Source: Rugalucina vietnamica (Eukaryota > Mollusca > Bivalvia > Lucinida > Lucinidae). From it: a stretch of DNA of 64,000 bases. Location of the stretch: positions 59,188,812 to 59,252,811 of the forward strand of contig OZ024870.1 of NCBI GenBank assembly GCA_964017185.1. The letters run 5' to 3'. Within the stretch, counting starts at the first letter, position 1. Every line of letters starts with the position of its first letter. The notes below the pieces were generated by a model, which saw only the letters and a list, made by a program, of their open reading frames with translations, was not told the origin of the DNA and did no database searches. The position numbers and the translations under genes were made by a program. Shown here one piece after another: positions 1 to 64,000 of this stretch.

Positions 1-1010
1 GCTTCTTTTGCAACAATCAATAGACTCGGGTGAAATCCCCAAATAATGGTATCTAGCAAATAGTTGCCTCCTGTTCAAAATGGCTGACCGGTCTCTTGCT
101 CACAATTATCGCCTAGTTCCTTGACCTGCGTACCCTACAAACTTCTGGAACATATAGTGTGTTCAAATATCATGTTTCATGTGGATAAATGTAAGCTTTT
201 GTCAGACCGGCAACATCCATTCAGAAAATCCTATAGCTGGGAAACTTAGTTAGCTACAGTGATAAGTGGTTGGGCAAATTCTTAGATAATCAGGGCCAGG
301 TTGATACATTTATCTAATTCTTGGATTTTAAAAAGCTTTTGACACTCCTCCGCATGAACCTCTTAAAAGCAAATTGTTCTGTTATGGATCTAGAGGGGAG
401 ACAATTGAGTGAATTGATGATTTTTGTGCTACAGACAGCAAAGAGTTGTGGTTAATTGTGTTAAATCAGACAAGGCTCCTATTGTATCTGGTGTCCCTCA
501 GGGCACCGTTCCTGGCTTCTTGTTGTTCTCTTTACATATAAATGATATTACCTCGGACATTGAATCGGAAATGAAACTGAATGTGTTTGTTGTCGTGAAA
601 TTAAGAATGTGGAGGATACAGTGAAACTTCAGAAGGATATTGATCGTTTAGGTAGTTGGGCTCGTAAATGAGATTCCAATCCGTCAAGTGCAACTTGATG
701 CTGACGAACAAACGGACTAGTAAAATTGAGGCTTCTTACAAACGTGAGGGTACAGTTTTGGAAAATGTTGAAAGTATCAACATCCAGACACTACAGTCGG
801 TGTAACAATAAAAAAGGATTTAAAATGGAATACTCATATCAGCAACGTGTGAACTAAGGCCAATAAGACCCTTGGCGTTTTTTAGACGAAAACTTAATGG
901 TCTGGTGAGACTTATTCTTGAACATGATAGCTCAGTTTGGGACCCTCATTATGAAGGTCTGATAAATGAATTGGGGAAATTGCAAAAGCGTGCTTTAACG
1001 ACTAGATTAT
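1..1010 (+). mobile_element. Decayed CR1/L2-like non-LTR retrotransposon fragment (RT part)
   Basis: The stretch parallels the better-preserved copy at 5530-6560: the same order of the 'GEIP' segment, the SGVPQGTV reverse-transcriptase motif (about 490-515) and the YLGVT/WDPH thumb region (about 770-950). It is full of frameshifts and stops, and the catalytic FADD box is destroyed, so only a 66-aa piece (424-624) stays open. The left end runs off the window. It is a dead, old copy, homologous to the copies at 1893-3350 and 4366-6995 but clearly more diverged. Confidence 0.85.
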
Positions 1011-1799
1011 TTATAATTTATTTCATATATACCATAAAATATCTAACATAAGTTATAATAGCACAGTTTTAACTTTACCGGGGTCCAACTGGTGTTTTCC
1101 TTTTGCTCCGGAGTTAGTAGGTTATTCGGCGCCCAGGGATCACCATCGTCGGGCAGCTTACTCAATCTGCGAGTCCTGGTTTTTGATTCATCAAAATGTT
1201 TATCGTGATTTATTTGTTTGTTCTTGATGATTCATTGACTAGTTAGAGATTCACCACGAGGACCGAAGAACTTACTAAATGTTATGAACCACTGCAGAAG
1301 CTGAGGGTGAGGTTATGTAAAACCGGTTTAAGCCCGCCAGTAACTTTGTGTTACTGATCGTTCCAAGGCGATACTTCTGTGGTGGTTCCTTTTTGTTTTA
1401 TGTCTTGGTGTTTAAAATTTTTGTGCTGTTGGCGCCTTATTTATGTTTTCATATTTTTAGTTACGTTTAGGTAACTGAGTGACCACCTATTGGGTAAAAT
1501 AGCTGCTCATTTGGTTTACGATATGTTTTCATGGTATAAGTACCTGATTGTTAATTTAGTTTTTCCCCACCTCGGTTTTTGGAGTGGGAATCTTTTTCTG
1601 ATTGCGCATTTTCCTGATCTTTGCCTGCTTGTATTTTTTTCTTTGTTGTATTGCTAAAATTTCATTTTCGACCAAGGGTTCAATATATCCCCATTTCCGT
1701 CAGTGTTGAGAGGTCTGACGGAACACGGATGGAAATGTTCCGTCTACTTTAGCTTCAGCAAGTAAAAATGCCTATTTACATATGCCCACCCCACACTCA
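1011..1799 (+). mobile_element. LTR-related insertion inside the non-LTR fragment
   Basis: This block interrupts the retrotransposon: its 3' tail piece resumes at about 1800-1890 with 'TGACCTCCCTGATTCTCTGA'. About 1285-1400 aligns with the reverse complement of 17850-17950 in the 1349-bp LTR described below. Both carry GTAAAACCGGTTTAAGCCC followed by AGTAA, ATTACT-like and CGTTCCAAGGCG blocks. It is therefore a diverged, probably solo, LTR of a sister family in + orientation. Exact ends and a target duplication were not found, and 1420-1800 is unassigned. Confidence 0.55.
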
Positions 1800-1892
1800 C
1801 AACTATTAGAGATTGAAATGACCTCCCTGATTCTCTGATCTCCTCCGCTGAAATGCCAGATGAAATCTTGCGTGTTTAGATTTACTTTGTTT

Positions 1893-3350
1893 AAGACAGC
1901 AAAGGGTAGTGGTTAATGGTATTAAATCGGATTGGGCTCCAGTTGTGTCGGGTGTCCCTCAGGGCACCGTTCTCGGCCCCTTGCTGTTTTCCTTGTATAT
2001 AAATGACATCTCAGCAGACATTGAGTCTGAAATAAGACTCTTTGCTGATGATTATGTTTGCTATCGTGAAATCAAGAATGGAGAGGATACATTGAAACTT
2101 CATAGAGACATTGATCGTTTAGGCAGTTGGGCTACGAAATGAGGAATGTGATTTCAACCCGTCAAATGCAACATGATGCAGCTGACAAATAAACGGTCTA
2201 GTAACATACAGGCTAACGACACCCTTGAGGGCACTGCACTGGAAAACGTTGAAAGCATAAAATACCTGGGTGTAACTATCACAAATGATTTGAAATGGAA
2301 TACTCATATTTCGAATGTTTGTACAAAGGCTAACAGAACTCTCGGATTCTTGAGGAGAAATTTGTATTTTTGTCCCCCAGATGTGAAAGAAGCAGCTTAT
2401 AAAGGACTGGTGCGGCCGGTCTTGGAATATGGAAGCTCAGTTTGGGACCCTCACACTCATGGCCTCCAGGAAGAACTGGAAAAGGTCCCATATCGTGCGG
2501 TAAGGTTTGTGACGGGAAATTATGTTTTTGAAACTGGGAGCATGACTGGCATTTTAGGAATCTCTTAAGAAAAGGAGGAAGGATAGTAGACTTATATTGC
2601 TATACAAAGGTCTAAAGGGTAAAGCCAGAATACCAACAGATGACCTTATCCCAAAGAATAGGCATGGTAGAAATCAACACTCTTTGGCTTTTCAGATACC
2701 TTCAGCTAGCAAAGAAGCGTACAAAAGTAGTTTCTTTCCACAGTTTATCAGGGACTGGAATGACCTCCCTGATTCACTTATCTCCTCTGGTGGGGTATGA
2801 AAGACCCTGCCGAGCCGAGCTGGGAGAAAGCCAGAATTTTTACTTATTATTGATTAAAGCTGGATATCTTCATGGCAAATAATATACAGAATGATAATTT
2901 ATAGCATTTGAAATGATTTTATATGATTGGAAACCTTTTACATAAACTCAGTTATGATAATTTGCCAAATTTATTGGAATTGATAGAAAAGCTCAGCTTT
3001 TGTACCAGTCGAATAGAAAAATGCCATCAAATTTTGTTTTAAAATTAACCATGACGAACAATATCTTTTACACCTGTGCTATGTTATCTATTTCAACATA
3101 TGAAATCATTCATTTTTGGTATTTTGAGTTAAATTGGCGATTACAAGTCAAAAACCTGGCTCGGCAGGGTCTTTCTCCCAGCTCGGCTCGGCAGGGGCTT
3201 TCATACCCCACCATCTCCTCTGCTGAAATGCCTGATGACTGTGTGTCCAAGTTCGCTTCACTCGTGCGCGTTCAAGGGACTAAGTTCTCCCCCATCCGAA
3301 CCCCCTGGTGAAATAAAGTCATTTGGCGTGTCACAAGTAAACTATTCAGA
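1893..3350 (+). mobile_element. CR1/L2-like non-LTR retrotransposon fragment, interrupted by a MITE
   Basis: Open segments at 1909-2142 (SGVPQGTVLGPLLFSLYIND, then LFADDY, the RT catalytic box) and 2173-2568 (YLGVTITNDLKWNTHI, WDPHTHGLQEELEKV) belong to one RT reading frame broken by a frameshift near 2140. A further piece at 2597-2800 carries the C-terminal FPQFIRDWNDLPDS motif. The element resumes after the MITE at 3213 with the same 3' end as the copy at 6860-6990 (CCCCCATCCGAACCCCCTGG, AAACTATTC). It is 5'-truncated, beginning directly in the palm domain. Confidence 0.85.
2789..3212. mobile_element. MULE-type MITE, 424 bp, with 9-bp target duplication
   Basis: Long terminal inverted repeats of about 42 bp begin GGTGGGGTATGAAAG and contain CTGCCGAGCCGAGCTGGGAG; the right arm repeats part of this motif again. 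The element is flanked by perfect direct repeats ATCTCCTCT at 2780-2788 and 3213-3221. Removing it restores the retrotransposon 3' end seen at 6840-6860 (TCTG/CTGAAATG). There is no coding capacity. A 9-bp duplication with long TIRs is the Mutator-like (MULE) signature; the superfamily assignment is inference. Confidence 0.85.
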
Positions 3351-3427
3351 TTGTGAGAGCTCGGGGATAATCCCCTCCGGTCAAGCTCTATACCCCTGCA
3401 TGATATTGTAAATTTGACCATTCACCA

Positions 3428-4327
3428 TAGTCTGACTGGTCAGCCGTCAAAATGAAGAATCATACCCTGTGGTTCATTTTGCCGTCTGACTCCAGCACAT
3501 TATCAAAAAGCCAAGCTGTTAGCCACTTTTGGGTGAAAGACATTATTTACAGAATAAAAAGTTTATTCAACAAATGGTGTAAAACACTGTAAAACAAAAT
3601 AATAAACAAACCTCTATTTGAAAATTCATAAAATATATCCAAGTTTTGTTTATTTTGATGATTTTTTAAAAGAATCCATACATCATGGCTGACATATTTT
3701 TCTTCAAAAAGTCATCTTGAGAGGGGAGACAATTCTAATTGCGAGCTTCTGATTGGCTCTCAGAGAGTGCATGACCTCAGCACCCAGCCATCAACCAATC
3801 AGATTAGGAATTCCCATAAAATCAATGTCTAAAAACAGCTTGCAGAGGTATTAATAGAACTTGGGAAATTGCAGATAGTAGTCAGTTTTCTCCCTTGAAT
3901 GCTTTTCTGAAACTACCAGGTCCAAATGTTTGGTTTCCTCTGCTTTTATCATTGCTTCCCATGCAAAATATGGAAAATATTTTTCTGTACATACATCCAA
4001 TAGAACAACAAAAAAGTTTCAAACCTCTAATTTTATGATCTTATAGTCTTCAATTCTGACTTTATTCCCATCGGCATCTCTTAATTGGCACAGATGTAAA
4101 AATAATTACACTTATTTATCACCTGACCTGCATTATGACCCATTGATAAAAGCCAAGGATTTCAAATGACTGGACCCAGTTGTCATTTGTTCCACCTTGG
4201 TAATTACCCTATATTTATCAAGGGCATTAATTCACTACTGTCTGCCATTTTGATAGTGTTGGAGCCAGACGTCAAAATGATAAATCAGTTATCAAAAATT
4301 AATTTTGACGGCTGATCCGCCAGACTA
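3428..4327. mobile_element. MULE-like MITE, 900 bp, with 9-bp target duplication
   Basis: The ends are inverted: TAGTCTG...TCAGCCGTCAAAAT on the left, and ATTTTGACGGCTGATC...CAGACTA on the right. Perfect direct repeats CATTCACCA flank it at 3419-3427 and 4328-4336. Sub-terminal TGACGTCTGGCTCC-like blocks are also inverted (about 3482-3500 against 4258-4275). No ORF of interest is inside. It sits in the 3' tail of a retrotransposon copy, since the sequence resumes as GTATTAAACTATTCTGATTC. Confidence 0.8.
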
Positions 4328-4365
4328 CATTCACCAGTATTAAACTATTCTGATTCTAATTATGA

Positions 4366-6995
4366 ACCGCACATTTTGTTGCAAGCTGGTATAGGCCGCC
4401 CCATAGTGATGAAAACTTGACACCTTTGGAAGACCTACAGAAATTTGATACTTTGTTCAGAGAGCAGCTTAACAAAATTAGGGATAAACATAAAGGAAAT
4501 AAACCCCCCTCAGTTCACGTTCCAGGGGATTTCAACTTTGGAGATATTGTTTGGCCGGACAGACACAATAAATGTGGGTCACCATTGAGTAGGATTGAAG
4601 GTCAAATTTTGGTTGACATTATTAATGATCATGGATTTGATCAATTAGTCCACTTCCCTACCAGAGAAAGAAATACTTTGGACTTGATTATCACTTCTCT
4701 TCCCAATCAGTTTGTAGACATTCACTCCCCAGATTGTCTCAGTGATCATGATATTGTTTCTGGAACGCTGAAGATTGTTATTCCCCCCATTAAGAAACCT
4801 CGGAGGAAGGTGTTCGGTACCAGAAAGGTGATTATGAATCTATGAGGGCAGAAACATTAAAATTTGCAAAGGAAAAGTATTTCAATGGCTACTCGGATAC
4901 CCGTTCGGTTCAGGAAAATTTCAATCTTATTACATCTTTCATTCAGGACTCGGCAGATAAGCATATCCCATCAAAAACAAGTCGCTCTGTCGCTTCTGTC
5001 CCATGGATAACTCCTGAGATAAGGAGGAAGATTCGCAGGAAAAATATAACTCATGCAAAAGCTAAGAAAACTGGAAGTGCAAAAATTCGATCTAAATTTG
5101 AAAACTTAAGAAGGGAAATCAAAGCTGATATAAGGAAGCAGCATGACCTTTATGTCAATAACTTGGTAGGGGACGTTAAGGCTAATCCCAGGGATTTTTA
5201 TAGGTATATCAATAGTCAGAGGAAAGATACCCAAGGCATTCCCCCTTTGAAAAAGAAAAATGGAAGTGGTATTGCTCAATCAGATTTCGAAAAAGCAGAA
5301 GAATTTAATGGACAGTTCACAGATGTATTCACCAAAACGGTACACAACCAAGTCCCACTTCTGGATAGGTCGTCCCCATTCATGGATGAAATTGTTGTAA
5401 CAAAGGAAGGAGTAACAAAACTCCTTAAAGGTCTGAACCCATCTAAAGCCTTAGGACCTGATGAACTCCATCCTAGAGTCCTTAAAGAATTGGCAAAAGA
5501 ATTAGGACCTGTATTTGCACATCTCTTCCAGCAGTCAATCAATACGGGTGAAATCCCCAAGGAATGGTCACTTGCTAATATTTGTCTACTTTTCAAGAAA
5601 GGTGACAGGTCTTGTAATTACCGCCCAGTTTCTTTGACTTGTATTCCTTGCAAACTTCTAGAACATATTGTCTGCTCAAATATCATGGGTCATCTTGACC
5701 AGTATAATCTTTTGTCGGACAAACAGCATGCATTCAGGAAATGGCATAGTTGTGAAACTCAGTTAATTACAGTGATAAATGATTGGTCAAAAATATTGGA
5801 CAAAAAGGGTCAGGTTGACACTTTTATTTTGGACTTTGAAAAAGCTTTTGACACCCCTCCACATGAACGTCTTAAAAGCAAATTGTTTAGTTATGGTATA
5901 GGTGGAAAGACATTGGAATGGATAAATGCTTTTTTGTGCTTCAGGCAGCAAAGGGTAGTAGTTAATGGTGTTAAATCTGACTGGGCCCCTGTTGTGTCTG
6001 GTGTCCCTCAGGGCAACGTTCTCGGTCCATTGTTGTTCTCCTTGTACATAAATGACATACCCGTTGGCATTGACTCTCAAATCAGGCTTTTTGCTGATGA
6101 CTGTGTTTGTTACCGTGAAATTAAAACAGTAGAAGATACATTGAAACTTCAGAAAGACATTGACCTTTTAGGGAGCTGGGCCCGAAAATGGGGCATGAGA
6201 TTTCAACCTGTCAAATGCAACATGATGCAGCTGACAAATAAGCGGATAAATAAAATTGAGGCCTCGTACACTCTCGAGGGAACGGTTTTGGAAAATGTTG
6301 ATAGCATTAAATATCTAGGTGTAACAATTACAAATGACCTCAAGTGGAGTACCCATATCAATAATATCTGTACTAAAGCCAACAGAAGACTTGGATTCTT
6401 GAGGAGAAACTTATTTTCTTGCCCCCAAGATGTTAAGGAAGCAGCTTATAAAGGACTGGTGCGCCCAGTCCTGGAATATGGAAGTTCTGTTTGGGATCCT
6501 CATACTAAATGCCTCCAGGAGGAATTGGAGAAGGTTCAGAATCGTGCCGCTAGATTTGTAACTAGGAATTATACTTTCGAGGAAGGTAGTATGACTGGCA
6601 TTCTTGAACAACTCAGATGGGAATCTCTCAAGAAAAGGAGGACGGATACTCGACTTATATTACTATACAAAGGTCTGAAGGGTAAAGCCAGAATACCTAC
6701 AGATGACCTTATCCCAAAGACTAGGCGTTGTAGAAATAGCCACTCCAAGGCATTTCAGCTTCCATCTGCTAGTATAGAGGCCTATAAATGTAGTTTCTTT
6801 CCCCAGACTATCAGGGACTGGAATGACCTCCCTGACTCTCTGTTTTCTACTGCTGAAATGTCAGATGATTGTGTGTCCAAGTTCGCTTCACTCGTGCGTT
6901 CAAGGGACTAATTAATCCCCCCCCCATCCGAACCCCCTGGTGAAATAATGTCATTTGGCGTGTCACCAGTAAACTATTCTGATTCTGATTCTGAA
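4366..6995 (+). mobile_element. CR1/L2-like non-LTR retrotransposon, 5'-truncated, best copy
   Basis: The element starts abruptly within the endonuclease domain (ASWYRPPHSDEN is readable from 4381) and runs through reverse transcriptase to a 3' UTR ending in an (ATTCTG)n-type repeat at about 6973-6990. Simple-repeat 3' tails of this kind are typical of CR1/L2 elements. Immediately upstream (4337-4365) lies the tail of another copy with the same AAACTATTCTGATTCT repeat, so copies are stacked head to tail. Confidence 0.88.
4381..6911 (+). pseudogene. Endonuclease-reverse transcriptase polyprotein, frameshifted
   Basis: Two open parts belong to one protein. Positions 4381-4845 encode the C-terminal half of an AP-type endonuclease: VPGDFNFGD, then TRERNTLDLIIT and CLSDHDIV with the catalytic SDH. 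Positions 4842-6911 (689 aa) encode the RT: LNPSKALGPDELHPRVLK, a fingers motif CNYRPVSLT, FILDFEKAFDTPPH (conserved Asp), SGVPQGNVLGPLLFSLYIND and the catalytic box FADD at 6090-6101, then the thumb (YLGVTI, VLEYGSSVWDPH) and a C-terminal FPQTIRDWNDLPDS motif. The apparent start at 4842 is not a real start: the frame reads back through VRYQKGDYES upstream, so a 1-nt indel near 4800-4815 separates the two parts. The N-terminal endonuclease and ORF1 are missing. The element would copy its RNA by target-primed reverse transcription, but this copy is inactive. Confidence 0.88.
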
Positions 6996-7023
6996 GTTTC
7001 AGATTTTTTACTGAAATCATTCT

Positions 7024-9868
7024 GAAAGGGGGGGTCTCACGCTATATGAAATTTACATAGGGTTCTGCCCACGCACCGATTTTAATAATATTATGCATGT
7101 TGCTGGTTTGGTGCATGGCCACTTTATTAGTAATATAGATTTTCTCTTAACTACTTAAAATTTTTAAATACAACATTTTGTATTAGAGGGGGTCTTAATA
7201 TAGGGGTATGTGTGATTAAAGTCGTCCATAACCGTCATAATAGCCTGTTCCTAGTTCTGTTTGTTTGTAAAATAATCTAGAATCATCGCTCATCATTTTG
7301 GTATTGCATAATTGTTGATAGCTATAATATTAAATTCAGCTGATTATCATTTGTTTTGCAGATGACCCCAAATTTTAGGTCCATAATGGTGTAACCACAT
7401 GTTTGATTTTCAATATTAACATGTTCCATGTTTTGTCAACCTATAATTTTAACCTCAAATTAGGCTACACATATATAAATTATATGCTAAAAATTTCGTG
7501 AAATTTGAAGACCGGTAACATCTTTGTCTAGAACATTGAATGATACAAGTCAGAATGCTGAGAAACGTAAAATTAATAATGATTTATCCAATTATAAGTA
7601 GTTTATGTTATTAACATGTTACAAAGCAAACTTTGTGTGAATAATTTTCCTGCTAAACAATTTTGTGTCTTGCATGACCATCAACGCTATTATATATATT
7701 TTAAATATTGATTTAAGTGAGAAAATTGCACCCTGTCTTGGACCTTATATTGCATATCTGCCCATTATTTTTAGTTTTCATAATTAGATTTTAGAACATG
7801 ATTCTATCTATTAGTAAGCCATTCTCTATAGTTTAGTCGTGTTTATGATGCAGTTGCCTAGTTTTTACTGTTTTGATTATTTTTTTCCAAAAATTAAGTT
7901 GTTTTTAAATTAATTCAATGAACTTATACAGCTATGTTGTTGATTTCTACATCCTGTAACTCACACCATATGGGATTTAGCATTTTGCATGAAATAAACC
8001 TGATGAGGCTAAGGACAGTTCATTTCCTGCTGATTAGATCACAATCTCAGGAAAAAACACCCCATCCACCCAAGTATATAATGAAACAAAACAAATAGGA
8101 TGAAGAAAGAAAACGAAATATCAATAGATAAAATTATATGATAAGTTACAAACAAGAGGAACTGGCTAACTACTTGTGTTTTGTTTTTCTTTTCTCCTCC
8201 ATTTGAAGCATTATAGGCATGTACTAGACAAAATTTTCCCAATCTAATATCATGTTTGAAATAGGTTATACCATATATCAAATCTAAGATGAAAGTTATT
8301 AATCTTATGCATGCATTTTATCATCTGCTACAGCAGGCAAACTTCAAACATACTTCATTGGAAACCCTTAATCGAAATGGGGCTTTTGAACTTATAAACT
8401 TGCATGAAGCTGACAAGTTTTGATTTTACCTAGCTGACAGATAATTGACAAAACAGCTATGATTTCCAACCAAGGATAGGATTAAAGAAGAGTAACTGGA
8501 CAACTATCAGCATGAAATCACAAACATTTTGCTGCATTTATAATTGACTATTTATTAAAATAAACCCATGAACATTTATGGATTCATAAATGTGTTAAAA
8601 ATCTTGAGATTTTTAAACATCAAGTTTGGATATTTGTCTGGGTTATTCATTTCAAAAATAGGAAAAAGAACCACATTTATATGGTAGAAAGATTGTCAAT
8701 AATGGATATGTTTAATGAAGAATTAAAATAAATCTGATATTTAAAGTGAAAGCTATACCTGAGCGACACAGCTGAACACTTACAAAGAGAAAAGCCTGTC
8801 ACATAGCTGAATTAATGCACTTACTGGATAAGTATAAAGATAATAGTGGTCAAAAAGTTAGAAAGTGCCACTGTATTTGGTATTCTTGTCAATCTTGTAA
8901 CTAAAGTTGGCATCAGCAACAATTAAATAACTAAAGTTATGAATAAGTAATCTTATAAACGACAATACAAAGATGGTAAAACAAATGGAGGAATCAGTCA
9001 AATGTCTGTTACCATTACGTTGGTCAATCACAAATTAAAGGAATGTTACTCAAGTAGAATTATCCAAATACATCTAAACCTAAAGTAATATTAAGTGATG
9101 AAATTATAGAAACAAAAACATTTATTAATATATTTAAACCTAAAATGTTTGCTGATCATTTGTATGAAAAATTGATAATATGTTTGGGGTAGGTCACTAT
9201 AAAATATGTGAAATTGCCAGATCAAATAACCATTTTTATATTAGGAATTCATATAATTTGTGTAATTTTTCATTTCCAATGATAAAATTATGGAATGACA
9301 TGATTTTAGATGAAAAAACAGCTAAAAACATTAAAATCCATTTTTGTCAAAAATTGACCAACATGTATATCATGTACATTTCAACAGTGTTACCGGTTTT
9401 GAAAATTTATAAAACTTTACCAGCATGAAGAGGGTACCGCTGGCCAGCTTTATAGACAGTATCATAGGTTGACAAGCACTGGAACATATCAAAATATGAG
9501 ACACAATTTGTCATTCTCGAAAATAAATTTGATAAAATTTTTACAATTTCAAGTTTAAGTTTCCATAAAAAGTCTATCTATTTATCTATTTAAGCCAAAA
9601 TGGTATCAAAGTCACCCATGTGGAGTCCTTTTTGAATTCCAGTTTTAATTGGGTTAATGAAAGATTAATAAGAGGTAACAAATAGGCAATGTATAACGCA
9701 GGTATGGTCACAAAGGTGGAGTAAGTCAGGGTGCTATTCTGAGACCTAAAAATGTTTTTTCAAAACAAATAAATGCATTTTTATAGGTGTTAGAATGAAG
9801 GCATTCACCATGCAAAGCAAGAACAAAATTGGTGCGTGGGCGCATATGAGACCCCCCCTTTCCCACAT
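7024..9868. repeat. 2.8-kb segment bounded by long inverted repeats
   Basis: The left end has GAAAGGGGGGGTCTCA, then an ATATG block and CCCACGCACC followed by ATTTT (7024-7086). The right end has the reverse complement: AAAATTGGTGCGTGGGCGCATATGAG then ACCCCCCCTTTC (about 9826-9867). The left copy holds about 28 extra bases. The interior is AT-rich with no recognisable gene apart from a weak RT-like remnant near 9180. It could be a large non-autonomous DNA element or two MITEs in opposite orientation; no target duplication was identified. Confidence 0.5.
9180..9428 (+). pseudogene. Possible 3'-end remnant of a non-LTR RT ORF
   Basis: An 82-aa open segment contains RNSYNLCNFSFPMIKLWNDM. This resembles the C-terminal 'R-x(n)-SFFP..I..WN.L' signature of CR1/L2 polyproteins (compare SFFPQTIRDWNDLP in the copy at 4366-6995). 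No upstream RT motif was found. The call rests on this single pattern and is weak. Confidence 0.3.
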
Positions 9869-9961
9869 AATTTTGTGTAAACGAAATCATTGTGGTGATG
9901 ATCAGAAATTGATCGATTCAGTATCTGAAGACAAGGTGGTGAGACGAAGGACGACTTTGGG

Positions 9962-9992
<31 letters not shown>
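9962..9992 (+). repeat. Poly(A) run, 31 nt
   Basis: An uninterrupted A tract. The sequence just before it (about 9880-9950, with ATCAGAAATTGATCGATTCAG) has a diverged counterpart near 14840-14890, so it may be the tail of a retroposed repeat. No SINE head was recognised. Confidence 0.7.
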
Positions 9993-9993
<1 letters not shown>

Positions 9994-10240
9994 AGAGCCG
10001 AAATGACTCGCTTTTATCGGATAAATTGAAAGATGTAACACGGAAAATTCACACCGCCGGTGCAGATTAACAAATCATCGATTTCCGTATTCGAAGGGAA
10101 GGTGTGGTATTCTGGCTTGTTCTAACTTATACATTTTTAATTACTGTGAATTATAGCCTAGTGCAAACAGTCTACAGCGGTACCACTGTCGTTGGAGTGA
10201 TTGCTACTGGCTTTTTCAAAATCTCACTTTGCTGAAACAC

Positions 10241-10556
10241 CCAAGCCCGTGGGGGGGGGGGGGGGGGGGGGGGGGGGGTACTCGCTTATGAAACTGATAT
10301 AATGTACCATCCTGTGATCAAAATTGGGGGCTTTCAGAGCTGAATGAACTGAAAAAGCGGGTGCTTTCTTGGCTGATCGAGCTTTTAAAGCGGGTGCTTT
10401 CAGAGCTGATTTCCGTAATGGAAGTGTCTCGGCGTCCGGTACAGGACAAATTAGGCTAGAGTCTCCGCGTCCGGCAATGCCGGACGCCGAGCCCATCCTC
10501 ACTGGAATGGCTCCGTGTCCGGCACTACATTTTTCTTACAAGTTTCCTGGTAGTAA
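10241..10556 (+). repeat. Left arm of an inverted repeat pair, with poly(G) tract
   Basis: About 10405-10545 (GGAAGTGTCTCGGCGTCCGG, TAGAGTCTCCGCGTCCGGCA, TGGCTCCGTGTCCGGCA) is the reverse complement of about 13335-13455. A G tract of about 25 lies at 10252-10278, and the motif AGCGGGTGCTTTC occurs twice (about 10356 and 10390). Short open frames across this block are composition artefacts. Confidence 0.65.
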
Positions 10557-11304
10557 ATGATAACAAAAGAAACATAAATCAGATTAATACCGGCTAATGT
10601 GTCACAAAATGAATTCGCTAGATATGTTTCACATCGAACGCCGCCATATTGGATTTTTACAGTGACTATTTGTCCAATCGCTGTATGACGTTTGATATTT
10701 TATAAGGGCTAGTGACACAGAAATATAAGATATTTGTTCGCTCCGTATATGCTAAATGGTAAAGGCTGGTAAAAGTTTTTAATCAGCAAAAAGTAAAAGA
10801 TACATTGATTATTTGACTTACTCACAATTGTTAATGATAATTACTATATTAAATGAAAAGTGATTCTCATAAAGGTTGTTTTTCATACAGGATTTGATCA
10901 AAGTTTAGCGTGACAGTAATTATGTAAAATTAGATTTATGCTAGGTCGACAAGCCAACCATTTGTACAGAATTCCTCTTTTATTGACATGATGTTCCTGG
11001 TCATTCTTAACTCGGCGCTGATCACACGAGCAGGCGGGGTTAGATTTATGCCTAAATGTCCTAATTAGCTGAGCAATTTTCCACTTACTTGTTGTAATTA
11101 TTTCCACTTACTTGTTGTAATTATTTTCAGTGAGCTAGTGAGGCTAGTGAGATGTGTCATCTCAGTATGATGATAAAAGGTCCATCTAAATGCGCTACTG
11201 CATAAATTACTTCATAAACCTTTATCATATCACTACACAATGCCCATGTAATATAGAATCTACACCGATTTTTTTTCAGCCGTAAAATTTAAAAATTGCA
11301 TAAG

Positions 11305-11648
11305 CAGTGTTAGAAATAAGCAATTGCCCACTTGCCCCCCACGGGTTGAAATTGCTGGGGGCAAGTTGATTGACTTGTAAGGTTGCCCCCTGGACAACCT
11401 AAAATTCCAGAAAAATAATTTTGTTCAAGTAGTTTTACCTATTAAAACATTTGTTTTTATCTCTTGATAGCAGTGTAATAATCTTGAAACAGCTATTTAA
11501 CTCATACAAAACTAAAAAACAAAATATAGCTTTGTTCGTGAAAATCAGTTTTTTAGTATGGGCAAGTTCGAATCCCATGGGGCAAGTTCAAAACACTCCT
11601 AGGTTGCCCCTGGGACAAGTAACTGTATTGGTCTTATTTCTAACACTG
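11305..11648. mobile_element. hAT-like MITE, 344 bp, 5-bp target duplication
   Basis: Inverted ends CAGTGTTAGAAATAAG and CTTATTTCTAACACTG, flanked by direct repeats ATAAG (11300-11304 and 11649-11653). Internally there are inverted GGGGCAAGTT/AACTTGCCCC blocks. It has no coding capacity. CAG-type ends with a 5-bp duplication resemble the hAT5 group, but the superfamily call is tentative. Confidence 0.75.
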
Positions 11649-11689
11649 ATAAGCAAAAAATTTTGATATTTTTAATATTAAAGCTGAAA

Positions 11690-11772
11690 TTATTGATTGT
11701 GGGTACACGTTAGAACCGCTTCGCCGAAGCGGTTCTAATGAGTACCCATAATCTATGTTTTGGATCAAAATT
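11690..11772. repeat. Fold-back MITE, family 'GTGGGTACACGTTAG', copy 1
   Basis: Near-perfect hairpin: ATTGATTGTGGGTACACG and TTAGAACCGCTTCG pair with CGAAGCGGTTCTAA and the matching TACCCATAATCTATG arm. The same family recurs at 42236, 49301, 49690, 53621 and 58187. Confidence 0.85.
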
Positions 11773-11839
11773 AATAAAACTTATATACCCATGCACATGC
11801 TACATGTAATTAATTTTTGCAAAATGCAAGAGAGTGGTT

Positions 11840-12375
11840 GCGACCTTTATTTAAACATTATATACATATGTTAGACATAGATCGTACGTTCTATTAACGT
11901 AGGTCATATAACCGGCAAATGGAATGCTTCTATTTTGCCTATGCATACTAGCCGGTTTGTGTCTGATCTTGTCGAAAATCAAATAAAACATTTTTTATGA
12001 TAACAACGTTATTTAAACATTATATGCATGTTAGACATAGATCGTACGTTCTGATCACATAGGTCATATAAACGGCAAATGGAATGCTTCTATGTTGCCT
12101 ATGCATACTAGCCGATTAGTGTCTTATCTGGTCGAAGTTCAACATGATAAAACAAGGTTAGTTATAAGTTCTTATAACGAATATCATATAAATTGCATCT
12201 GCATGATCACCGGTTTGTGTCTGATCTGGACGGAAATAAATGAAACATTTTTATATGACAAGCTTAACTAAATATTGTATACATGTTTTAATCATAGGCC
12301 GTACGTTCATATCAGTTGCATCTGCATGATCACCGGTTTGCGTCTGATCTGGTCAAAAACAGAGACAATATAATT
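11840..12375 (+). repeat. Tandem repeat, about 150-170 bp units, diverged
   Basis: Four imperfect units share TTAGACATAGATCGTACGTT, AGGTCATATAA, GGCAAATGGAATGCTTCTAT and CTAGCCGGTTTGTGTCTGAT (for example 11877, 12042 and 12290). Later units are shortened. No element termini were recognised. Confidence 0.8.
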
Positions 12376-12633
12376 TATTTTTGCATTGCACATCTTAATG
12401 GATGGATTGTTTTCTAATTTACGTAATTATATTGTTTGTTATATTGTTTGTTTGTTTTACTTGAGAATGATCGTTTGCTGTCGGAGATCATTTCAAAAGG
12501 AACAAAAGAGGCGCTCAATTCGCGGTTAGCTGGCTATAGCTACCTTAAAGATGAGAAGAGGCTAATTGGCACCATTTAACGCAAGGTTAAATACATGGGC
12601 TTAAAGAACTTATTTGATAGATAATTATATTTG

Positions 12634-12635
<2 letters not shown>

Positions 12636-12676
<41 letters not shown>
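12636..12676 (+). repeat. Poly(A) run, 41 nt
   Basis: Uninterrupted A tract after TTGAT. It may be the tail of a retroposed copy, but no head was recognised upstream. Confidence 0.7.
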
Positions 12677-12677
<1 letters not shown>

Positions 12678-12779
12678 AAGATTATATATTTTTTATTCAA
12701 CAACCAAAATGCAACATGATATTGAATTCGCTACAGTTTCATCTTTACACAAGACATAAACAAATTAAAAGTTACATCC

Positions 12780-13100
12780 CCGTGTAGGGATTTCTAGGCT
12801 ACATACCTATTCCGTAGGTTGCGGGCTCGCGTCCGGGTCTGGGCGAAATATTTCTGTTGAAATATATCAAGAACCCGACGGAATGTATGTGGTCTGGCTG
12901 TCGCCTTCCGAACGCGATGGTTTCACAGGCACATTCCGGGAAGCCGAGATGTGTCCTGGCTTTCCTCCACCTCAGGCAGCCCACGTCACTGTTGAATCTG
13001 GGGAAAAGGGGCTTTGGGTAGTATGGTATAACGGTGACGTGGTAAGGTTAAGGAACAAGGGAGGGAAATCCGCATTGGCAAGATTCAAATAGGTGTTAGG
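12780..13100 (+). repeat. GC-richer block, possible SINE-like repeat
   Basis: The block is richer in G+C than its neighbours and contains GGTTGCGGGCTCGCGTCC, a possible degenerate B box of a tRNA-derived promoter. No A box or tail was confirmed. The open frames on both strands lack recognisable domains, and I do not call a protein gene here. Confidence 0.25.
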
Positions 13101-13334
13101 GTTATCAATGTATGGTGGTGGGCATTAATCCTGTCACTGCGGAGTGGTGAAGGGATAGGTGAAGGGATTCCTGAACTCGTGGGATAAACGAGGTGCGTCG
13201 TAATCTGCGGAATATATACCAACCAACCAAGCAATGGCGGAACACGAATGAAAAAATATTTATTCTTCAAACTGTATTGATAGTATCAAATTATTTGTAC
13301 TTTTAACTACTTACATCCAAGAAACTGGTAGGCA

Positions 13335-13554
13335 AAATGTAGTGCCGGGCACAGAGCCATTCCAGTGAGGATAGGCTCGGTGTCCGGCATTGCCGGACGC
13401 GGAGACTCTAGCCTAATTCGTCCGGTACCGGACGCCGAGACACTTCCTTCCGTAATTCTGTAATTAAGCCACAACGGCTATAGAGGCACTCGGTATGTTC
13501 TCTTCTTAGTATTTGACATCTCGCGTATAATCTCGCGGTATTGGTATTGATTTA
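13335..13554 (-). repeat. Right arm of the inverted repeat pair, split by the TRIM
   Basis: About 13340-13455 is the reverse complement of 10405-10545 (GCCATTCCAGTGAGGATAGG, GTCCGGCATTGCCGGACGCG). The copy continues beyond the TRIM at 14075, where TGAAAAGTGGATGCTTTCAG and a poly(C) run match the AGCGGGTGCTTTC/poly(G) part of the left arm. Confidence 0.6.
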
Positions 13555-13558
13555 CCTG

Positions 13559-14070
13559 TGTAACGAACAGCCGAGACCAAGCCACAGCAAACCCCGTCGG
13601 AGGAAAAGCATGCTCATCCACCAAGGGTGGTTTACTGCGCTATATACCTAACACTTACTCTAATCACAAAGTTTCGAGTTTCTAATTTGCATATTACTAC
13701 CTGCTAATATGCCGCTAATACGTTGCACCTACGTATTCTACAAGGGAGACTATCCCGTTACATTACTTCCCCCTCCGAGAAGACTCGCCTCGAGTCTTGG
13801 CCTGGGAACTACATGGGTAAGGCAACTCCGTTCTGGCAGTTGTCATCATCCCACCGCTGCCACCAAATGTAACGAACGGCTGAGCCAAGCCACAGAAAAA
13901 CCCGTCGGTGGAAAAGCATGCTCATCCACCAAGGGTGGTTTACTGCGCTATATACCTAACACTTACTCTAATCACAAAGTTGCGAGTTTCTAATTTGCAT
14001 ATTACTACCCGCTAATATGCCGATAATACGTTGCACCAACGTATTCTACAAGGGAGACTATCCCGTTACA
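13559..14070 (-). mobile_element. TRIM: complete miniature LTR retrotransposon (512 bp)
   Basis: Two LTRs of about 204 bp (13559-13762 and 13868-14070), each starting TGTAACG and ending CGTTACA on the + strand, surround a 105-bp internal region. Read on the minus strand, the internal region starts with TGGTGGCAGCGGTGGGAT, complementary to the 3' end of animal tRNA-Leu, as primer site. It ends with a polypurine tract (GGAGGGGGAAG) just before the second LTR. Direct repeats CCTG flank the element (13555-13558 and 14071-14074). The LTRs differ at several positions, so the insertion is not recent. It has no coding capacity and must have been copied by proteins of an autonomous element, probably Ty3/gypsy-like. 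Confidence 0.88.
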
Positions 14071-14130
14071 CCTGAAAAGTGGATGCTTTCAGAGCTTCAG
14101 AGCCCCCCCCCCCCTCACCCCCCCCTCTCA

Positions 14131-15190
14131 GAGATGAGAGTGACGCAGTATCAATAAAGGATAAACAAAATAAGCATTATTTCACCCCTTTTTCACAAAG
14201 GCAACCTAAACTTCAAGAGTAAAGGTACAAACTGAAAACTCCAGTACATATTTTGTTCTGTTTTATTCCTGAAATAAAAAAGATTTAAATAGATGGGCCG
14301 ACGTGTCCCTGCATCGATTTGGGCCGGGGCGTCCTGGAAACGCAAAAATTATTTTTCCATATAACTTTGCTAATTTACTGTATAGAAGGCTGACACTTCA
14401 CAGAGATATACACCAGATGTTTATACAGATTGTTTCATTGTTAGAATAACATATTACTTGAGGAAAAGTGGGTATTGAATTTTTTTTTCTGGTGAAAAGA
14501 AAAAAATATTTTAATAGCGCGCGTAGCGTGAGAGAGAATGAATTCTAATGTTAAAAAAAAAGAGCCGCAATTAGCGGCATGGGATTTTTTTTAACGCCTC
14601 CCTTTTCCGACACTCCACCAATAACGATTTTTGGGTTGTGTTTATTTGGGTCAAACCAACTGGTTCAAAGATACATTGAAGCGCACGATGAAACGGCATG
14701 GCTTTTAGAGCGGCGCTCAAAAAATCAAGTGTAAAATGCTTCACTAATGCAAAATTCTGCCCATAAATTTATACCATTGCATAGAACTGACTTAAAGACA
14801 AAGTCAATAATACACTTCACAAACGTTACACTGTTCGTTCCTTGTCACGGAAAGGAAATGATTAGAAATTGATCAACTCAGTATCAGAGGATAGACAGAC
14901 AGCCCTATTTTTCGGATATATGGCGATGTTCCTACACTTGCCATATCCTGATATTGCTACCCATAAGTAATTTTGTCTAGGCCTTTTCCATGTGCAAGGG
15001 AGGTAACCCAAATGCCTTGAAATTGAAAATGTAGCTAATCTTTCTTTCTTTCTCTATATACTGCCACACGCCCTCACAGACATTCTAGGCAGGTGCGCTA
15101 GCCTGAGTTACAAGGATGTTAATGTAAAAAGTAAAAGAACAGCTGATAGTACAAGGTTAAAAGATGATAGCTTAGGGGATTAAAGATGAT
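14131..15190. other. Stretch without a recognised gene
   Basis: Nothing coding was recognised. A short palindromic AT-rich patch surrounds GCGCGCGTAGCG (14516-14528), and a TTTCTTTCTTTCT run lies near 15041. No element termini were seen. Confidence 0.6.
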
Positions 15191-15194
15191 AGGT

Positions 15195-16130
15195 CAGGGT
15201 TCGACACTAAAGGGAGTCCGTGAGTCCGAGACTCCCAAATTATTATCCTGGACTCCTTGTTTTTACTTGTAGGCAGTCTGAAGGACTCCTTCAATCTGGG
15301 GAAAATATGACACCTAATTTCTTGTCTTGTCATTTTCTGAAGATTCTAAATGTCACAAAAATTAATATAGCTTTCAAAATACTCTAATTTTTCTACCACT
15401 TAGATAGACAGAGACATATTGGCTTTATGAGAAAACCAAAGATTAGATTTCACACTTGATATAAATGCAGAACATTTTTTCGAAAGCGGCCCCTGTGGCC
15501 GAGTGGTTAAGAGCGCTGTTTCTTAATCACTCGATCATCTCACCGCTGTGACTGGTGTGGGTTCGAGCCCTGCACTGGCCACATGTGAGACAAGCCAGGT
15601 TCTGCTTGCGGTTGTGCCAGGTGGTTTTTCTTGGGGGTTCTCCCGTTTTCGCCCACCTACTGATTGGCCCGTCTCATATGAGCTGAAATAATCTTGAAAG
15701 GGACATAAAACTGAATTTAAAAAAAAAAAAAAAAAATTCAAAACAGTATTATAACGAAATTATCAACAGAAAAGAATCAAATATTCATATATTCCATTTA
15801 AGGTTTGTTTTTTTTTAAATATTTATTTATTGATTGATTTATTTATTTTTTTTCTAGCTCTCTGTGCATTCAAAATCAGATAAGCAAAGACTTCATACCA
15901 AAGGCTGGCATCCTGTTACCATTTGGGCTAAAATTGATGACTGGGTTTTGCACATGTATACAAATTGGTGCTTGTCTATATATTTTTAAATGGTGATGAA
16001 TTGTGAAAATAAGCTGTTAGCATTTTCTCATGATTCAAGTTTGGACTCCTAAATTTGTGTTTAGACTCCTTGATTTCTGAAGTTAGGAGTCTGATGGATT
16101 CCATTAGCTAAAAGTTAGTGTCTAACCCTG
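15195..16130. mobile_element. hAT-like MITE carrying a nested SINE, 5-bp target duplication
   Basis: Ends CAGGGTTCGACACTAA and TTAGTGTCTAACCCTG are inverted repeats (one mismatch). TAGGT flanks both sides (15190-15194 and 16131-16135). Internally, GGACTCC-rich motifs are inverted about the centre. The SINE at 15487-15736 inserted later. The end type and 5-bp duplication match the MITE at 11305-11648, although the sequences differ. Confidence 0.75.
15487..15736 (+). mobile_element. tRNA-derived SINE, full length with poly(A)
   Basis: The head has an A box (TGGCCGAGTGGTTAAGAGCG) and a B box (GGGTTCGAGCCC) spaced as in a class II tRNA (Ser/Leu-type arm). The body contains GTGGTTTTTCTTGGGGGTTC, a TTTCGCCCACC block and GGGACATAAAACTGAA, then about 18 A. 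Flanking TTCGAAA/TTCAAAA may be a decayed target duplication. It would be transcribed by RNA polymerase III. The tRNA-like head lacks a proper acceptor stem, so it is not a functional tRNA gene. Confidence 0.85.
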
Positions 16131-16619
16131 TAGGTCATGATAGTTAAGATGAGATTAAAAGCAAGTTAAAAACAAACTACTCAGGACCACTCAGTGATTT
16201 TTTTTTACCTGCACATCCTGCATCTTTTACTCATAATTTGGCCTCTGGGATGCAAAGTTTTCATTCTGGTGGGTCCCAGGATGCAATGACTTTTGCAGGT
16301 TTGCTATGAAAAATAGTGCATTGGACTCATAAAGTGGTAACTGGACCCATTGATATTGAATCCAGTGAGTCCCAAGGACTCATAGTCTCAAAATTGTAAA
16401 TAAATCACCGGCCACTAATAGGGTCTAGAATGTTGCAGCCCGCTAAATGCAACCTTGAAAGCTTCAAGGTTTGGCAGGCTTGCAACCGTTTTAGGCAGGG
16501 CGTGCCACTGGACAACTGCAAGTGGGAAAAAAAAGAATACTTGTAATAATCTCTGGGTGTGTGCAGTTGTCTAGAGATACAGGTGTTTGGTTGAATATAC
16601 ACAGCAAGGCCATGGATTA

Positions 16620-17613
16620 TCTTCTAGAAAAGGCATAGACGGGCATCAGCCCGTCTTTGCTGAAAGCTTCTCCAACCCAAAATTTCAATCAAGTCAGAAG
16701 CACTAGCCAACCTAACAAAGTTGCACGAAACCCATCTTGCAGCTCTGCGCTGCACTTTTTCAACCTGCTTGGACTTGTCTTTGGTATGAGGATCCCATAC
16801 GGCAGCAGCATATTCCAGCTGCGGCTTAACAAGTGTATTGTATGCCATCTCTCTCATGCCAGGGTGTTTGGTCTTGATATTTCTAAGGGCAAAATTTAGT
16901 GTTTTGGTGGCTTTTCTGGTGATCCTGTCTATGTAGGATCACCAGGACAGGTCGCTAGAAATATCAACCCCTAGATACATGTGTATTTGGCACAGGTGAC
17001 GGTTTCCATGATCTAGCCATGGAGACAATAGTTTGCACTGACAGGTTTCCTAGACCTGGATCCTGTCACCTGGATTGCCTGGCACTTCGAGGGGTTGAAT
17101 TCCATATCCCAGTTATGCTCCCACACAGACAGTTTGTCAAGGTTATGTTGAAGATTTGCACTGTCATTCTCATCCTCGATAGTCAGATATAGGGCTGTGT
17201 CGTCAGCAAACATGCATACTGTAGAAGTTATAGTATCCGGTAGGTCATTGATGTAGATGAGGAACAGAATCGGCCCAAGTACAGAGCCCTAGGGTACACC
17301 AGAGCAAACCGGCACCAAATCTGATTCCTCACCCCCAACAACAACATACTGAGTCTGAGATCTGTTATTAAGGTAGGCATGAACCCAGCGCAAAACGTTA
17401 GATCAGATTCCGTATTGGTGTAATTTCCAGATTAATTTGGAACGGTTAACCTTGTCGAAGGTCTTAGAGAAGTCTAGGAGAATTAAGTCTGTTTGCTTTC
17501 CCTAACTAGCATTCATCTCAAGGTCCTCGGCATGCATTGTTAATTGGGTCTCGCATGACCTCTTCACACAGAAGCCATGTTGGAGGTCATACAAGAGACT
17601 GTGTTCATTCATG
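16620..17613 (-). mobile_element. Reverse-strand non-LTR retrotransposon (RT fragment), 3' part
   Basis: The minus strand encodes, from right to left, LLYDLQHGFCVKRSCETQL (about 17550), the VPxGSVLGP motif near 17285 where the usual Gln codon is a TAG stop, ILFLIYINDLPDTI, then FADDTALYL (about 17200) and a thumb region LVKPQLEYAAAVWDPHTKDK with KVQRRAARWV (16700-16850). It is a different CR1/jockey-type lineage from the 1-7 kb copies. Stops and frameshifts make it inactive. The LTR array inserted into it, and it continues beyond 22485. Confidence 0.85.
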
Positions 17614-18962
17614 TGTAACGTGTCGAGCGAATCAGCGTAACCGACTGGCTAGACTACTGATAACAAAACTTATGCATGGTCGACCATTGAATGCGACCAT
17701 GACTTTACTCATTTAAACAAATACTGCCACCACACAATAATCATATAGCAAAATTGACCTAAGAAATGAAATTAGGTCACTCAAATCGACTTCAACCAAT
17801 ACTAAGTTAAATAAGACCCTTCGAAAGGTCTGACAGGCATGAACCATACCAAGAGCACCGCCTTGGAACGGTTAGTAATACAATTACTAGGGGGCTTAAA
17901 CCGGTTTTACGGGATCCCAACCCTCGCCCTAGGTCTTGATAAGGTTCATGGCCCTTTATTAACAATCATAACTGAATGTTTATAACGATATAAGAACGTT
18001 CCACTGGTCTTTCAGACCAGTCCAGACCACTCTGTCTTGAAACTACCCATGCGTTGTAGAGACATCATAACCATATCTATCATTCATCCCATCTATGTTA
18101 CTTTCATGAGGCTAAACCCGCACTAGGACCACTGTCCGCCATCACTGTCTTCTGAGACCACTGTCTCAGAGCTGAGACCACTGTCTCTATGACACCTGGA
18201 CCACTGTCCAAACACTGCACTGAGAGATATACAGGACAACTGCGACCCAGGCAGCTTTGGCCTAAAGTCCCAGCTGTTTACCCCTGTATAACTCCCCTTC
18301 ACAGCCTCCTCTTTAAACCGCGTCTGGAGCACCCCAGACCTACCCAACGAAACCTCCCTAAAACCTCAAACAACCATCCAGGATAGTTCAACAAAGTTAT
18401 CAAGCCTCAGACCACCCAAATTGCAATAGTACTGAGAACACTATCTCAGTTGCTGAAATCACTATTTCAGCTTTTACTGGACCACTATCCAGTTCACCAC
18501 ACTTGGGAATACCCAGAACAGATACGACCCAGGCAGCTAATATTTTTGTATTTACTGTTCACTCCACCTGGCGATCTAGCACCTATGGCCATGAACAGTT
18601 TTAATACTTATATATTTTGGCCTAAAGTCCTATCTGTTGACTCCAGTTATTCCCTACAAATTATTTAATTTTAATGTTGCTTCTTTGGCGGTCAGATTCC
18701 AAGTAACCAAAACTGTGCGAACTCGTGCTTTTATAGTGGTGGAGCACGCGCCATCTAGCGGCGTCGTGTGCAAACGGACGTTCCTTGCAAAACGGTCCAT
18801 ATACCTAGTAATGAGCGTCTTCCAACTGTAAGCGTCTAGCAAACGGGTATTTGATCAAAAATTAGATTTCTACTTTCGTTTTCAACCGAAAAAGATAAAT
18901 ACAACCACAACACTAGGACATACTTTTGCAAAACCATGGGGTTAGATTCTGAAATCGCCACA
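17614..18962 (-). repeat. LTR copy 1 (1349 bp)
   Basis: Bounded by TGTAACG and GCCACA on the + strand. It has an internal two-fold structure: GCGACCCAGGCAGCTTTGGC (about 18241) recurs as ACGACCCAGGCAGCTAAT (about 18522). The second version is interrupted by an AT-rich fold-back insert, after which TTTTGGCCTAAAGTCC resumes at about 18616. It carries the CACT-loop hairpin series (18126-18493). Confidence 0.88.
18126..18493. other. Series of short hairpins with invariant CACT loop
   Basis: Seven palindromes share the loop CACT (+ strand) but have different self-complementary stems: GGAC (18126), TCTGAGAC (18151), GAGAC (18174), TGGAC (18197), ACTGAGA (18432, one internal A/A mismatch), GCTGAAAT (18452) and ACTGGA (18476, one C/A mismatch). 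A stem of another type, ACTGGTCT with loop TTC, lies at 18003. The series repeats at +1759 and +3518. Confidence 0.75.
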
Positions 18963-19372
18963 TTACCCCCTCCTTAGTCAAAATTCGTCCCGAATTTAAA
19001 ATATAATCCACCGAAAATAGTCAAAATAAAGGCCAAACCAGTTTCGAAAAGTACATTTTCCGCAGGAAAAATCACTACCATTCAATTGAGCATAAGTCTG
19101 AATCATAAAAAAATGCCAAAGCATTGGAACAATATAACCATTTCGAGAAAAGGGCCATTTGACATATGGCTTTCGCAATAGCCCGAAAGAATAAATTTTT
19201 AGACAAACGAAGTTGTGACTTTGCATCTTTAACCAAAATTTAGTTATGAAACGAAGAAATGAAGGTCCCAGATAATAATGATCTCATCCGATATCCTCCC
19301 TAAATCTGATACTATGTGGGTAAGGCAACCCCTGTCCGGCAGTTGTCATTATCCCACCGCTGCCACCAATTT
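18963..19372 (-). mobile_element. LTR element internal region 1 (PPT and PBS, no ORF)
   Basis: On the minus strand it opens with the primer-binding site and closes with the polypurine stretch AAGGAGGGGG next to the LTR (18965-18974 on +). At 410 bp it is far too short for gag-pol. The leader near the primer site (GGGTAAGGCAAC and CAGTTGTCATTATCCC) is clearly related to that of the TRIM at 13559-14070. Confidence 0.85.
19351..19368 (-). promoter_or_regulatory. Primer-binding site, complementary to tRNA-Leu
   Basis: The + strand reads ATCCCACCGCTGCCACCA, identical to the 3' end plus CCA of animal tRNA-Leu(AAG/UAG) as I know it. A tRNA-Leu would therefore prime minus-strand cDNA synthesis. The same site occurs at 21110-21127 and in the TRIM near 13848-13865. 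Confidence 0.85.
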
Positions 19373-20721
19373 TGTAACGTGTCGAGCGAATCAGCGTAAC
19401 CGACTGGCTAGACTACTGATAACAAAACTTATGCATGGTCGACCATTGAATGCGACCATGACTTTACTCATTTAAACAAATACTGCCACCACACAATAAT
19501 CATATAGCAAAATTGACCTAAGAAATGAAATTAGGTCACTCAAATCGACTTCAACCAATACTAAGTTAAATAAGACCCTTCGAAAGGTCTGACAGGCATG
19601 AACCATACCAAGAGCACCGCCTTGGAACGGTTAGTAATACAATTACTAGGGGGCTTAAACCGGTTTTACGGGATCCCAACCCTCGCCCTAGGTCTTGATA
19701 AGGTTCATGGCCCTTTATTAACAATCATAACTGAATGTTTATAACGATATAAGAACGTTCCACTGGTCTTTCAGACCAGTCCAGACCACTCTGTCTTGAA
19801 ACTACCCATGCGTTGTAGAGACATCATAACCATATCTATCATTCATCCCATCTATGTTACTTTCATGAGGCTAAACCCGCACTAGGACCACTGTCCGCCA
19901 TCACTGTCTTCTGAGACCACTGTCTCAGAGCTGAGACCACTGTCTCTATGACACCTGGACCACTGTCCAAACACTGCACTGAGAGATATACAGGACAACT
20001 GCGACCCAGGCAGCTTTGGCCTAAAGTCCCAGCTGTTTACCCCTGTATAACTCCCCTTCACAGCCTCCTCTTTAAACCGCGTCTGGAGCACCCCAGACCT
20101 ACCCAACGAAACCTCCCTAAAACCTCAAACAACCATCCAGGATAGTTCAACAAAGTTATCAAGCCTCAGACCACCCAAATTGCAATAGTACTGAGAACAC
20201 TATCTCAGTTGCTGAAATCACTATTTCAGCTTTTACTGGACCACTATCCAGTTCACCACACTTGGGAATACCCAGAACAGATACGACCCAGGCAGCTAAT
20301 ATTTTTGTATTTACTGTTCACTCCACCTGGCGATCTAGCACCTATGGCCATGAACAGTTTTAATACTTATATATTTTGGCCTAAAGTCCTATCTGTTGAC
20401 TCCAGTTATTCCCTACAAATTATTTAATTTTAATGTTGCTTCTTTGGCGGTCAGATTCCAAGTAACCAAAACTGTGCGAACTCGTGCTTTTATAGTGGTG
20501 GAGCACGCGCCATCTAGCGGCGTCGTGTGCAAACGGACGTTCCTTGCAAAACGGTCCATATACCTAGTAATGAGCGTCTTCCAACTGTAAGCGTCTAGCA
20601 AACGGGTATTTGATCAAAAATTAGATTTCTACTTTCGTTTTCAACCGAAAAAGATAAATACAACCACAACACTAGGACATACTTTTGCAAAACCATGGGG
20701 TTAGATTCTGAAATCGCCACA
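19373..20721 (-). repeat. LTR copy 2 (1349 bp)
   Basis: Same sequence as copy 1 wherever compared, offset 1759. The hairpin series lies at 19885-20252. Being the central LTR of three, it is shared by the two internal regions. Confidence 0.88.
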
Positions 20722-21131
20722 TTACCCCCTCCTTAGTCAAAATTCGTCCCGAATTTAAAATATAATCCACCGAAAATAGTCAAAATAAAGGCCAAACCAG
20801 TTTCGAAAAGTACATTTTCCGCAGGAAAAATCACTACCATTCAATTGAGCATAAGTCTGAATCATAAAAAAATGCCAAAGCATTGGAACAATATAACCAT
20901 TTCGAGAAAAGGGCCATTTGACATATGGCTTTCGCAATAGCCCGAAAGAATAAATTTTTAGACAAACGAAGTTGTGACTTTGCATCTTTAACCAAAATTT
21001 AGTTATGAAACGAAGAAATGAAGGTCCCAGATAATAATGATCTCATCCGATATCCTCCCTAAATCTGATACTATGTGGGTAAGGCAACCCCTGTCCGGCA
21101 GTTGTCATTATCCCACCGCTGCCACCAATTT
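20722..21131 (-). mobile_element. LTR element internal region 2
   Basis: Second copy of the 410-bp internal region, with the polypurine tract at its left end and the tRNA-Leu primer site at 21110-21127. It is identical to internal region 1 by eye. Confidence 0.85.
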
Positions 21132-22480
21132 TGTAACGTGTCGAGCGAATCAGCGTAACCGACTGGCTAGACTACTGATAACAAAACTTATGCATGGTCG
21201 ACCATTGAATGCGACCATGACTTTACTCATTTAAACAAATACTGCCACCACACAATAATCATATAGCAAAATTGACCTAAGAAATGAAATTAGGTCACTC
21301 AAATCGACTTCAACCAATACTAAGTTAAATAAGACCCTTCGAAAGGTCTGACAGGCATGAACCATACCAAGAGCACCGCCTTGGAACGGTTAGTAATACA
21401 ATTACTAGGGGGCTTAAACCGGTTTTACGGGATCCCAACCCTCGCCCTAGGTCTTGATAAGGTTCATGGCCCTTTATTAACAATCATAACTGAATGTTTA
21501 TAACGATATAAGAACGTTCCACTGGTCTTTCAGACCAGTCCAGACCACTCTGTCTTGAAACTACCCATGCGTTGTAGAGACATCATAACCATATCTATCA
21601 TTCATCCCATCTATGTTACTTTCATGAGGCTAAACCCGCACTAGGACCACTGTCCGCCATCACTGTCTTCTGAGACCACTGTCTCAGAGCTGAGACCACT
21701 GTCTCTATGACACCTGGACCACTGTCCAAACACTGCACTGAGAGATATACAGGACAACTGCGACCCAGGCAGCTTTGGCCTAAAGTCCCAGCTGTTTACC
21801 CCTGTATAACTCCCCTTCACAGCCTCCTCTTTAAACCGCGTCTGGAGCACCCCAGACCTACCCAACGAAACCTCCCTAAAACCTCAAACAACCATCCAGG
21901 ATAGTTCAACAAAGTTATCAAGCCTCAGACCACCCAAATTGCAATAGTACTGAGAACACTATCTCAGTTGCTGAAATCACTATTTCAGCTTTTACTGGAC
22001 CACTATCCAGTTCACCACACTTGGGAATACCCAGAACAGATACGACCCAGGCAGCTAATATTTTTGTATTTACTGTTCACTCCACCTGGCGATCTAGCAC
22101 CTATGGCCATGAACAGTTTTAATACTTATATATTTTGGCCTAAAGTCCTATCTGTTGACTCCAGTTATTCCCTACAAATTATTTAATTTTAATGTTGCTT
22201 CTTTGGCGGTCAGATTCCAAGTAACCAAAACTGTGCGAACTCGTGCTTTTATAGTGGTGGAGCACGCGCCATCTAGCGGCGTCGTGTGCAAACGGACGTT
22301 CCTTGCAAAACGGTCCATATACCTAGTAATGAGCGTCTTCCAACTGTAAGCGTCTAGCAAACGGGTATTTGATCAAAAATTAGATTTCTACTTTCGTTTT
22401 CAACCGAAAAAGATAAATACAACCACAACACTAGGACATACTTTTGCAAAACCATGGGGTTAGATTCTGAAATCGCCACA
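21132..22480 (-). repeat. LTR copy 3 (1349 bp)
   Basis: Third LTR, ending GCCACA at 22480 and followed by the CATG target duplication instead of the internal region. The hairpin series lies at 21644-22011. Confidence 0.88.
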
Positions 22481-22484
22481 CATG

Positions 22485-22560
22485 TGTTTCACTATCTGTG
22501 GAATAAGTTTCTGCAAGATGGTTTATGGACAGTAGAGTAGTCATGTAGGCAAAATATAAT
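22485..22560 (-). mobile_element. Continuation of the split reverse-strand RT fragment
   Basis: The minus strand reads KLIPQIVKH directly before the CATG junction. This joins in frame to MNEHSLLYDLQHGF on the other side of the LTR array and corresponds to the 'I...I..HL..HNLL' segment upstream of the RT palm. Similarity fades beyond about 22550. Confidence 0.65.
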
Positions 22561-23140
22561 TTGAGGGGATCCTGATCCCAGCATAGTTGCAAAACCTCAC
22601 TCCACTATGTAATTGTTCGATTGCTGATGGTGATAGCTCGATTAGATCAAAACAATTTCAGATTGAATGAAAAAAGATCACATATGACTGGCCTCCAAAC
22701 CTGACCTTGATGTCTTTGCACGTGCTTCCATGTACAGTTCAGAGGTGTATGGCTGTCAGTCTGTCACTACTGCTTTCTGATCAGTTGGAGTGGTATGGCA
22801 CCCAGCGCTTGAAAAATGACCGCAGACACATGAGCTGAATGAGTAAATCTCACAGAAAATATGGATTTAAAATCATACTTTTATGAAACATGGTCTGTTT
22901 TCAACCAGTTTGCACAGTGCATGTGAGCAAGATTTTATTTTTCACAGTGATTTTCATGTTTGAAATGGTGATGTGTAATGTGAGAATTTTTCCCACTAAA
23001 TGTATGCATGGAACTGAAGCTGTGTGAGACATTCGGAATTCTCTTGTGTATACATGTAGATTGTAAACAGCAGATGAATGCCTGGGTCTAATCCCAGCAC
23101 AGCCTCATGCATACTGGATATCAATTCAATATTGCATTTA
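22561..23140. other. Stretch without a recognised gene
   Basis: No coding signature, RNA gene or element terminus was recognised in this AT-rich segment. Confidence 0.5.
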
Positions 23141-23694
23141 TACAGCCCCTTTCAATCGAGTTTGCCGTTTGAGCATTTGCATCACACAAGAAGACCATGT
23201 GTTCTGAAGATCTGAGTTTCTTTTCATGTTGTCCACAAAGACATCTTGATTGACTGATATGCTGATTTGAGTGACAGTTTCGAACTAAATGACCTTTAAA
23301 ACAGCAAACTCGAGTGAAATTTTTAACTTACTATGTGGAATTTTTGCCATGTAGATACCGATCAGATAACTGCTTAAATTGATAAAATTCTGCTTTTGTC
23401 TCTATCCTGTTACAAAAATGTGTTCTTAATATGCATTGTATATGTTGTGCATAGAATTTTGAAATAAAAATGTGCTTTAAACAAACAATTACAATGTTTT
23501 TTATGAGAAGAGATGACATCATTACCTAAAGATAAATGCTGAATAGATTTTAAGAACACCTGGCACCCGGGACATTGTTTCAGTTCTAAAATAGAATAAA
23601 AAGTTACCTGATTAACAAACAAACGGCAAACTCGAGTGAACAAATTTGATTGCCCTAAATGCTCAAACGGCAAACTCGAGTGAAAGGGGCTGTA
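23141..23694. mobile_element. TIR MITE, 554 bp, TA-type target
   Basis: The left end TACAGCCCCTTTCAATCGAG, then TTTGCCGTTTGAGCAT, is the inverted repeat of ATGCTCAAACGGCAAACTCG and AGTGAAAGGGGCTGTA on the right. Internal copies of CAAACTCGAGTGAA occur at about 23306 and 23628. Counting TA as duplicated gives ends CAGCCCC/GGGGCTG. It lies just upstream of the first exon of the coactosin-like gene. Confidence 0.8.
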
Positions 23695-23982
23695 AGTCAA
23701 CACATTTTGATGGTGATTGCGGTAGATGTCAATAGTTCTTAAGGCAATTTGTCTGGTTGAGAGTGGCAGTGAATCAAGCCCAAATATTAAATATATATTT
23801 TATATTTATTTATTTTTATTATAATATTTTTGACTTTTTGTCATACATTCAGAGATCTCCAGGATATGGTTGGGTCCCAGGACAGGACATGTATTTTGTC
23901 TCCTTAAAGTAAGGAAGAATAATCAGATTTCCCCCCTTCATGTTAAGGGCAATGCAGAAAGTCTTTAAATATCTTGTTTCAG

Positions 23983-24123
23983 AACTACCTAACAATGAGC
24001 ACTACCGCAAAATTTGAAGATGACTCAGAGTTCGAAGGTGCCAGTGGATCAGTGAGGAACGACGGTACAGAGACAAAATATGTGATTGTGTCACATGTGG
24101 ATGGTGATCCACATAAAATTCAG
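23983..24123 (+). CDS. Coactosin-like gene exon 1 (start of ADF-H domain 1)
   Basis: Preceded by TCTTGTTTCAG and followed by GTATATG. Coding from the ATG at 23995 gives 43 residues, ending DGDPHKIQ in phase 0. The 5' boundary looks like an acceptor, so an upstream non-coding or coding exon probably exists, perhaps left of the MITE at 23141. Confidence 0.75.
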
Positions 24124-24613
24124 GTATATGTAGAGAAAGGTCATGAAATGTGCCGCTGCATGTGCTTGCACTAGTGGACGTTTTGGGCGTTTTTACGTCT
24201 CCCGTACGTCGAAAAATGACACAGCAGACGTCAGCTGACTGCCACAAAAATCCTCATACGCCCTGCAGCAAGGCACGCGACGTATCGTCAGAGATGAAAA
24301 TTTACCTATTTTAGTGTATTGAAAACCATCTTAAAACTGTTTATTCAGGGATTAGTGACAGCCAGACCATGCCTCCAGGGTGTAAAGGTGTCTCATTTAA
24401 AGTGTTGAGAAGAGTAACTTGTGTCAAAACAATTAACAGATCAAGGTCAAGCGTGATCAATATTTACTGCTAGAGAGGTGGATTGGACTAATCCATTGTA
24501 ATATTGGGTAAATATTGGGTAAAATTGAACTAGTCCACTGTAGGTTGGAATATCAATATTGAAGGAATTTCATCACAATTAATACACAATTTTAAAACAT
24601 TTAAACTTTGCAT

Positions 24614-24644
<31 letters not shown>

Positions 24645-26415
24645 TTAGCTATTTCCATCTTTACTAATTGGCACAATTTTTTTTTTTTTTCAAAACTTAT
24701 TAAGCAAGTTGAGGATAAAAAAAAAAAAAAATAAATAAATAAAAAAAATAAATAAATAAATAAAAATAAAATATGTTCAATAAAAAATATTTAAGGGAGG
24801 TAACTCAATACCTTGAACAGACACTAGTAATAATAATAACAAATAATGATAATGAAAAATAACATAGATCTACTATTATAAGGATTAAAATAAAAATGAA
24901 ATAGATTTAATAACAATAATAATGAAAATAAAAACAAACAAACTATATATAATAATAATGAAAATAAAAAAAATGAAATACATAAATTAATAATAATTTT
25001 CACACATTCATGAGCTATATTTAAAGTCATTAGCTGTATTGGTACAAAGAATACATACCCTGTCTGAACAAAGTGAGAGACTATTCCCCTAAAGGTGGCC
25101 ACTAAGTTACATGAACTAGTAACATATGAATACATGCATCAAAGGTGCAAACATTACAAAAACAACACTAAAACATGAAACAAATAGAACCACAACAGAA
25201 TTTTCACCTTGGAAGTCTTCTTAGATGTAGTGACAAATTAATTTAATGTGCGGATGCACACTTGACACGCGGCACTGCGAGTAATCTATGACTTCCAGAT
25301 TTTGGGCCTGTGACTTCCAAATCTTAAAGGGTGGAAGTCATGACTTCCTGATTCAAAAAGTTAGTGCAAGCACTGCGCGGCCCATGGGAAAACCAACAAT
25401 CTGCAAAGGCGAAAACAAAGATGCAGATCAGCTTCGCGGTAACCGCGAAGCTGATCAGCGCCTTTGTTTTCGCTACTCAGATAGTACAATTCCTCCTCTA
25501 CTTAACTTTGAAATTTCAAGCTTCTAGCTCTTTTCTGTGCTTGTACAGGCTGGTTTGTGTCGGACCTGTTCGGAAACCACATTGTTGGTTTTCCCACGAG
25601 GTGGCTCAAATGTAAACAGTAACCTGACCAAGGAGTATGCCATGACTGCCATGTAACCAATGATCAGAACCAAAGTCCATGGTATGGCCATTAAATCCAA
25701 ATCCTGTTTTTCACAAAGTCAAAAATAGTACAATAATGTTACGGCTGAGGCTGATCTGCATCTATTTGTCTGTGTTTTAAACTGAATTATGCAGTGATAG
25801 TCCAGCAGAGAAGCAGCATATTTTTGGTGGACCTGGATTTGCGGTGTATAGAAAATGTTTTGACTGATTATGATAGCCAACACCTTCAGAAACAAGAATC
25901 CACTTGATGCCACCTTGTCACCCTTGGGCAACTCCCATAATTCAAGATGGCGTCCAAGAGGGTTCTCATCTGTTAAAATTTTAAAGTACAAGGTCTGTAT
26001 AGTGCAAAATGCAAGCTTTTCTGATCAGATTAAGTCCATGAATGTTACATATGTATCAAATTGTGGAACAGCTGCACTCTAATGGGTATAATTTGATTGT
26101 AAAATAGCAATGGCATCCAAGATGGCTGCCAAAATTAAAGAAAAGTTAAATTTTCAATCAAATTTCATAATCTTACATTCTTTCTTACTTGATAAATGGT
26201 GTAGAAGAAGAATATACAACAAATGAACCCAGTGGATTCCACCTTGTTACCCTTGGATAATTAAAATAATTCAATATGGCATCCACGAGGGCTGTCATCT
26301 GTTACAATCATACAGTACTTGGCCCTTATAGTGCAATATAGTGCATTATCTGTCTTAGATATTCTCCACAGATGTCATATATTCATCGTTTGCAGAAAAA
26401 AAGTTGCACCCTATG

Positions 26416-26466
<51 letters not shown>

Positions 26467-29400
26467 TGTAATAGCATCCAAGATGGCCGCCAAAATTTAA
26501 AAAGTTGAATTTTTCAACCGAATTTCATAATTTTACATTGTCTCTAACTTTTTAAGTGGTGTAGAAGAAGAATGTGCAACAAATGAACCCAGCGGATTCA
26601 ACTTTGTTATCCTTTGGCAACTCACATTATTCAGTATGGCAACCAAGAAGGTTGTCACGTGTTACAACCTGTTTCCCCGCTTGGCACTCGGATTTTCGAG
26701 GTAGGCCAGGACTGGTCGCCCTAGTGTCAGTATAATACGACTGGGGTGGTATCAGGTAAAAGTGTCTGGGATCTGATACCACAGTGAGGCAGCACTATAA
26801 AAGTGAGCAAATTGTGTTCCCTGTCACAACCAGACACCGTCATGATATGACAGATAATGTTGAAAGCGACGTTAAACCCGAACAAACAAACAAACAAACC
26901 TGTTACAACAACACAGTTCTTAGGGCTTATAGTGCAAAATCTTGTGATTTCAAAATCTTGATCGGATTTAGTCGACAAATGGTGCAATACCTTCTTACAG
27001 AATTCAACTATTTTCATCCTCAGAAGTATTTGACTTATCTCGTGATCTACACTTCTCTGCAAGATTGTTTTGATTGTTTTGATTAATTGCTCATATATCA
27101 TAAAACCACAATCGGTTTTGTTTATATGCAACTACATGATAGTTAGAATGATTTTAAAAGCAGTAGAGCGACTGTAATACTAATTTTAAAAGCAGTAGAG
27201 CGACTGTAATACTACCTATCTGATAAGTAGTTTTACACCGGAGCTAATTTAACTGCAAGAGTTGTTGGGATAAAATGAAAATCAGTGGGATTTCGAGTAC
27301 CTCAAAATTGAGGGAGATTGGTGGAGAAAGATCACAGTGCGTTTGGGTATTATGTCATTATAAAATTGTCTCATTTAAAAGACCGGAGAGGCACGGAATC
27401 AAACCCAGGGCTGTGACAAATAGATGGCCTGTTTTTGCCTCTAGAAAAAGCTTATCACTGAAATTAACACCTTAGATGAATGGTCTAAGCATGTTCTGGA
27501 AAAAGCATAAAACCATTTGAAATTCGTCTGCAGACAATTCAAAACATCTAAAGCAACAATATCAAGAATATTTCTGATAGCACAGCTGCTACTCCTTTAT
27601 TATTATCATTTGTGTTTTCAAGACCATTGGTTGCATATATGTTATCTGTCATATGGGGTCACTATTTGCTGTGCGTTGTTCTTACTTCAGTAGAATAGCA
27701 TTGCTCTTTTTAGTTTATTAAGTGCTAATTACGGAACGGTGTTTCTTCGCATATATTCACAGATGATAGTGTGTTGAAACCACTACGGAACTAACAAAAG
27801 GCTGAACCAAAGAGAGTTCAAACCATAGTATACTGTAGAAAAATATACACTGAAGCCTTATATATTATAAAAATTATATATAATATACCATGCCCTTAAC
27901 GCAAAGACTTAAGCTGACCATCACATTTCAATTTATAACCAAAGATTACATTTCATACATCACATTCGAGGGTTGAACAACTTCTGAAACGTCAGATACC
28001 ACTGGCTGCACCAGTTTATTATTTAAAAGGAAAAGGCCTTAATCTACCGCCCGTAGGTATGACTTTTCCACTGTCTGTATGTCTAGTGGTGAATTTGTAA
28101 ACATTACAAACGACCACATACATCCAGACAGGTGGTGCTAGGTATATTAGTGTCAGTCAATTGGTGAGGGAGACTTTGAAGACCCACAATGGGATATTTT
28201 GTAAGTGACAAAAGCTGACAAATGGGCAAAACACGTGAATGCAAATATTCATGGACAGGTAGGGATTAGCATGCAGCATATGTTAGATATGACGTTTAAT
28301 ATAAGAGAAACCTATAGAATGTTTCCTTAACAAGCACTTCCAAATCATCTGTAGGTAGTGATACAAGTAATTTTGTTTTTTTAAAAAGGATCTCAGTTTT
28401 ATTTTATTCTCTAAGTAACCTATACAAACACAAATTACGCTACCTATCTGAATGTGTTTAGTCATTTTCAAGAACAGTCTATCAGTCCTGAAGAAAATTT
28501 GTGCGTGTTCATTTTCATAGGTGATAAATTTGCCCAGTCAATCATATTCATTTCAGAAGTTGTTCCATGTGAGAAAGAAATCTGTATGTTGTAACATATG
28601 ACCTATGGGTATGAAATGAAAAGTCATTGTCAGTCTTTGCCTTTAGCTTACAATATATGGTATTATTGTATTTTCTACTGCAATTGCTTATAAATGATTT
28701 GAACTCTCTCTGTGGTCCATGTTTTATTGGTTGTGTGGTTTCACCATGCAAGCATTCGTCAATCTTAGAAAAGTACCAAAGCCCCATGTGATGATGTTAA
28801 GCACTTACGAAACCTGAAAAAGGGAAATATTATTTGAGTTAAGAAAATTCAACACATCGCTCATGACCCCATCTGACATATGACATCAATAGAAATATGC
28901 AATTATGATTAAGAAGAAGTGGTTGCAATACCAGAAGGAATTTAGACTTTTGATATTATATCCAATACCATTTTATTTCACACTTATAAAATGCTATTGG
29001 CCTGCAACTCCGTTGAAGCACTCCTAGATGCATGTGTGACATACCAAAAAGGTACAAGTAGGCAAAGATCAGGAAAAGGCAAGTTTATAATCAGAAAACA
29101 CCTTCTTGCATTATATAGATTTAAAAAAAAATAATATAGAGTTATATACAGTATGTTAAATGTGCCAAACCGCAACCCTCTTGGATGTGATATTAAATTT
29201 TCATAGAAAACCAAAGGTGACAAGGTGGCATCAAGTAGATTCATTATACTGCATGCAACTTTGACACCACTTGTATAGATATGATAAAAAGGTACAAGTA
29301 GGCAACGATCAGGAAAAGGCGCAAATAGAAAGAGAATAGCGTAAATATGTTGGACATCTTTTACTTTTAGTGGCCATCTTCCATGCCATTATTATTTATT

Positions 29401-32400
29401 ACTGATAAAAGGCCCATGGGCGTGCAAATTCATCACACTATGACACATAGATAAAAGTAAGCGTCTTTCTGATCACATTATTTTACACTTATTTGGGAGA
29501 CTGTGATGTGTTCATCTCCAAAATCAAAAAAATCCTTTTGCATGCATTTGTATTTTACCAATACACATATCATATAAAAATGGCATTCTTGACCCCTGTC
29601 ATTTTACTTGTTCCATACCACTACATGTGTAATTTATAGTGATAACAAGTTTAGTTTACCCCGTCATTTTGTCCAACCTGTCATTGTTGCTACAGACATC
29701 GTCAATGACGTTAAGGTTTCCTTCAAATATACACAACAACTGTACAGTCTTAAGAGATGATGTTCCTCTTGGATGCGACTAAGGATGACATGTACTGGAT
29801 TATTGAGCTGCATATCATTTTTCTACATAACTGATGAATAAAAAGTATGTAAAAATACGAAAATTTGATCAAAAATTCCATTTTTATTTAGTTTTGGCAG
29901 CCATCTTGGATGCCATTTTTATTTCACAATGGCATAATTCCCAAATGGGTGCAATTTTTGCACAAAATGATACATATATTATATTTCTGGACTGTTTCTG
30001 ACCAGGAAACACACGATGTTGCACTATGAGTGTTCGGTACTGTATGGTTGTAATAGATGGCAGCCATCTTGGATTCCATTTTAAATTAATTTTAATTGCC
30101 AAAGGGTGACAAGGTGGCGTCAGCTGTCTAGTGTTCATTTGTTGCAAATACTTCTTCTACACCATTTACAATATTAAAAAATTGTAAAAAACTATGAAAT
30201 CTGTTTGAAAAATCCAACTTTTTTCATTTAGGCGGCCATCTTGGATGCCATTTTTGTTTCACACTCACAAAAGACCAATTAAATTACAACTTTTTGACAA
30301 TATAAAACATCTGTAACATTTATGGATGAAATCTGATCAGAAAAGCTTGCATTTTGCACTATACAGACCTTGTACTTTAAAATTTTAACAGATGAGAACC
30401 CTCTTGGACGCCATCTTGAATTATGGGAGTTGCCCAAGGGTGACAAGGTGGCATCAAGTGGTTTCTTGTTCCTGAAGGTGTTGGCTATCATAATCAGTCA
30501 AAACATTTTCTATACACCGCAAATCCAGGTCCACCCCAGAATCTGCCAGACTATGATGTAGGTCCACAGGATGGTCTAGTGTTTGGAAGTTGTACCATGT
30601 CAGAGACTCAGGTAATGAGTACATGTATTCTTTTGACGCTGCTAGGCAAACAAAAATTGATCTGATTCATCATGTACATGTATTAATAATAAACTTTTGC
30701 TTCTTAAAGTCTGACTTAGAAAATACACGTAGGTGGCAAGAGGAACTAAGAATCCCTCTTTTTCTTAAAGAAAAAATGAATAGCCTCAAGCCACATTCTG
30801 TGGTTGTATAGTATACAGATCTGACTTTGTCTGCTCTGGTCAATAGCCCAGAATACAGTTTTTTACAGACTGTTTGCATCAATCTCTGAATCAAGAGCTC
30901 TGGGACCAGTTTTTCAAAACTTAGTTAGCTCAACACTGTCGTTAAGCCAGGGTTTTCCCTCAGAGTTTTAATTTAAGGGACATATGTCCCAGTATTGACA
31001 GCTCCTGAGGGACATTCGGACAAAATAGTTGAGCATTTAGTGGACAGTTATATCAGGAACTAGAAATAATTTGTAAATTTTTTGGGACATCATTGTCCCC
31101 TCTCCGGACAGTTTTAGGGGTCTTTGGAGGCAAACAAGGGTCAAAATGCACATTTTTGTGTGCCAGGGAAAACACTGGTTAAGCCCTCAATTTGTTAACT
31201 ATATACTGTAAATCCGGAAATGTTCACGAGAACTTAATTTTCGCTAATATTCGCGAATTCGTTGCCTCGCGAAAAATAAAGTTCTCGCAAATTAAGAGTT
31301 ACAATAAGCTTTATTGACTGCATAAGTACTTGTTCACAAATTCAAAGACTCCCTAATAATTTGGAAATTGAACTATTGCGAAATAAAAGACACACAAAAA
31401 TTTCTGAACTTACTGTATCAACTTCAAAAGCAAATACACTGTTAAATTTTGTTGAAAAAATGTGAGAATCCTTTGCATTGCTAAGGATTCTCACATTTTT
31501 TCAACAAAAAATAACAGTGTATTTGTAATATTACCATTCTTTAACTAACGACATCGTTAACTTTTAACAACTGCCTCCTGGTAGTTAAATGTTGAACCTC
31601 ACTGGAACTGGTTTGTGTCAATGGACAAGACGCATTTACACACCATAAATGTAGTTCATGTTTATGCCCAGGAATTGGTTTCTTAGTATTCATTGACATG
31701 ACTGAAAAATTGTTGACTTTGATGTTAAACTAATTTAAGCCTGGCGTCCCTTTTATGGGACATAGGCAAACAAAATAACCCCAGATGTGACGCCGCAGAA
31801 CGCAGCATCCCATCTGGGGCTATTTTGTTTGCTTAGACAATTTTCATCGAAAAATTGAACAAGATTTAAAAATCACTCCTGACACCCCCCAAAAATGAAA
31901 GTGGACTGACCCAAATGATAATGATGGGAAAATCCATTTGTCAAATATGGGTTACCAAAAAGCAAACAAACAGATCTTGATGTCATCCATTCAGGTTCTG
32001 CGTACTGGAAATGATGTTGAAGAGATTGGTGATCAGATGCAGGATGATCAGGTCATGTACGTCCTGGCGAGGTACCAGAGCACCTTTGATATGTCAACGA
32101 CCGTCAAGTTTGTCTACTTTAGATGGTATTTATCATAGTTTAGTAAGATATATTTGTTAGTTCTTCTTTAGTTGATGATCAAATGCAGGATGATCAGTGT
32201 ATGTACATCCTGGTGAGATACCAGAGCACCTTTGACATGTTGACAAATGTCAAGTTTGTTTACCTTTGATGGTAAGATTAAAATTGAGTTTTTCTTGTAA
32301 CCTTAATTAAATGAAAAGGTTAAAATTATTGACCAGCAGCGCCTTTGTTTTTGCTTCATGGATAGAGCAATCTCTCATATTTATGCCCCCAACTTTGAAA

Positions 32401-35028
32401 AAGTTGGAAGGGCATATTGCTTTCGGCTTGTCTGTCTGTCTGTCTGTCTGTCTGTGTGTGTGTGCGTGTGTACGTCTGTTAACTTTTGAATGGTGAATGT
32501 TAGAGATTTTAAATTTCATGTGTGTTTTCCTCATGAAAAAATAGTTGACCCGTATTTTTTTTCTTGTCTGAGTTATGCCCCTTTTCTGAGTTATTTCCCT
32601 TTGAAAACAAAATTTGAAAATCTTGTGTGCAAGATATCTCGAAAAGTATTTAAGCTAGAGCCTTCATATTTGGTATACTGGTTGGGGCTGATGAGTAGAT
32701 GACCTGGTCAACTTTTGAGAACTTTCCGTCAAATTTTGACAAAAATACGGAATTTTGAAATTTTGATTGATTTTTCCACTTTTCGGTGGAATTTGAAACT
32801 TTTGAATGGTGAATGCTAGGGTTTTGAAATTTTATATACAGATTCCTCATGAAAAAATAGTTGACCCGTATTTTTTTTCATGTCCAAGTTATACCCCTTT
32901 TATGAGTTATGTCCCTTTGAAAACAAAATTTGAAAATCTTGTGTGCAAGTTATCTCGAAAAGTATTTAAGCTAGAGCCTTCATATTTGGTATACTGGTTG
33001 GGGCTGATGAGTAGATGACCTGATCAACTTTTGAGAACTTTCCGTCAAATTTTGACAAAAATATGGAATTTTGAAATTTTGATTGATTTTTCCACTTTTC
33101 GGTGGAATTTGAAACTTTTGAATGGTGAATGCTAGGGTTTTGAAATTTTATATACAGATTCCTCATGAAAAAATAGTTGACCCGTATTTTTTTTCATGTC
33201 CAAGTTATGCCCCTTTTATGAGTTATGTCCCTTTGAAAACAAAATTTGAAAATCTTGTGTGCAAGATATATTTAAGCTAGAGCCCTCATATTTGGTATAC
33301 TGGTTGGGGCTGATGAGTAGATGACCTGATCAACTTTTGAGAACTTTCCGTCAAATTTTGACAAAAATACGGAATTTTGAAATTTTGATTGATTTTTCCA
33401 CTTTTCGGTGGAATTTGAAACTTTTGAATGGTGAATGCTAGGGTTTTGGAATTCTATATACAGATTCCTCATGAAAAAATAGTTGACCCGTATTTTTTTC
33501 ATGTCCAAGTTATGCCCCTTTTATGAGTTATGTCCCTTTGAAAACAAAATTTGAAAATCTTGTGTGCAAGTTATCTAGAAAAGTATTTAAGCTAGAGCCT
33601 TCATATATGGTATACTGGTTGGGGCTGATGAGTAGATGACCTGATCAACTTTTGAGAACTTTCCGTCAAATTTTGACAAAAATATGGAATTTTGAAATTT
33701 TGATTGATTTTTCCACTTTTCGGTGGAATTTGAAACTTTTGAATGGTGAATGCTAGGGTTTTGAAATTTTATATACAGATTCCTCATGAAAAAATAATTG
33801 ACCCGTATTTTTTTTCATGTCCAAGTTATGCCCCTTTTATGAGTTATGTCCCTTTGAAAACAAAATTTGAAAATCTTGTGTGCAAGATATCTCGAACAGT
33901 ATTTAAGCTAGAGCCCTCATATTTGGTATACTGGTTGGGGCTGATGAGTAGATGACCTGATCAACTTTTGAGAACTTTCCGTCAAATTTTGACAAAAATA
34001 CGGAATTTTCAAATTTTGATTGATTTTTCCACTTTTCGGTGAAATTTGAAACTTTTGAACGGTGAACGCTAGGGTTTTGAAATTTTATATACAGATTCCT
34101 CATGAAAAAATAGTTGACCCGTATTTTTTTCATGTTCAAGTTATGCGCCTTTTTGGAGTTATGCCCCTTTTAAAACAAAATTTGAAAATTTTAAAACAAA
34201 ATTTGAAAATTTTAAAACAAAATTTGAAAATCTTGTGTGCAAGATATCTGAAAAAGTATTTAAGCTAGAGCCTTCATATTTTGTATACTGGTTGGGACTG
34301 AGAAGAAGATCACCTGATTAATTTTTTTAGGACTTTCCATCAAATTTTGACAAAGTAACTCCATTTTGAAATTTTTACTCCATTTCTAACTTGTATGCAA
34401 AAAGCTTACATTCTGTTTCTGGATCAAGGTCAAAAACATAGGCAACCGAACAGCTTCTTTAGGAAATTAAATTTCACTTCATTCAAATGAAATAAATGAA
34501 TCATACAGGCTGCCAGTTTAGGGACAAGCATACAGTTGGGGGCATAGTGTTTTACAAACACGCATTTCTAGTCTTAGATCTGAAATTTCAATTTTCTAGC
34601 CTTCTTCTGCACAGCTGATTTGCATCATTTGTATTTGCACTTGCTACATTCTCTATTTCTCGTATTGTGGCTCATTTTATGAAAAGATTTATTATCAAAT
34701 TCAGGAATGGAGAGAAAGTTCCATTTGCCAAGAAGGGAAAGTTTGGTGTGGTTCATGGTAGTATCCAGGAATGGTTCAATCCCTACCACCTCTTCATAGA
34801 GACCAGTTCAAGAGAAGATTTCCAGACTGACAGAATCATACAACAGGTACAGTGATAGAGAAATTTTAAGACAAAACATGACATACAAGGCATGGTTAGC
34901 AGGTTAGGTTGACCGGATATCAATCTCCACAGTGAGACTAAATTAAATGAACATCATGAAAATGGGCAAACATAACCTTTTCTTGGTACTGTGATAGTAA
35001 AGCATCACTCCCTTCTAACACACACGAG

Positions 35029-35077
<49 letters not shown>

Positions 35078-38000
35078 TTATGTGTTTGTAATACCTTTAT
35101 AGAGTGTGTACAACATACACTTGTTACTGCTTAAATATGCATATCTGTATGCAATATAGTGTTATTTGATCAATTTGGTATTTCAGTTTAAAGGGTTTAT
35201 GCAATGATTTCTTAACACGTGATGATTAACATAGATCTCAGAGAAATAGCCACTTTAATTTTTCAGCTTGAGGAAAACACTGGCAAGAAATCAAAGGTAT
35301 TGGAGTCAGGTCAAGGTCGACAGGAGAGGGGTTTCACTGCCACCCAGCTTCCTAAACGGGGCCCTCAGGCCAAGTCAGGGCCTGGCGTTGCTAGTGAAGG
35401 GGCTGTTGTTGAAATATCACAGGAGGTAAACTACTACATAATCATACTAGACAGGCTTTTTAGCTCACCTGAGCCGTCAGGCTCACAAGGTGAGCTTATA
35501 GTATACCCATGCTCCGTCGTCCGTCCGTCCGTCCGTCGTCCGTCCGTCGTCCGTCCGTCCGTCGTCCACCATTTTCAAAGATCTTCTTCTCTGAAACAGC
35601 TTGGCCAATCAAAGCCAAATTTTACATGAAGCATCTATGGGAAGGGGGAACCAATGTGTATATAAATAATCCAGGTCACATGACCAAGATGGCCGCCATG
35701 CCCATATATGGTAAAAACCCTTCAAAAATCTTCTTCTCCGGAACCACTGGACCGATTTCAACCAAACTTGGCATGAAGCATCGATGACTCAAGTACTACA
35801 ATGTGTATATAAATCATGACCTTGCGGTGACCTTGACCTATTTTACAGCAAGGTCAACATAGGTCGCCTTTGCATTTGAATGGGAAAAATTGTTAAATTG
35901 TCATTTAAAGGAAAAATCTTGCAGAAAATGAGCAGTAGGACTGAATATTAATGATTCTGAAAAAAATTGGACCCCAGGGGCTCATATGCCCCCACCCCCG
36001 GGCAATATACATGTATATTACCATAATACTCAAACATCATCTCCTCTGAAACCGCTTGGCCAATCAAAGCCAAATTTTATGTGAAGCATTAATAGGAAGG
36101 GGTTATCAATGTGTATATAAATAATCCAGGTCACATGACCAAGATGGCCGCCATGCCCATATATGTTAAAAACCCTTCAAAAATCTTCTCCAGAACAGGT
36201 GGATCGATTTCAAAGAAACTTGGCATGAAGCACCGATGGCTCAAGCACTACAATGTGTATATAAATCATGACCCTGTGATGACCTTGACTTATTTCACGG
36301 CAAGGTCAACATAGGTCGCCAATGCATTTGAATAGGGAAAACTTTTAAAATGTCATTTAAAGTGAAAGTCTTGCAGGAAATGGGCAGTAGGACTGAATAT
36401 TAATGATTCTGAAAAAAATTGGACCCCAGGGGCTCATCTGCCCCCACCCCGGGGCAATATACATGTATATTACCATAATATTCAAACATCTTCTCCTCTG
36501 AAACCGCTTGGAGAATCAAAGCCAAATTGTATGTGAAACATTTATGGAATGGGGGAATTAATGTATATATAAATTATCTAGTTCACATAACCAAGATGGC
36601 TGCCATGCCCATATATGGTAAAAACCCTTCAAAAATCTTCTTCTCAGAATTTTGAGGACCGAGCTCAAAGAAACTTGGTATGAAGCACCAATGGCTGAAG
36701 TACAACAATGTATATATAAATCATGACCCTGTGGTGACCTTGACCTATTTTACGACAAGGTCAACATTCTAAGGTCGCCAATGCATTGGAATGTGGAAAA
36801 CTTTTAAAAAGTCATTTGAGGTGAAAATCTTGCAGGAAAAGGGTAGTAGGACTAAATATTAATGATTCTGAAAAAAAATGGACTCATATGTCCACACCCC
36901 GGGGCAATATACATGTTTGTTATATGACTGAAGAAAATCCTGTCTCCTGATTGGTTTAGACACTTTTGATAAATATTAATGTAAACCTGGAACTAGTTTA
37001 GACTTGCCTCTTGAGGGTAATATAAAGTCAAAATCCAGCTGAAACCAGTTTCCAGAGGTTAATTATTTTGACAGTTTTTTCTATATTAACCTCCCAAGTA
37101 CATAATTGACGAGTTGAAATTAACAACCTGTCAAAATGAAATGTACATCAAAATACCAACCAATCAGGGATCAGGATACAAAATAGCCATCTGCAACTAA
37201 AAAAATGGCAGGAGTGGCTGCAAAAGGCAGATTTGCTACCTTAAATACTGAAGATTTGGATAAAATTTTGACTGAAAAAGATTCAGTTAGAACAAAAAGG
37301 AGTAATGAAATGGCAGTGAGAATATTCAAGACTTACCTCAGAGAAAAAGAGTTGCCTGAAAATTTTGAGGAGGCATCTGCATCTTCGCTGGACGACCAGC
37401 TGTCAAGATTTTATGCAGAAGTTAGACAAGTAAATGGAGAGAAATACAAAACAACATCTCTCACTGCCATCAGGCATGGCATTAACAGACATTTACAGTT
37501 AAAGACAGAAGGGATTGACATCATCAATGGTGTGGACTTTAAAAAGTCAAAGCAAATGTTTTCTGCAGTAACGAAGGATTTGAAGCGTGATGGCAAGGGT
37601 GGAATCACTCACTACCCTCCTATTGAACCTGAGGATTTGCAGAAAATGTATGAGTATTTTGATCTCGAAGATAATGTAAAGCTCCAACAGAAGGTTTTTG
37701 TGGATATAATGATGTACTTTGGTAGGAGAGGGAGGGAAAATCTACATCAGCTGAAAATCAGTGACTTTGCTGCGACAACAGATTCAACTGGCCACCTGTA
37801 CATATTCATGCCAAATGATGAATTGACTAAGAATCATCAGGATGACCCCAATACTGCAGAGGGGCATATGTATTCCAGAAAAGGTAAGTGCTCAAAGTAA
37901 AACAATGACCATGAATTGGTATAATCAGAACTAAAATACTGTCATTGAATTAGCTAAACATGATAACACTCATATACGAGAATACAACAATTTAAGATTT

Positions 38001-41000
38001 TTTGTTGATTTTTTAATATTATAGCAAAAGTTGAGAAAATCAATGTACAACCTTGTACACCTCAGACTCAGTTTTACCATAATGTTTTTACAGATAAATC
38101 AAAATAGCCCTTGTATTATGTTATTTTTAACATTGACTAAATGCCTACATTAATTAGGCAAATACACTATAACAATAATCTTATGTTGCAGATGATCCCA
38201 TGTGCCCGGTGAAATCGTTTATGAAGTACAAGAAAAAGCTAAATGTCAAATGTAATCGTCTATTTCAACGGCCGAGCAAAGGAACTACCCAGTGGTATGA
38301 TAACTGTCCTCTGGGTCACAACACCATTGGAGCCATGATGCCTACCATCAGTATTAGTGCCGGATTATCCCAACGTTACACCAACCACAGTCTTCCGGCG
38401 ACAACTGTACATGTACTTGATAAGGAACAGTTTGCTAGCAGGCATATTATGAGTGTAACTGGCCAGAAGTCTGAAAACTCCCTTAAGACATACACTGGAT
38501 ATACCGACAAGACCATCAAGAAACGAATGTCTCACACTATTTCTGAAAATCTCCATCCATCTAATGCTAAAAAAATGTGTGGCAGTTCTAATGATAACCA
38601 GTCAAATCAGCTTCAGGATGAAAATTTGAATTTAGCTAGTGGAATTCTGGAGCCTGTGTCGAATGCGGAGTTTAATCAAATTGTCCAAGATATGGCTTCA
38701 GATGAAGATTTTGATAGGTTGCTGACCACGATCGATACAAACAACATGGCAATGCCAGGATCGTCAAATACTCTGAACTATGCCCACAACCAAATGACTA
38801 AACAGTCCATGATGAATGTACCGGTGCCGGTGTTCAACAACTGTTCCAATATCACAATTAACTATAATTTTAACAAATAAATCAAGTGTTGAAAAATCCA
38901 TTATAAATAGTAACTATGATGCCAGGAATTCACTTGCAAAAAAAAAAAAATAATTTTTATTAACATGCACATATAATTTTATGGTTCAAAGGATAGAGGA
39001 CCGTTTTCATATGATTAATAGTGTACATTTTTGTATTTATGTATATTGTACTTGTATTGAAAATATCCAGAGGATAGTGTTTTTCAAGAATTCCAGATAC
39101 TGATTTCATGTCATCATATGCAAAGCATTATTGTTGAGAAGTACATGTGCTTTTATGTTATTACTGAAAGCTAATCTAACCCAGAGGATAGGCGATAGTG
39201 CATTTATATAGTTCTTTCAATGCTGCTTATATTATTAAATCCAATGGAAAATTGTGTTCATTGAGACAGTTTGATTGTTTTCTTGATTCATTAGAACATA
39301 TAAAGGGAAATAATCCTGGCATTTGATGAAAAAAAACCCAAAAAGCCTTGCATCATGATCAGTCAATATATTGGTCAGAATGTACTCCAATGAGACGCTG
39401 CAGATTTGGACAATTATTAGGATCTTCAGTGTTGGTAAATATCTTCAGGTGCAAAGGTCTGAAACTTTTTTTTCTTCTTTATTTCTGTTCACCTTAACCA
39501 TGTTGATAGTGTATTAAATTTATAAAGTAATTTATATTTTGTTCTTCTGAAGGTGGCAAAACAGTCAGCCTTTTTGTTTGCCAACTAAAACCAGATTTCT
39601 CATGATACAGCTAAATTGTCTAGTATTTCCATGTCTACTGGTGTCACTGTAAAACACAAGCTCTGGCGTCTATTTCAAATGATGTAATTGGCAAGACACT
39701 TGTCAAATGACATGTGGTTGCTCTGAAATTTACATCAAATGCTGTCACATCCCTTGAAGGGGATTGTCATATTAGCACCTGCATTAACAAAATAAAGCGT
39801 TGCAGAACATTATAAAAAAGACACCTGTACCCAATAGCCCCAGGATTGCATGTTTCCTCAATGAGTAAACTTTCTCATGCAGTCAGTATATCTTGACAAA
39901 ATGTTTCATAGTATATCCATGATTAGGTGTCAGTCAGGTGTCCTAATCTGTTGTTGTCCATCATTTTTTTTAAACCACTTGGCCAAATTTTATGTGGAGT
40001 TTATGTGGAGCATATCACAAATTATTATGTTGGCTTGCTATCCAGTGTACACATAACAGGCTCAATAAGGTAAGCCTGAAACAGTAATACCATACTTTTG
40101 TCATATAACAAAACAGTTATTGACTTCGATTCGTTGGATATAAGGATTTATCAACCCTCAAAAGTGATATTCACCTCGGCCTTCGGCCTCGGTGAATATC
40201 ACTTTCTCGGGTTGATAAATCCTTATATCCACCTCATCGAAGTCAATAATTGTATAATATTACCATAATATTCAAACATCCACTCCTCTAAAACCACTTG
40301 GCCAATTGAAGCCAAATTTTATGTGGAGCATCTATAGGATGGGGGAACCAATGTGTATATTAATAATCTAAGTCACATGACCAAGATGGCCACCATGCCC
40401 ATATTGGTAAAAACCCTTCAAATATCTTCTTCTCTGAAACCAATAGATTGATTTTAATGAAACTTGGCATGAAGCATCCATGGACAGAATATTGATTAGT
40501 CTGAAAAAAGAAAACGGCCCAAGGGCTTCATCTGCCCCTGCACTGGGGTTAAATACCATAATATTCAAACATGTTTATTGGTATATGCAGCAGACTCAGG
40601 TGAGCGTTTACAGGACCATTGGTCCTCTGGTCTTATAATATTATGTATGATTTACAATATTTTTGTCATATCTTTTCTTCTGCATGTATTTATAAAACCA
40701 GGAAAGTTATTGAAAATTTATCATTACCTTATCATGAAAGCATGTATACCATATGAGCCGCGATGCGAGAAAAACGGTCTTTGGGGTGTCCAACCAGGTC
40801 TGACACAAATCGATCTGTACAGTCACAGAAGCAGGCTAGAAGCTTGAAATTTCAGATTGAAGGAGAAGAGAAATTGTACCATTGGTGTAGTGAAAACAAA
40901 GGCGCTGATTAGCTTCGCAGTTAGTGTTCGAAGCTGATCTGCGCCTTTGTTTTCACATACGCAAAAATCCGCTTTTCTCACGATGTGGCTCATATAACAT

Positions 41001-44000
41001 AGAATAACTTTATTTCAGAAAATCATCATACAAGGTTTCCTTCAATCACAGGCAAGATTCCAAGCTGAGAGTTTATACTACATGTATTAGATTATTTATT
41101 TATAAGAGAAATAATAATATAAAAAGTAACCATATTCCAGTACAAACCTTTTATCATCAGCTGATTTGTTGACTCTTCTATTGCGTGTTAACTCTAACTT
41201 GTAGGTGTTTGATGCAATATCAGCTGTGAGAAGTGATGATGATTCTACACAGTGGATGGTAGCAGAATACAGGGATTCTAGTCCAAAAGGTAATCAATTA
41301 ATTGTGCTTTGTTCAAAAGTCTTCTCTAACGCAGGATCAAATTCCTTAAAGCCATATAATTGAAGCCAAGCCCATACATAGACTGCAAATTTTTTCCATC
41401 AACAGGCTGGAAGGTATTGCATTGAATTTAGATGGTAAAACTGTTCAAGTTTAAAGAAAAGTTGATGTAGAAGTGTTCAAGTTTAAAGAAAAGTTGATGT
41501 AGAAGAAGAATCCATCCAAAGTGAAAGTGTTTAATTGGAAAGTTTTTCCCTCCAAAAGTCATCTTTTTGGCTTGGATTGTTTTCCATCCGGGAGTAGGCT
41601 GTTTAAAGGGAACACTACATGACATAACCCATCCACACACAGAAGTTGGCCAGGGACATGATTAGGAAGCAAAGGATTTGTACTGTGTATGTATTTTAAC
41701 AAAGAGCTGCTCAGCTTTACAATAATCCCACATAGCTGATCTGTGGTTTGTTTGTGGACAATATCGAAGTTCTGGAAGTTTTATTTACGGAGTAAATATT
41801 TACTCTCATACTTAACAAATTATATAAACAAATTCCTCCCATTGTCCATTTCTTGCCAGTGACGATTGTTCAAAAACAAGAAGAATTGTCAATTTATTTC
41901 TGAATATTGCAGGAGTATATTTTAATAACTCAAAACAGCTGTATTTTTTGCATGTTCATTCTTTACCATATTCCATACATCTTAATAATTTTAACTAGGC
42001 CCCATTGACCTTACAAGCACAGGAACTGGAGACAGTAAAGAAATGGTAGAAAATCTAGTCGACGATAAAGCTATGTATGGACTGTACAGGGTAACAGATA
42101 AAGTAGACAATATTACCACAGTCAAGTTTGTCTATATCATCTGGTAGGTTGTATTTTATAGCATTACGAAAACACACCCATACAGACATTTTGAAAGTTG
42201 TAAAAAATGAAATATTCAAAAGAAAAAATTCAATATTTTTCTTATTTTTGCTCGAAACATAGATTGTGGGTACACGTCTATTGAGTACCCACAATCTATG
42301 TTTTGGAGCAAAAATAAGAAAAATAGGTAAACCCCAGTTTTACTATATAAATATATATATCATGATATCCCTATGTTGGAAAGATGTCCCATAAAATGGA
42401 GGCAATGTCCCAACATTACGATAGTTGTTGACTGGGACATCAAGCATCATATCAAACAAACACATATAAGGAATTTTCGCCTGAAAAATTCTCCAATTTC
42501 GGATTGATATTTCATACAATATTAGCAGTTCAAAAATTTCATAAGCTTGAATGTAAAACCCACTTTTAACACCAGAGGACCAATGGTCCTGTAAACGCTC
42601 ACCTGAGACCTGAGATATATAAATGAACTTGTTAGACTAGAATGGTACAGTGCATGTATATAACCCTAGGGCAGGGTCAGAATAACTCCTGGAGTCAATG
42701 TCTTTTTCAAATCATAAAAATTCAGTCCATTTGCCAATTAACTGCAAGTTTTGTCCTTCAAATGACATTTTAGCAATTTTCTCCATTCAAATGCATGGGT
42801 GATCTAAGTTGATCTTGCCCTGAAATAGGTCAAGGTCATCCCAGTGTCATGATTTATACAAATTTTGTAGACCTCCATTCCTTAATGCTTCATGCCAAGT
42901 TTCAAAATCATAGGCCTTCTGGTTCTGAAGAAGAAGATTTTTAAAAATTTTTGCTATTTATAGCCATGGCGGCCATCTTGGTCATGTGACCTTGACCATT
43001 TATATAAACTTTCATTTCCTCTTCCTAAGGATGCTCCACATAAAGTTTGGCTTTGATTGGCTAAGCAGTTTCTGAGAAATATTATGGTCATCTACATGTA
43101 TATAGCTCCGGGGCAGGGGCAGACAATCCCTGGGCCTAAAATATTTTCATAAGCATAAATCTTCTGCCCATTTGCTCATTCCTAGCAAGTTTTCTGCCAT
43201 TACATGACATTTTCCTATTTTTTCCCATTCAAATGCATGGGCGACCTAAGTTGACCTTGCCGTAAAATAGGTCAAGGTCATCCCAGGGTCATGATTTATA
43301 TAAACTTTGTAGAGCTCCATTCCCAGATGCTTCATACCAAGTTTCAAAATCATAGGCCTTCTGGTTCTGAAGAAGAAGATTTTTAAACATTTTTGCTATT
43401 TATTGCCATGGCGACCATCTTGGTCATGCGACCTTGACCATTTATACAAACTTTCAATCCCTCTTCCTAATGATGCTCCACAAAAAGTTTGGCTTTGATT
43501 GGCTTAGCGATTTCAGAGAAGAAGATGTTTCAATATTATGGTCATATACTTGTATATAGCCCCGGGGCAGGGGCAGACAACCCCCTAGGCCCAAAATATT
43601 TTCTTAAACTTAAATCTTCTGTCCATTTGCTCATTTCTAGCAAGTTTTCTGCCATTTAATTACATTTTCCTATTTTTAGCTCACCTGAGCCGAAGGCTCA
43701 CAGGTGAGCTTATAGTATACCCATGCTCCGGCGTCCGTCCGTCGTCCGTCGTCGTCCGTCCGTCGTCCACAATTTCAAAGATCTTCTCCTCTGAAACCGC
43801 TTGGCCAGTCAAAGCCAAACTTCATGTGGAGCATCCTTAGGAAGGGGGAACGAAAGTTTATATAAATGGTCCAGGTCACATGACCAAGATGGCCACCATG
43901 GCTATAAATAGCAAAAACCTTTAAAAATCTTCTTCTCCAGAACCAGTGGGCCGATTTCCACAAAACTTGGTATGTAGCATCGAGGACGCGGGCCCATCAT

Positions 44001-47000
44001 AATTTATATAAATCATGACCCTGGGATGACCTTGACCTATTGTACGGCAAGGTCAACTTAGGTCGCCAATGCATTTGAATGGGAAAAAATGGTAAAATGC
44101 TATTTAAAGGGTAAAACTTACTGGGAATAGGCCAATGGACAGAATATTAATGTTAATGGAAAATTTTAGCCCCTGGGGTTTGTCTGCCCCTGCCCCGGGG
44201 CTATACATATGTATATTTCCATAATAATGAAACATCTTCTCCCCTGAAACCGCTTGGCCAATCAAAGCCAAACTTCATATGGAGCATCCTTGGGAAGGGG
44301 GAAAGAAAGTTTATATAAATGGTCAAGGTCACATGACCAAGATGGCTGCTATGGCTATAAATAGAAAAACCTTTAAAAATCTTCTTCTCCAGAACCAGAA
44401 GGCCAATGATTTTGAAACTTGGTGTGAAGCATCAGTGACTGGAGCTCTACAAAGTTTATATAAATCATGACCTTGGGATGACCTTGACCTATTTTGCGGC
44501 AAGGTCAACATAGGTCGCTCATGCATTTGAATGGGGAAAAGTGTTAAAATGTCATTTGTAGGGAAAAACTTGCAGGAAATGGGCAAATGGACTTAAGATA
44601 GATGATTCTGATAAAATTTGGACCCCAGGGGTCTGTCTGCCCCCACCCCGGGGCAATATACATGTATATAACAGTGATATTCAAAGATCTTCTTCTCTGA
44701 ATTTGCTTGGCAAATCAAAGCCAAACTTTATGAGGAGCATTGTTAGGAAGTGGGAATGAAAGTATATATAAATGGTCAAGGTCACATGGCCAAGATGGCT
44801 GCCATGGCTATAAATAGCAAAAACCTTTAAAAATCTTCTTCTCCAGAACCAGAAGGCCTATGATTTTGAAACTTAGCATGAAGCATCAGGCACTGGAGCT
44901 CTACAATGTTTATATAAATCATGACCCTTAGATGACCTTGATCTATTTTATGGCATGGTCAACTTAGGTCGCCCATGCATTTGAATGGGGAAAATTGATA
45001 CAATGTCATTTGAAGGGCAAAACTTGCAGTAAATTGGCAAATGGACTGAAGTTTTATGATTTGAAAAAGAAATTGACTCCAGGGGTTGCTCTGACCCGGC
45101 CCTGGGGTTATATACATGTATATTACCATTCTAGTCAAATAAGTTTATTGGTATATATCTCAGGTTTCAGGTGAGCGTTTACAGGACCATTGGTCCTCTG
45201 GTTTCCCATTCCAATGCATGGGAGACCTAAGTTGACCTTGCCGTAAAATAGGTCAAGGTCATCCCAGGGTCATGATTTATATAAACTTTGTAGAGCTCCA
45301 TTCCCAGATGCTTCACACCAAGTTTCAAAATCATAGGCCTTCTGGTTCTGAAGAAGAAGATTTTTAAATGTTTTTGCTATTTATAGCCCTGGCGGCCATC
45401 TTGGTCATGTGACCTTGACCATTTATATAAACTTTCATTCACTCTTCCCAAGGATGCTCCACATGAAGTTTGGCTTTGATTGGCCCAGCGGTTTCAAAGA
45501 AGAAGATGTTTGAATATTATGGTCATATACATGTATATAGCCCCGGGGCAGGGGCAGACAACCCCCCAGGGGCTAAACTTTTCCATTAACATTAATCTTC
45601 TGTCCATTTGCTCATTTCTAGCAAGTTTTCTGCAATTTAATTAAGTTTTACCCATTAAATAGCATTTTACCATTTTTCCCATTCAAATGCATTGGCGACC
45701 AGCAAGTTGACCTTGCTGTAAAACAGGTCAAGGTCATCCTAGGGTCATGATTTATATAAACTATGATGGGCCCGCGTCCCCGATGCTACATACCAAGTTT
45801 CGTGGAAATCGGCCCACTGGTTCTGGAGAAGAAGATTTTTAAAGGTTTTTGCTATTTATAGCCATGGCGGCCATCTTGGTCATGTGACCTGGACCATTTA
45901 TATAAACTTTCGTTCCCCCTTCCTAAGGATGCTCCACATGAAGTTTGGCTCTGATTGGCCAAGCGGTTTCAGAGGAGAAGATCTTTGAAATTGTGAACGA
46001 CGGACGGACGCCGGAGCATGGGTATACTATAAGCTCACCTGTGAGCCTTCAGCTCAGGTGAGCTAAAAATATGAAATATGGAGCTTCTTAAAACTTAATT
46101 TCTCACCAGAGGACCAATGGTCCTGTAAACGCTCACCTGAAACCCGAGATATATACCGATAAACTTGTTTGACTAGAATGGTAATATACATGTATATAAC
46201 CCCAGGGCCGGGTCAGAGCAACCCTTGGAGTCAGTTTCTTTTTGAAAACATAAAACATCAGTCCATTTGCCAGTACATGTATACTGTGAGTTTTGCCCTT
46301 CAAATGACATTTTAACAATTTTCCCCATTCAAATGCATGGGCGACCTATGTTGACCATGCCGTAAAATTGGTCAAGGTCATCCAAGGGTCACGATTTATA
46401 TAAAATTTGTAGAGCCTGATGCTTCATGCCAAGTTTCAAAATCATAGGCCTTCTGGTTCTGGAGAAAAAAGATTTTTAAAGGTTTTTGCTATTTATAGCC
46501 ATGACCGCCATCTTGGTCATGTGACCTGGACCATTTATTTAAACTTTTGTTCCCCCTTCCTAAGAATGCTCCACATGAAGTTTGGCTTTGATTGGCAAAG
46601 CTGTTTCAGAGAAGATCTTTGAACATTATGATAATATACATGTATATTACCCCGGGGTGGGGGCAGACCTGCCCCTGGGGTCCAATTTATTTTAGAATCA
46701 TAAATGTCAAGTCCCTTTGCCCATTTCCATAAAGTATTTCCCCTCAAATGACATTTTGACAATTTTCCCCATTCAAATGCATGGGCGACACATGTTGACC
46801 TTGCCGTAAAATAGGTCAAGGTCATCCCAGGGTCATGATTTATATAAAATTTGTAGAGCTCCTCACCCTGATGCTTCATGCCAAGTTTCAAAATCGTAGG
46901 CCTTCTGGTTCTGGAGAAGAAGATTTTTAAAGGTTTTTGCTATTTATAGCCATGGCAGCCATCTTGGTCATGTGACCTTGACCATTTATACATACTTTCA

Positions 47001-50000
47001 TTCCCACTTCCTAACAATGTTCCTCATAAAGTTTGGCTTTGATTGGCCAAACAGTTTCAGAGAAGAAGATCTTTGAATATCACTGAAATATACATGTATA
47101 TTGCCCAGGGTGGGGGCAGACAGACCCCTGGGGTCCAAATTTTTTCAGAATCATCAATCTTAAGTCCATTTGCCCATTTCCTGCAAGTTTTTCCCTACAA
47201 ATGACATTTTAACACTTTTCCCCATTCAAATATTTGAGCGAACTATGTTGACCTTGCCGTAAAATAGGTCAAGGTCATCCAAGGGTCACGATTTATATAA
47301 AATTTGTAGAGCCTGATGCTTCATGCCAAGTTTCAAAATCATAAGCCTTCTGGTTCTGGAGAAAAAAGATTTTTAAAGGTTTTTGCTATTTGTAGCCATG
47401 ACCGCCATCTTGGTCATGTGACCTGGACCATTTATTTAAACTTTTGTTCCCCCTTCCTAAGAATGCTCCACATGAAGTTTGGCTTTGATTGGCAAAGCTG
47501 TTTCAGAGAAGATCTTTGAACATTATGATAATATACATGTATATTACCCCGGGGTGGGGGCAGACCTGCCCCTGGGGTCCAATTTATTTTAGAATCATAA
47601 ATGTCAAGTCCCTTTGCCCATTTCCATAAAGTATTTCCCCTCAAATGACATTTTGACAATTTTCCCCATTCAAATGCATGGGCGACACATGTTGACCTTG
47701 CCGTAAAATAGGTCAAGGTCATCCCAGGGTCATGATTTATATAAAATTTGTAGAGCTCCTCACCCTGATGCTTATGTCAAGTTTCAAAATTGTAGGCCTT
47801 CTGGTTCTGGAGAAGAAGATTTTTAAAGGTTTTTGCTATTTATAGCCATGGCAGCCATCTTGGTCATGTGACCTTGACCATTTATACATACTTTCATTCC
47901 CACTTCCTAACAATATTCCTCATAAAGTTTGGCTTTGATTGGCCAAGCAGTTTCAGAGAAGAAGATCTTTGAATATCACTGAAATATACATGTATATTGC
48001 CCCAGGGTGGGGGCAGACAGACCCCTGGGGTCCAATTTTTTTCAGAATCATCAATCTTAAGTCCATTTGCCCATTTCCTGCAAGTTTTTCCCTACAAATG
48101 ACATTTTAACACTTTTCCCCATTCAAATGCATGAGCGAACTATGTTGACCTTGCCGTAAAATAGGTCAAGGTCATCACAGGGTCATGATTTATATAAAAT
48201 TTGTAGAGCTCCACTCACTGATGCTTCACACCAAGTTTCAAAATCATTGGCCTTCTGGTTCTGGAGAAGAAGATTTTTAAAGTTTTTTTTTCTATTTATA
48301 GCCTTGGCAGCCATCTTGGTCATGTGACCTTGACCATTTATATAAACTTTCTTTCCCCCTTCCCAAGGATGCTCCATATGAAGTTTGGCTTTGATTGGCC
48401 AAGCGGTTTCAGGGGAGAAGATGTTTCATTATTATGGAAATATACGTGTATATAGCCCTGGGTCAGGGGCAGACAAACCCCAGGGGCTTAAATTTTCCAT
48501 TAACATTAATCTTCTGTCCATTTGCCTATTCCCAGTAAGTTTTACCCATTAAATAGCATTTTACCATTTTTTCCCATTCAAATGCATTGGCGACCTAAGT
48601 TGACCTTGCCGTAAAAAAGGTCAAGGTCATCCTAGGGTCATGATTTATATAAACTATGATGGGCCCGCGTCCCCGATGCTACATACCAAGTTTCGTGGAA
48701 ATCGGCCCACTGGTTCTGGAGAAGAAGATTTTCAAAGGTTTTTGCTATTTATAGCCATGGCGGCCATCTTGGTCATGTGACCTGGACCATTTATATAAAC
48801 TTTCGTTCCCCCTTCCTAAGGATGCTCCACAAGTAGAATGGCTTTGATTGGCCAAGCAGTTTCAGAGGAGAAGATCTTTGAAATTGTTAACGACGACGAC
48901 GGTGACGGAGCATGGGTATACTATAAGCTCACCTGTGAGCCTTCGGCTCAGGTGAGCTAACAAGTGCTTCTTTTGGCCTCTTACTTTTACCGTAACTATC
49001 CTATTGTTGTATATAAACAGAAAAGTTTGTTTCTTCACATTTGAGATAATTCTATCCTCATAAATTTCAGGGTAGGTGGTAATGTTAAACCCATGACCAA
49101 GGCTAAAATTTCCACCCACAAAGGTATTGCAGAACAAACATTTGGACCCTACCATGTCAGCATATACGCCAATGACACCTCAGATATCTCAGAAAATATT
49201 ATCATGGAAAAGGTAGGTTACATTACAAAAACTTGCCCATGCAATAAACAGATATTTTTTGAGCTTTAAAAATTGAACATTTTCAGCTGAAAATTTTGAT
49301 ATTTTTCTTATTTTTGCTCAAAACATAGATTGTGGTTACGCATTAGAATTTAGGTTTAACGAGTACCCACAATCTATGTTTTTGAGTCAAAATAAGAAAA
49401 AAGGTATACCCCTGCATACACCAGTTTTGCTACATAAAAGTGAGCTATCAAGGGGGTATACATTACACAGACATGTTTTTTGTGATGATAAGAATTTTGG
49501 CTTGAGAGTCTTGGTTTAGCATGTAAAGAGATGCAAGGAAGATGTAATAAACAAACCTCAATTTTCCAAGTTAAATTTTTGCATCATCAGGCTCATTTTC
49601 TACCATCAGGAAAACATGTCCAAGACATGTATACCCCCTTAAACCCCAGTTTTATGTAGAAAAATTGGGGTTTGCAAGGGCATACCTGTTTCTCATTTTT
49701 GCTCCAAAACATTGATTGTGGGTACTTGTTAGAACCGCCTCAGTGAAGGCGGTTCTAAAGTGTACCTACAATGTTTTGAGCAAAAATATTAAAAATATCA
49801 AGTTTCGAACAAACATTTGGACCATACCATGTCAGCATATATGACACCTCTGATATCTCAGAAAATATTATCATGGAAAAGGTAGGTTATAAGAGTTTTG
49901 GCTTGAGAATTTAGGTGAAACATGTAAAGAGATGCAAGGAGAGATGAGTTTTGGCTTGAGAATTTAGGTTTTACATGTAAAGAGATGCAAGAAGGGATGA

Positions 50001-52337
50001 GTTTAGGCTTGAGAATTTGTTTTACATGTAATATTTAACATGTAAAGAGATGCAAGGAGAGATGAGTTTAGGCTTGAGAAGGACATCTATGCCTTAGATG
50101 TAAGAAGTCCCTAAATCTCAGATTTGGGAGGACGAAATTTTCATCTTATGACTATGCGGCTAAATTTAGCATGTATAGGAGAAGAAATATATACACTTTC
50201 GTTTACAAAACAGTTTGGCTGATTTAACAGAATCCAGACAATGCAACTAAATATTTTCACAACCCACCCCATCTTTGGCAAAAATGAACCATACGACTTT
50301 GAACTGATTTGCATTTGTTTGTCAACAGCATTTTTCAAGCAAACAAAGATGGGCTTGTTTGTCATATGAATGCTGAACAATATCCACACATTGATTGTTT
50401 AATGTTTTATAATTCTAAGTTTATTTTGAAAAAAATGTTAGCTTAGTGCATAAGATCTTTAATTTACAATCTTATAGTTTCTTTCTAGGTGTGTTCCCCC
50501 CCGGGACCCAGCATGCCCTTTCGTCAGTTTGTGTGTTTTTCACATTCACACGTCATATCAAAGTGGCATCCTGGGTCTAGGGGGGGAACAGGGTCAGCAA
50601 GGCGAAAATGTATAATTTCCTGAAATTTTCCGTGAATTAAAATAAGCACAGTTGTTATGGACAATTTTAAAGACATCAACTGTAGAATTGTAAACATTCA
50701 TGGTCGTATTTCTTGTCAAACCGGTGTTAGGGTGAGTATATTTAGGTTATGTAGATGTATTTATAGAGATACAGTACAGGTTCAAAAGTAAATTTGCTTT
50801 CAATATATCTTACTGCATTAATGCTTAGAAATGTGAATTCCCAAACTAATGTTAAAATCGACATAAATTATGTCATTGACAATCATAATATGCAACAACA
50901 CAATAATAATAAAGAACTAGGCATTTTCGTCTTTGAAAGTGACATATTTGTCAATTAGGGAGTATCCCAATCTAAGGCATAGATGTCCTTTATTTACCAT
51001 GTAAAGAGATGCAAGGTCAGTGTAATAAGCAAACCTCAATTTTTGAAGTTATTTTTTCACATCATAAGTCTCATTTTTCAAAGAATGTGATTGAAGCATA
51101 AGCTGGGGTCAACCTTCAAAGAAGCAAGTCCTGGACATGAAAGAAAATTTTGTTTCTTGTTTTACTGCCCACGTTTAGTAAAGGCTGATCAGGCTGAGAG
51201 AGTGACTATGTTAGTCTTTAGTTTATACAACATGTCAGGGATTTTTTTCGGGTGTCTCAGGGGCCGAAATAAGGCCCCATTCCCAATGCAGTTTGGGTGA
51301 TTTTTTTCCCAATTTGAAGAAAAAAATTCCCAATCAAAGCTGATTTTTTTTTCAACAGTTCCATACATTGTGAAATTCAAACTTTGCTGTTTGAAACAGT
51401 GTTTAGCTTTGATTATAAGTTATTATTTAATGATTCTAAATAAAATACCTTAATAAGGTACGTCACATTTGAAAATATCATCAATTGTGAATATTTTGAA
51501 AATTTCCCAAATTCAGGGTTTAAGTCGCTAAATTTCCCAATCAGAAAAGCCCTAGGGCCCCTTCCCAAAATTGCCAAAAAAATCCCTGCATGTCTTGTAC
51601 CCAAAGCCTTAATTATTGGATTTATCAAGCAGCAGTCTAGTTTCAAATTGTAAAAATTCTATTTTTTGTCTCCACCTTTTCTAGGTAACCTCAGCATCTG
51701 GCACTAGAGTGCATGTGAAATGAGGACAGTGGTCTCACAATGCCTATACAACTGAGCTGCCTCATTGGAAAACCGACATGGTTTTTGAACAGGTCCGACA
51801 CAAACTGGGCTGTACAGCCACAGAAGACAGCTTGAAGTTTGAAATTTTGGTTTTAAGAAGAAGAGAAATTGTACTATCCGAGTAGCGAAGACAAAGGCAC
51901 AGCTGATCTGCATCTTTGTCTTCGCATAGGCAAAAATCTGGTTTGTCATCACGCGGCTCATATTTTATCTGTACATGTTCCAGGTTACCTCAGCATCTGG
52001 CACTAGAGTGCATGTGAAATGAGGACAGTGGTCTCACAATGCCGAAACAACTGCCATAATCCACCAACAAGCCTAGAACCGGTGCTTCTCTAAAGTGCCT
52101 CTGAGGAAAACAGTTACTACAGTTCATGAATAGCATATCATTGTCAAGCATGCCAGTCATGTTATGTTGTATTGTTTAATGAGATATTGTAGGGTTTTTT
52201 TTTTCTACGTTTTTATTATTGAAAGATATATAAAATCAGATTTTTATCCTCCTCATTGTAAATGTTCAAATGATTAGTATTGGTTTAATGTGGATTAATT
52301 GTTTTTGTACTGTTATAAGTTAGAATAAAAATAGAAT
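23983..52337 (+). CDS. Tandem ADF-H (coactosin-like) protein gene, eight coding exons, 323 aa
   Basis: Eight exons join with consistent phases: 23995-24123, 31995-32125, 34705-34846, 35267-35425, 41205-41289, 41999-42143, 49071-49212 and 51685-51723 (972 nt including stop). The product has two actin-depolymerising-factor homology domains. Domain 1 is about residues 15-145 (VRNDGTETKYVIV, MYVLARYQSTFD, TTVKFVYFRW, KVPFAKKGKFGVVHGSIQE, FQTDRIIQQLEENTGKKSK). Domain 2 is about 190-320 (VRSDDDSTQWMVAEY, MYGLYRVTD, TTVKFVYIIW, KAKISTHKG, IIMEKVTSASG). A Gly/Lys/Gln-rich linker (about 150-188) separates them. Coactosins bind F-actin in the cytoplasm through such a domain, but normally have one. The start at 23995 is the only nearby ATG; the frame stays open upstream to the splice-like CAG at 23982, so an earlier exon is possible. 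An AATAAA lies at 52323. Function as an actin regulator is inferred from the family. Confidence 0.85.
24124..25370. other. Intron 1 proximal part: possible inverted-end element and simple repeats
   Basis: CATGTGCTTGCACTAGTGG (24158-24176) and TTAGTGCAAGCACTGCGCGG (25361-25380) are roughly inverted and may bound one element. Inside are T-runs (24617-24641, 24678-24690), an A/T-only patch with AAATAAAT repeats (24717-24780) and an ATAATAAT-rich stretch (24825-25000). No coding content. Confidence 0.45.
25376..25608. mobile_element. Fold-back MITE 'GAGCC' family, copy 1
   Basis: The ends read GCGGCCCATGGGAAAACCAA and TTGGTTTTCCCACGAGGTGG. A central inverted repeat, GCAGATCAGCTTCGCGGTAA and CCGCGAAGCTGATCAGCGCC, can fold into a second hairpin. 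Shared blocks are GAAAACAAAG, TTTGTTTTCGCTAC, ATAGTACAATTCCTC, TTTCAAGCTTCTAGCT and CAGGCTGGTTTGTGTCGGAC. It lies in intron 1. Confidence 0.82.
26417..26466 (+). repeat. (TAA)n microsatellite
   Basis: About 17 TAA units in uninterrupted array inside the tandem-unit element. Confidence 0.9.
26669..26900 (+). mobile_element. SINE with mollusc-type tail and 9-bp target duplication
   Basis: The body has GGGGTGGTATCAGGTAAAAG, CTGATACCACAGTGAGGCAG, CACAACCAGACACCGTCATG and the 3' end GTTGAAAGCGACGTTAAACC, then a (CAAA)n tail. Direct repeats TGTTACAAC flank it (26660-26668 and 26901-26909). The 3' end matches SINEs that I recall as widespread in bivalves. The head resembles a highly diverged promoter and was not assigned to a tRNA. 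Confidence 0.85.
27150..27213 (+). repeat. Short tandem duplication (about 32 bp x 2)
   Basis: TTTTAAAAGCAGTAGAGCGA and CTGTAATACTA occur twice in direct succession, separated by TAA. Confidence 0.8.
27214..28974. other. Intron 1 stretch without a recognised gene
   Basis: The segment between the two inverted tandem-unit copies. 27390-27415 (GCACGGAATCAAACCCAGGG) read on the minus strand resembles a B box (GGGTTTGATTCC), so a tRNA-derived SINE remnant is possible. An AT palindrome lies at about 27859-27890. Nothing coding was seen. Confidence 0.45.
28975..30538 (-). repeat. 'Aagatggc-gcc' tandem-unit element, - copy
   Basis: Reverse-oriented copy with units of about 350-400 bp: GGCGGCCATCTTGGATGCCA, TTGTCACCCTTTGGCA-like and ACTTCTTCTACACCATTT blocks recur (29160, 29880, 30060, 30240). 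With the + copy at 25835 it forms a large inverted repeat around about 1.9 kb; the outermost 200 bp or so of the two arms are nearly identical. Confidence 0.75.
30947..31178. mobile_element. MITE, 232 bp, 5-bp target duplication TTAAG
   Basis: Ends CCAGGGTTTTCCCT and AGGGAAAACACTGG are inverted repeats with one mismatch. TTAAG flanks both sides (30942-30946 and 31179-31183). Inside are GGGACATATGTCCC and other GGGACA motifs. It is the third element here with CAG-type ends and a 5-bp duplication. Confidence 0.75.
31204..31417. mobile_element. MITE 'TACTGTAAATCCGGAAAT'
   Basis: The left end TACTGTAAATCCGGAAAT and right end ATTTCTGAACTTACTGTA are inverted with four mismatches. The interior has TTCGCGAATTCGTTGCCTCG with CGCGAAAAATAAAGTTCTCG, a type of short element common in invertebrate genomes. 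Confidence 0.7.
31431..31525. repeat. 95-bp near-perfect hairpin
   Basis: Arms of about 43 nt (CAAATACACTGTTA, TTTTGTTGAAAAAATGTGAG, AATCCTT and complement) surround the loop TGCATTGC. A decayed single arm occurs at 58483-58535 (ACAATACACTG, GAGAATCCTTTG). Confidence 0.85.
31765..31838. repeat. Hairpin: GCAAACAAAATAACCCCAGA arms
   Basis: AGGCAAACAAAATA then CCCCAGATG is the reverse complement of CATCTGGGG then (C)TATTTTGTTTGC. The loop is GC-rich (GTGACGCCGCAGAACGCAGC). It lies about 160 bp upstream of exon 2. Confidence 0.75.
31995..32125 (+). CDS. Coactosin-like gene exon 2 (ADF-H domain 1 core)
   Basis: Acceptor CATTCAG, donor ATG|GTATTT. Codes VLRTGNDVEEIGDQMQ, then MYVLARYQSTFDMSTTVKFV and YFR, ending in a split Trp codon (phase 2). 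It corresponds to exon 6 of domain 2. Intron 1 before it is 7.87 kb and full of repeats. Confidence 0.85.
32174..32267 (+). pseudogene. Dead duplicate of exon 2
   Basis: It parallels the last 90 nt or so of exon 2, reading DDQMQDDQCMYILVRYQSTF, then DMLTNVKFVYL. The Arg codon AGA before the terminal Trp has become TGA, although the TG|GTAAG donor survives. The 5' part is missing, and the nearby TTTAG would give the wrong phase. It is a decayed tandem exon copy 49 bp downstream of the real exon. Confidence 0.85.
32325..34655. mobile_element. 'GAGCC' MITE copy split by a tandem-core element
   Basis: 32330-32380 (GCGCCTTTGTTTTTGCTTCA, GATAGAGCAAT) and 34575-34650 (GATCTGAAATTTCAATTTTC, TAGCC...TCTGCACAGCTGATTTG) are the two parts of a MITE of the 25376 type. 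They are separated by the insertion at 32382-34545. Confidence 0.65.
32382..34545 (+). mobile_element. Tandem-core element, family B (TATGCCCCCAACT ends, 316-bp units)
   Basis: The 5' hairpin TATGCCCCCAACTTTGAAAA with AGTTGGAAGGGCATA is followed by a (GTCT)n/(GT)n microsatellite (32427-32466). Six near-identical units of about 316 bp follow, beginning near 32484, 32800, 33116, 33422, 33737 and 34054, each with GGTGAATGCTAGGGTTTTGA, CAGATTCCTCATGAAAAAAT, AAGCTAGAGCC and GGTTGGGGCTGATGAGTAG. The 3' end is the inverted TIR AGTTGGGGGCATA. The last unit carries a triplicated AAAACAAAATTTGAAAAT patch. Non-coding; it lies in intron 2. Confidence 0.85.
34705..34846 (+). CDS. Coactosin-like gene exon 3 (ADF-H domain 1, C-terminal half)
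   Basis: Acceptor AAATTCAG, donor CAG|GTACAG, 142 nt. Completes the split Trp, then codes NGEKVPFAKKGKFGVVHGSI, QEWFNPYHLFIETSS and REDFQTDRIIQQ. The length and both boundary phases are identical to exon 7 of domain 2. Confidence 0.88.
35020..35076 (+). repeat. (CA)n microsatellite
   Basis: More than 20 CA units after CACGAGCACG, in intron 3 between exons 3 and 4. Confidence 0.9.
35267..35425 (+). CDS. Coactosin-like gene exon 4 (end of domain 1 and linker)
   Basis: Acceptor TTTTTCAG, donor GAG|GTAAAC, 159 nt in phase 0. LEENTGKKSKVLESGQ finishes the C-terminal helix. The rest (RGPQAKSGPGVASEG and neighbours) is a low-complexity, basic Gly/Gln/Ser-rich linker ending VVEISQE. Confidence 0.85.
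35457..36920 (+). mobile_element. Tandem-core element, family A (AGCTCACCTG ends), 3'-truncated
   Basis: The 5' hairpin TTTTAGCTCACCTGAGCCG with CGGCTC-like and AAGGTGAGCTTATAGTATAC is followed by (GTCC)n/GTCGTCC repeats (35515-35570). About three units of some 440 bp follow, each with CTCTGAAACCGCTTGGCCAA, CAAGATGGCCGCCATG, TGACCTTGACCTATTTTAC and CCCGGGGCAATATACATG. The usual 3' end (CAGGTGAGCG...CTCTGGT) is absent. It begins 32 nt after exon 4. Confidence 0.85.
36921..37204 (+). other. Upstream region of the nested recombinase gene
   Basis: TCTCCTGATTGGTTTAG (36939-36955) and CAACCAATCAGGGA (37158-37171) are inverted and each contain a CCAAT-type box in opposite orientation (ATTGG/CCAAT). 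Between them lie GTTAATTATTTTGACAG and TTGAAATTAACAACCTGTCA, also partly inverted. This could be a promoter or the terminal repeat of a Crypton-like element; it was not resolved. Confidence 0.4.
37205..38880 (+). CDS. Crypton-type tyrosine recombinase-like protein, two exons, 455 aa
   Basis: Exon 1 is 37205-37883, the intron 37884-38191 (AAG|GTAAGT ... TTGCAG|ATG) and exon 2 38192-38880, joined in phase 1 (SRK-DDPMCP). The N-terminal half (residues 10-130) is a SAM-like core-binding region (TLNTEDLDKILTEKDSVRTK, YKTTSLTAIRHGINRHL). The C-terminal catalytic region carries YFGRRGRENLHQL (Arg174/175/177), RYTNHSLPATTV, VTGQKSENSLKTYTG (Tyr327) and a tail rich in Asn/Met. Proteins of this type (DUF3504; relatives are KCTD1, ZMYM and QRICH1 C-termini) derive from Crypton transposons. 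Of the usual R..HxxR..H..Y residues, Arg and Tyr and the first His (292) remain, but the second Arg is Pro295 and the later His is Gln318. DNA-strand cleavage is therefore doubtful and a domesticated role or a decayed transposon is likely. It lies on the same strand within intron 4 of the coactosin-like gene. Confidence 0.85.
38881..39924. other. Downstream of the nested recombinase gene
   Basis: No further gene recognised. AATAAA-containing and A-rich sequence follows the stop closely (GAAAAATCC, then A11 at 38938-38950), and a short 3' UTR is plausible. The rest is AT-rich intron. Confidence 0.45.
39925..40634 (+). mobile_element. Family A element remnants with a nested fold-back MITE
   Basis: 39960-40015 (AACCACTTGGCCAAATTTTA, TGTGGAGCAT) and 40255-40634 (CAAACATCCACTCC, CATGACCAAGATGGCCACCA) match family A units. 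The 3' end is intact: CAGGTGAGCGTTTACAGGAC, CATTGGTCCTCTGGT. The 5' end and microsatellite are missing. A palindromic MITE (40112-40253) separates the pieces. Confidence 0.75.
40112..40253. mobile_element. Nearly perfect palindromic MITE, 142 bp
   Basis: The arms TTATTGACTTCGAT, GGATATAAGGATTTATCAAC and TGATATTCACCTCGGCC pair with their complements around the loop TTC. Only a few mismatches are present. It sits inside a family A remnant. Confidence 0.88.
40754..40993. mobile_element. Fold-back MITE 'GAGCC' family, copy 2
   Basis: The ends TGAGCCGCGATGCGAGAAAA and TTTTCTCACGATGTGGCTCA are inverted, with the central AGCTTCGCAGTTAGTGTTCG hairpin. Opposite orientation to copy 1. It lies about 210 bp upstream of exon 5. 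Confidence 0.85.
41205..41289 (+). CDS. Coactosin-like gene exon 5 (start of ADF-H domain 2)
   Basis: Acceptor AACTTGTAG, donor AAAG|GTAATC, 85 nt. Codes VFDAISAVRSDDDSTQWMVA, then EYRDSSPK and the first base of Gly (phase 1). Intron 4 before it (5.8 kb) holds the nested recombinase gene. Confidence 0.82.
41290..41998. other. Intron 5
   Basis: A short direct duplication (TGTTCAAGTTTAAAGAAAAG, TTGATGTAGAAG, twice at about 41443-41504). No other feature. Confidence 0.6.
41999..42143 (+). CDS. Coactosin-like gene exon 6 (ADF-H domain 2 core)
   Basis: Acceptor TTTAACTAG, donor CTG|GTAGGT, 145 nt. Codes PIDLTSTGTGDSKEMVENL, then DDKAMYGLYRVTDKVDNITT and VKFVYII, ending in a split Trp codon (phase 2) exactly as exon 2 does. 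Confidence 0.86.
42236..42324. repeat. Fold-back MITE 'GTGGGTACACG', copy 2 (stem tip deleted)
   Basis: CTTATTTTTGCTCGAAACAT, AGATTGTGGGTACACG pairs with GAGTACCCACAATCTATGTT, TTGGAGCAAAAATAAG. The inner AACCGCCTCG stem seen in other copies is replaced by TCTATT. It is about 95 bp after exon 6. Confidence 0.85.
42573..46068 (-). mobile_element. Family A tandem-core element, reverse, with a second copy nested
   Basis: The minus-strand 3' end (ACCAGAGGACCAATGGTCCT then GTAAACGCTCACCTGA) is at 42573; the 5' hairpin and (GTCC)n (GACGGACGGACGCCGG, CAGGTGAGCTAAAAA) is at 46000-46068. Units of about 440 bp repeat CCATGGCGGCCATCTTGGTC and ATTCAAATGCATGGGCGACC. A forward copy (43678-45202) interrupts it inside a run of T. 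Confidence 0.82.
43678..45202 (+). mobile_element. Family A tandem-core element, complete, inserted in its own family
   Basis: It starts TAGCTCACCTGAGCC with hairpin, then GTCCGTCCGTCGTCC repeats (43731-43765). Three units follow, and it ends CAGGTGAGCGTTTACAGGAC with the palindrome AGGACCATTGGTCCT and CTGGT. The host reads CCTATTTT before and TTCCC after; sister units read CCTATTTTTTCCC. The element therefore went between T and T without a longer target duplication, as Helentron-type elements do. Confidence 0.82.
46103..48958 (-). mobile_element. Family A tandem-core element, reverse, with 897-bp internal duplication
   Basis: Bounded by ACCAGAGGACCAATGGTCCT (46103) and the 5' hairpin GAGCCTTCGGCTCAGGTGAG (about 48935-48958), with a reduced GACGACGACGG microsatellite. 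46400-47300 and 47297-48197 are nearly identical at an offset of 897, equal to two units, so this array grew by recent unequal exchange. It ends 113 bp before exon 7. Confidence 0.82.
49071..49212 (+). CDS. Coactosin-like gene exon 7 (ADF-H domain 2, C-terminal half)
   Basis: Acceptor TAAATTTCAG, donor AAG|GTAGGT, 142 nt. Codes VGGNVKPMTKAKISTHKG, IAEQTFGPYHVSIYAND and TSDISENIIMEK. The KAKISTHKG stretch matches the KANxSxHKA region of coactosins. Intron 6 before it (6.9 kb) is mostly tandem-core elements. Confidence 0.87.
49301..49400. repeat. Fold-back MITE 'GTGGGTACACG', copy 3
   Basis: ATTTTTGCTCAAAACATAGA, TTGTGGTTACGC pairs with GAGTACCCACAATCTATGTT, TTTGAGTCAAAATAAG; the inner stem has decayed. 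It lies 90 bp after exon 7. Confidence 0.8.
49690..49790. repeat. Fold-back MITE 'GTGGGTACACG', copy 4
   Basis: TTTTTGCTCCAAAACATTGA, GGGTACTTGTTAGAACCGCC pairs with GGCGGTTCTAAAGTGTACCT, ACAATGTTTTGAGCAAAAAT. It directly precedes the partial exon 7 duplicate. Confidence 0.82.
49808..49881 (+). pseudogene. Partial recent duplicate of exon 7
   Basis: GAACAAACATTTGGACC through ATCATGGAAAAG|GTAGGTTA is almost identical to the second half of exon 7, minus 6 nt (two codons, Ala-Asn of YANDT). The acceptor and first half are missing; a fold-back MITE (49690-49790) sits directly upstream. It is not spliceable as an exon without a new acceptor. Confidence 0.85.
49890..50090 (+). repeat. Short tandem array, about 50-bp units
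   Basis: Four units contain GGCTTGAGAATTTAGG then ACATGTAAAGAGATGCAAGG and GAGATGAGTTT. Related single copies lie at 49497-49540 and 50998-51020, showing that this intron is itself duplicated. Confidence 0.82.
50091..51684. other. Intron 7, mostly unassigned
   Basis: Contains a fold-back element at about 50488-50592: TGTTCCCCCCCGGGACCCAG with CATGCC pairs with GGCATCCTGGGTCTAGGGGG. A second possible inverted-end repeat lies at about 51237-51590 (GGGATTTTTTTCGG / AAAAAAATCCCTGCA). No further gene was seen. Confidence 0.5.
51685..51723 (+). CDS. Coactosin-like gene exon 8, terminal exon copy a
   Basis: A strong pyrimidine-rich acceptor (CCACCTTTTCTAG) precedes VTSASGTRVHVK and TGA. The shared 3' UTR start (GAGGACAGTGGTCTCACAAT) is broken 22 nt on by a MITE (51752-51962). 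Confidence 0.78.
   Translation, partial: VTSASGTRVHVK
51752..51962. mobile_element. Fold-back MITE 'GAGCC' family, copy 3
   Basis: Ends CTGAGCTGCCTCATTGGAAA and TTGTCATCACGCGGCTCAT; the central hairpin is reduced. It lies between the two copies of terminal exon 8, 22 nt after copy a's 3' UTR homology. Confidence 0.8.
51984..52022 (+). CDS. Coactosin-like gene exon 8, terminal exon copy b
   Basis: Acceptor CATGTTCCAG precedes the same 12 codons (VTSASGTRVHVK) and stop as copy a, with one synonymous change (GTA/GTT). The 3' UTR beyond it is uninterrupted to AATAAA (52323), so this may be the terminal exon actually used with a full 3' UTR. Confidence 0.78.
   Translation, partial: VTSASGTRVHVK
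52323..52328 (+). terminator. Candidate polyadenylation signal
   Basis: AATAAA followed 9 nt later by an A-rich tract (52338-52356), about 300 nt after the second stop codon. It is the first clear AATAAA after exon 8b. The genomic A tract makes the exact 3' end uncertain. Confidence 0.5.
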
Positions 52338-52474
52338 GAAAAAAAAAAAAAAAAAAAGAAAATATTAAAATACATTCGACGGAACACTGTCCTGAAGTTC
52401 TTTATTTGACTCAGTTTTGTTTTGATAGTTGAAATTTTTGTGTGAAAATGAAGAAGGAATAAGGTAACTACGTG

Positions 52475-52677
52475 TGAGCCGCGATGCGAGAAAACTGGTC
52501 TTCAGGGTTTTCGACCAAGTCTGACACAAACCGGCCTGTACAGTCATAGAAGATGGCTAGAAATTTGGATTTAGGAACAAGAGAAATTGTACTATCCGAG
52601 TAGCGAAAACTAAGGCGCTGATCAGCTGTGCAGTTACTGCATAGGCAAAATTCCAGTTTTCTTGTGACGCGGCTCAT
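52475..52677. mobile_element. Fold-back MITE 'GAGCC' family, copy 4
   Basis: Ends TGAGCCGCGATGCGAGAAAA and TTTTCTTGTGACGCGGCTCA. The central palindrome is deleted down to AGCTGTGCAGTTACTGCAT. It is about 120 bp downstream of the candidate polyadenylation site. Confidence 0.83.
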
Positions 52678-52679
52678 GT

Positions 52680-53385
52680 ATGGTTATATACAAATTACAT
52701 AGCAACTTTTCATGAAACAAAGGAGTTCTATAGGTTTTAAAAATGTAGTTGAATATAAAAGCATAGTATTTTGCAGGCAAACATAGAGTATCTAACACTA
52801 CTGGTCTCTTCTTTTGAAATTTATCAAAAGATCTTTCAGCCATGGCTTGTTTGATAAATTTTGTGTGAAATAACCACTCATATAAGATTCTGTTTATCAT
52901 GTGACATTTAAAATTGGATATTATCGCCTTAAAAATGAATCTAATTTGACTGAAAAATTACATTGTTTTCAAAGTACGAACTATCGCAAAAACCTGTCGC
53001 CAAACATAAATATTACAGGACGTTAAGCATTGGATGTGATGACGCATTATAAAATAATTTATTTTTCATTTGAACATAATTTTTTAGTGATAGCTGATTC
53101 AGTAATCTGACTATTACCTCCTTGACTTGGATTAGTCTTTTACTGTGTTTACATTGTCTGTTTAGCAGAGATTAACATGTCTTAGTTGTGTTTTAATGCC
53201 TGTTTCTTTTGAAAGCAAATTTTAAATTATGTATTTACAAAACTGTATGCAACTTTTGGAATATACAGATGCAATATGTTTCAATTTTTAAAACGAGAAG
53301 ATACTTTATCAGTAGATCTGATCAGGAGCATATTATATAAGCTTAAGTTTTAAAAGTTTTAAGTTCAGTAGAATAAAATTGGAAG
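52680..53385. other. Stretch without a recognised gene
   Basis: AT-rich sequence downstream of the coactosin-like gene, with no element termini or coding signature. Confidence 0.5.
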
Positions 53386-53389
53386 TGAA

Positions 53390-53540
53390 AAGCATGGTTG
53401 CCTAGTAGTAAGAGCATCTGACTCCAGTTGGAGATTTAAGGAGTCAAAATCCCACTGATGCCGAGTTCTGATCATGGACATCTCCCCAAAGTGCTTGTTG
53501 GTACCAAGGGAGCAGTAGCTGATTCCCAACATCACATCAG
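53390..53540 (+). mobile_element. Degenerate tRNA-derived SINE head
   Basis: CATGGTTGCCTAGTAGTAAG, AGCATCTGACTCCAGTTGGA and GGAGTCAAAATCCCACTGAT resemble a decayed tRNA (an anticodon-like CCA, A and B boxes partly kept). The body continues TGGACATCTCCCCAAAGTGC, TTGGTACCAAGGGAGCAGTA. No poly(A) or CAAA tail was found. It is too decayed for a functional tRNA. Confidence 0.5.
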
Positions 53541-53620
53541 GAAAACATGTCTGTGAAATGTATACCCCCGTAAACCCCACTATTATATAGAAAAACTGGG
53601 GTTTGCAGGGGTAAACCTAA

Positions 53621-53727
53621 TTTTCTTATTTTTGATCAAAAACATACATTGTGGGTACTCGTTAGAACCGCCTCGGCGAGGCGGTTCTAACGTGTACCCA
53701 CAATGTACGTTTTGAGCAAAAATATTA
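53621..53727. repeat. Fold-back MITE 'GTGGGTACACG', copy 5 (best stem)
   Basis: TGTGGGTACTCGTTAGAACC, GCCTCG-GCGAGGCGGTTCTA, ACGTGTACCCACAATGTACG: the inner stem is perfect. It is flanked by AACTGGGGTTTGCAGGGGTA, shared with the copies at 49650 and 58310. Confidence 0.88.
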
Positions 53728-54081
53728 AAAAATTCAGAAAAAAAATCTGGTGAAATTTTCGTTTTTTACAGCTGAAAAAAATCTCTGTATATTGCATGGG
53801 CATGTTTTCCTAATGACATACAAATTGTTGACTGTGATTTTAAACCACGAAACAAATAAATTAGAAGAAACATATAGTAAGAAAGGTTTCTTCATCATTA
53901 TTACTTCTGTACTGAAATCGAAACAAATTAGCTTGTGGGGCAAAACTGATTTCACCCTTCAGTTGTTCTTTATAGAAATGATCTCTGATTCTGAACGGTG
54001 ATTGACATTAAAAGATTGTCAAATGCCCACTTGCTGGTGCCATAAAAACACTTCTTCTTGCCAAACAGAACAAATATCATA

Positions 54082-54325
54082 TGAGCCGCATCATGAGCAA
54101 ACCAACAAATGTGGTTTCTGACCAGGTCTGACACAAACGGGGCTGTACACTCACAGAAGCAGGCTAGAAGCTGGAAATTTTGGATTTAAGTAGAAGTGGA
54201 ACTGTACTATAGGAGTAGCAAAAGCAAAGGCATATTTTTGGCTTGGATTGTGCCGTTACTGCACAGCTGATCTGCGTCTTTGTTTTTGCATATGCAGATT
54301 GTTGGTTTTCTCATGAGGCTGCTCA
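54082..54325. mobile_element. Fold-back MITE 'GAGCC' family, copy 5
   Basis: Ends ATGAGCCGCATCATGAGCAA and TTTTCTCATGAGGCTGCTCA; the central hairpin is eroded. Same orientation as copy 2. Confidence 0.8.
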
Positions 54326-54573
54326 ATTATGTTAGTGCCTTGATATGTTATCATTATTTTATGCAATTATATAAATAACTTTGTGATTTATGTTTTGGGA
54401 CCAACACACCTAATATCAGCATTTTAGCTACGCAAGCATTTTAGCTTTGATATTGCTCAAACTTTGGTGCAATGTTACCTCATTATAGAACATCTTTCCA
54501 TTTTCATTTAGTTGAACAGTTTATGGGTTCTACATGTACAACTAGCCAAAAGTTGCATGTGAAGCATCATAAT

Positions 54574-54789
54574 TGAGCCGCATCGTGAAAAAACTGGATT
54601 TTTGCCTATGCGAAAACAAAGGTGCAGATCAGCTTCGCAGTTACCTTTGCAGTAACTGCGAAGCTGATCGGCGCCTTTGTTTTCGCTACACGGATAGTAC
54701 AATCCCTTGTCTTCCTAAATCCGAAATTTCAGTTTGTGTCAGACCTGGTCAGAAATCCAGAAGACCAGTTTTCTTACATTGAGGCTCAA
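54574..54789. mobile_element. Fold-back MITE 'GAGCC' family, copy 6
   Basis: Ends TGAGCCGCATCGTGAAAAAA and TTTTCTTACATTGAGGCTCA. The central palindrome GCAGATCAGCTTCGCAGTTA / CAGTAACTGCGAAGCTGATC is intact. Opposite orientation to copy 5. Confidence 0.83.
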
Positions 54790-55342
54790 TTATGTCTTGT
54801 CTCTCACACACCCCATTTTCACTACTGACTGATGTTTTAGGATAACTTTACAATGATATATTACCTTCTTACAAAAGTTTAATGCGATTTTCTCGCGATT
54901 GCGTTGGGAATTAAGTTGTGAAACTGTGGTACAAAATTTGTGCAAATGTTGCACAAAATTTTATGTCAAGAACTAGTCTCCAACCATTGGCGAAAGAAAT
55001 TTTACGTTTTAGACATGTTTAAAAAATTTATGCGACAAAATATGCCGAACCCGTTGCAACGTCATTGTGAGACTGTCACACAATAGTGATAAGAATATTT
55101 AGAACCTGTTGCAGTTTTCTTTCCATGAAATTTTGGTGAATTTGCAATACAACAAATTTGAGACACACGAATGTGGTACAGTGCGAGTGTCGTATGACTG
55201 TTGCATGACAGTCTTGAGAAAAAAATGTGTGAACAGCGCGTGACAAGTCTGATTTCCAATGTTACACCTTTTACATTAACAGCTCTAAATTTTAGCATTC
55301 ACAGGATATCATTCAAAGATATTTTTGTTTGGAACAGGATTT
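54790..55342. other. Stretch without a recognised gene
   Basis: No coding signature or element termini recognised. Confidence 0.5.
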
Positions 55343-55397
55343 TTAGCTCACCTGAGCAGCTCAGGTGAGCATTTACAGGACCATTGGACCTCTGGTT
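55343..55397 (+). mobile_element. Family A element reduced to its two ends (about 54 bp)
   Basis: TTTTAGCTCACCTGAG runs directly into CAGCTCAGGTGAGCATTTAC and AGGACCATTGGACCTCTGGT. The 5' end is joined to the 3' end, with microsatellite and all core units gone. It is the smallest member of the family in this window and marks both outer boundaries. Confidence 0.82.
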
Positions 55398-55706
55398 ATG
55401 ATACTTTTAACAAGATTGTGATACAGTGATGTTTATATGTAAAGGTGACTCCTTGTTGTTGACTTATGAAGACAAACCAAGCCGGAGCTAACCAGCTAAT
55501 GGCTAAGCTGACTAGTTTCAGTCTTTACAAGTTTTCTTAGGTCAATGGTCCTTGTATGTTCATTGTATTTTGTGTAAAATAATTATTCTACTTTGCATGT
55601 TGATAGTGCTGTCATGTTTTTTGGAGGATAGTGGTAATAAGTAGTATTGGCTTTTTAATGTGTATTTTGCTTCTAGTTGAAAATATATTTCTTCTCATGT
55701 ATCAAA

Positions 55707-55941
55707 TGAGCCACTGCATCAGAAAACCAACATTGTGCATATGCAAAAACAAAGGCACAGATCAGCTTCGCAGTAACTGCGAAGCTGATCATTGCCTTTG
55801 TTTTCGCTACACGGATAGTACAATTCCTCTTCTTTCTAAATCCAAAATTTCCAGTCTCTAGCTATTTTCAGTGCTTGTACAGCTTGGTTTGTATTGGACC
55901 TGTTGTAAAACCACATTGTTGGCTTTCTCATGGTGGGGCTG
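55707..55941. mobile_element. Fold-back MITE 'GAGCC' family, copy 7
   Basis: Starts ATGAGCCACTGCATCAGAAA and ends TTTCTCATGGTGGGGCTG, with the perfect central hairpin GATCAGCTTCGCAGTAACTG-CGAAGCTGATC. Same orientation as copy 1. Confidence 0.83.
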
Positions 55942-55974
55942 AAATAATGGGACCATGATATGAACTAAATAAAT

Positions 55975-56202
55975 AAGCTGTCTTGTGAGAAAACCAACAA
56001 TGTGGTTTCCGAACAGGTCCAACACAAATCGGGCTGTGCAGTCACAGAAGCAGGCTAGAAGCTTGAAATTTCGGATTTAAGAAGAGGAAGTGTACTGTGT
56101 AGTGAAAACAAAGGCGCTGATCAGCTTCGCAGTTACAGCGAAGCTGATCTGCGTGTTTGTTTTCGCATATGCACATTGTTTATTTTTACATGAGGTGGCT
56201 CA
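55975..56202. mobile_element. Fold-back MITE 'GAGCC' family, copy 8
   Basis: Starts GTCTTGTGAGAAAACCAACA and ends TTTTTACATGAGGTGGCTCA. Opposite orientation to copy 7, 34 bp away, so the pair could itself fold into a long hairpin. Confidence 0.8.
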
Positions 56203-56456
56203 TATATGGCATTATCAAAAAAATGTCAAGAAAAGAGTCAGAGATAAGATTTACTTGAGACCGGATACCATGGTATCAAGAACTGCTTTAGCATCTACTC
56301 ATGTCTGTACTCACCAACTGTCTTTTATCAGACTGGGCAGGCTCTCAGATTGCAGTTGATTTTGCCATGCAAAAGCTCATGTCTTATTTCTATGCTAAAT
56401 GTACATTATACACTTGGGATCAAATTCCTATGGATCTGAAAATTTATGATGTTGTT

Positions 56457-57588
56457 ATACCCCCCCGCCAAAACGAAGTTTTAAGGGGGGTATACTGTTT
56501 TCACGTTGTCCGTCCGTCCGTGCGTCCGTCCGTCCGTAACGTTTTGTTTCTTTGATATCTTGAAGACCCATTGATGGAATTTCATGAAACTTTGCAGGCA
56601 TCTGTATATCTATGGGGCAAATATGTACATGCAAAAATTAAGGGCATGGGGCCAGTCCCTTTTGAGTTACTTCCCTTTATAGTTCTTGATGGCTTTTGTA
56701 TACAGTGAAGATAGTGCATTTACGGGCCGATCAACTCCTACAACAGTTTTTGTTGGAACTTTTTGATATTATGCCTAAATGATATAGGCCCATTGGACAT
56801 TTGCATGAAGAAATGTTATCGCGAAAAAATAATTTTTGACAAAATGACAGCTATGAGAACTTAGGCAATTTTCTTACTTTTTTTTTACAGGTAAGGGCTT
56901 TCACGGGCCGATCAACTCCTATCACAGTTTTTGATGGAACAATTTGATATCATGTCTACATGATGTACACCCATTGGACATTTGCATGAAGAAATGTTAT
57001 TGCGAAAAAATAATTTTTGACAAAATGACAGCTATGAGAACTTAGGCAATTTTCTTACTTTTTTTTTTACATGTAAGGGCTTTCACGGGCCGATCAACTC
57101 CTACCACAGTTTTTATTGGAACAATTTGATATCATGCCTACATGATGTACACCCATTGGACATTTTCATGAAGAACTGTTATTGCGAAAAAATAATTTTT
57201 GACAAAATGACAGCTATGAGAACTTAGGCAATTTTCTTACTTTTTTTTACAGGTAAGGGCTTTCACAGGCCGATCAACTCCTACCACAGTTTTTGATGGA
57301 ACAATTTGATATCATGCCTACATGATGTTGACTCATTGGACATTTGCATGAAGAAATGTTATTGTGAAAAAATTATTTTTGTTAAAATTACAGCAATGAG
57401 AACTTAGAAATTTTTTCTTAGTTTTTTTACAGGTAAGGGCTTTCAAGGGCCGATTAACTCCTACCACAGTTTTTGATGGAAAAATTTGATATCATGCCTA
57501 CATGATGTACACCCATTGGACATTTGCATGAAGAATTGTTGTAGTGAAAAAATAATTTTTGTGGTAAACAGTTACCCTGCGGGGGGTA
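56457..57588 (+). mobile_element. Tandem-core element, family C (ATACCCCCCCGC ends, 181-bp units)
   Basis: 5' hairpin ATACCCCCCCGCC with AAGTTTTAAGGGGGGTAT, then (GTCC)n (56509-56537). Five units of about 181 bp follow (56720, 56903, 57085, 57267, 57447), each with GGGCCGATCAACTCCTA, TTTGATATCATGCC and CATTGGACATTTGCATGAAG. It ends GCGGGGGGTAT, the inverse of the start. Non-coding. Confidence 0.86.
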
Positions 57589-58186
57589 TTTAATAAGCAT
57601 TGCTTATTCTCTCTTTTTTCATTTGTTCACATTATGTTTGTCTACAGTATTGTTGTATTATTGTTACATTTTAAGACAGATAAGGGACATTTTATGAGTA
57701 TGTGTACATGTATATGAGCCCTAACGGGAGAAAAATAGTAAGATAGACCAAAATTTAGATTTTATATTAACCCTTGTTCAAAGTTTATGCAGTATTTATC
57801 ATTCAAACTCCTTATCTGTCCTTGTGTTGGAAGTACAGTATATGTTATTTTTATGATTTTTAAAATCAAATATATGTAAAAAAAATTATCTTAGTTATAG
57901 CTTGAAAACGGCAAGAAGGTGCATATAATTGGATTAAGGCATTGCTATATCTTTGTTATACTAGAATCAAAGTTTTGTCTGCCTAAGATTTCAAATAGGA
58001 TATGAAATCAAAACCCAGCTTTTGCTCAAAGAAGTAAGAACATAGTAATTTAGCAAATAGCAGATTAGAAGTAATGGGAGGGCAGTGGCATAGTGGCATC
58101 ACATTACGAAAATATGCCCATGCAATATACAGAGATTTTTAAAGATGTAAAAAAAAAAATGAAAATTTTCATTAGAAATGTTTTGC
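57589..58186. other. Stretch without a recognised gene
   Basis: AT-rich, no coding signature or element termini recognised. Confidence 0.5.
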
Positions 58187-58288
58187 TATTTTTCTTATTT
58201 TTGCTCAAAACATAGATTGTGGGTACACGTTAGAACCACCTCGCTGAGGCGCAATCTATGTTTTGGAGCAAAAAATAAGAAAAATAGG
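58187..58288. repeat. Fold-back MITE 'GTGGGTACACG', copy 6
   Basis: TTGCTCAAAACATAGATTGT, GGGTACACGTTAGAACCACC, TCGCTGAGGC then GCAATCTATGTTTTGGAGCA; the right half of the inner stem has been lost. The flank AGGTATACCCCTGCATACCC matches the other copies. Confidence 0.83.
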
Positions 58289-59350
58289 TATACCCCTGCA
58301 TACCCCAGTTTTGCTATATAAAGTGGGGTTTGAGGGGGTACACATTTCATGGAACATTAATGACCTAATTGTTTAATCACAAAATAAACAATTATAAATT
58401 AGTCTGGGCCCAGTTGTTCAGAATTAACGACATCTTTGGTTGTAGATTCGTTAAAAGCCTTTCAAGCACAAATATTACAATACACTGTTTTTTTGTTGTT
58501 TTTTTTTTTGTTGATAAAATATGAGAATCCTTTGTAGGATGTTAACCAGTAATAATCGTCAGATAAGGTCTATCTTATCTGTATAACTGTTTATCAATGA
58601 TTTCAGTGTAAAATTTTAGTGTTATAAAACCTGGGCCATATATTTTGTCTAGTCATCAGGGGTCAGAAGATAAATTTTAGTTTGATCAAGTTAAAAGTTT
58701 AAGGTACTGTATAAGCAGTTATTTAATGGGAAAAGTGCGAAGGCTAACTAAAAAGGCTTTAGAAAGTGTTCAAAATAGTTTTAGTCATTTCTTTACCAAT
58801 TAGCTGTTCAAGGCTGAAAGATGATTATACAATTATTGCATAACTTGAGGCAAATTGGCAAAATACTTTATGAAAGGTAATGGTGCCATAAACATAACAT
58901 AGTGCATCTTTTGATACTAATTTCTCAGAAATCGGCTCTACAGAAACAAACTGATATATCATAGTATAATGCCCATATATCACTATTACTATGCATTGAT
59001 GAATTGATATAAACTTCTCTTTTCTTTAAAGTTTTAATCTTTCATTTTGGAGCTTCATGGTGAGAAAGGTAACACGACAACTCACCGACAGACAACTGAC
59101 CGAGAAATGCTATGGTCAATTAAGACTGTTGATGAGTCGTATTGAATAAAAAGGTGATCACAGCACCAAGTTTACCGATGCAGCATTTTCAATTAATTTT
59201 TACACATGCCTTCACAGCTAGCCTATGGAGGTATGCAAACCACACATTTTACAAATGTAGAGATGACACTGTGCAATAGCACTAGATGATATGCACTTTT
59301 GTTCTTAAATCTGTATTTGTCAGATTTTCACATCATAGTGATGCAGCTCT
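58289..59350. other. Stretch with MITE remnants only
   Basis: 58406-58560 carries a decayed copy of the outer element at 30898-31620 (GGGCCCAGTTGTTCAGAATT, ATACACTG, GAGAATCCTTTG). Nothing else was recognised. Confidence 0.5.
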
Positions 59351-59354
59351 TATA

Positions 59355-59590
59355 TGAGCCGCCGCACCAGAAAACCAACAATCTGCATATGCGAAAACAA
59401 AGACGCAGATCAGCTGTGCAATAACTGCACAGCTGATCAGTGCCTTTGTTTTCGATCCATAGATAGGAGGATGCATCTTCTTTCTAAATCTGAAATTTCA
59501 AGCTTCTAGCTATTTTTTGTGGCTATACAGTCTAGTTTGTACCCATCTGGTCAGAAATACAGATTGTTGGTTTTCTCATGTGAAGGCTCT
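59355..59590. mobile_element. Fold-back MITE 'GAGCC' family, copy 9
   Basis: Ends TGAGCCGCCGCACCAGAAAA and TTTTCTCATGTGAAGGCTCT. The central hairpin is GATCAGCTGTGCAATAACTG-CACAGCTGATC, with stem changes relative to the AGCTTCGCAGT version that keep it paired. Confidence 0.83.
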
Positions 59591-60048
59591 ATAATATTCA
59601 ACTTCTTTTGCATGGCTCCAGTTTATTTAGTCTGTTAAGCATTTTATATTTTATTAACTTTTTATTATGAATATTAAACTTATTTCAAAAATACTTTGTT
59701 GAGTTAAATTTTATACTGAACAAAAGTGAAAATGTTACATATATTCTAACTAGAATTTCTGTCTCGCATTTCATTCTATTGCAAAAGTTTTCATAACACA
59801 TAGGAATTTCATTCTTTGGCTATAAGTTGCACTTTGATTTGATCCTGTCACAGCAAACAGAGGCATGCTACATGCATTTTAACAGGTAAGGGGTCAGAAA
59901 AAATGATAATGTCATTTCTGTTGAGTGTTAATCCGAACTTGCCAAATTTGAGTGCACAATATCGGCAGTGCACAGAGCCAAACAGCCGATTTGTATACAC
60001 TCATTTTGGCGGGTTCTATTACACACACTACTGAATTAACAGTCATTT

Positions 60049-61153
60049 TTAGCTCGCCTGCACGAAGTGCATAGAGCTATTGTAGTCACCTTGGTCGTCC
60101 GCGTTTACGTTTACGTCCGTGTCACACTTTCGGTTAAAGTTTTTTAGAAGTCTATATCTCTTGACCATGTTGATGGATCAAGTTAATACTTTGCATGTTG
60201 ATAGATATTGGTCTGAAGTTTACGCAGTACCATCATGACCCACCCTGGGTGACCTTGAGGTCAAGGTCACGGACTTAGAAATTTTGTGTTTAAGTTTTTG
60301 GTTAAAGTTTTTGTAAGTCAATATCTCTTGACCATATTGATGGATTGTTTTGATACTTTGCATATTGCTAGATATTGGTCTGAAGTTTTACGCAGTACCA
60401 TCATGACCCACCCTGGGTGACCTTGAGGTAAAGGTCACGGACTTAGAAATTTTGTGTTTAAGTTTTTGGTTAAAGTTTTTGTAAGTCTGGTATATCTCTT
60501 GACCATATTGATGGATTGAGTTGATACGTTTTATGTTGCTAGATATTGGTCTGAAGTTTTATGCAGTACCATCATGACCCACTCACGGTGACCTTGAGGT
60601 CAAGGTCACAGACTCAGAAATTTTGTGTTTGTTTTTGATTTAAGTTTTTGTAAGTCTATATCTCTTGACCATGTTGATTGATCGAGTTGATACTTTGCAT
60701 GTTGGTAGATATTGGTCTGAAGTTTTATGCAGTACCATCATGACCTACCCTGGATGACCTTGAGGTCAAGGTCACAGACTTAGAAATTTTCTGTTAAATA
60801 TTTTGGTTAAAGTCTAAATCTCTTGAACATGTTGATGGATAAAGTTGATACTTGCAGGTTGATAGATATTGGTCTCAGGTTTTATGCTGTACATCACAAC
60901 TCACCTGGATGACCTTGAGGTCAGGGTCACGGACTTGGAAGTTTTGTGTTTAAGTTTTGGTTAATGTTTTTATAAGTCTATATCTCTTGAACATGTAAAT
61001 TGGTCAAGTTGATACTTTGCATTGGTCTGAAGTTTTATGTTGTACCATCATGACCCACCTGAGTGACCTTGAGGTCAGGGTCATGGGTCATAGATTTTAA
61101 CAGATGTAGTGGCATAGTACAAGTCAGGCGAGCTACGCTGTCCTGCGACAGCT
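60049..61153 (+). mobile_element. Tandem-core element, family D (AGCTCGCCTG ends, about 180-bp units)
   Basis: 5' end TTTTTAGCTCGCCTGCACGAA with the hairpin TGCAC-GAA-GTGCA, then a short CGTTTACGTTTACGTCC stretch. About six units follow (AAGTTTTTGGTTAAAGTTTT, TATATCTCTTGACCAT, GATATTGGTCTGAAGTTT, GACCTTGAGGTCAAGGTCAC). The 3' end is CAGGCGAGCTACGCT followed by the hairpin GCTGTC-CTGC-GACAGC. The end layout mirrors family A although the cores differ. Confidence 0.83.
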
Positions 61154-62000
61154 CTTATTTCATAACCCTCAACTTCTTAAAATGTGTGTTTGACCGAAAT
61201 GAATCAAAGTGTAACTTTTAGACAAAGAATAAAATTATTGTGTTATAAAATCTCTTTTTTTCAATGAAACGAAAACTTTGGTAAACATTCTTGTAAGAAT
61301 AAAATAAAACAATGTGTAGCATTTTCACTTTTGTACAGTATATATCATGTTGGAAATTCATAGGGTGTCCCCATAATTTACCATCAATGTAGTACCAACA
61401 TAAGAGACACAGATGTATGTCTCTAGTCTGAAGCTAGTCAACTACAAGTTAACTTGGTGTAAAGGTAATGCTGAACAGCACTGAATGTAATCAGACAATA
61501 ATGAAGACATTTTATAGGCAGCCATCCAATCGATGAAAAAAATCTTTAGATGGCAAAATGGGGTAGAAGCTGGCATCCATGCTGATATTGTTCCTAGACA
61601 TGTACTATGACATATAGGGGTGGATGCCAAGTCTGTAAATGGCCCTGGGTCTCAGAATTAGGTCAAAGGTCAACTGGGTGCAAAATAACGAGAAAATGTA
61701 TAAAAACTCTTTTCAGTGTCATTCCTTTGCTGTATTTTCCGTACATTTCACCGAAACTACATTATATACACTTATTATGCATGTGGCATTTATAGCATAA
61801 CAAAAGAGAGTGCTAAGCATATGCCCTAGCAAGGTTAAAGGTCATTTCAGTGTAAAATTGAGAATTATTCGTAAAATCCCCCCGGGAGCTAATTTGACCT
61901 ACCTTGCACCCCAGGACAATTTTTCATGGGTGCCAAATCATTCATTGGGACCCCAGAAATGCAATGAGTTTTTGTCCTTAAAGATAAACTCTTTTGCACT
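61154..62000. other. Stretch without a recognised gene
   Basis: No gene, RNA or element termini were recognised. Short open frames on both strands lack any family signature. Confidence 0.45.
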
Positions 62001-62015
62001 ATGAAAAAATGCATG

Positions 62016-62029
62016 GTCTCCATGGCAAC
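62016..62029 (+). promoter_or_regulatory. Match to the RFX X-box consensus
   Basis: GTCTCCATGGCAAC fits the imperfect palindrome GTNRCC/RGYAAC-type X-box bound by RFX factors (ciliary genes). No adjacent gene was recognised within the window, and the region is repetitive, so a functional role is unproven. Confidence 0.3.
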
Positions 62030-62149
62030 CGTCGATGTGATTCTTGAACATAGCGGTGGGCATACTAAATTGGTCATATCTCTGCTGTTACTTATCCTAG
62101 ACCACTGAGCTTGGTCTCGTGTTAAAGCTTAGACATTGTCCTTTCATCC

Positions 62150-63200
62150 TGTGGTAAGTAATGCTAGTTATCTTATTTGCATATTCATGAATTTTAATGA
62201 AAATATAAAAATGACAAAAAACGCTAAATATCTATAAATAAACTAATTTCAGGCCCAAACGATCATTAAGACACTTTGTTATTAAACCAGTAATGTCATT
62301 TGGCAAATTTATTGATGTCATGGGCCTAAATGAAAATTATCTCATTTGCATATTTATGGATATTAATCAATATGTCGAAAATCGAGTAAAAACAAGGTGA
62401 AAACTATAGCCATTACAATGTTTTTGATGGGTTACATGATCTATCTTGTATCTCTGAAACCAATTCTCATGGCTGCCCGTGTTGTCAGAGGGACCACCTT
62501 AATGCCATAAAATATTGTCCTCAACAATGAACACATTTTCATGATGTAAAATTACATAGTTTCCACCTCCACCCACAGTGTAATTCTAAAGAATAGGATG
62601 TACTCTCAAAAATATTCATGTGCCAACAAAAGCATGCTCTAGAATACTATAATTGGTGTGATAGTGATGCATTGACCTGGCAATTTAACCTTAAAAGCTT
62701 TTATTCAAATCACTGAATTTGCTTATTGATGAAAATTAATAAAACACACAAGAAATCAGAGAAAACCCTTGGAAAAAATAGGGGGTATATGTACAAAATC
62801 ACTTGTACCAGAGCTGTTAACAAATCCAGGATGCTAAAATAAGTATCAAATGAATGCTATGGCAATTTACTATGACCCTAAAGTCTGATATAAGAATGAT
62901 CTGATTTTCAATTTCATGAATTTTAATGAAAACTTCATAAATGGGAATGAAAAGTGGAAAAATTAAACGGGCAAACCTACAGAATGACTTGTATCTTGGC
63001 ACCCAAAATCCCTAACATGCTGAAAATGGCATCAAATGATTGCTAGTGCAATATTAGACCATCCTGTACTACAATATGTATGTCATTTGATTTTTTGTTT
63101 AATGTATATTAACAAAACCTTTCAAATTTAGAGGAAAATTATGTAAAAATTAAGGCGGTATACATAGAAAATCACATGCCTACTATCAGAGCTCCATTTG
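62150..63200. repeat. Old, diverged tandem-like repeat block
   Basis: Variants of TTTGCATATTCATGAATTTTAATGAAAA recur at about 62177, 62346, 62722, 62911 and 63092, separated by blocks such as GGCCTAAATGAAAATTATCTC and GCATCAAATGATTGC. Spacing is 170-380 bp. Too diverged to define a unit. The remaining sequence to 64000 shows no recognisable gene. Confidence 0.5.
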
Positions 63201-64000
63201 AGGAAACACTGATCATTATCTTTTTTAGAAATGTACTAGCAAAATGAGCCATTTACACAGACGTCCAAATGTTTTTTAAACAGCCAGATCTTGTTTAACT
63301 TTAGATAACTGGATTCAAGGTTAGCTCATAAGTATGGTTCAAGATTCTTGTGTTACAAATACCAACTCTAATGCAGGCTCTATTCCAGCCAGGCGTGAAT
63401 CCTTGCCTGTAGAATGTATAATTTTCTGTCGAATCATTGATGTAGTGATTTCAAAGGGTATACCCCAGAAAGACAAAATATGTCCTGTCTTTTTAAGACC
63501 ATCGGCAATTTACATATGGAGGAAAGGGGCTCTAGCATTATGTACATTAACATTGTTAAGTAAAATTGACCTACAAACAATGCAGTGCACCATACCCAGA
63601 CAATGAAAGTAGGATGCCCCTGACAAGCATTACAGAAACCTGTCATGAAAGCGGCCAATACCACTTCCATTCTGCAATGGTAAATGTACAGCCCTACCTC
63701 ATATAACCACGAAAGATGTGTGAGGCCCAAAGTAGAATACTCTCCTACAGTACAGGTGAACACACGAAAATTGAACAAACAGCTGTAACTTGTTCCCGAA
63801 CCCAACATCCCAAAATACTACAAAACTAAGCCAAAAAGATTTTGTACATAGTTACTAGAAGATCGTATCTTTAGCATCCACACCCACCCCTGTTGTACCC
63901 CGCCTATCTCTAATTGTAATCATAGGCAAAAGTTGACCTGTTGCATTAGGTGATCAACCTTAAATGATCAACCCAATAGAGAATGTCCAGTCGATTACAA

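Follow-up and report, generated by a model that had tools for sequence, protein, structure and literature searches.

A spliced gene with two ADF-H domains in the bivalve Rugalucina vietnamica, probably from the coactosin/Abp1/drebrin side of the superfamily

The part of PMC5297645 drawn on here divides ADF-H proteins into five groups, of which twinfilin is the group said to have a pair of such domains. The locus analysed below raises the question of whether short open blocks scattered over ~28 kb of a bivalve genome form one gene for another protein of two ADF-H domains and, if so, where in the superfamily that protein stands. It surfaced through a Pfam search of the organism's own genome and inspection of open frames. 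We call the window the whole stretch analysed, 64,000 nt of Rugalucina vietnamica (assembly GCA_964017185.1, contig OZ024870.1, 59,188,812 to 59,252,811 forward).

Eight short exons and two ADF-H domains

The original prediction was that eight short blocks join in phase to 323 codons, and this number was recovered when exon 8 was added to the exons bounded by AG and GT. Exons 1-7 (23983-49212) were preceded by AG and followed by GT in 7/7 cases and their joined frame was open for 311 codons, with phases of 0, 2, 0, 0, 1, 2 and 0 after the successive exons. Exon 8 extended this frame from 311 to 323 codons with VTSASGTRVHVK and a stop. The gene model comprises the following features.

23983..24123, + strand: exon 1; 12 nt, then ATG at 23995; start of domain 1, 43 codons; AG/GT borders, open frame and a match in the genome protein search
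31995..32125, + strand: exon 2; central part of domain 1; 3' border in phase 2 within a split Trp codon (TG/G); 26.4 bits alone, above the PF00241 cut-off
34705..34846, + strand: exon 3; length 142 nt; closing part of domain 1; 3' border in phase 0; AG/GT borders, open frame
35267..35425, + strand: exon 4; rest of domain 1, then the basic linker and the beginning of domain 2; both borders in phase 0
41205..41289, + strand: exon 5; domain 2 with helix 1 and the initial strands; the 5' end of the exon lacks a start codon of its own
41999..42143, + strand: exon 6; central part of domain 2; 3' border in phase 2 within a split Trp codon (TG/G); 28.6 bits alone, above the PF00241 cut-off
49071..49212, + strand: exon 7; length 142 nt; closing part of domain 2; 3' border in phase 0; 29 bits alone, above the PF00241 cut-off
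51984..52022, + strand: coding part of exon 8; VTSASGTRVHVK then stop; from an acceptor scan, raises the scores to solved relatives
52023..52337, + strand: possible 3' untranslated region (weak); AATAAA at 52324, then a genomic A-run

The product of 323 codons would have a mass of 36 kDa. The introns measured 420 to 7871 nt, and GC content was higher in the exon than in its flanks for all eight exons. Exon 8 is short, and two candidate copies of its peptide were present (51984-52022 and 51685-51723). Its residues raised the domain scores against DBNL (from 43.4 to 49.0 bits), Abp1 (from 33.4 to 39.9) and the coactosin chain 1tmw (from 28.5 to 32.9). The candidate 3' end at 52337 was taken solely from the AATAAA at 52324 and the genomic A-run.

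The joined protein matched Pfam Cofilin_ADF (PF00241, curated cut-off 22.4 bits) in two stretches (E 2.7e-43, 147.1 bits), and its halves did so separately (E 1.6e-17, 63.8 bits and E 3.9e-25, 88.4 bits), so that the whole protein and each half belong to the ADF/cofilin superfamily by this cut-off. The profile search that had been proposed as a check on the joined protein thus returned an ADF-H match in both halves. Exons 2, 6 and 7 each exceeded the family cut-off even unjoined, in the whole-genome Pfam search. Given 0.060 stops per codon, the probability that a run of 311 codons stays open by luck is ~5e-9, a figure that does not correct for the choice of exons. As a control, 20,000 in-phase AG..GT chains were assembled at random within the window, from pools that include the real exons by construction, and scored with a profile of seven reference ADF-H rows from which both domains of the gene were left out; the real chain with exon 8 reached 142.4 bits versus 53.0 for the best decoy. 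The observation of a two-domain spliced gene is confirmed, and its structure as modelled is very probably correct. We infer that all eight exons lie within one mRNA.

Genomic surroundings and the unity of the gene

Upstream of exon 1, a tandem array at 17614-22480 has a unit of 1759 bp in ~2.8 copies, with 100% identity over a 3108-nt exact-match run at offset 1759; it is either a recent duplication or an assembly artefact. Arrays with a repeat of ~452-453 bp lie in introns 4 and 6 (35575-36883, 43775-45129 and 46289-48882), and a 316-bp repeat array in intron 2 (32481-34189). Reverse-transcriptase ORFs were found at 4366-6911 and 16624-17288 (minus), with RVT_1 matches at E 5.2e-32 in 4794-6908 and E 2.7e-12 in 17013-17288 minus, and the frames adjoining them look like more pieces of such elements. 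Intron 4 holds two long ORFs at 37187-38880, the first matching Pfam QRICH1 (E 1.7e-7, 31.7 bits for a cut-off of 30.8) and the second matching no Pfam family at E 0.01. We would guess that this pair represents a recombinase-like gene, either mobile or domesticated.

Partial copies of exons 2, 7 and 8 (32172-32274, 49807-49889 and 51661-51754) lie near their own exons. Three of the features concerned are the following.

32172..32274, + strand: partial second exon 2, interrupted in frame by TGA; a duplicate in decay or else a poison exon
49807..49889, + strand: partial copy of exon 7; 3' half and donor, lacking the 5' part, 6 nt shorter
51685..51723, + strand: second copy of the exon 8 peptide, after AG, in a duplicated stretch; possible alternative exon 8

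Could the eight exons belong to two adjacent genes, or to one that is decaying? Read through from exon 3, intron 3 reaches a stop after two codons, and a one-domain form is therefore possible. This stop would suit two neighbouring one-domain genes, the first made of exons 1-3 and ended in intron 3 or exon 4, the second of exons 5-8 with an unseen first exon; one-domain relatives are moreover the rule in the part of PMC5297645 drawn on, and the coactosin of R. vietnamica itself is one of them. We nevertheless consider this arrangement improbable. Both borders of exon 4 are in phase 0, and the exon carries the close of domain 1 together with the opening of domain 2: the residues encoded at its beginning (query 135-139) prolong the domain 1 match to coactosin chains, and those at its end align, gap-free in blastp, with the N-terminal segment of domain 1 that precedes helix 1. 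Exon 5 begins within helix 1 of domain 2 and has no start codon. One gene is thus favoured over two by the sequence, both because exon 4 supplies the end of one domain and the beginning of the other and because exon 5 starts inside a helix. That the open frame is what is left of a pseudogene or of a gene in decay seems very unlikely to us: the introns do contain incomplete and partly broken duplicates of exons 2 and 7 as well as the doubled exon 8, but all eight main exons are open and preceded by AG, and both domains score well.

Position in the superfamily and origin of the two domains

Compared with solved chains, domain 2 (with exon 8) was closest to DBNL 1x67 (49.0 bits), yeast Abp1 (39.9) and 4liz (38.1), followed by drebrin (33.9), coactosins (29.4-32.9), actophorin (19.5) and, lower, the cofilins. 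Domain 1 was closest to 4liz (38.9 bits), followed by DBNL (28.9), drebrin (25.5) and coactosins (20.9-23.5). Vertebrate coactosins were thus outscored by DBNL, Abp1 and 4liz. The last of these, of one domain and 142 residues, is named "actin-binding protein, cofilin/tropomyosin family" in the search output, and we take it to be Entamoeba coactosin. A human COTL1 probe gave only weak matches in the window, the best of them (E 0.085) inside exon 7. A nine-row tree, built without twinfilin and GMF rows, left 4/6 inner branches open and did not group the two domains; the rows of domain 1 and cofilin were long.

Searches of the organism's own genome (1.09 Gb in 47 contigs, the window being on contig C2) clarified the relation to its other ADF-H genes. 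The 311-residue protein found ten places (10 candidates scored), nine in the window and the other in a canonical single-domain coactosin on contig C9; the gene is therefore single-copy at this sensitivity, and the locus is distinct from coactosin and from the drebrin-like gene. We recovered 86 residues of this coactosin, its 5' exons not being found within the 20 kb examined, and the partial sequence scored 57.0 bits to domain 2 and 40.8 to domain 1. Under names inferred from sequence, the other loci comprise cofilins and GMF on C4, a twinfilin-type locus on C7, which the search with the 311-residue protein did not return, and the drebrin-like gene at C2:42.06 Mb.

The gene shares some features with its closest known relatives and differs from them in others. 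Twinfilin shares two ADF-H domains in one chain together with a linker. Twinfilin also has a C-terminal tail after its second domain, whereas the model has 12 residues beyond exon 7, and by sequence the domains of this gene probably lie on the coactosin/Abp1/drebrin side. No twinfilin chain appeared among the 15 solved matches of domain 2 (E up to 10) or the 10 of domain 1 (E up to 1). With coactosin and COTL1 the gene shares ADF-H domains unaccompanied by any other and an equivalent of K75 in both heads; coactosin, in the parts of the sources drawn on, has a single ADF-H domain and the joined frame has two, and the coactosin gene of the animal itself lies apart, on C9, and lacks an intron at the Trp codon. 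DBNL is the best solved relative of domain 2, but the passages drawn on give DBNL, Abp1 and drebrin one ADF-H domain, N-terminal in Abp1 and drebrin, with a long further region, and an SH3 domain in Abp1; Pfam reported ADF-H twice and nothing else on 311 residues of our protein, with 12 more residues to the stop. The drebrin-like gene of the genome is a separate locus with other intron positions. Since DBNL and 4liz are the best relatives and coactosin, cofilin, GMF, twinfilin and drebrin-like genes exist elsewhere in the genome, the gene probably represents a distinct member with two heads, belonging to the coactosin/Abp1/drebrin side of the superfamily. Of the name "double coactosin" given to it at the outset, the doubling stands; the label "coactosin" is not established, the domains falling by sequence between coactosin, Abp1 and drebrin and the own coactosin being separate.

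It had further been argued that the second domain arose by internal duplication, from exons 3 and 7 of equal length, which both measure 142 nt, and from the same split-Trp phase at the ends of exon pairs 2/6 and 3/7. The latter pattern holds for exons 2 and 6, which end in TG/G, but exons 3 and 7 begin by completing the Trp codon and end in phase 0. We rejected the split-Trp phase as evidence for duplication: one of the cofilins of the same genome has the same TG/G intron (exon end ATGTG/GTAAGT, next exon start AG/GAAC), so the split Trp is no sign of a recent event. The two domains share neither the position nor the phase of the intron that separates strands 2 and 3. Other evidence favours duplication. 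Among the nine rows, domains 1 and 2 were each other's top pair (68.9 bits, 31% identity), with 4liz as runner-up for domain 1 (51.6 bits) and DBNL for domain 2 (60.5 bits). Both domains carry an intron in phase 0 beyond their last helix; it is absent from the own coactosin, the own drebrin-like gene and two own cofilin exons (L002 and L003), all of which run through this site. Because of this shared intron and the pairing of the two domains, tandem duplication of a one-domain gene with fusion is favoured, although not proven, and most likely the two copies would have been fused through the present exon 4.

Predicted actin binding, proposed action and meaning

A basic linker of about 40 residues had been predicted between the domains. 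This holds for its core of 41 residues (8 K+R versus 3 D+E, calculated pI 10.5); the whole exon 4 stretch of 53 residues is near neutral (8 K+R versus 7 D+E). The Lys aligned with COTL1 K75, reported as critical for F-actin binding in the part of PMC3890291 drawn on, is kept in both heads. It counts against such binding that the position of COTL1 R73, which was changed together with K75 in the non-binding mutant described there (PMC3890291), is Thr in both heads.

We take bivalent binding to filament sides as the most likely action. Each head would attach laterally to F-actin, in the manner of coactosin and Abp1, and the linker would allow a single molecule to grip adjacent subunits within one filament or to connect two filaments. 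Since the linker would allow such a two-site hold, filaments would be protected or bundled by avidity rather than severed or capped at their ends. We see even chances that the two heads bind F-actin sides bivalently in this way. The main functional rival is an Abp1-like regulator of Arp2/3, whose two heads would bind the Arp2/3 complex and F-actin instead of two actin sites. Domain 2 is nearest to DBNL and Abp1 among solved chains, and Abp1 dimers are reported, in the part of PMC6057921 drawn on, to place both ADF-H domains on Arp2/3, or one there with the other free for F-actin. The effects of yeast Abp1 also require acidic motifs according to the same part of PMC6057921, however, and the protein has no SH3 domain, as Pfam reports ADF-H alone. 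We regard such a bridge between Arp2/3 and F-actin as unlikely. Our preferred reading of the whole, an intact single-copy gene of two ADF-H domains and a basic linker that arose by duplication and acts as a bivalent F-actin side binder, is in our opinion somewhat more probable than its alternatives combined.

As to novelty, no two-domain coactosin was found by title or abstract in the open-licence literature, among the matches listed, which is not proof of being unpublished, and our guess is that automatic annotation already predicts the gene in related animals. It is plausible that the gene is an architectural variant of a known superfamily. More tentatively, and with somewhat less than even confidence, it may represent a further class of ADF-H architecture, a two-headed F-actin clamp of coactosin/Abp1 type produced by internal duplication and retained in a genome that has cofilin, GMF, twinfilin, coactosin and drebrin-like genes at other loci. 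If this is true, the two-headed layout arose more than once, and the gene would offer a natural test of what doubling does in a filament binder that does not sever, be it protection, bundling or Arp2/3 bridging.
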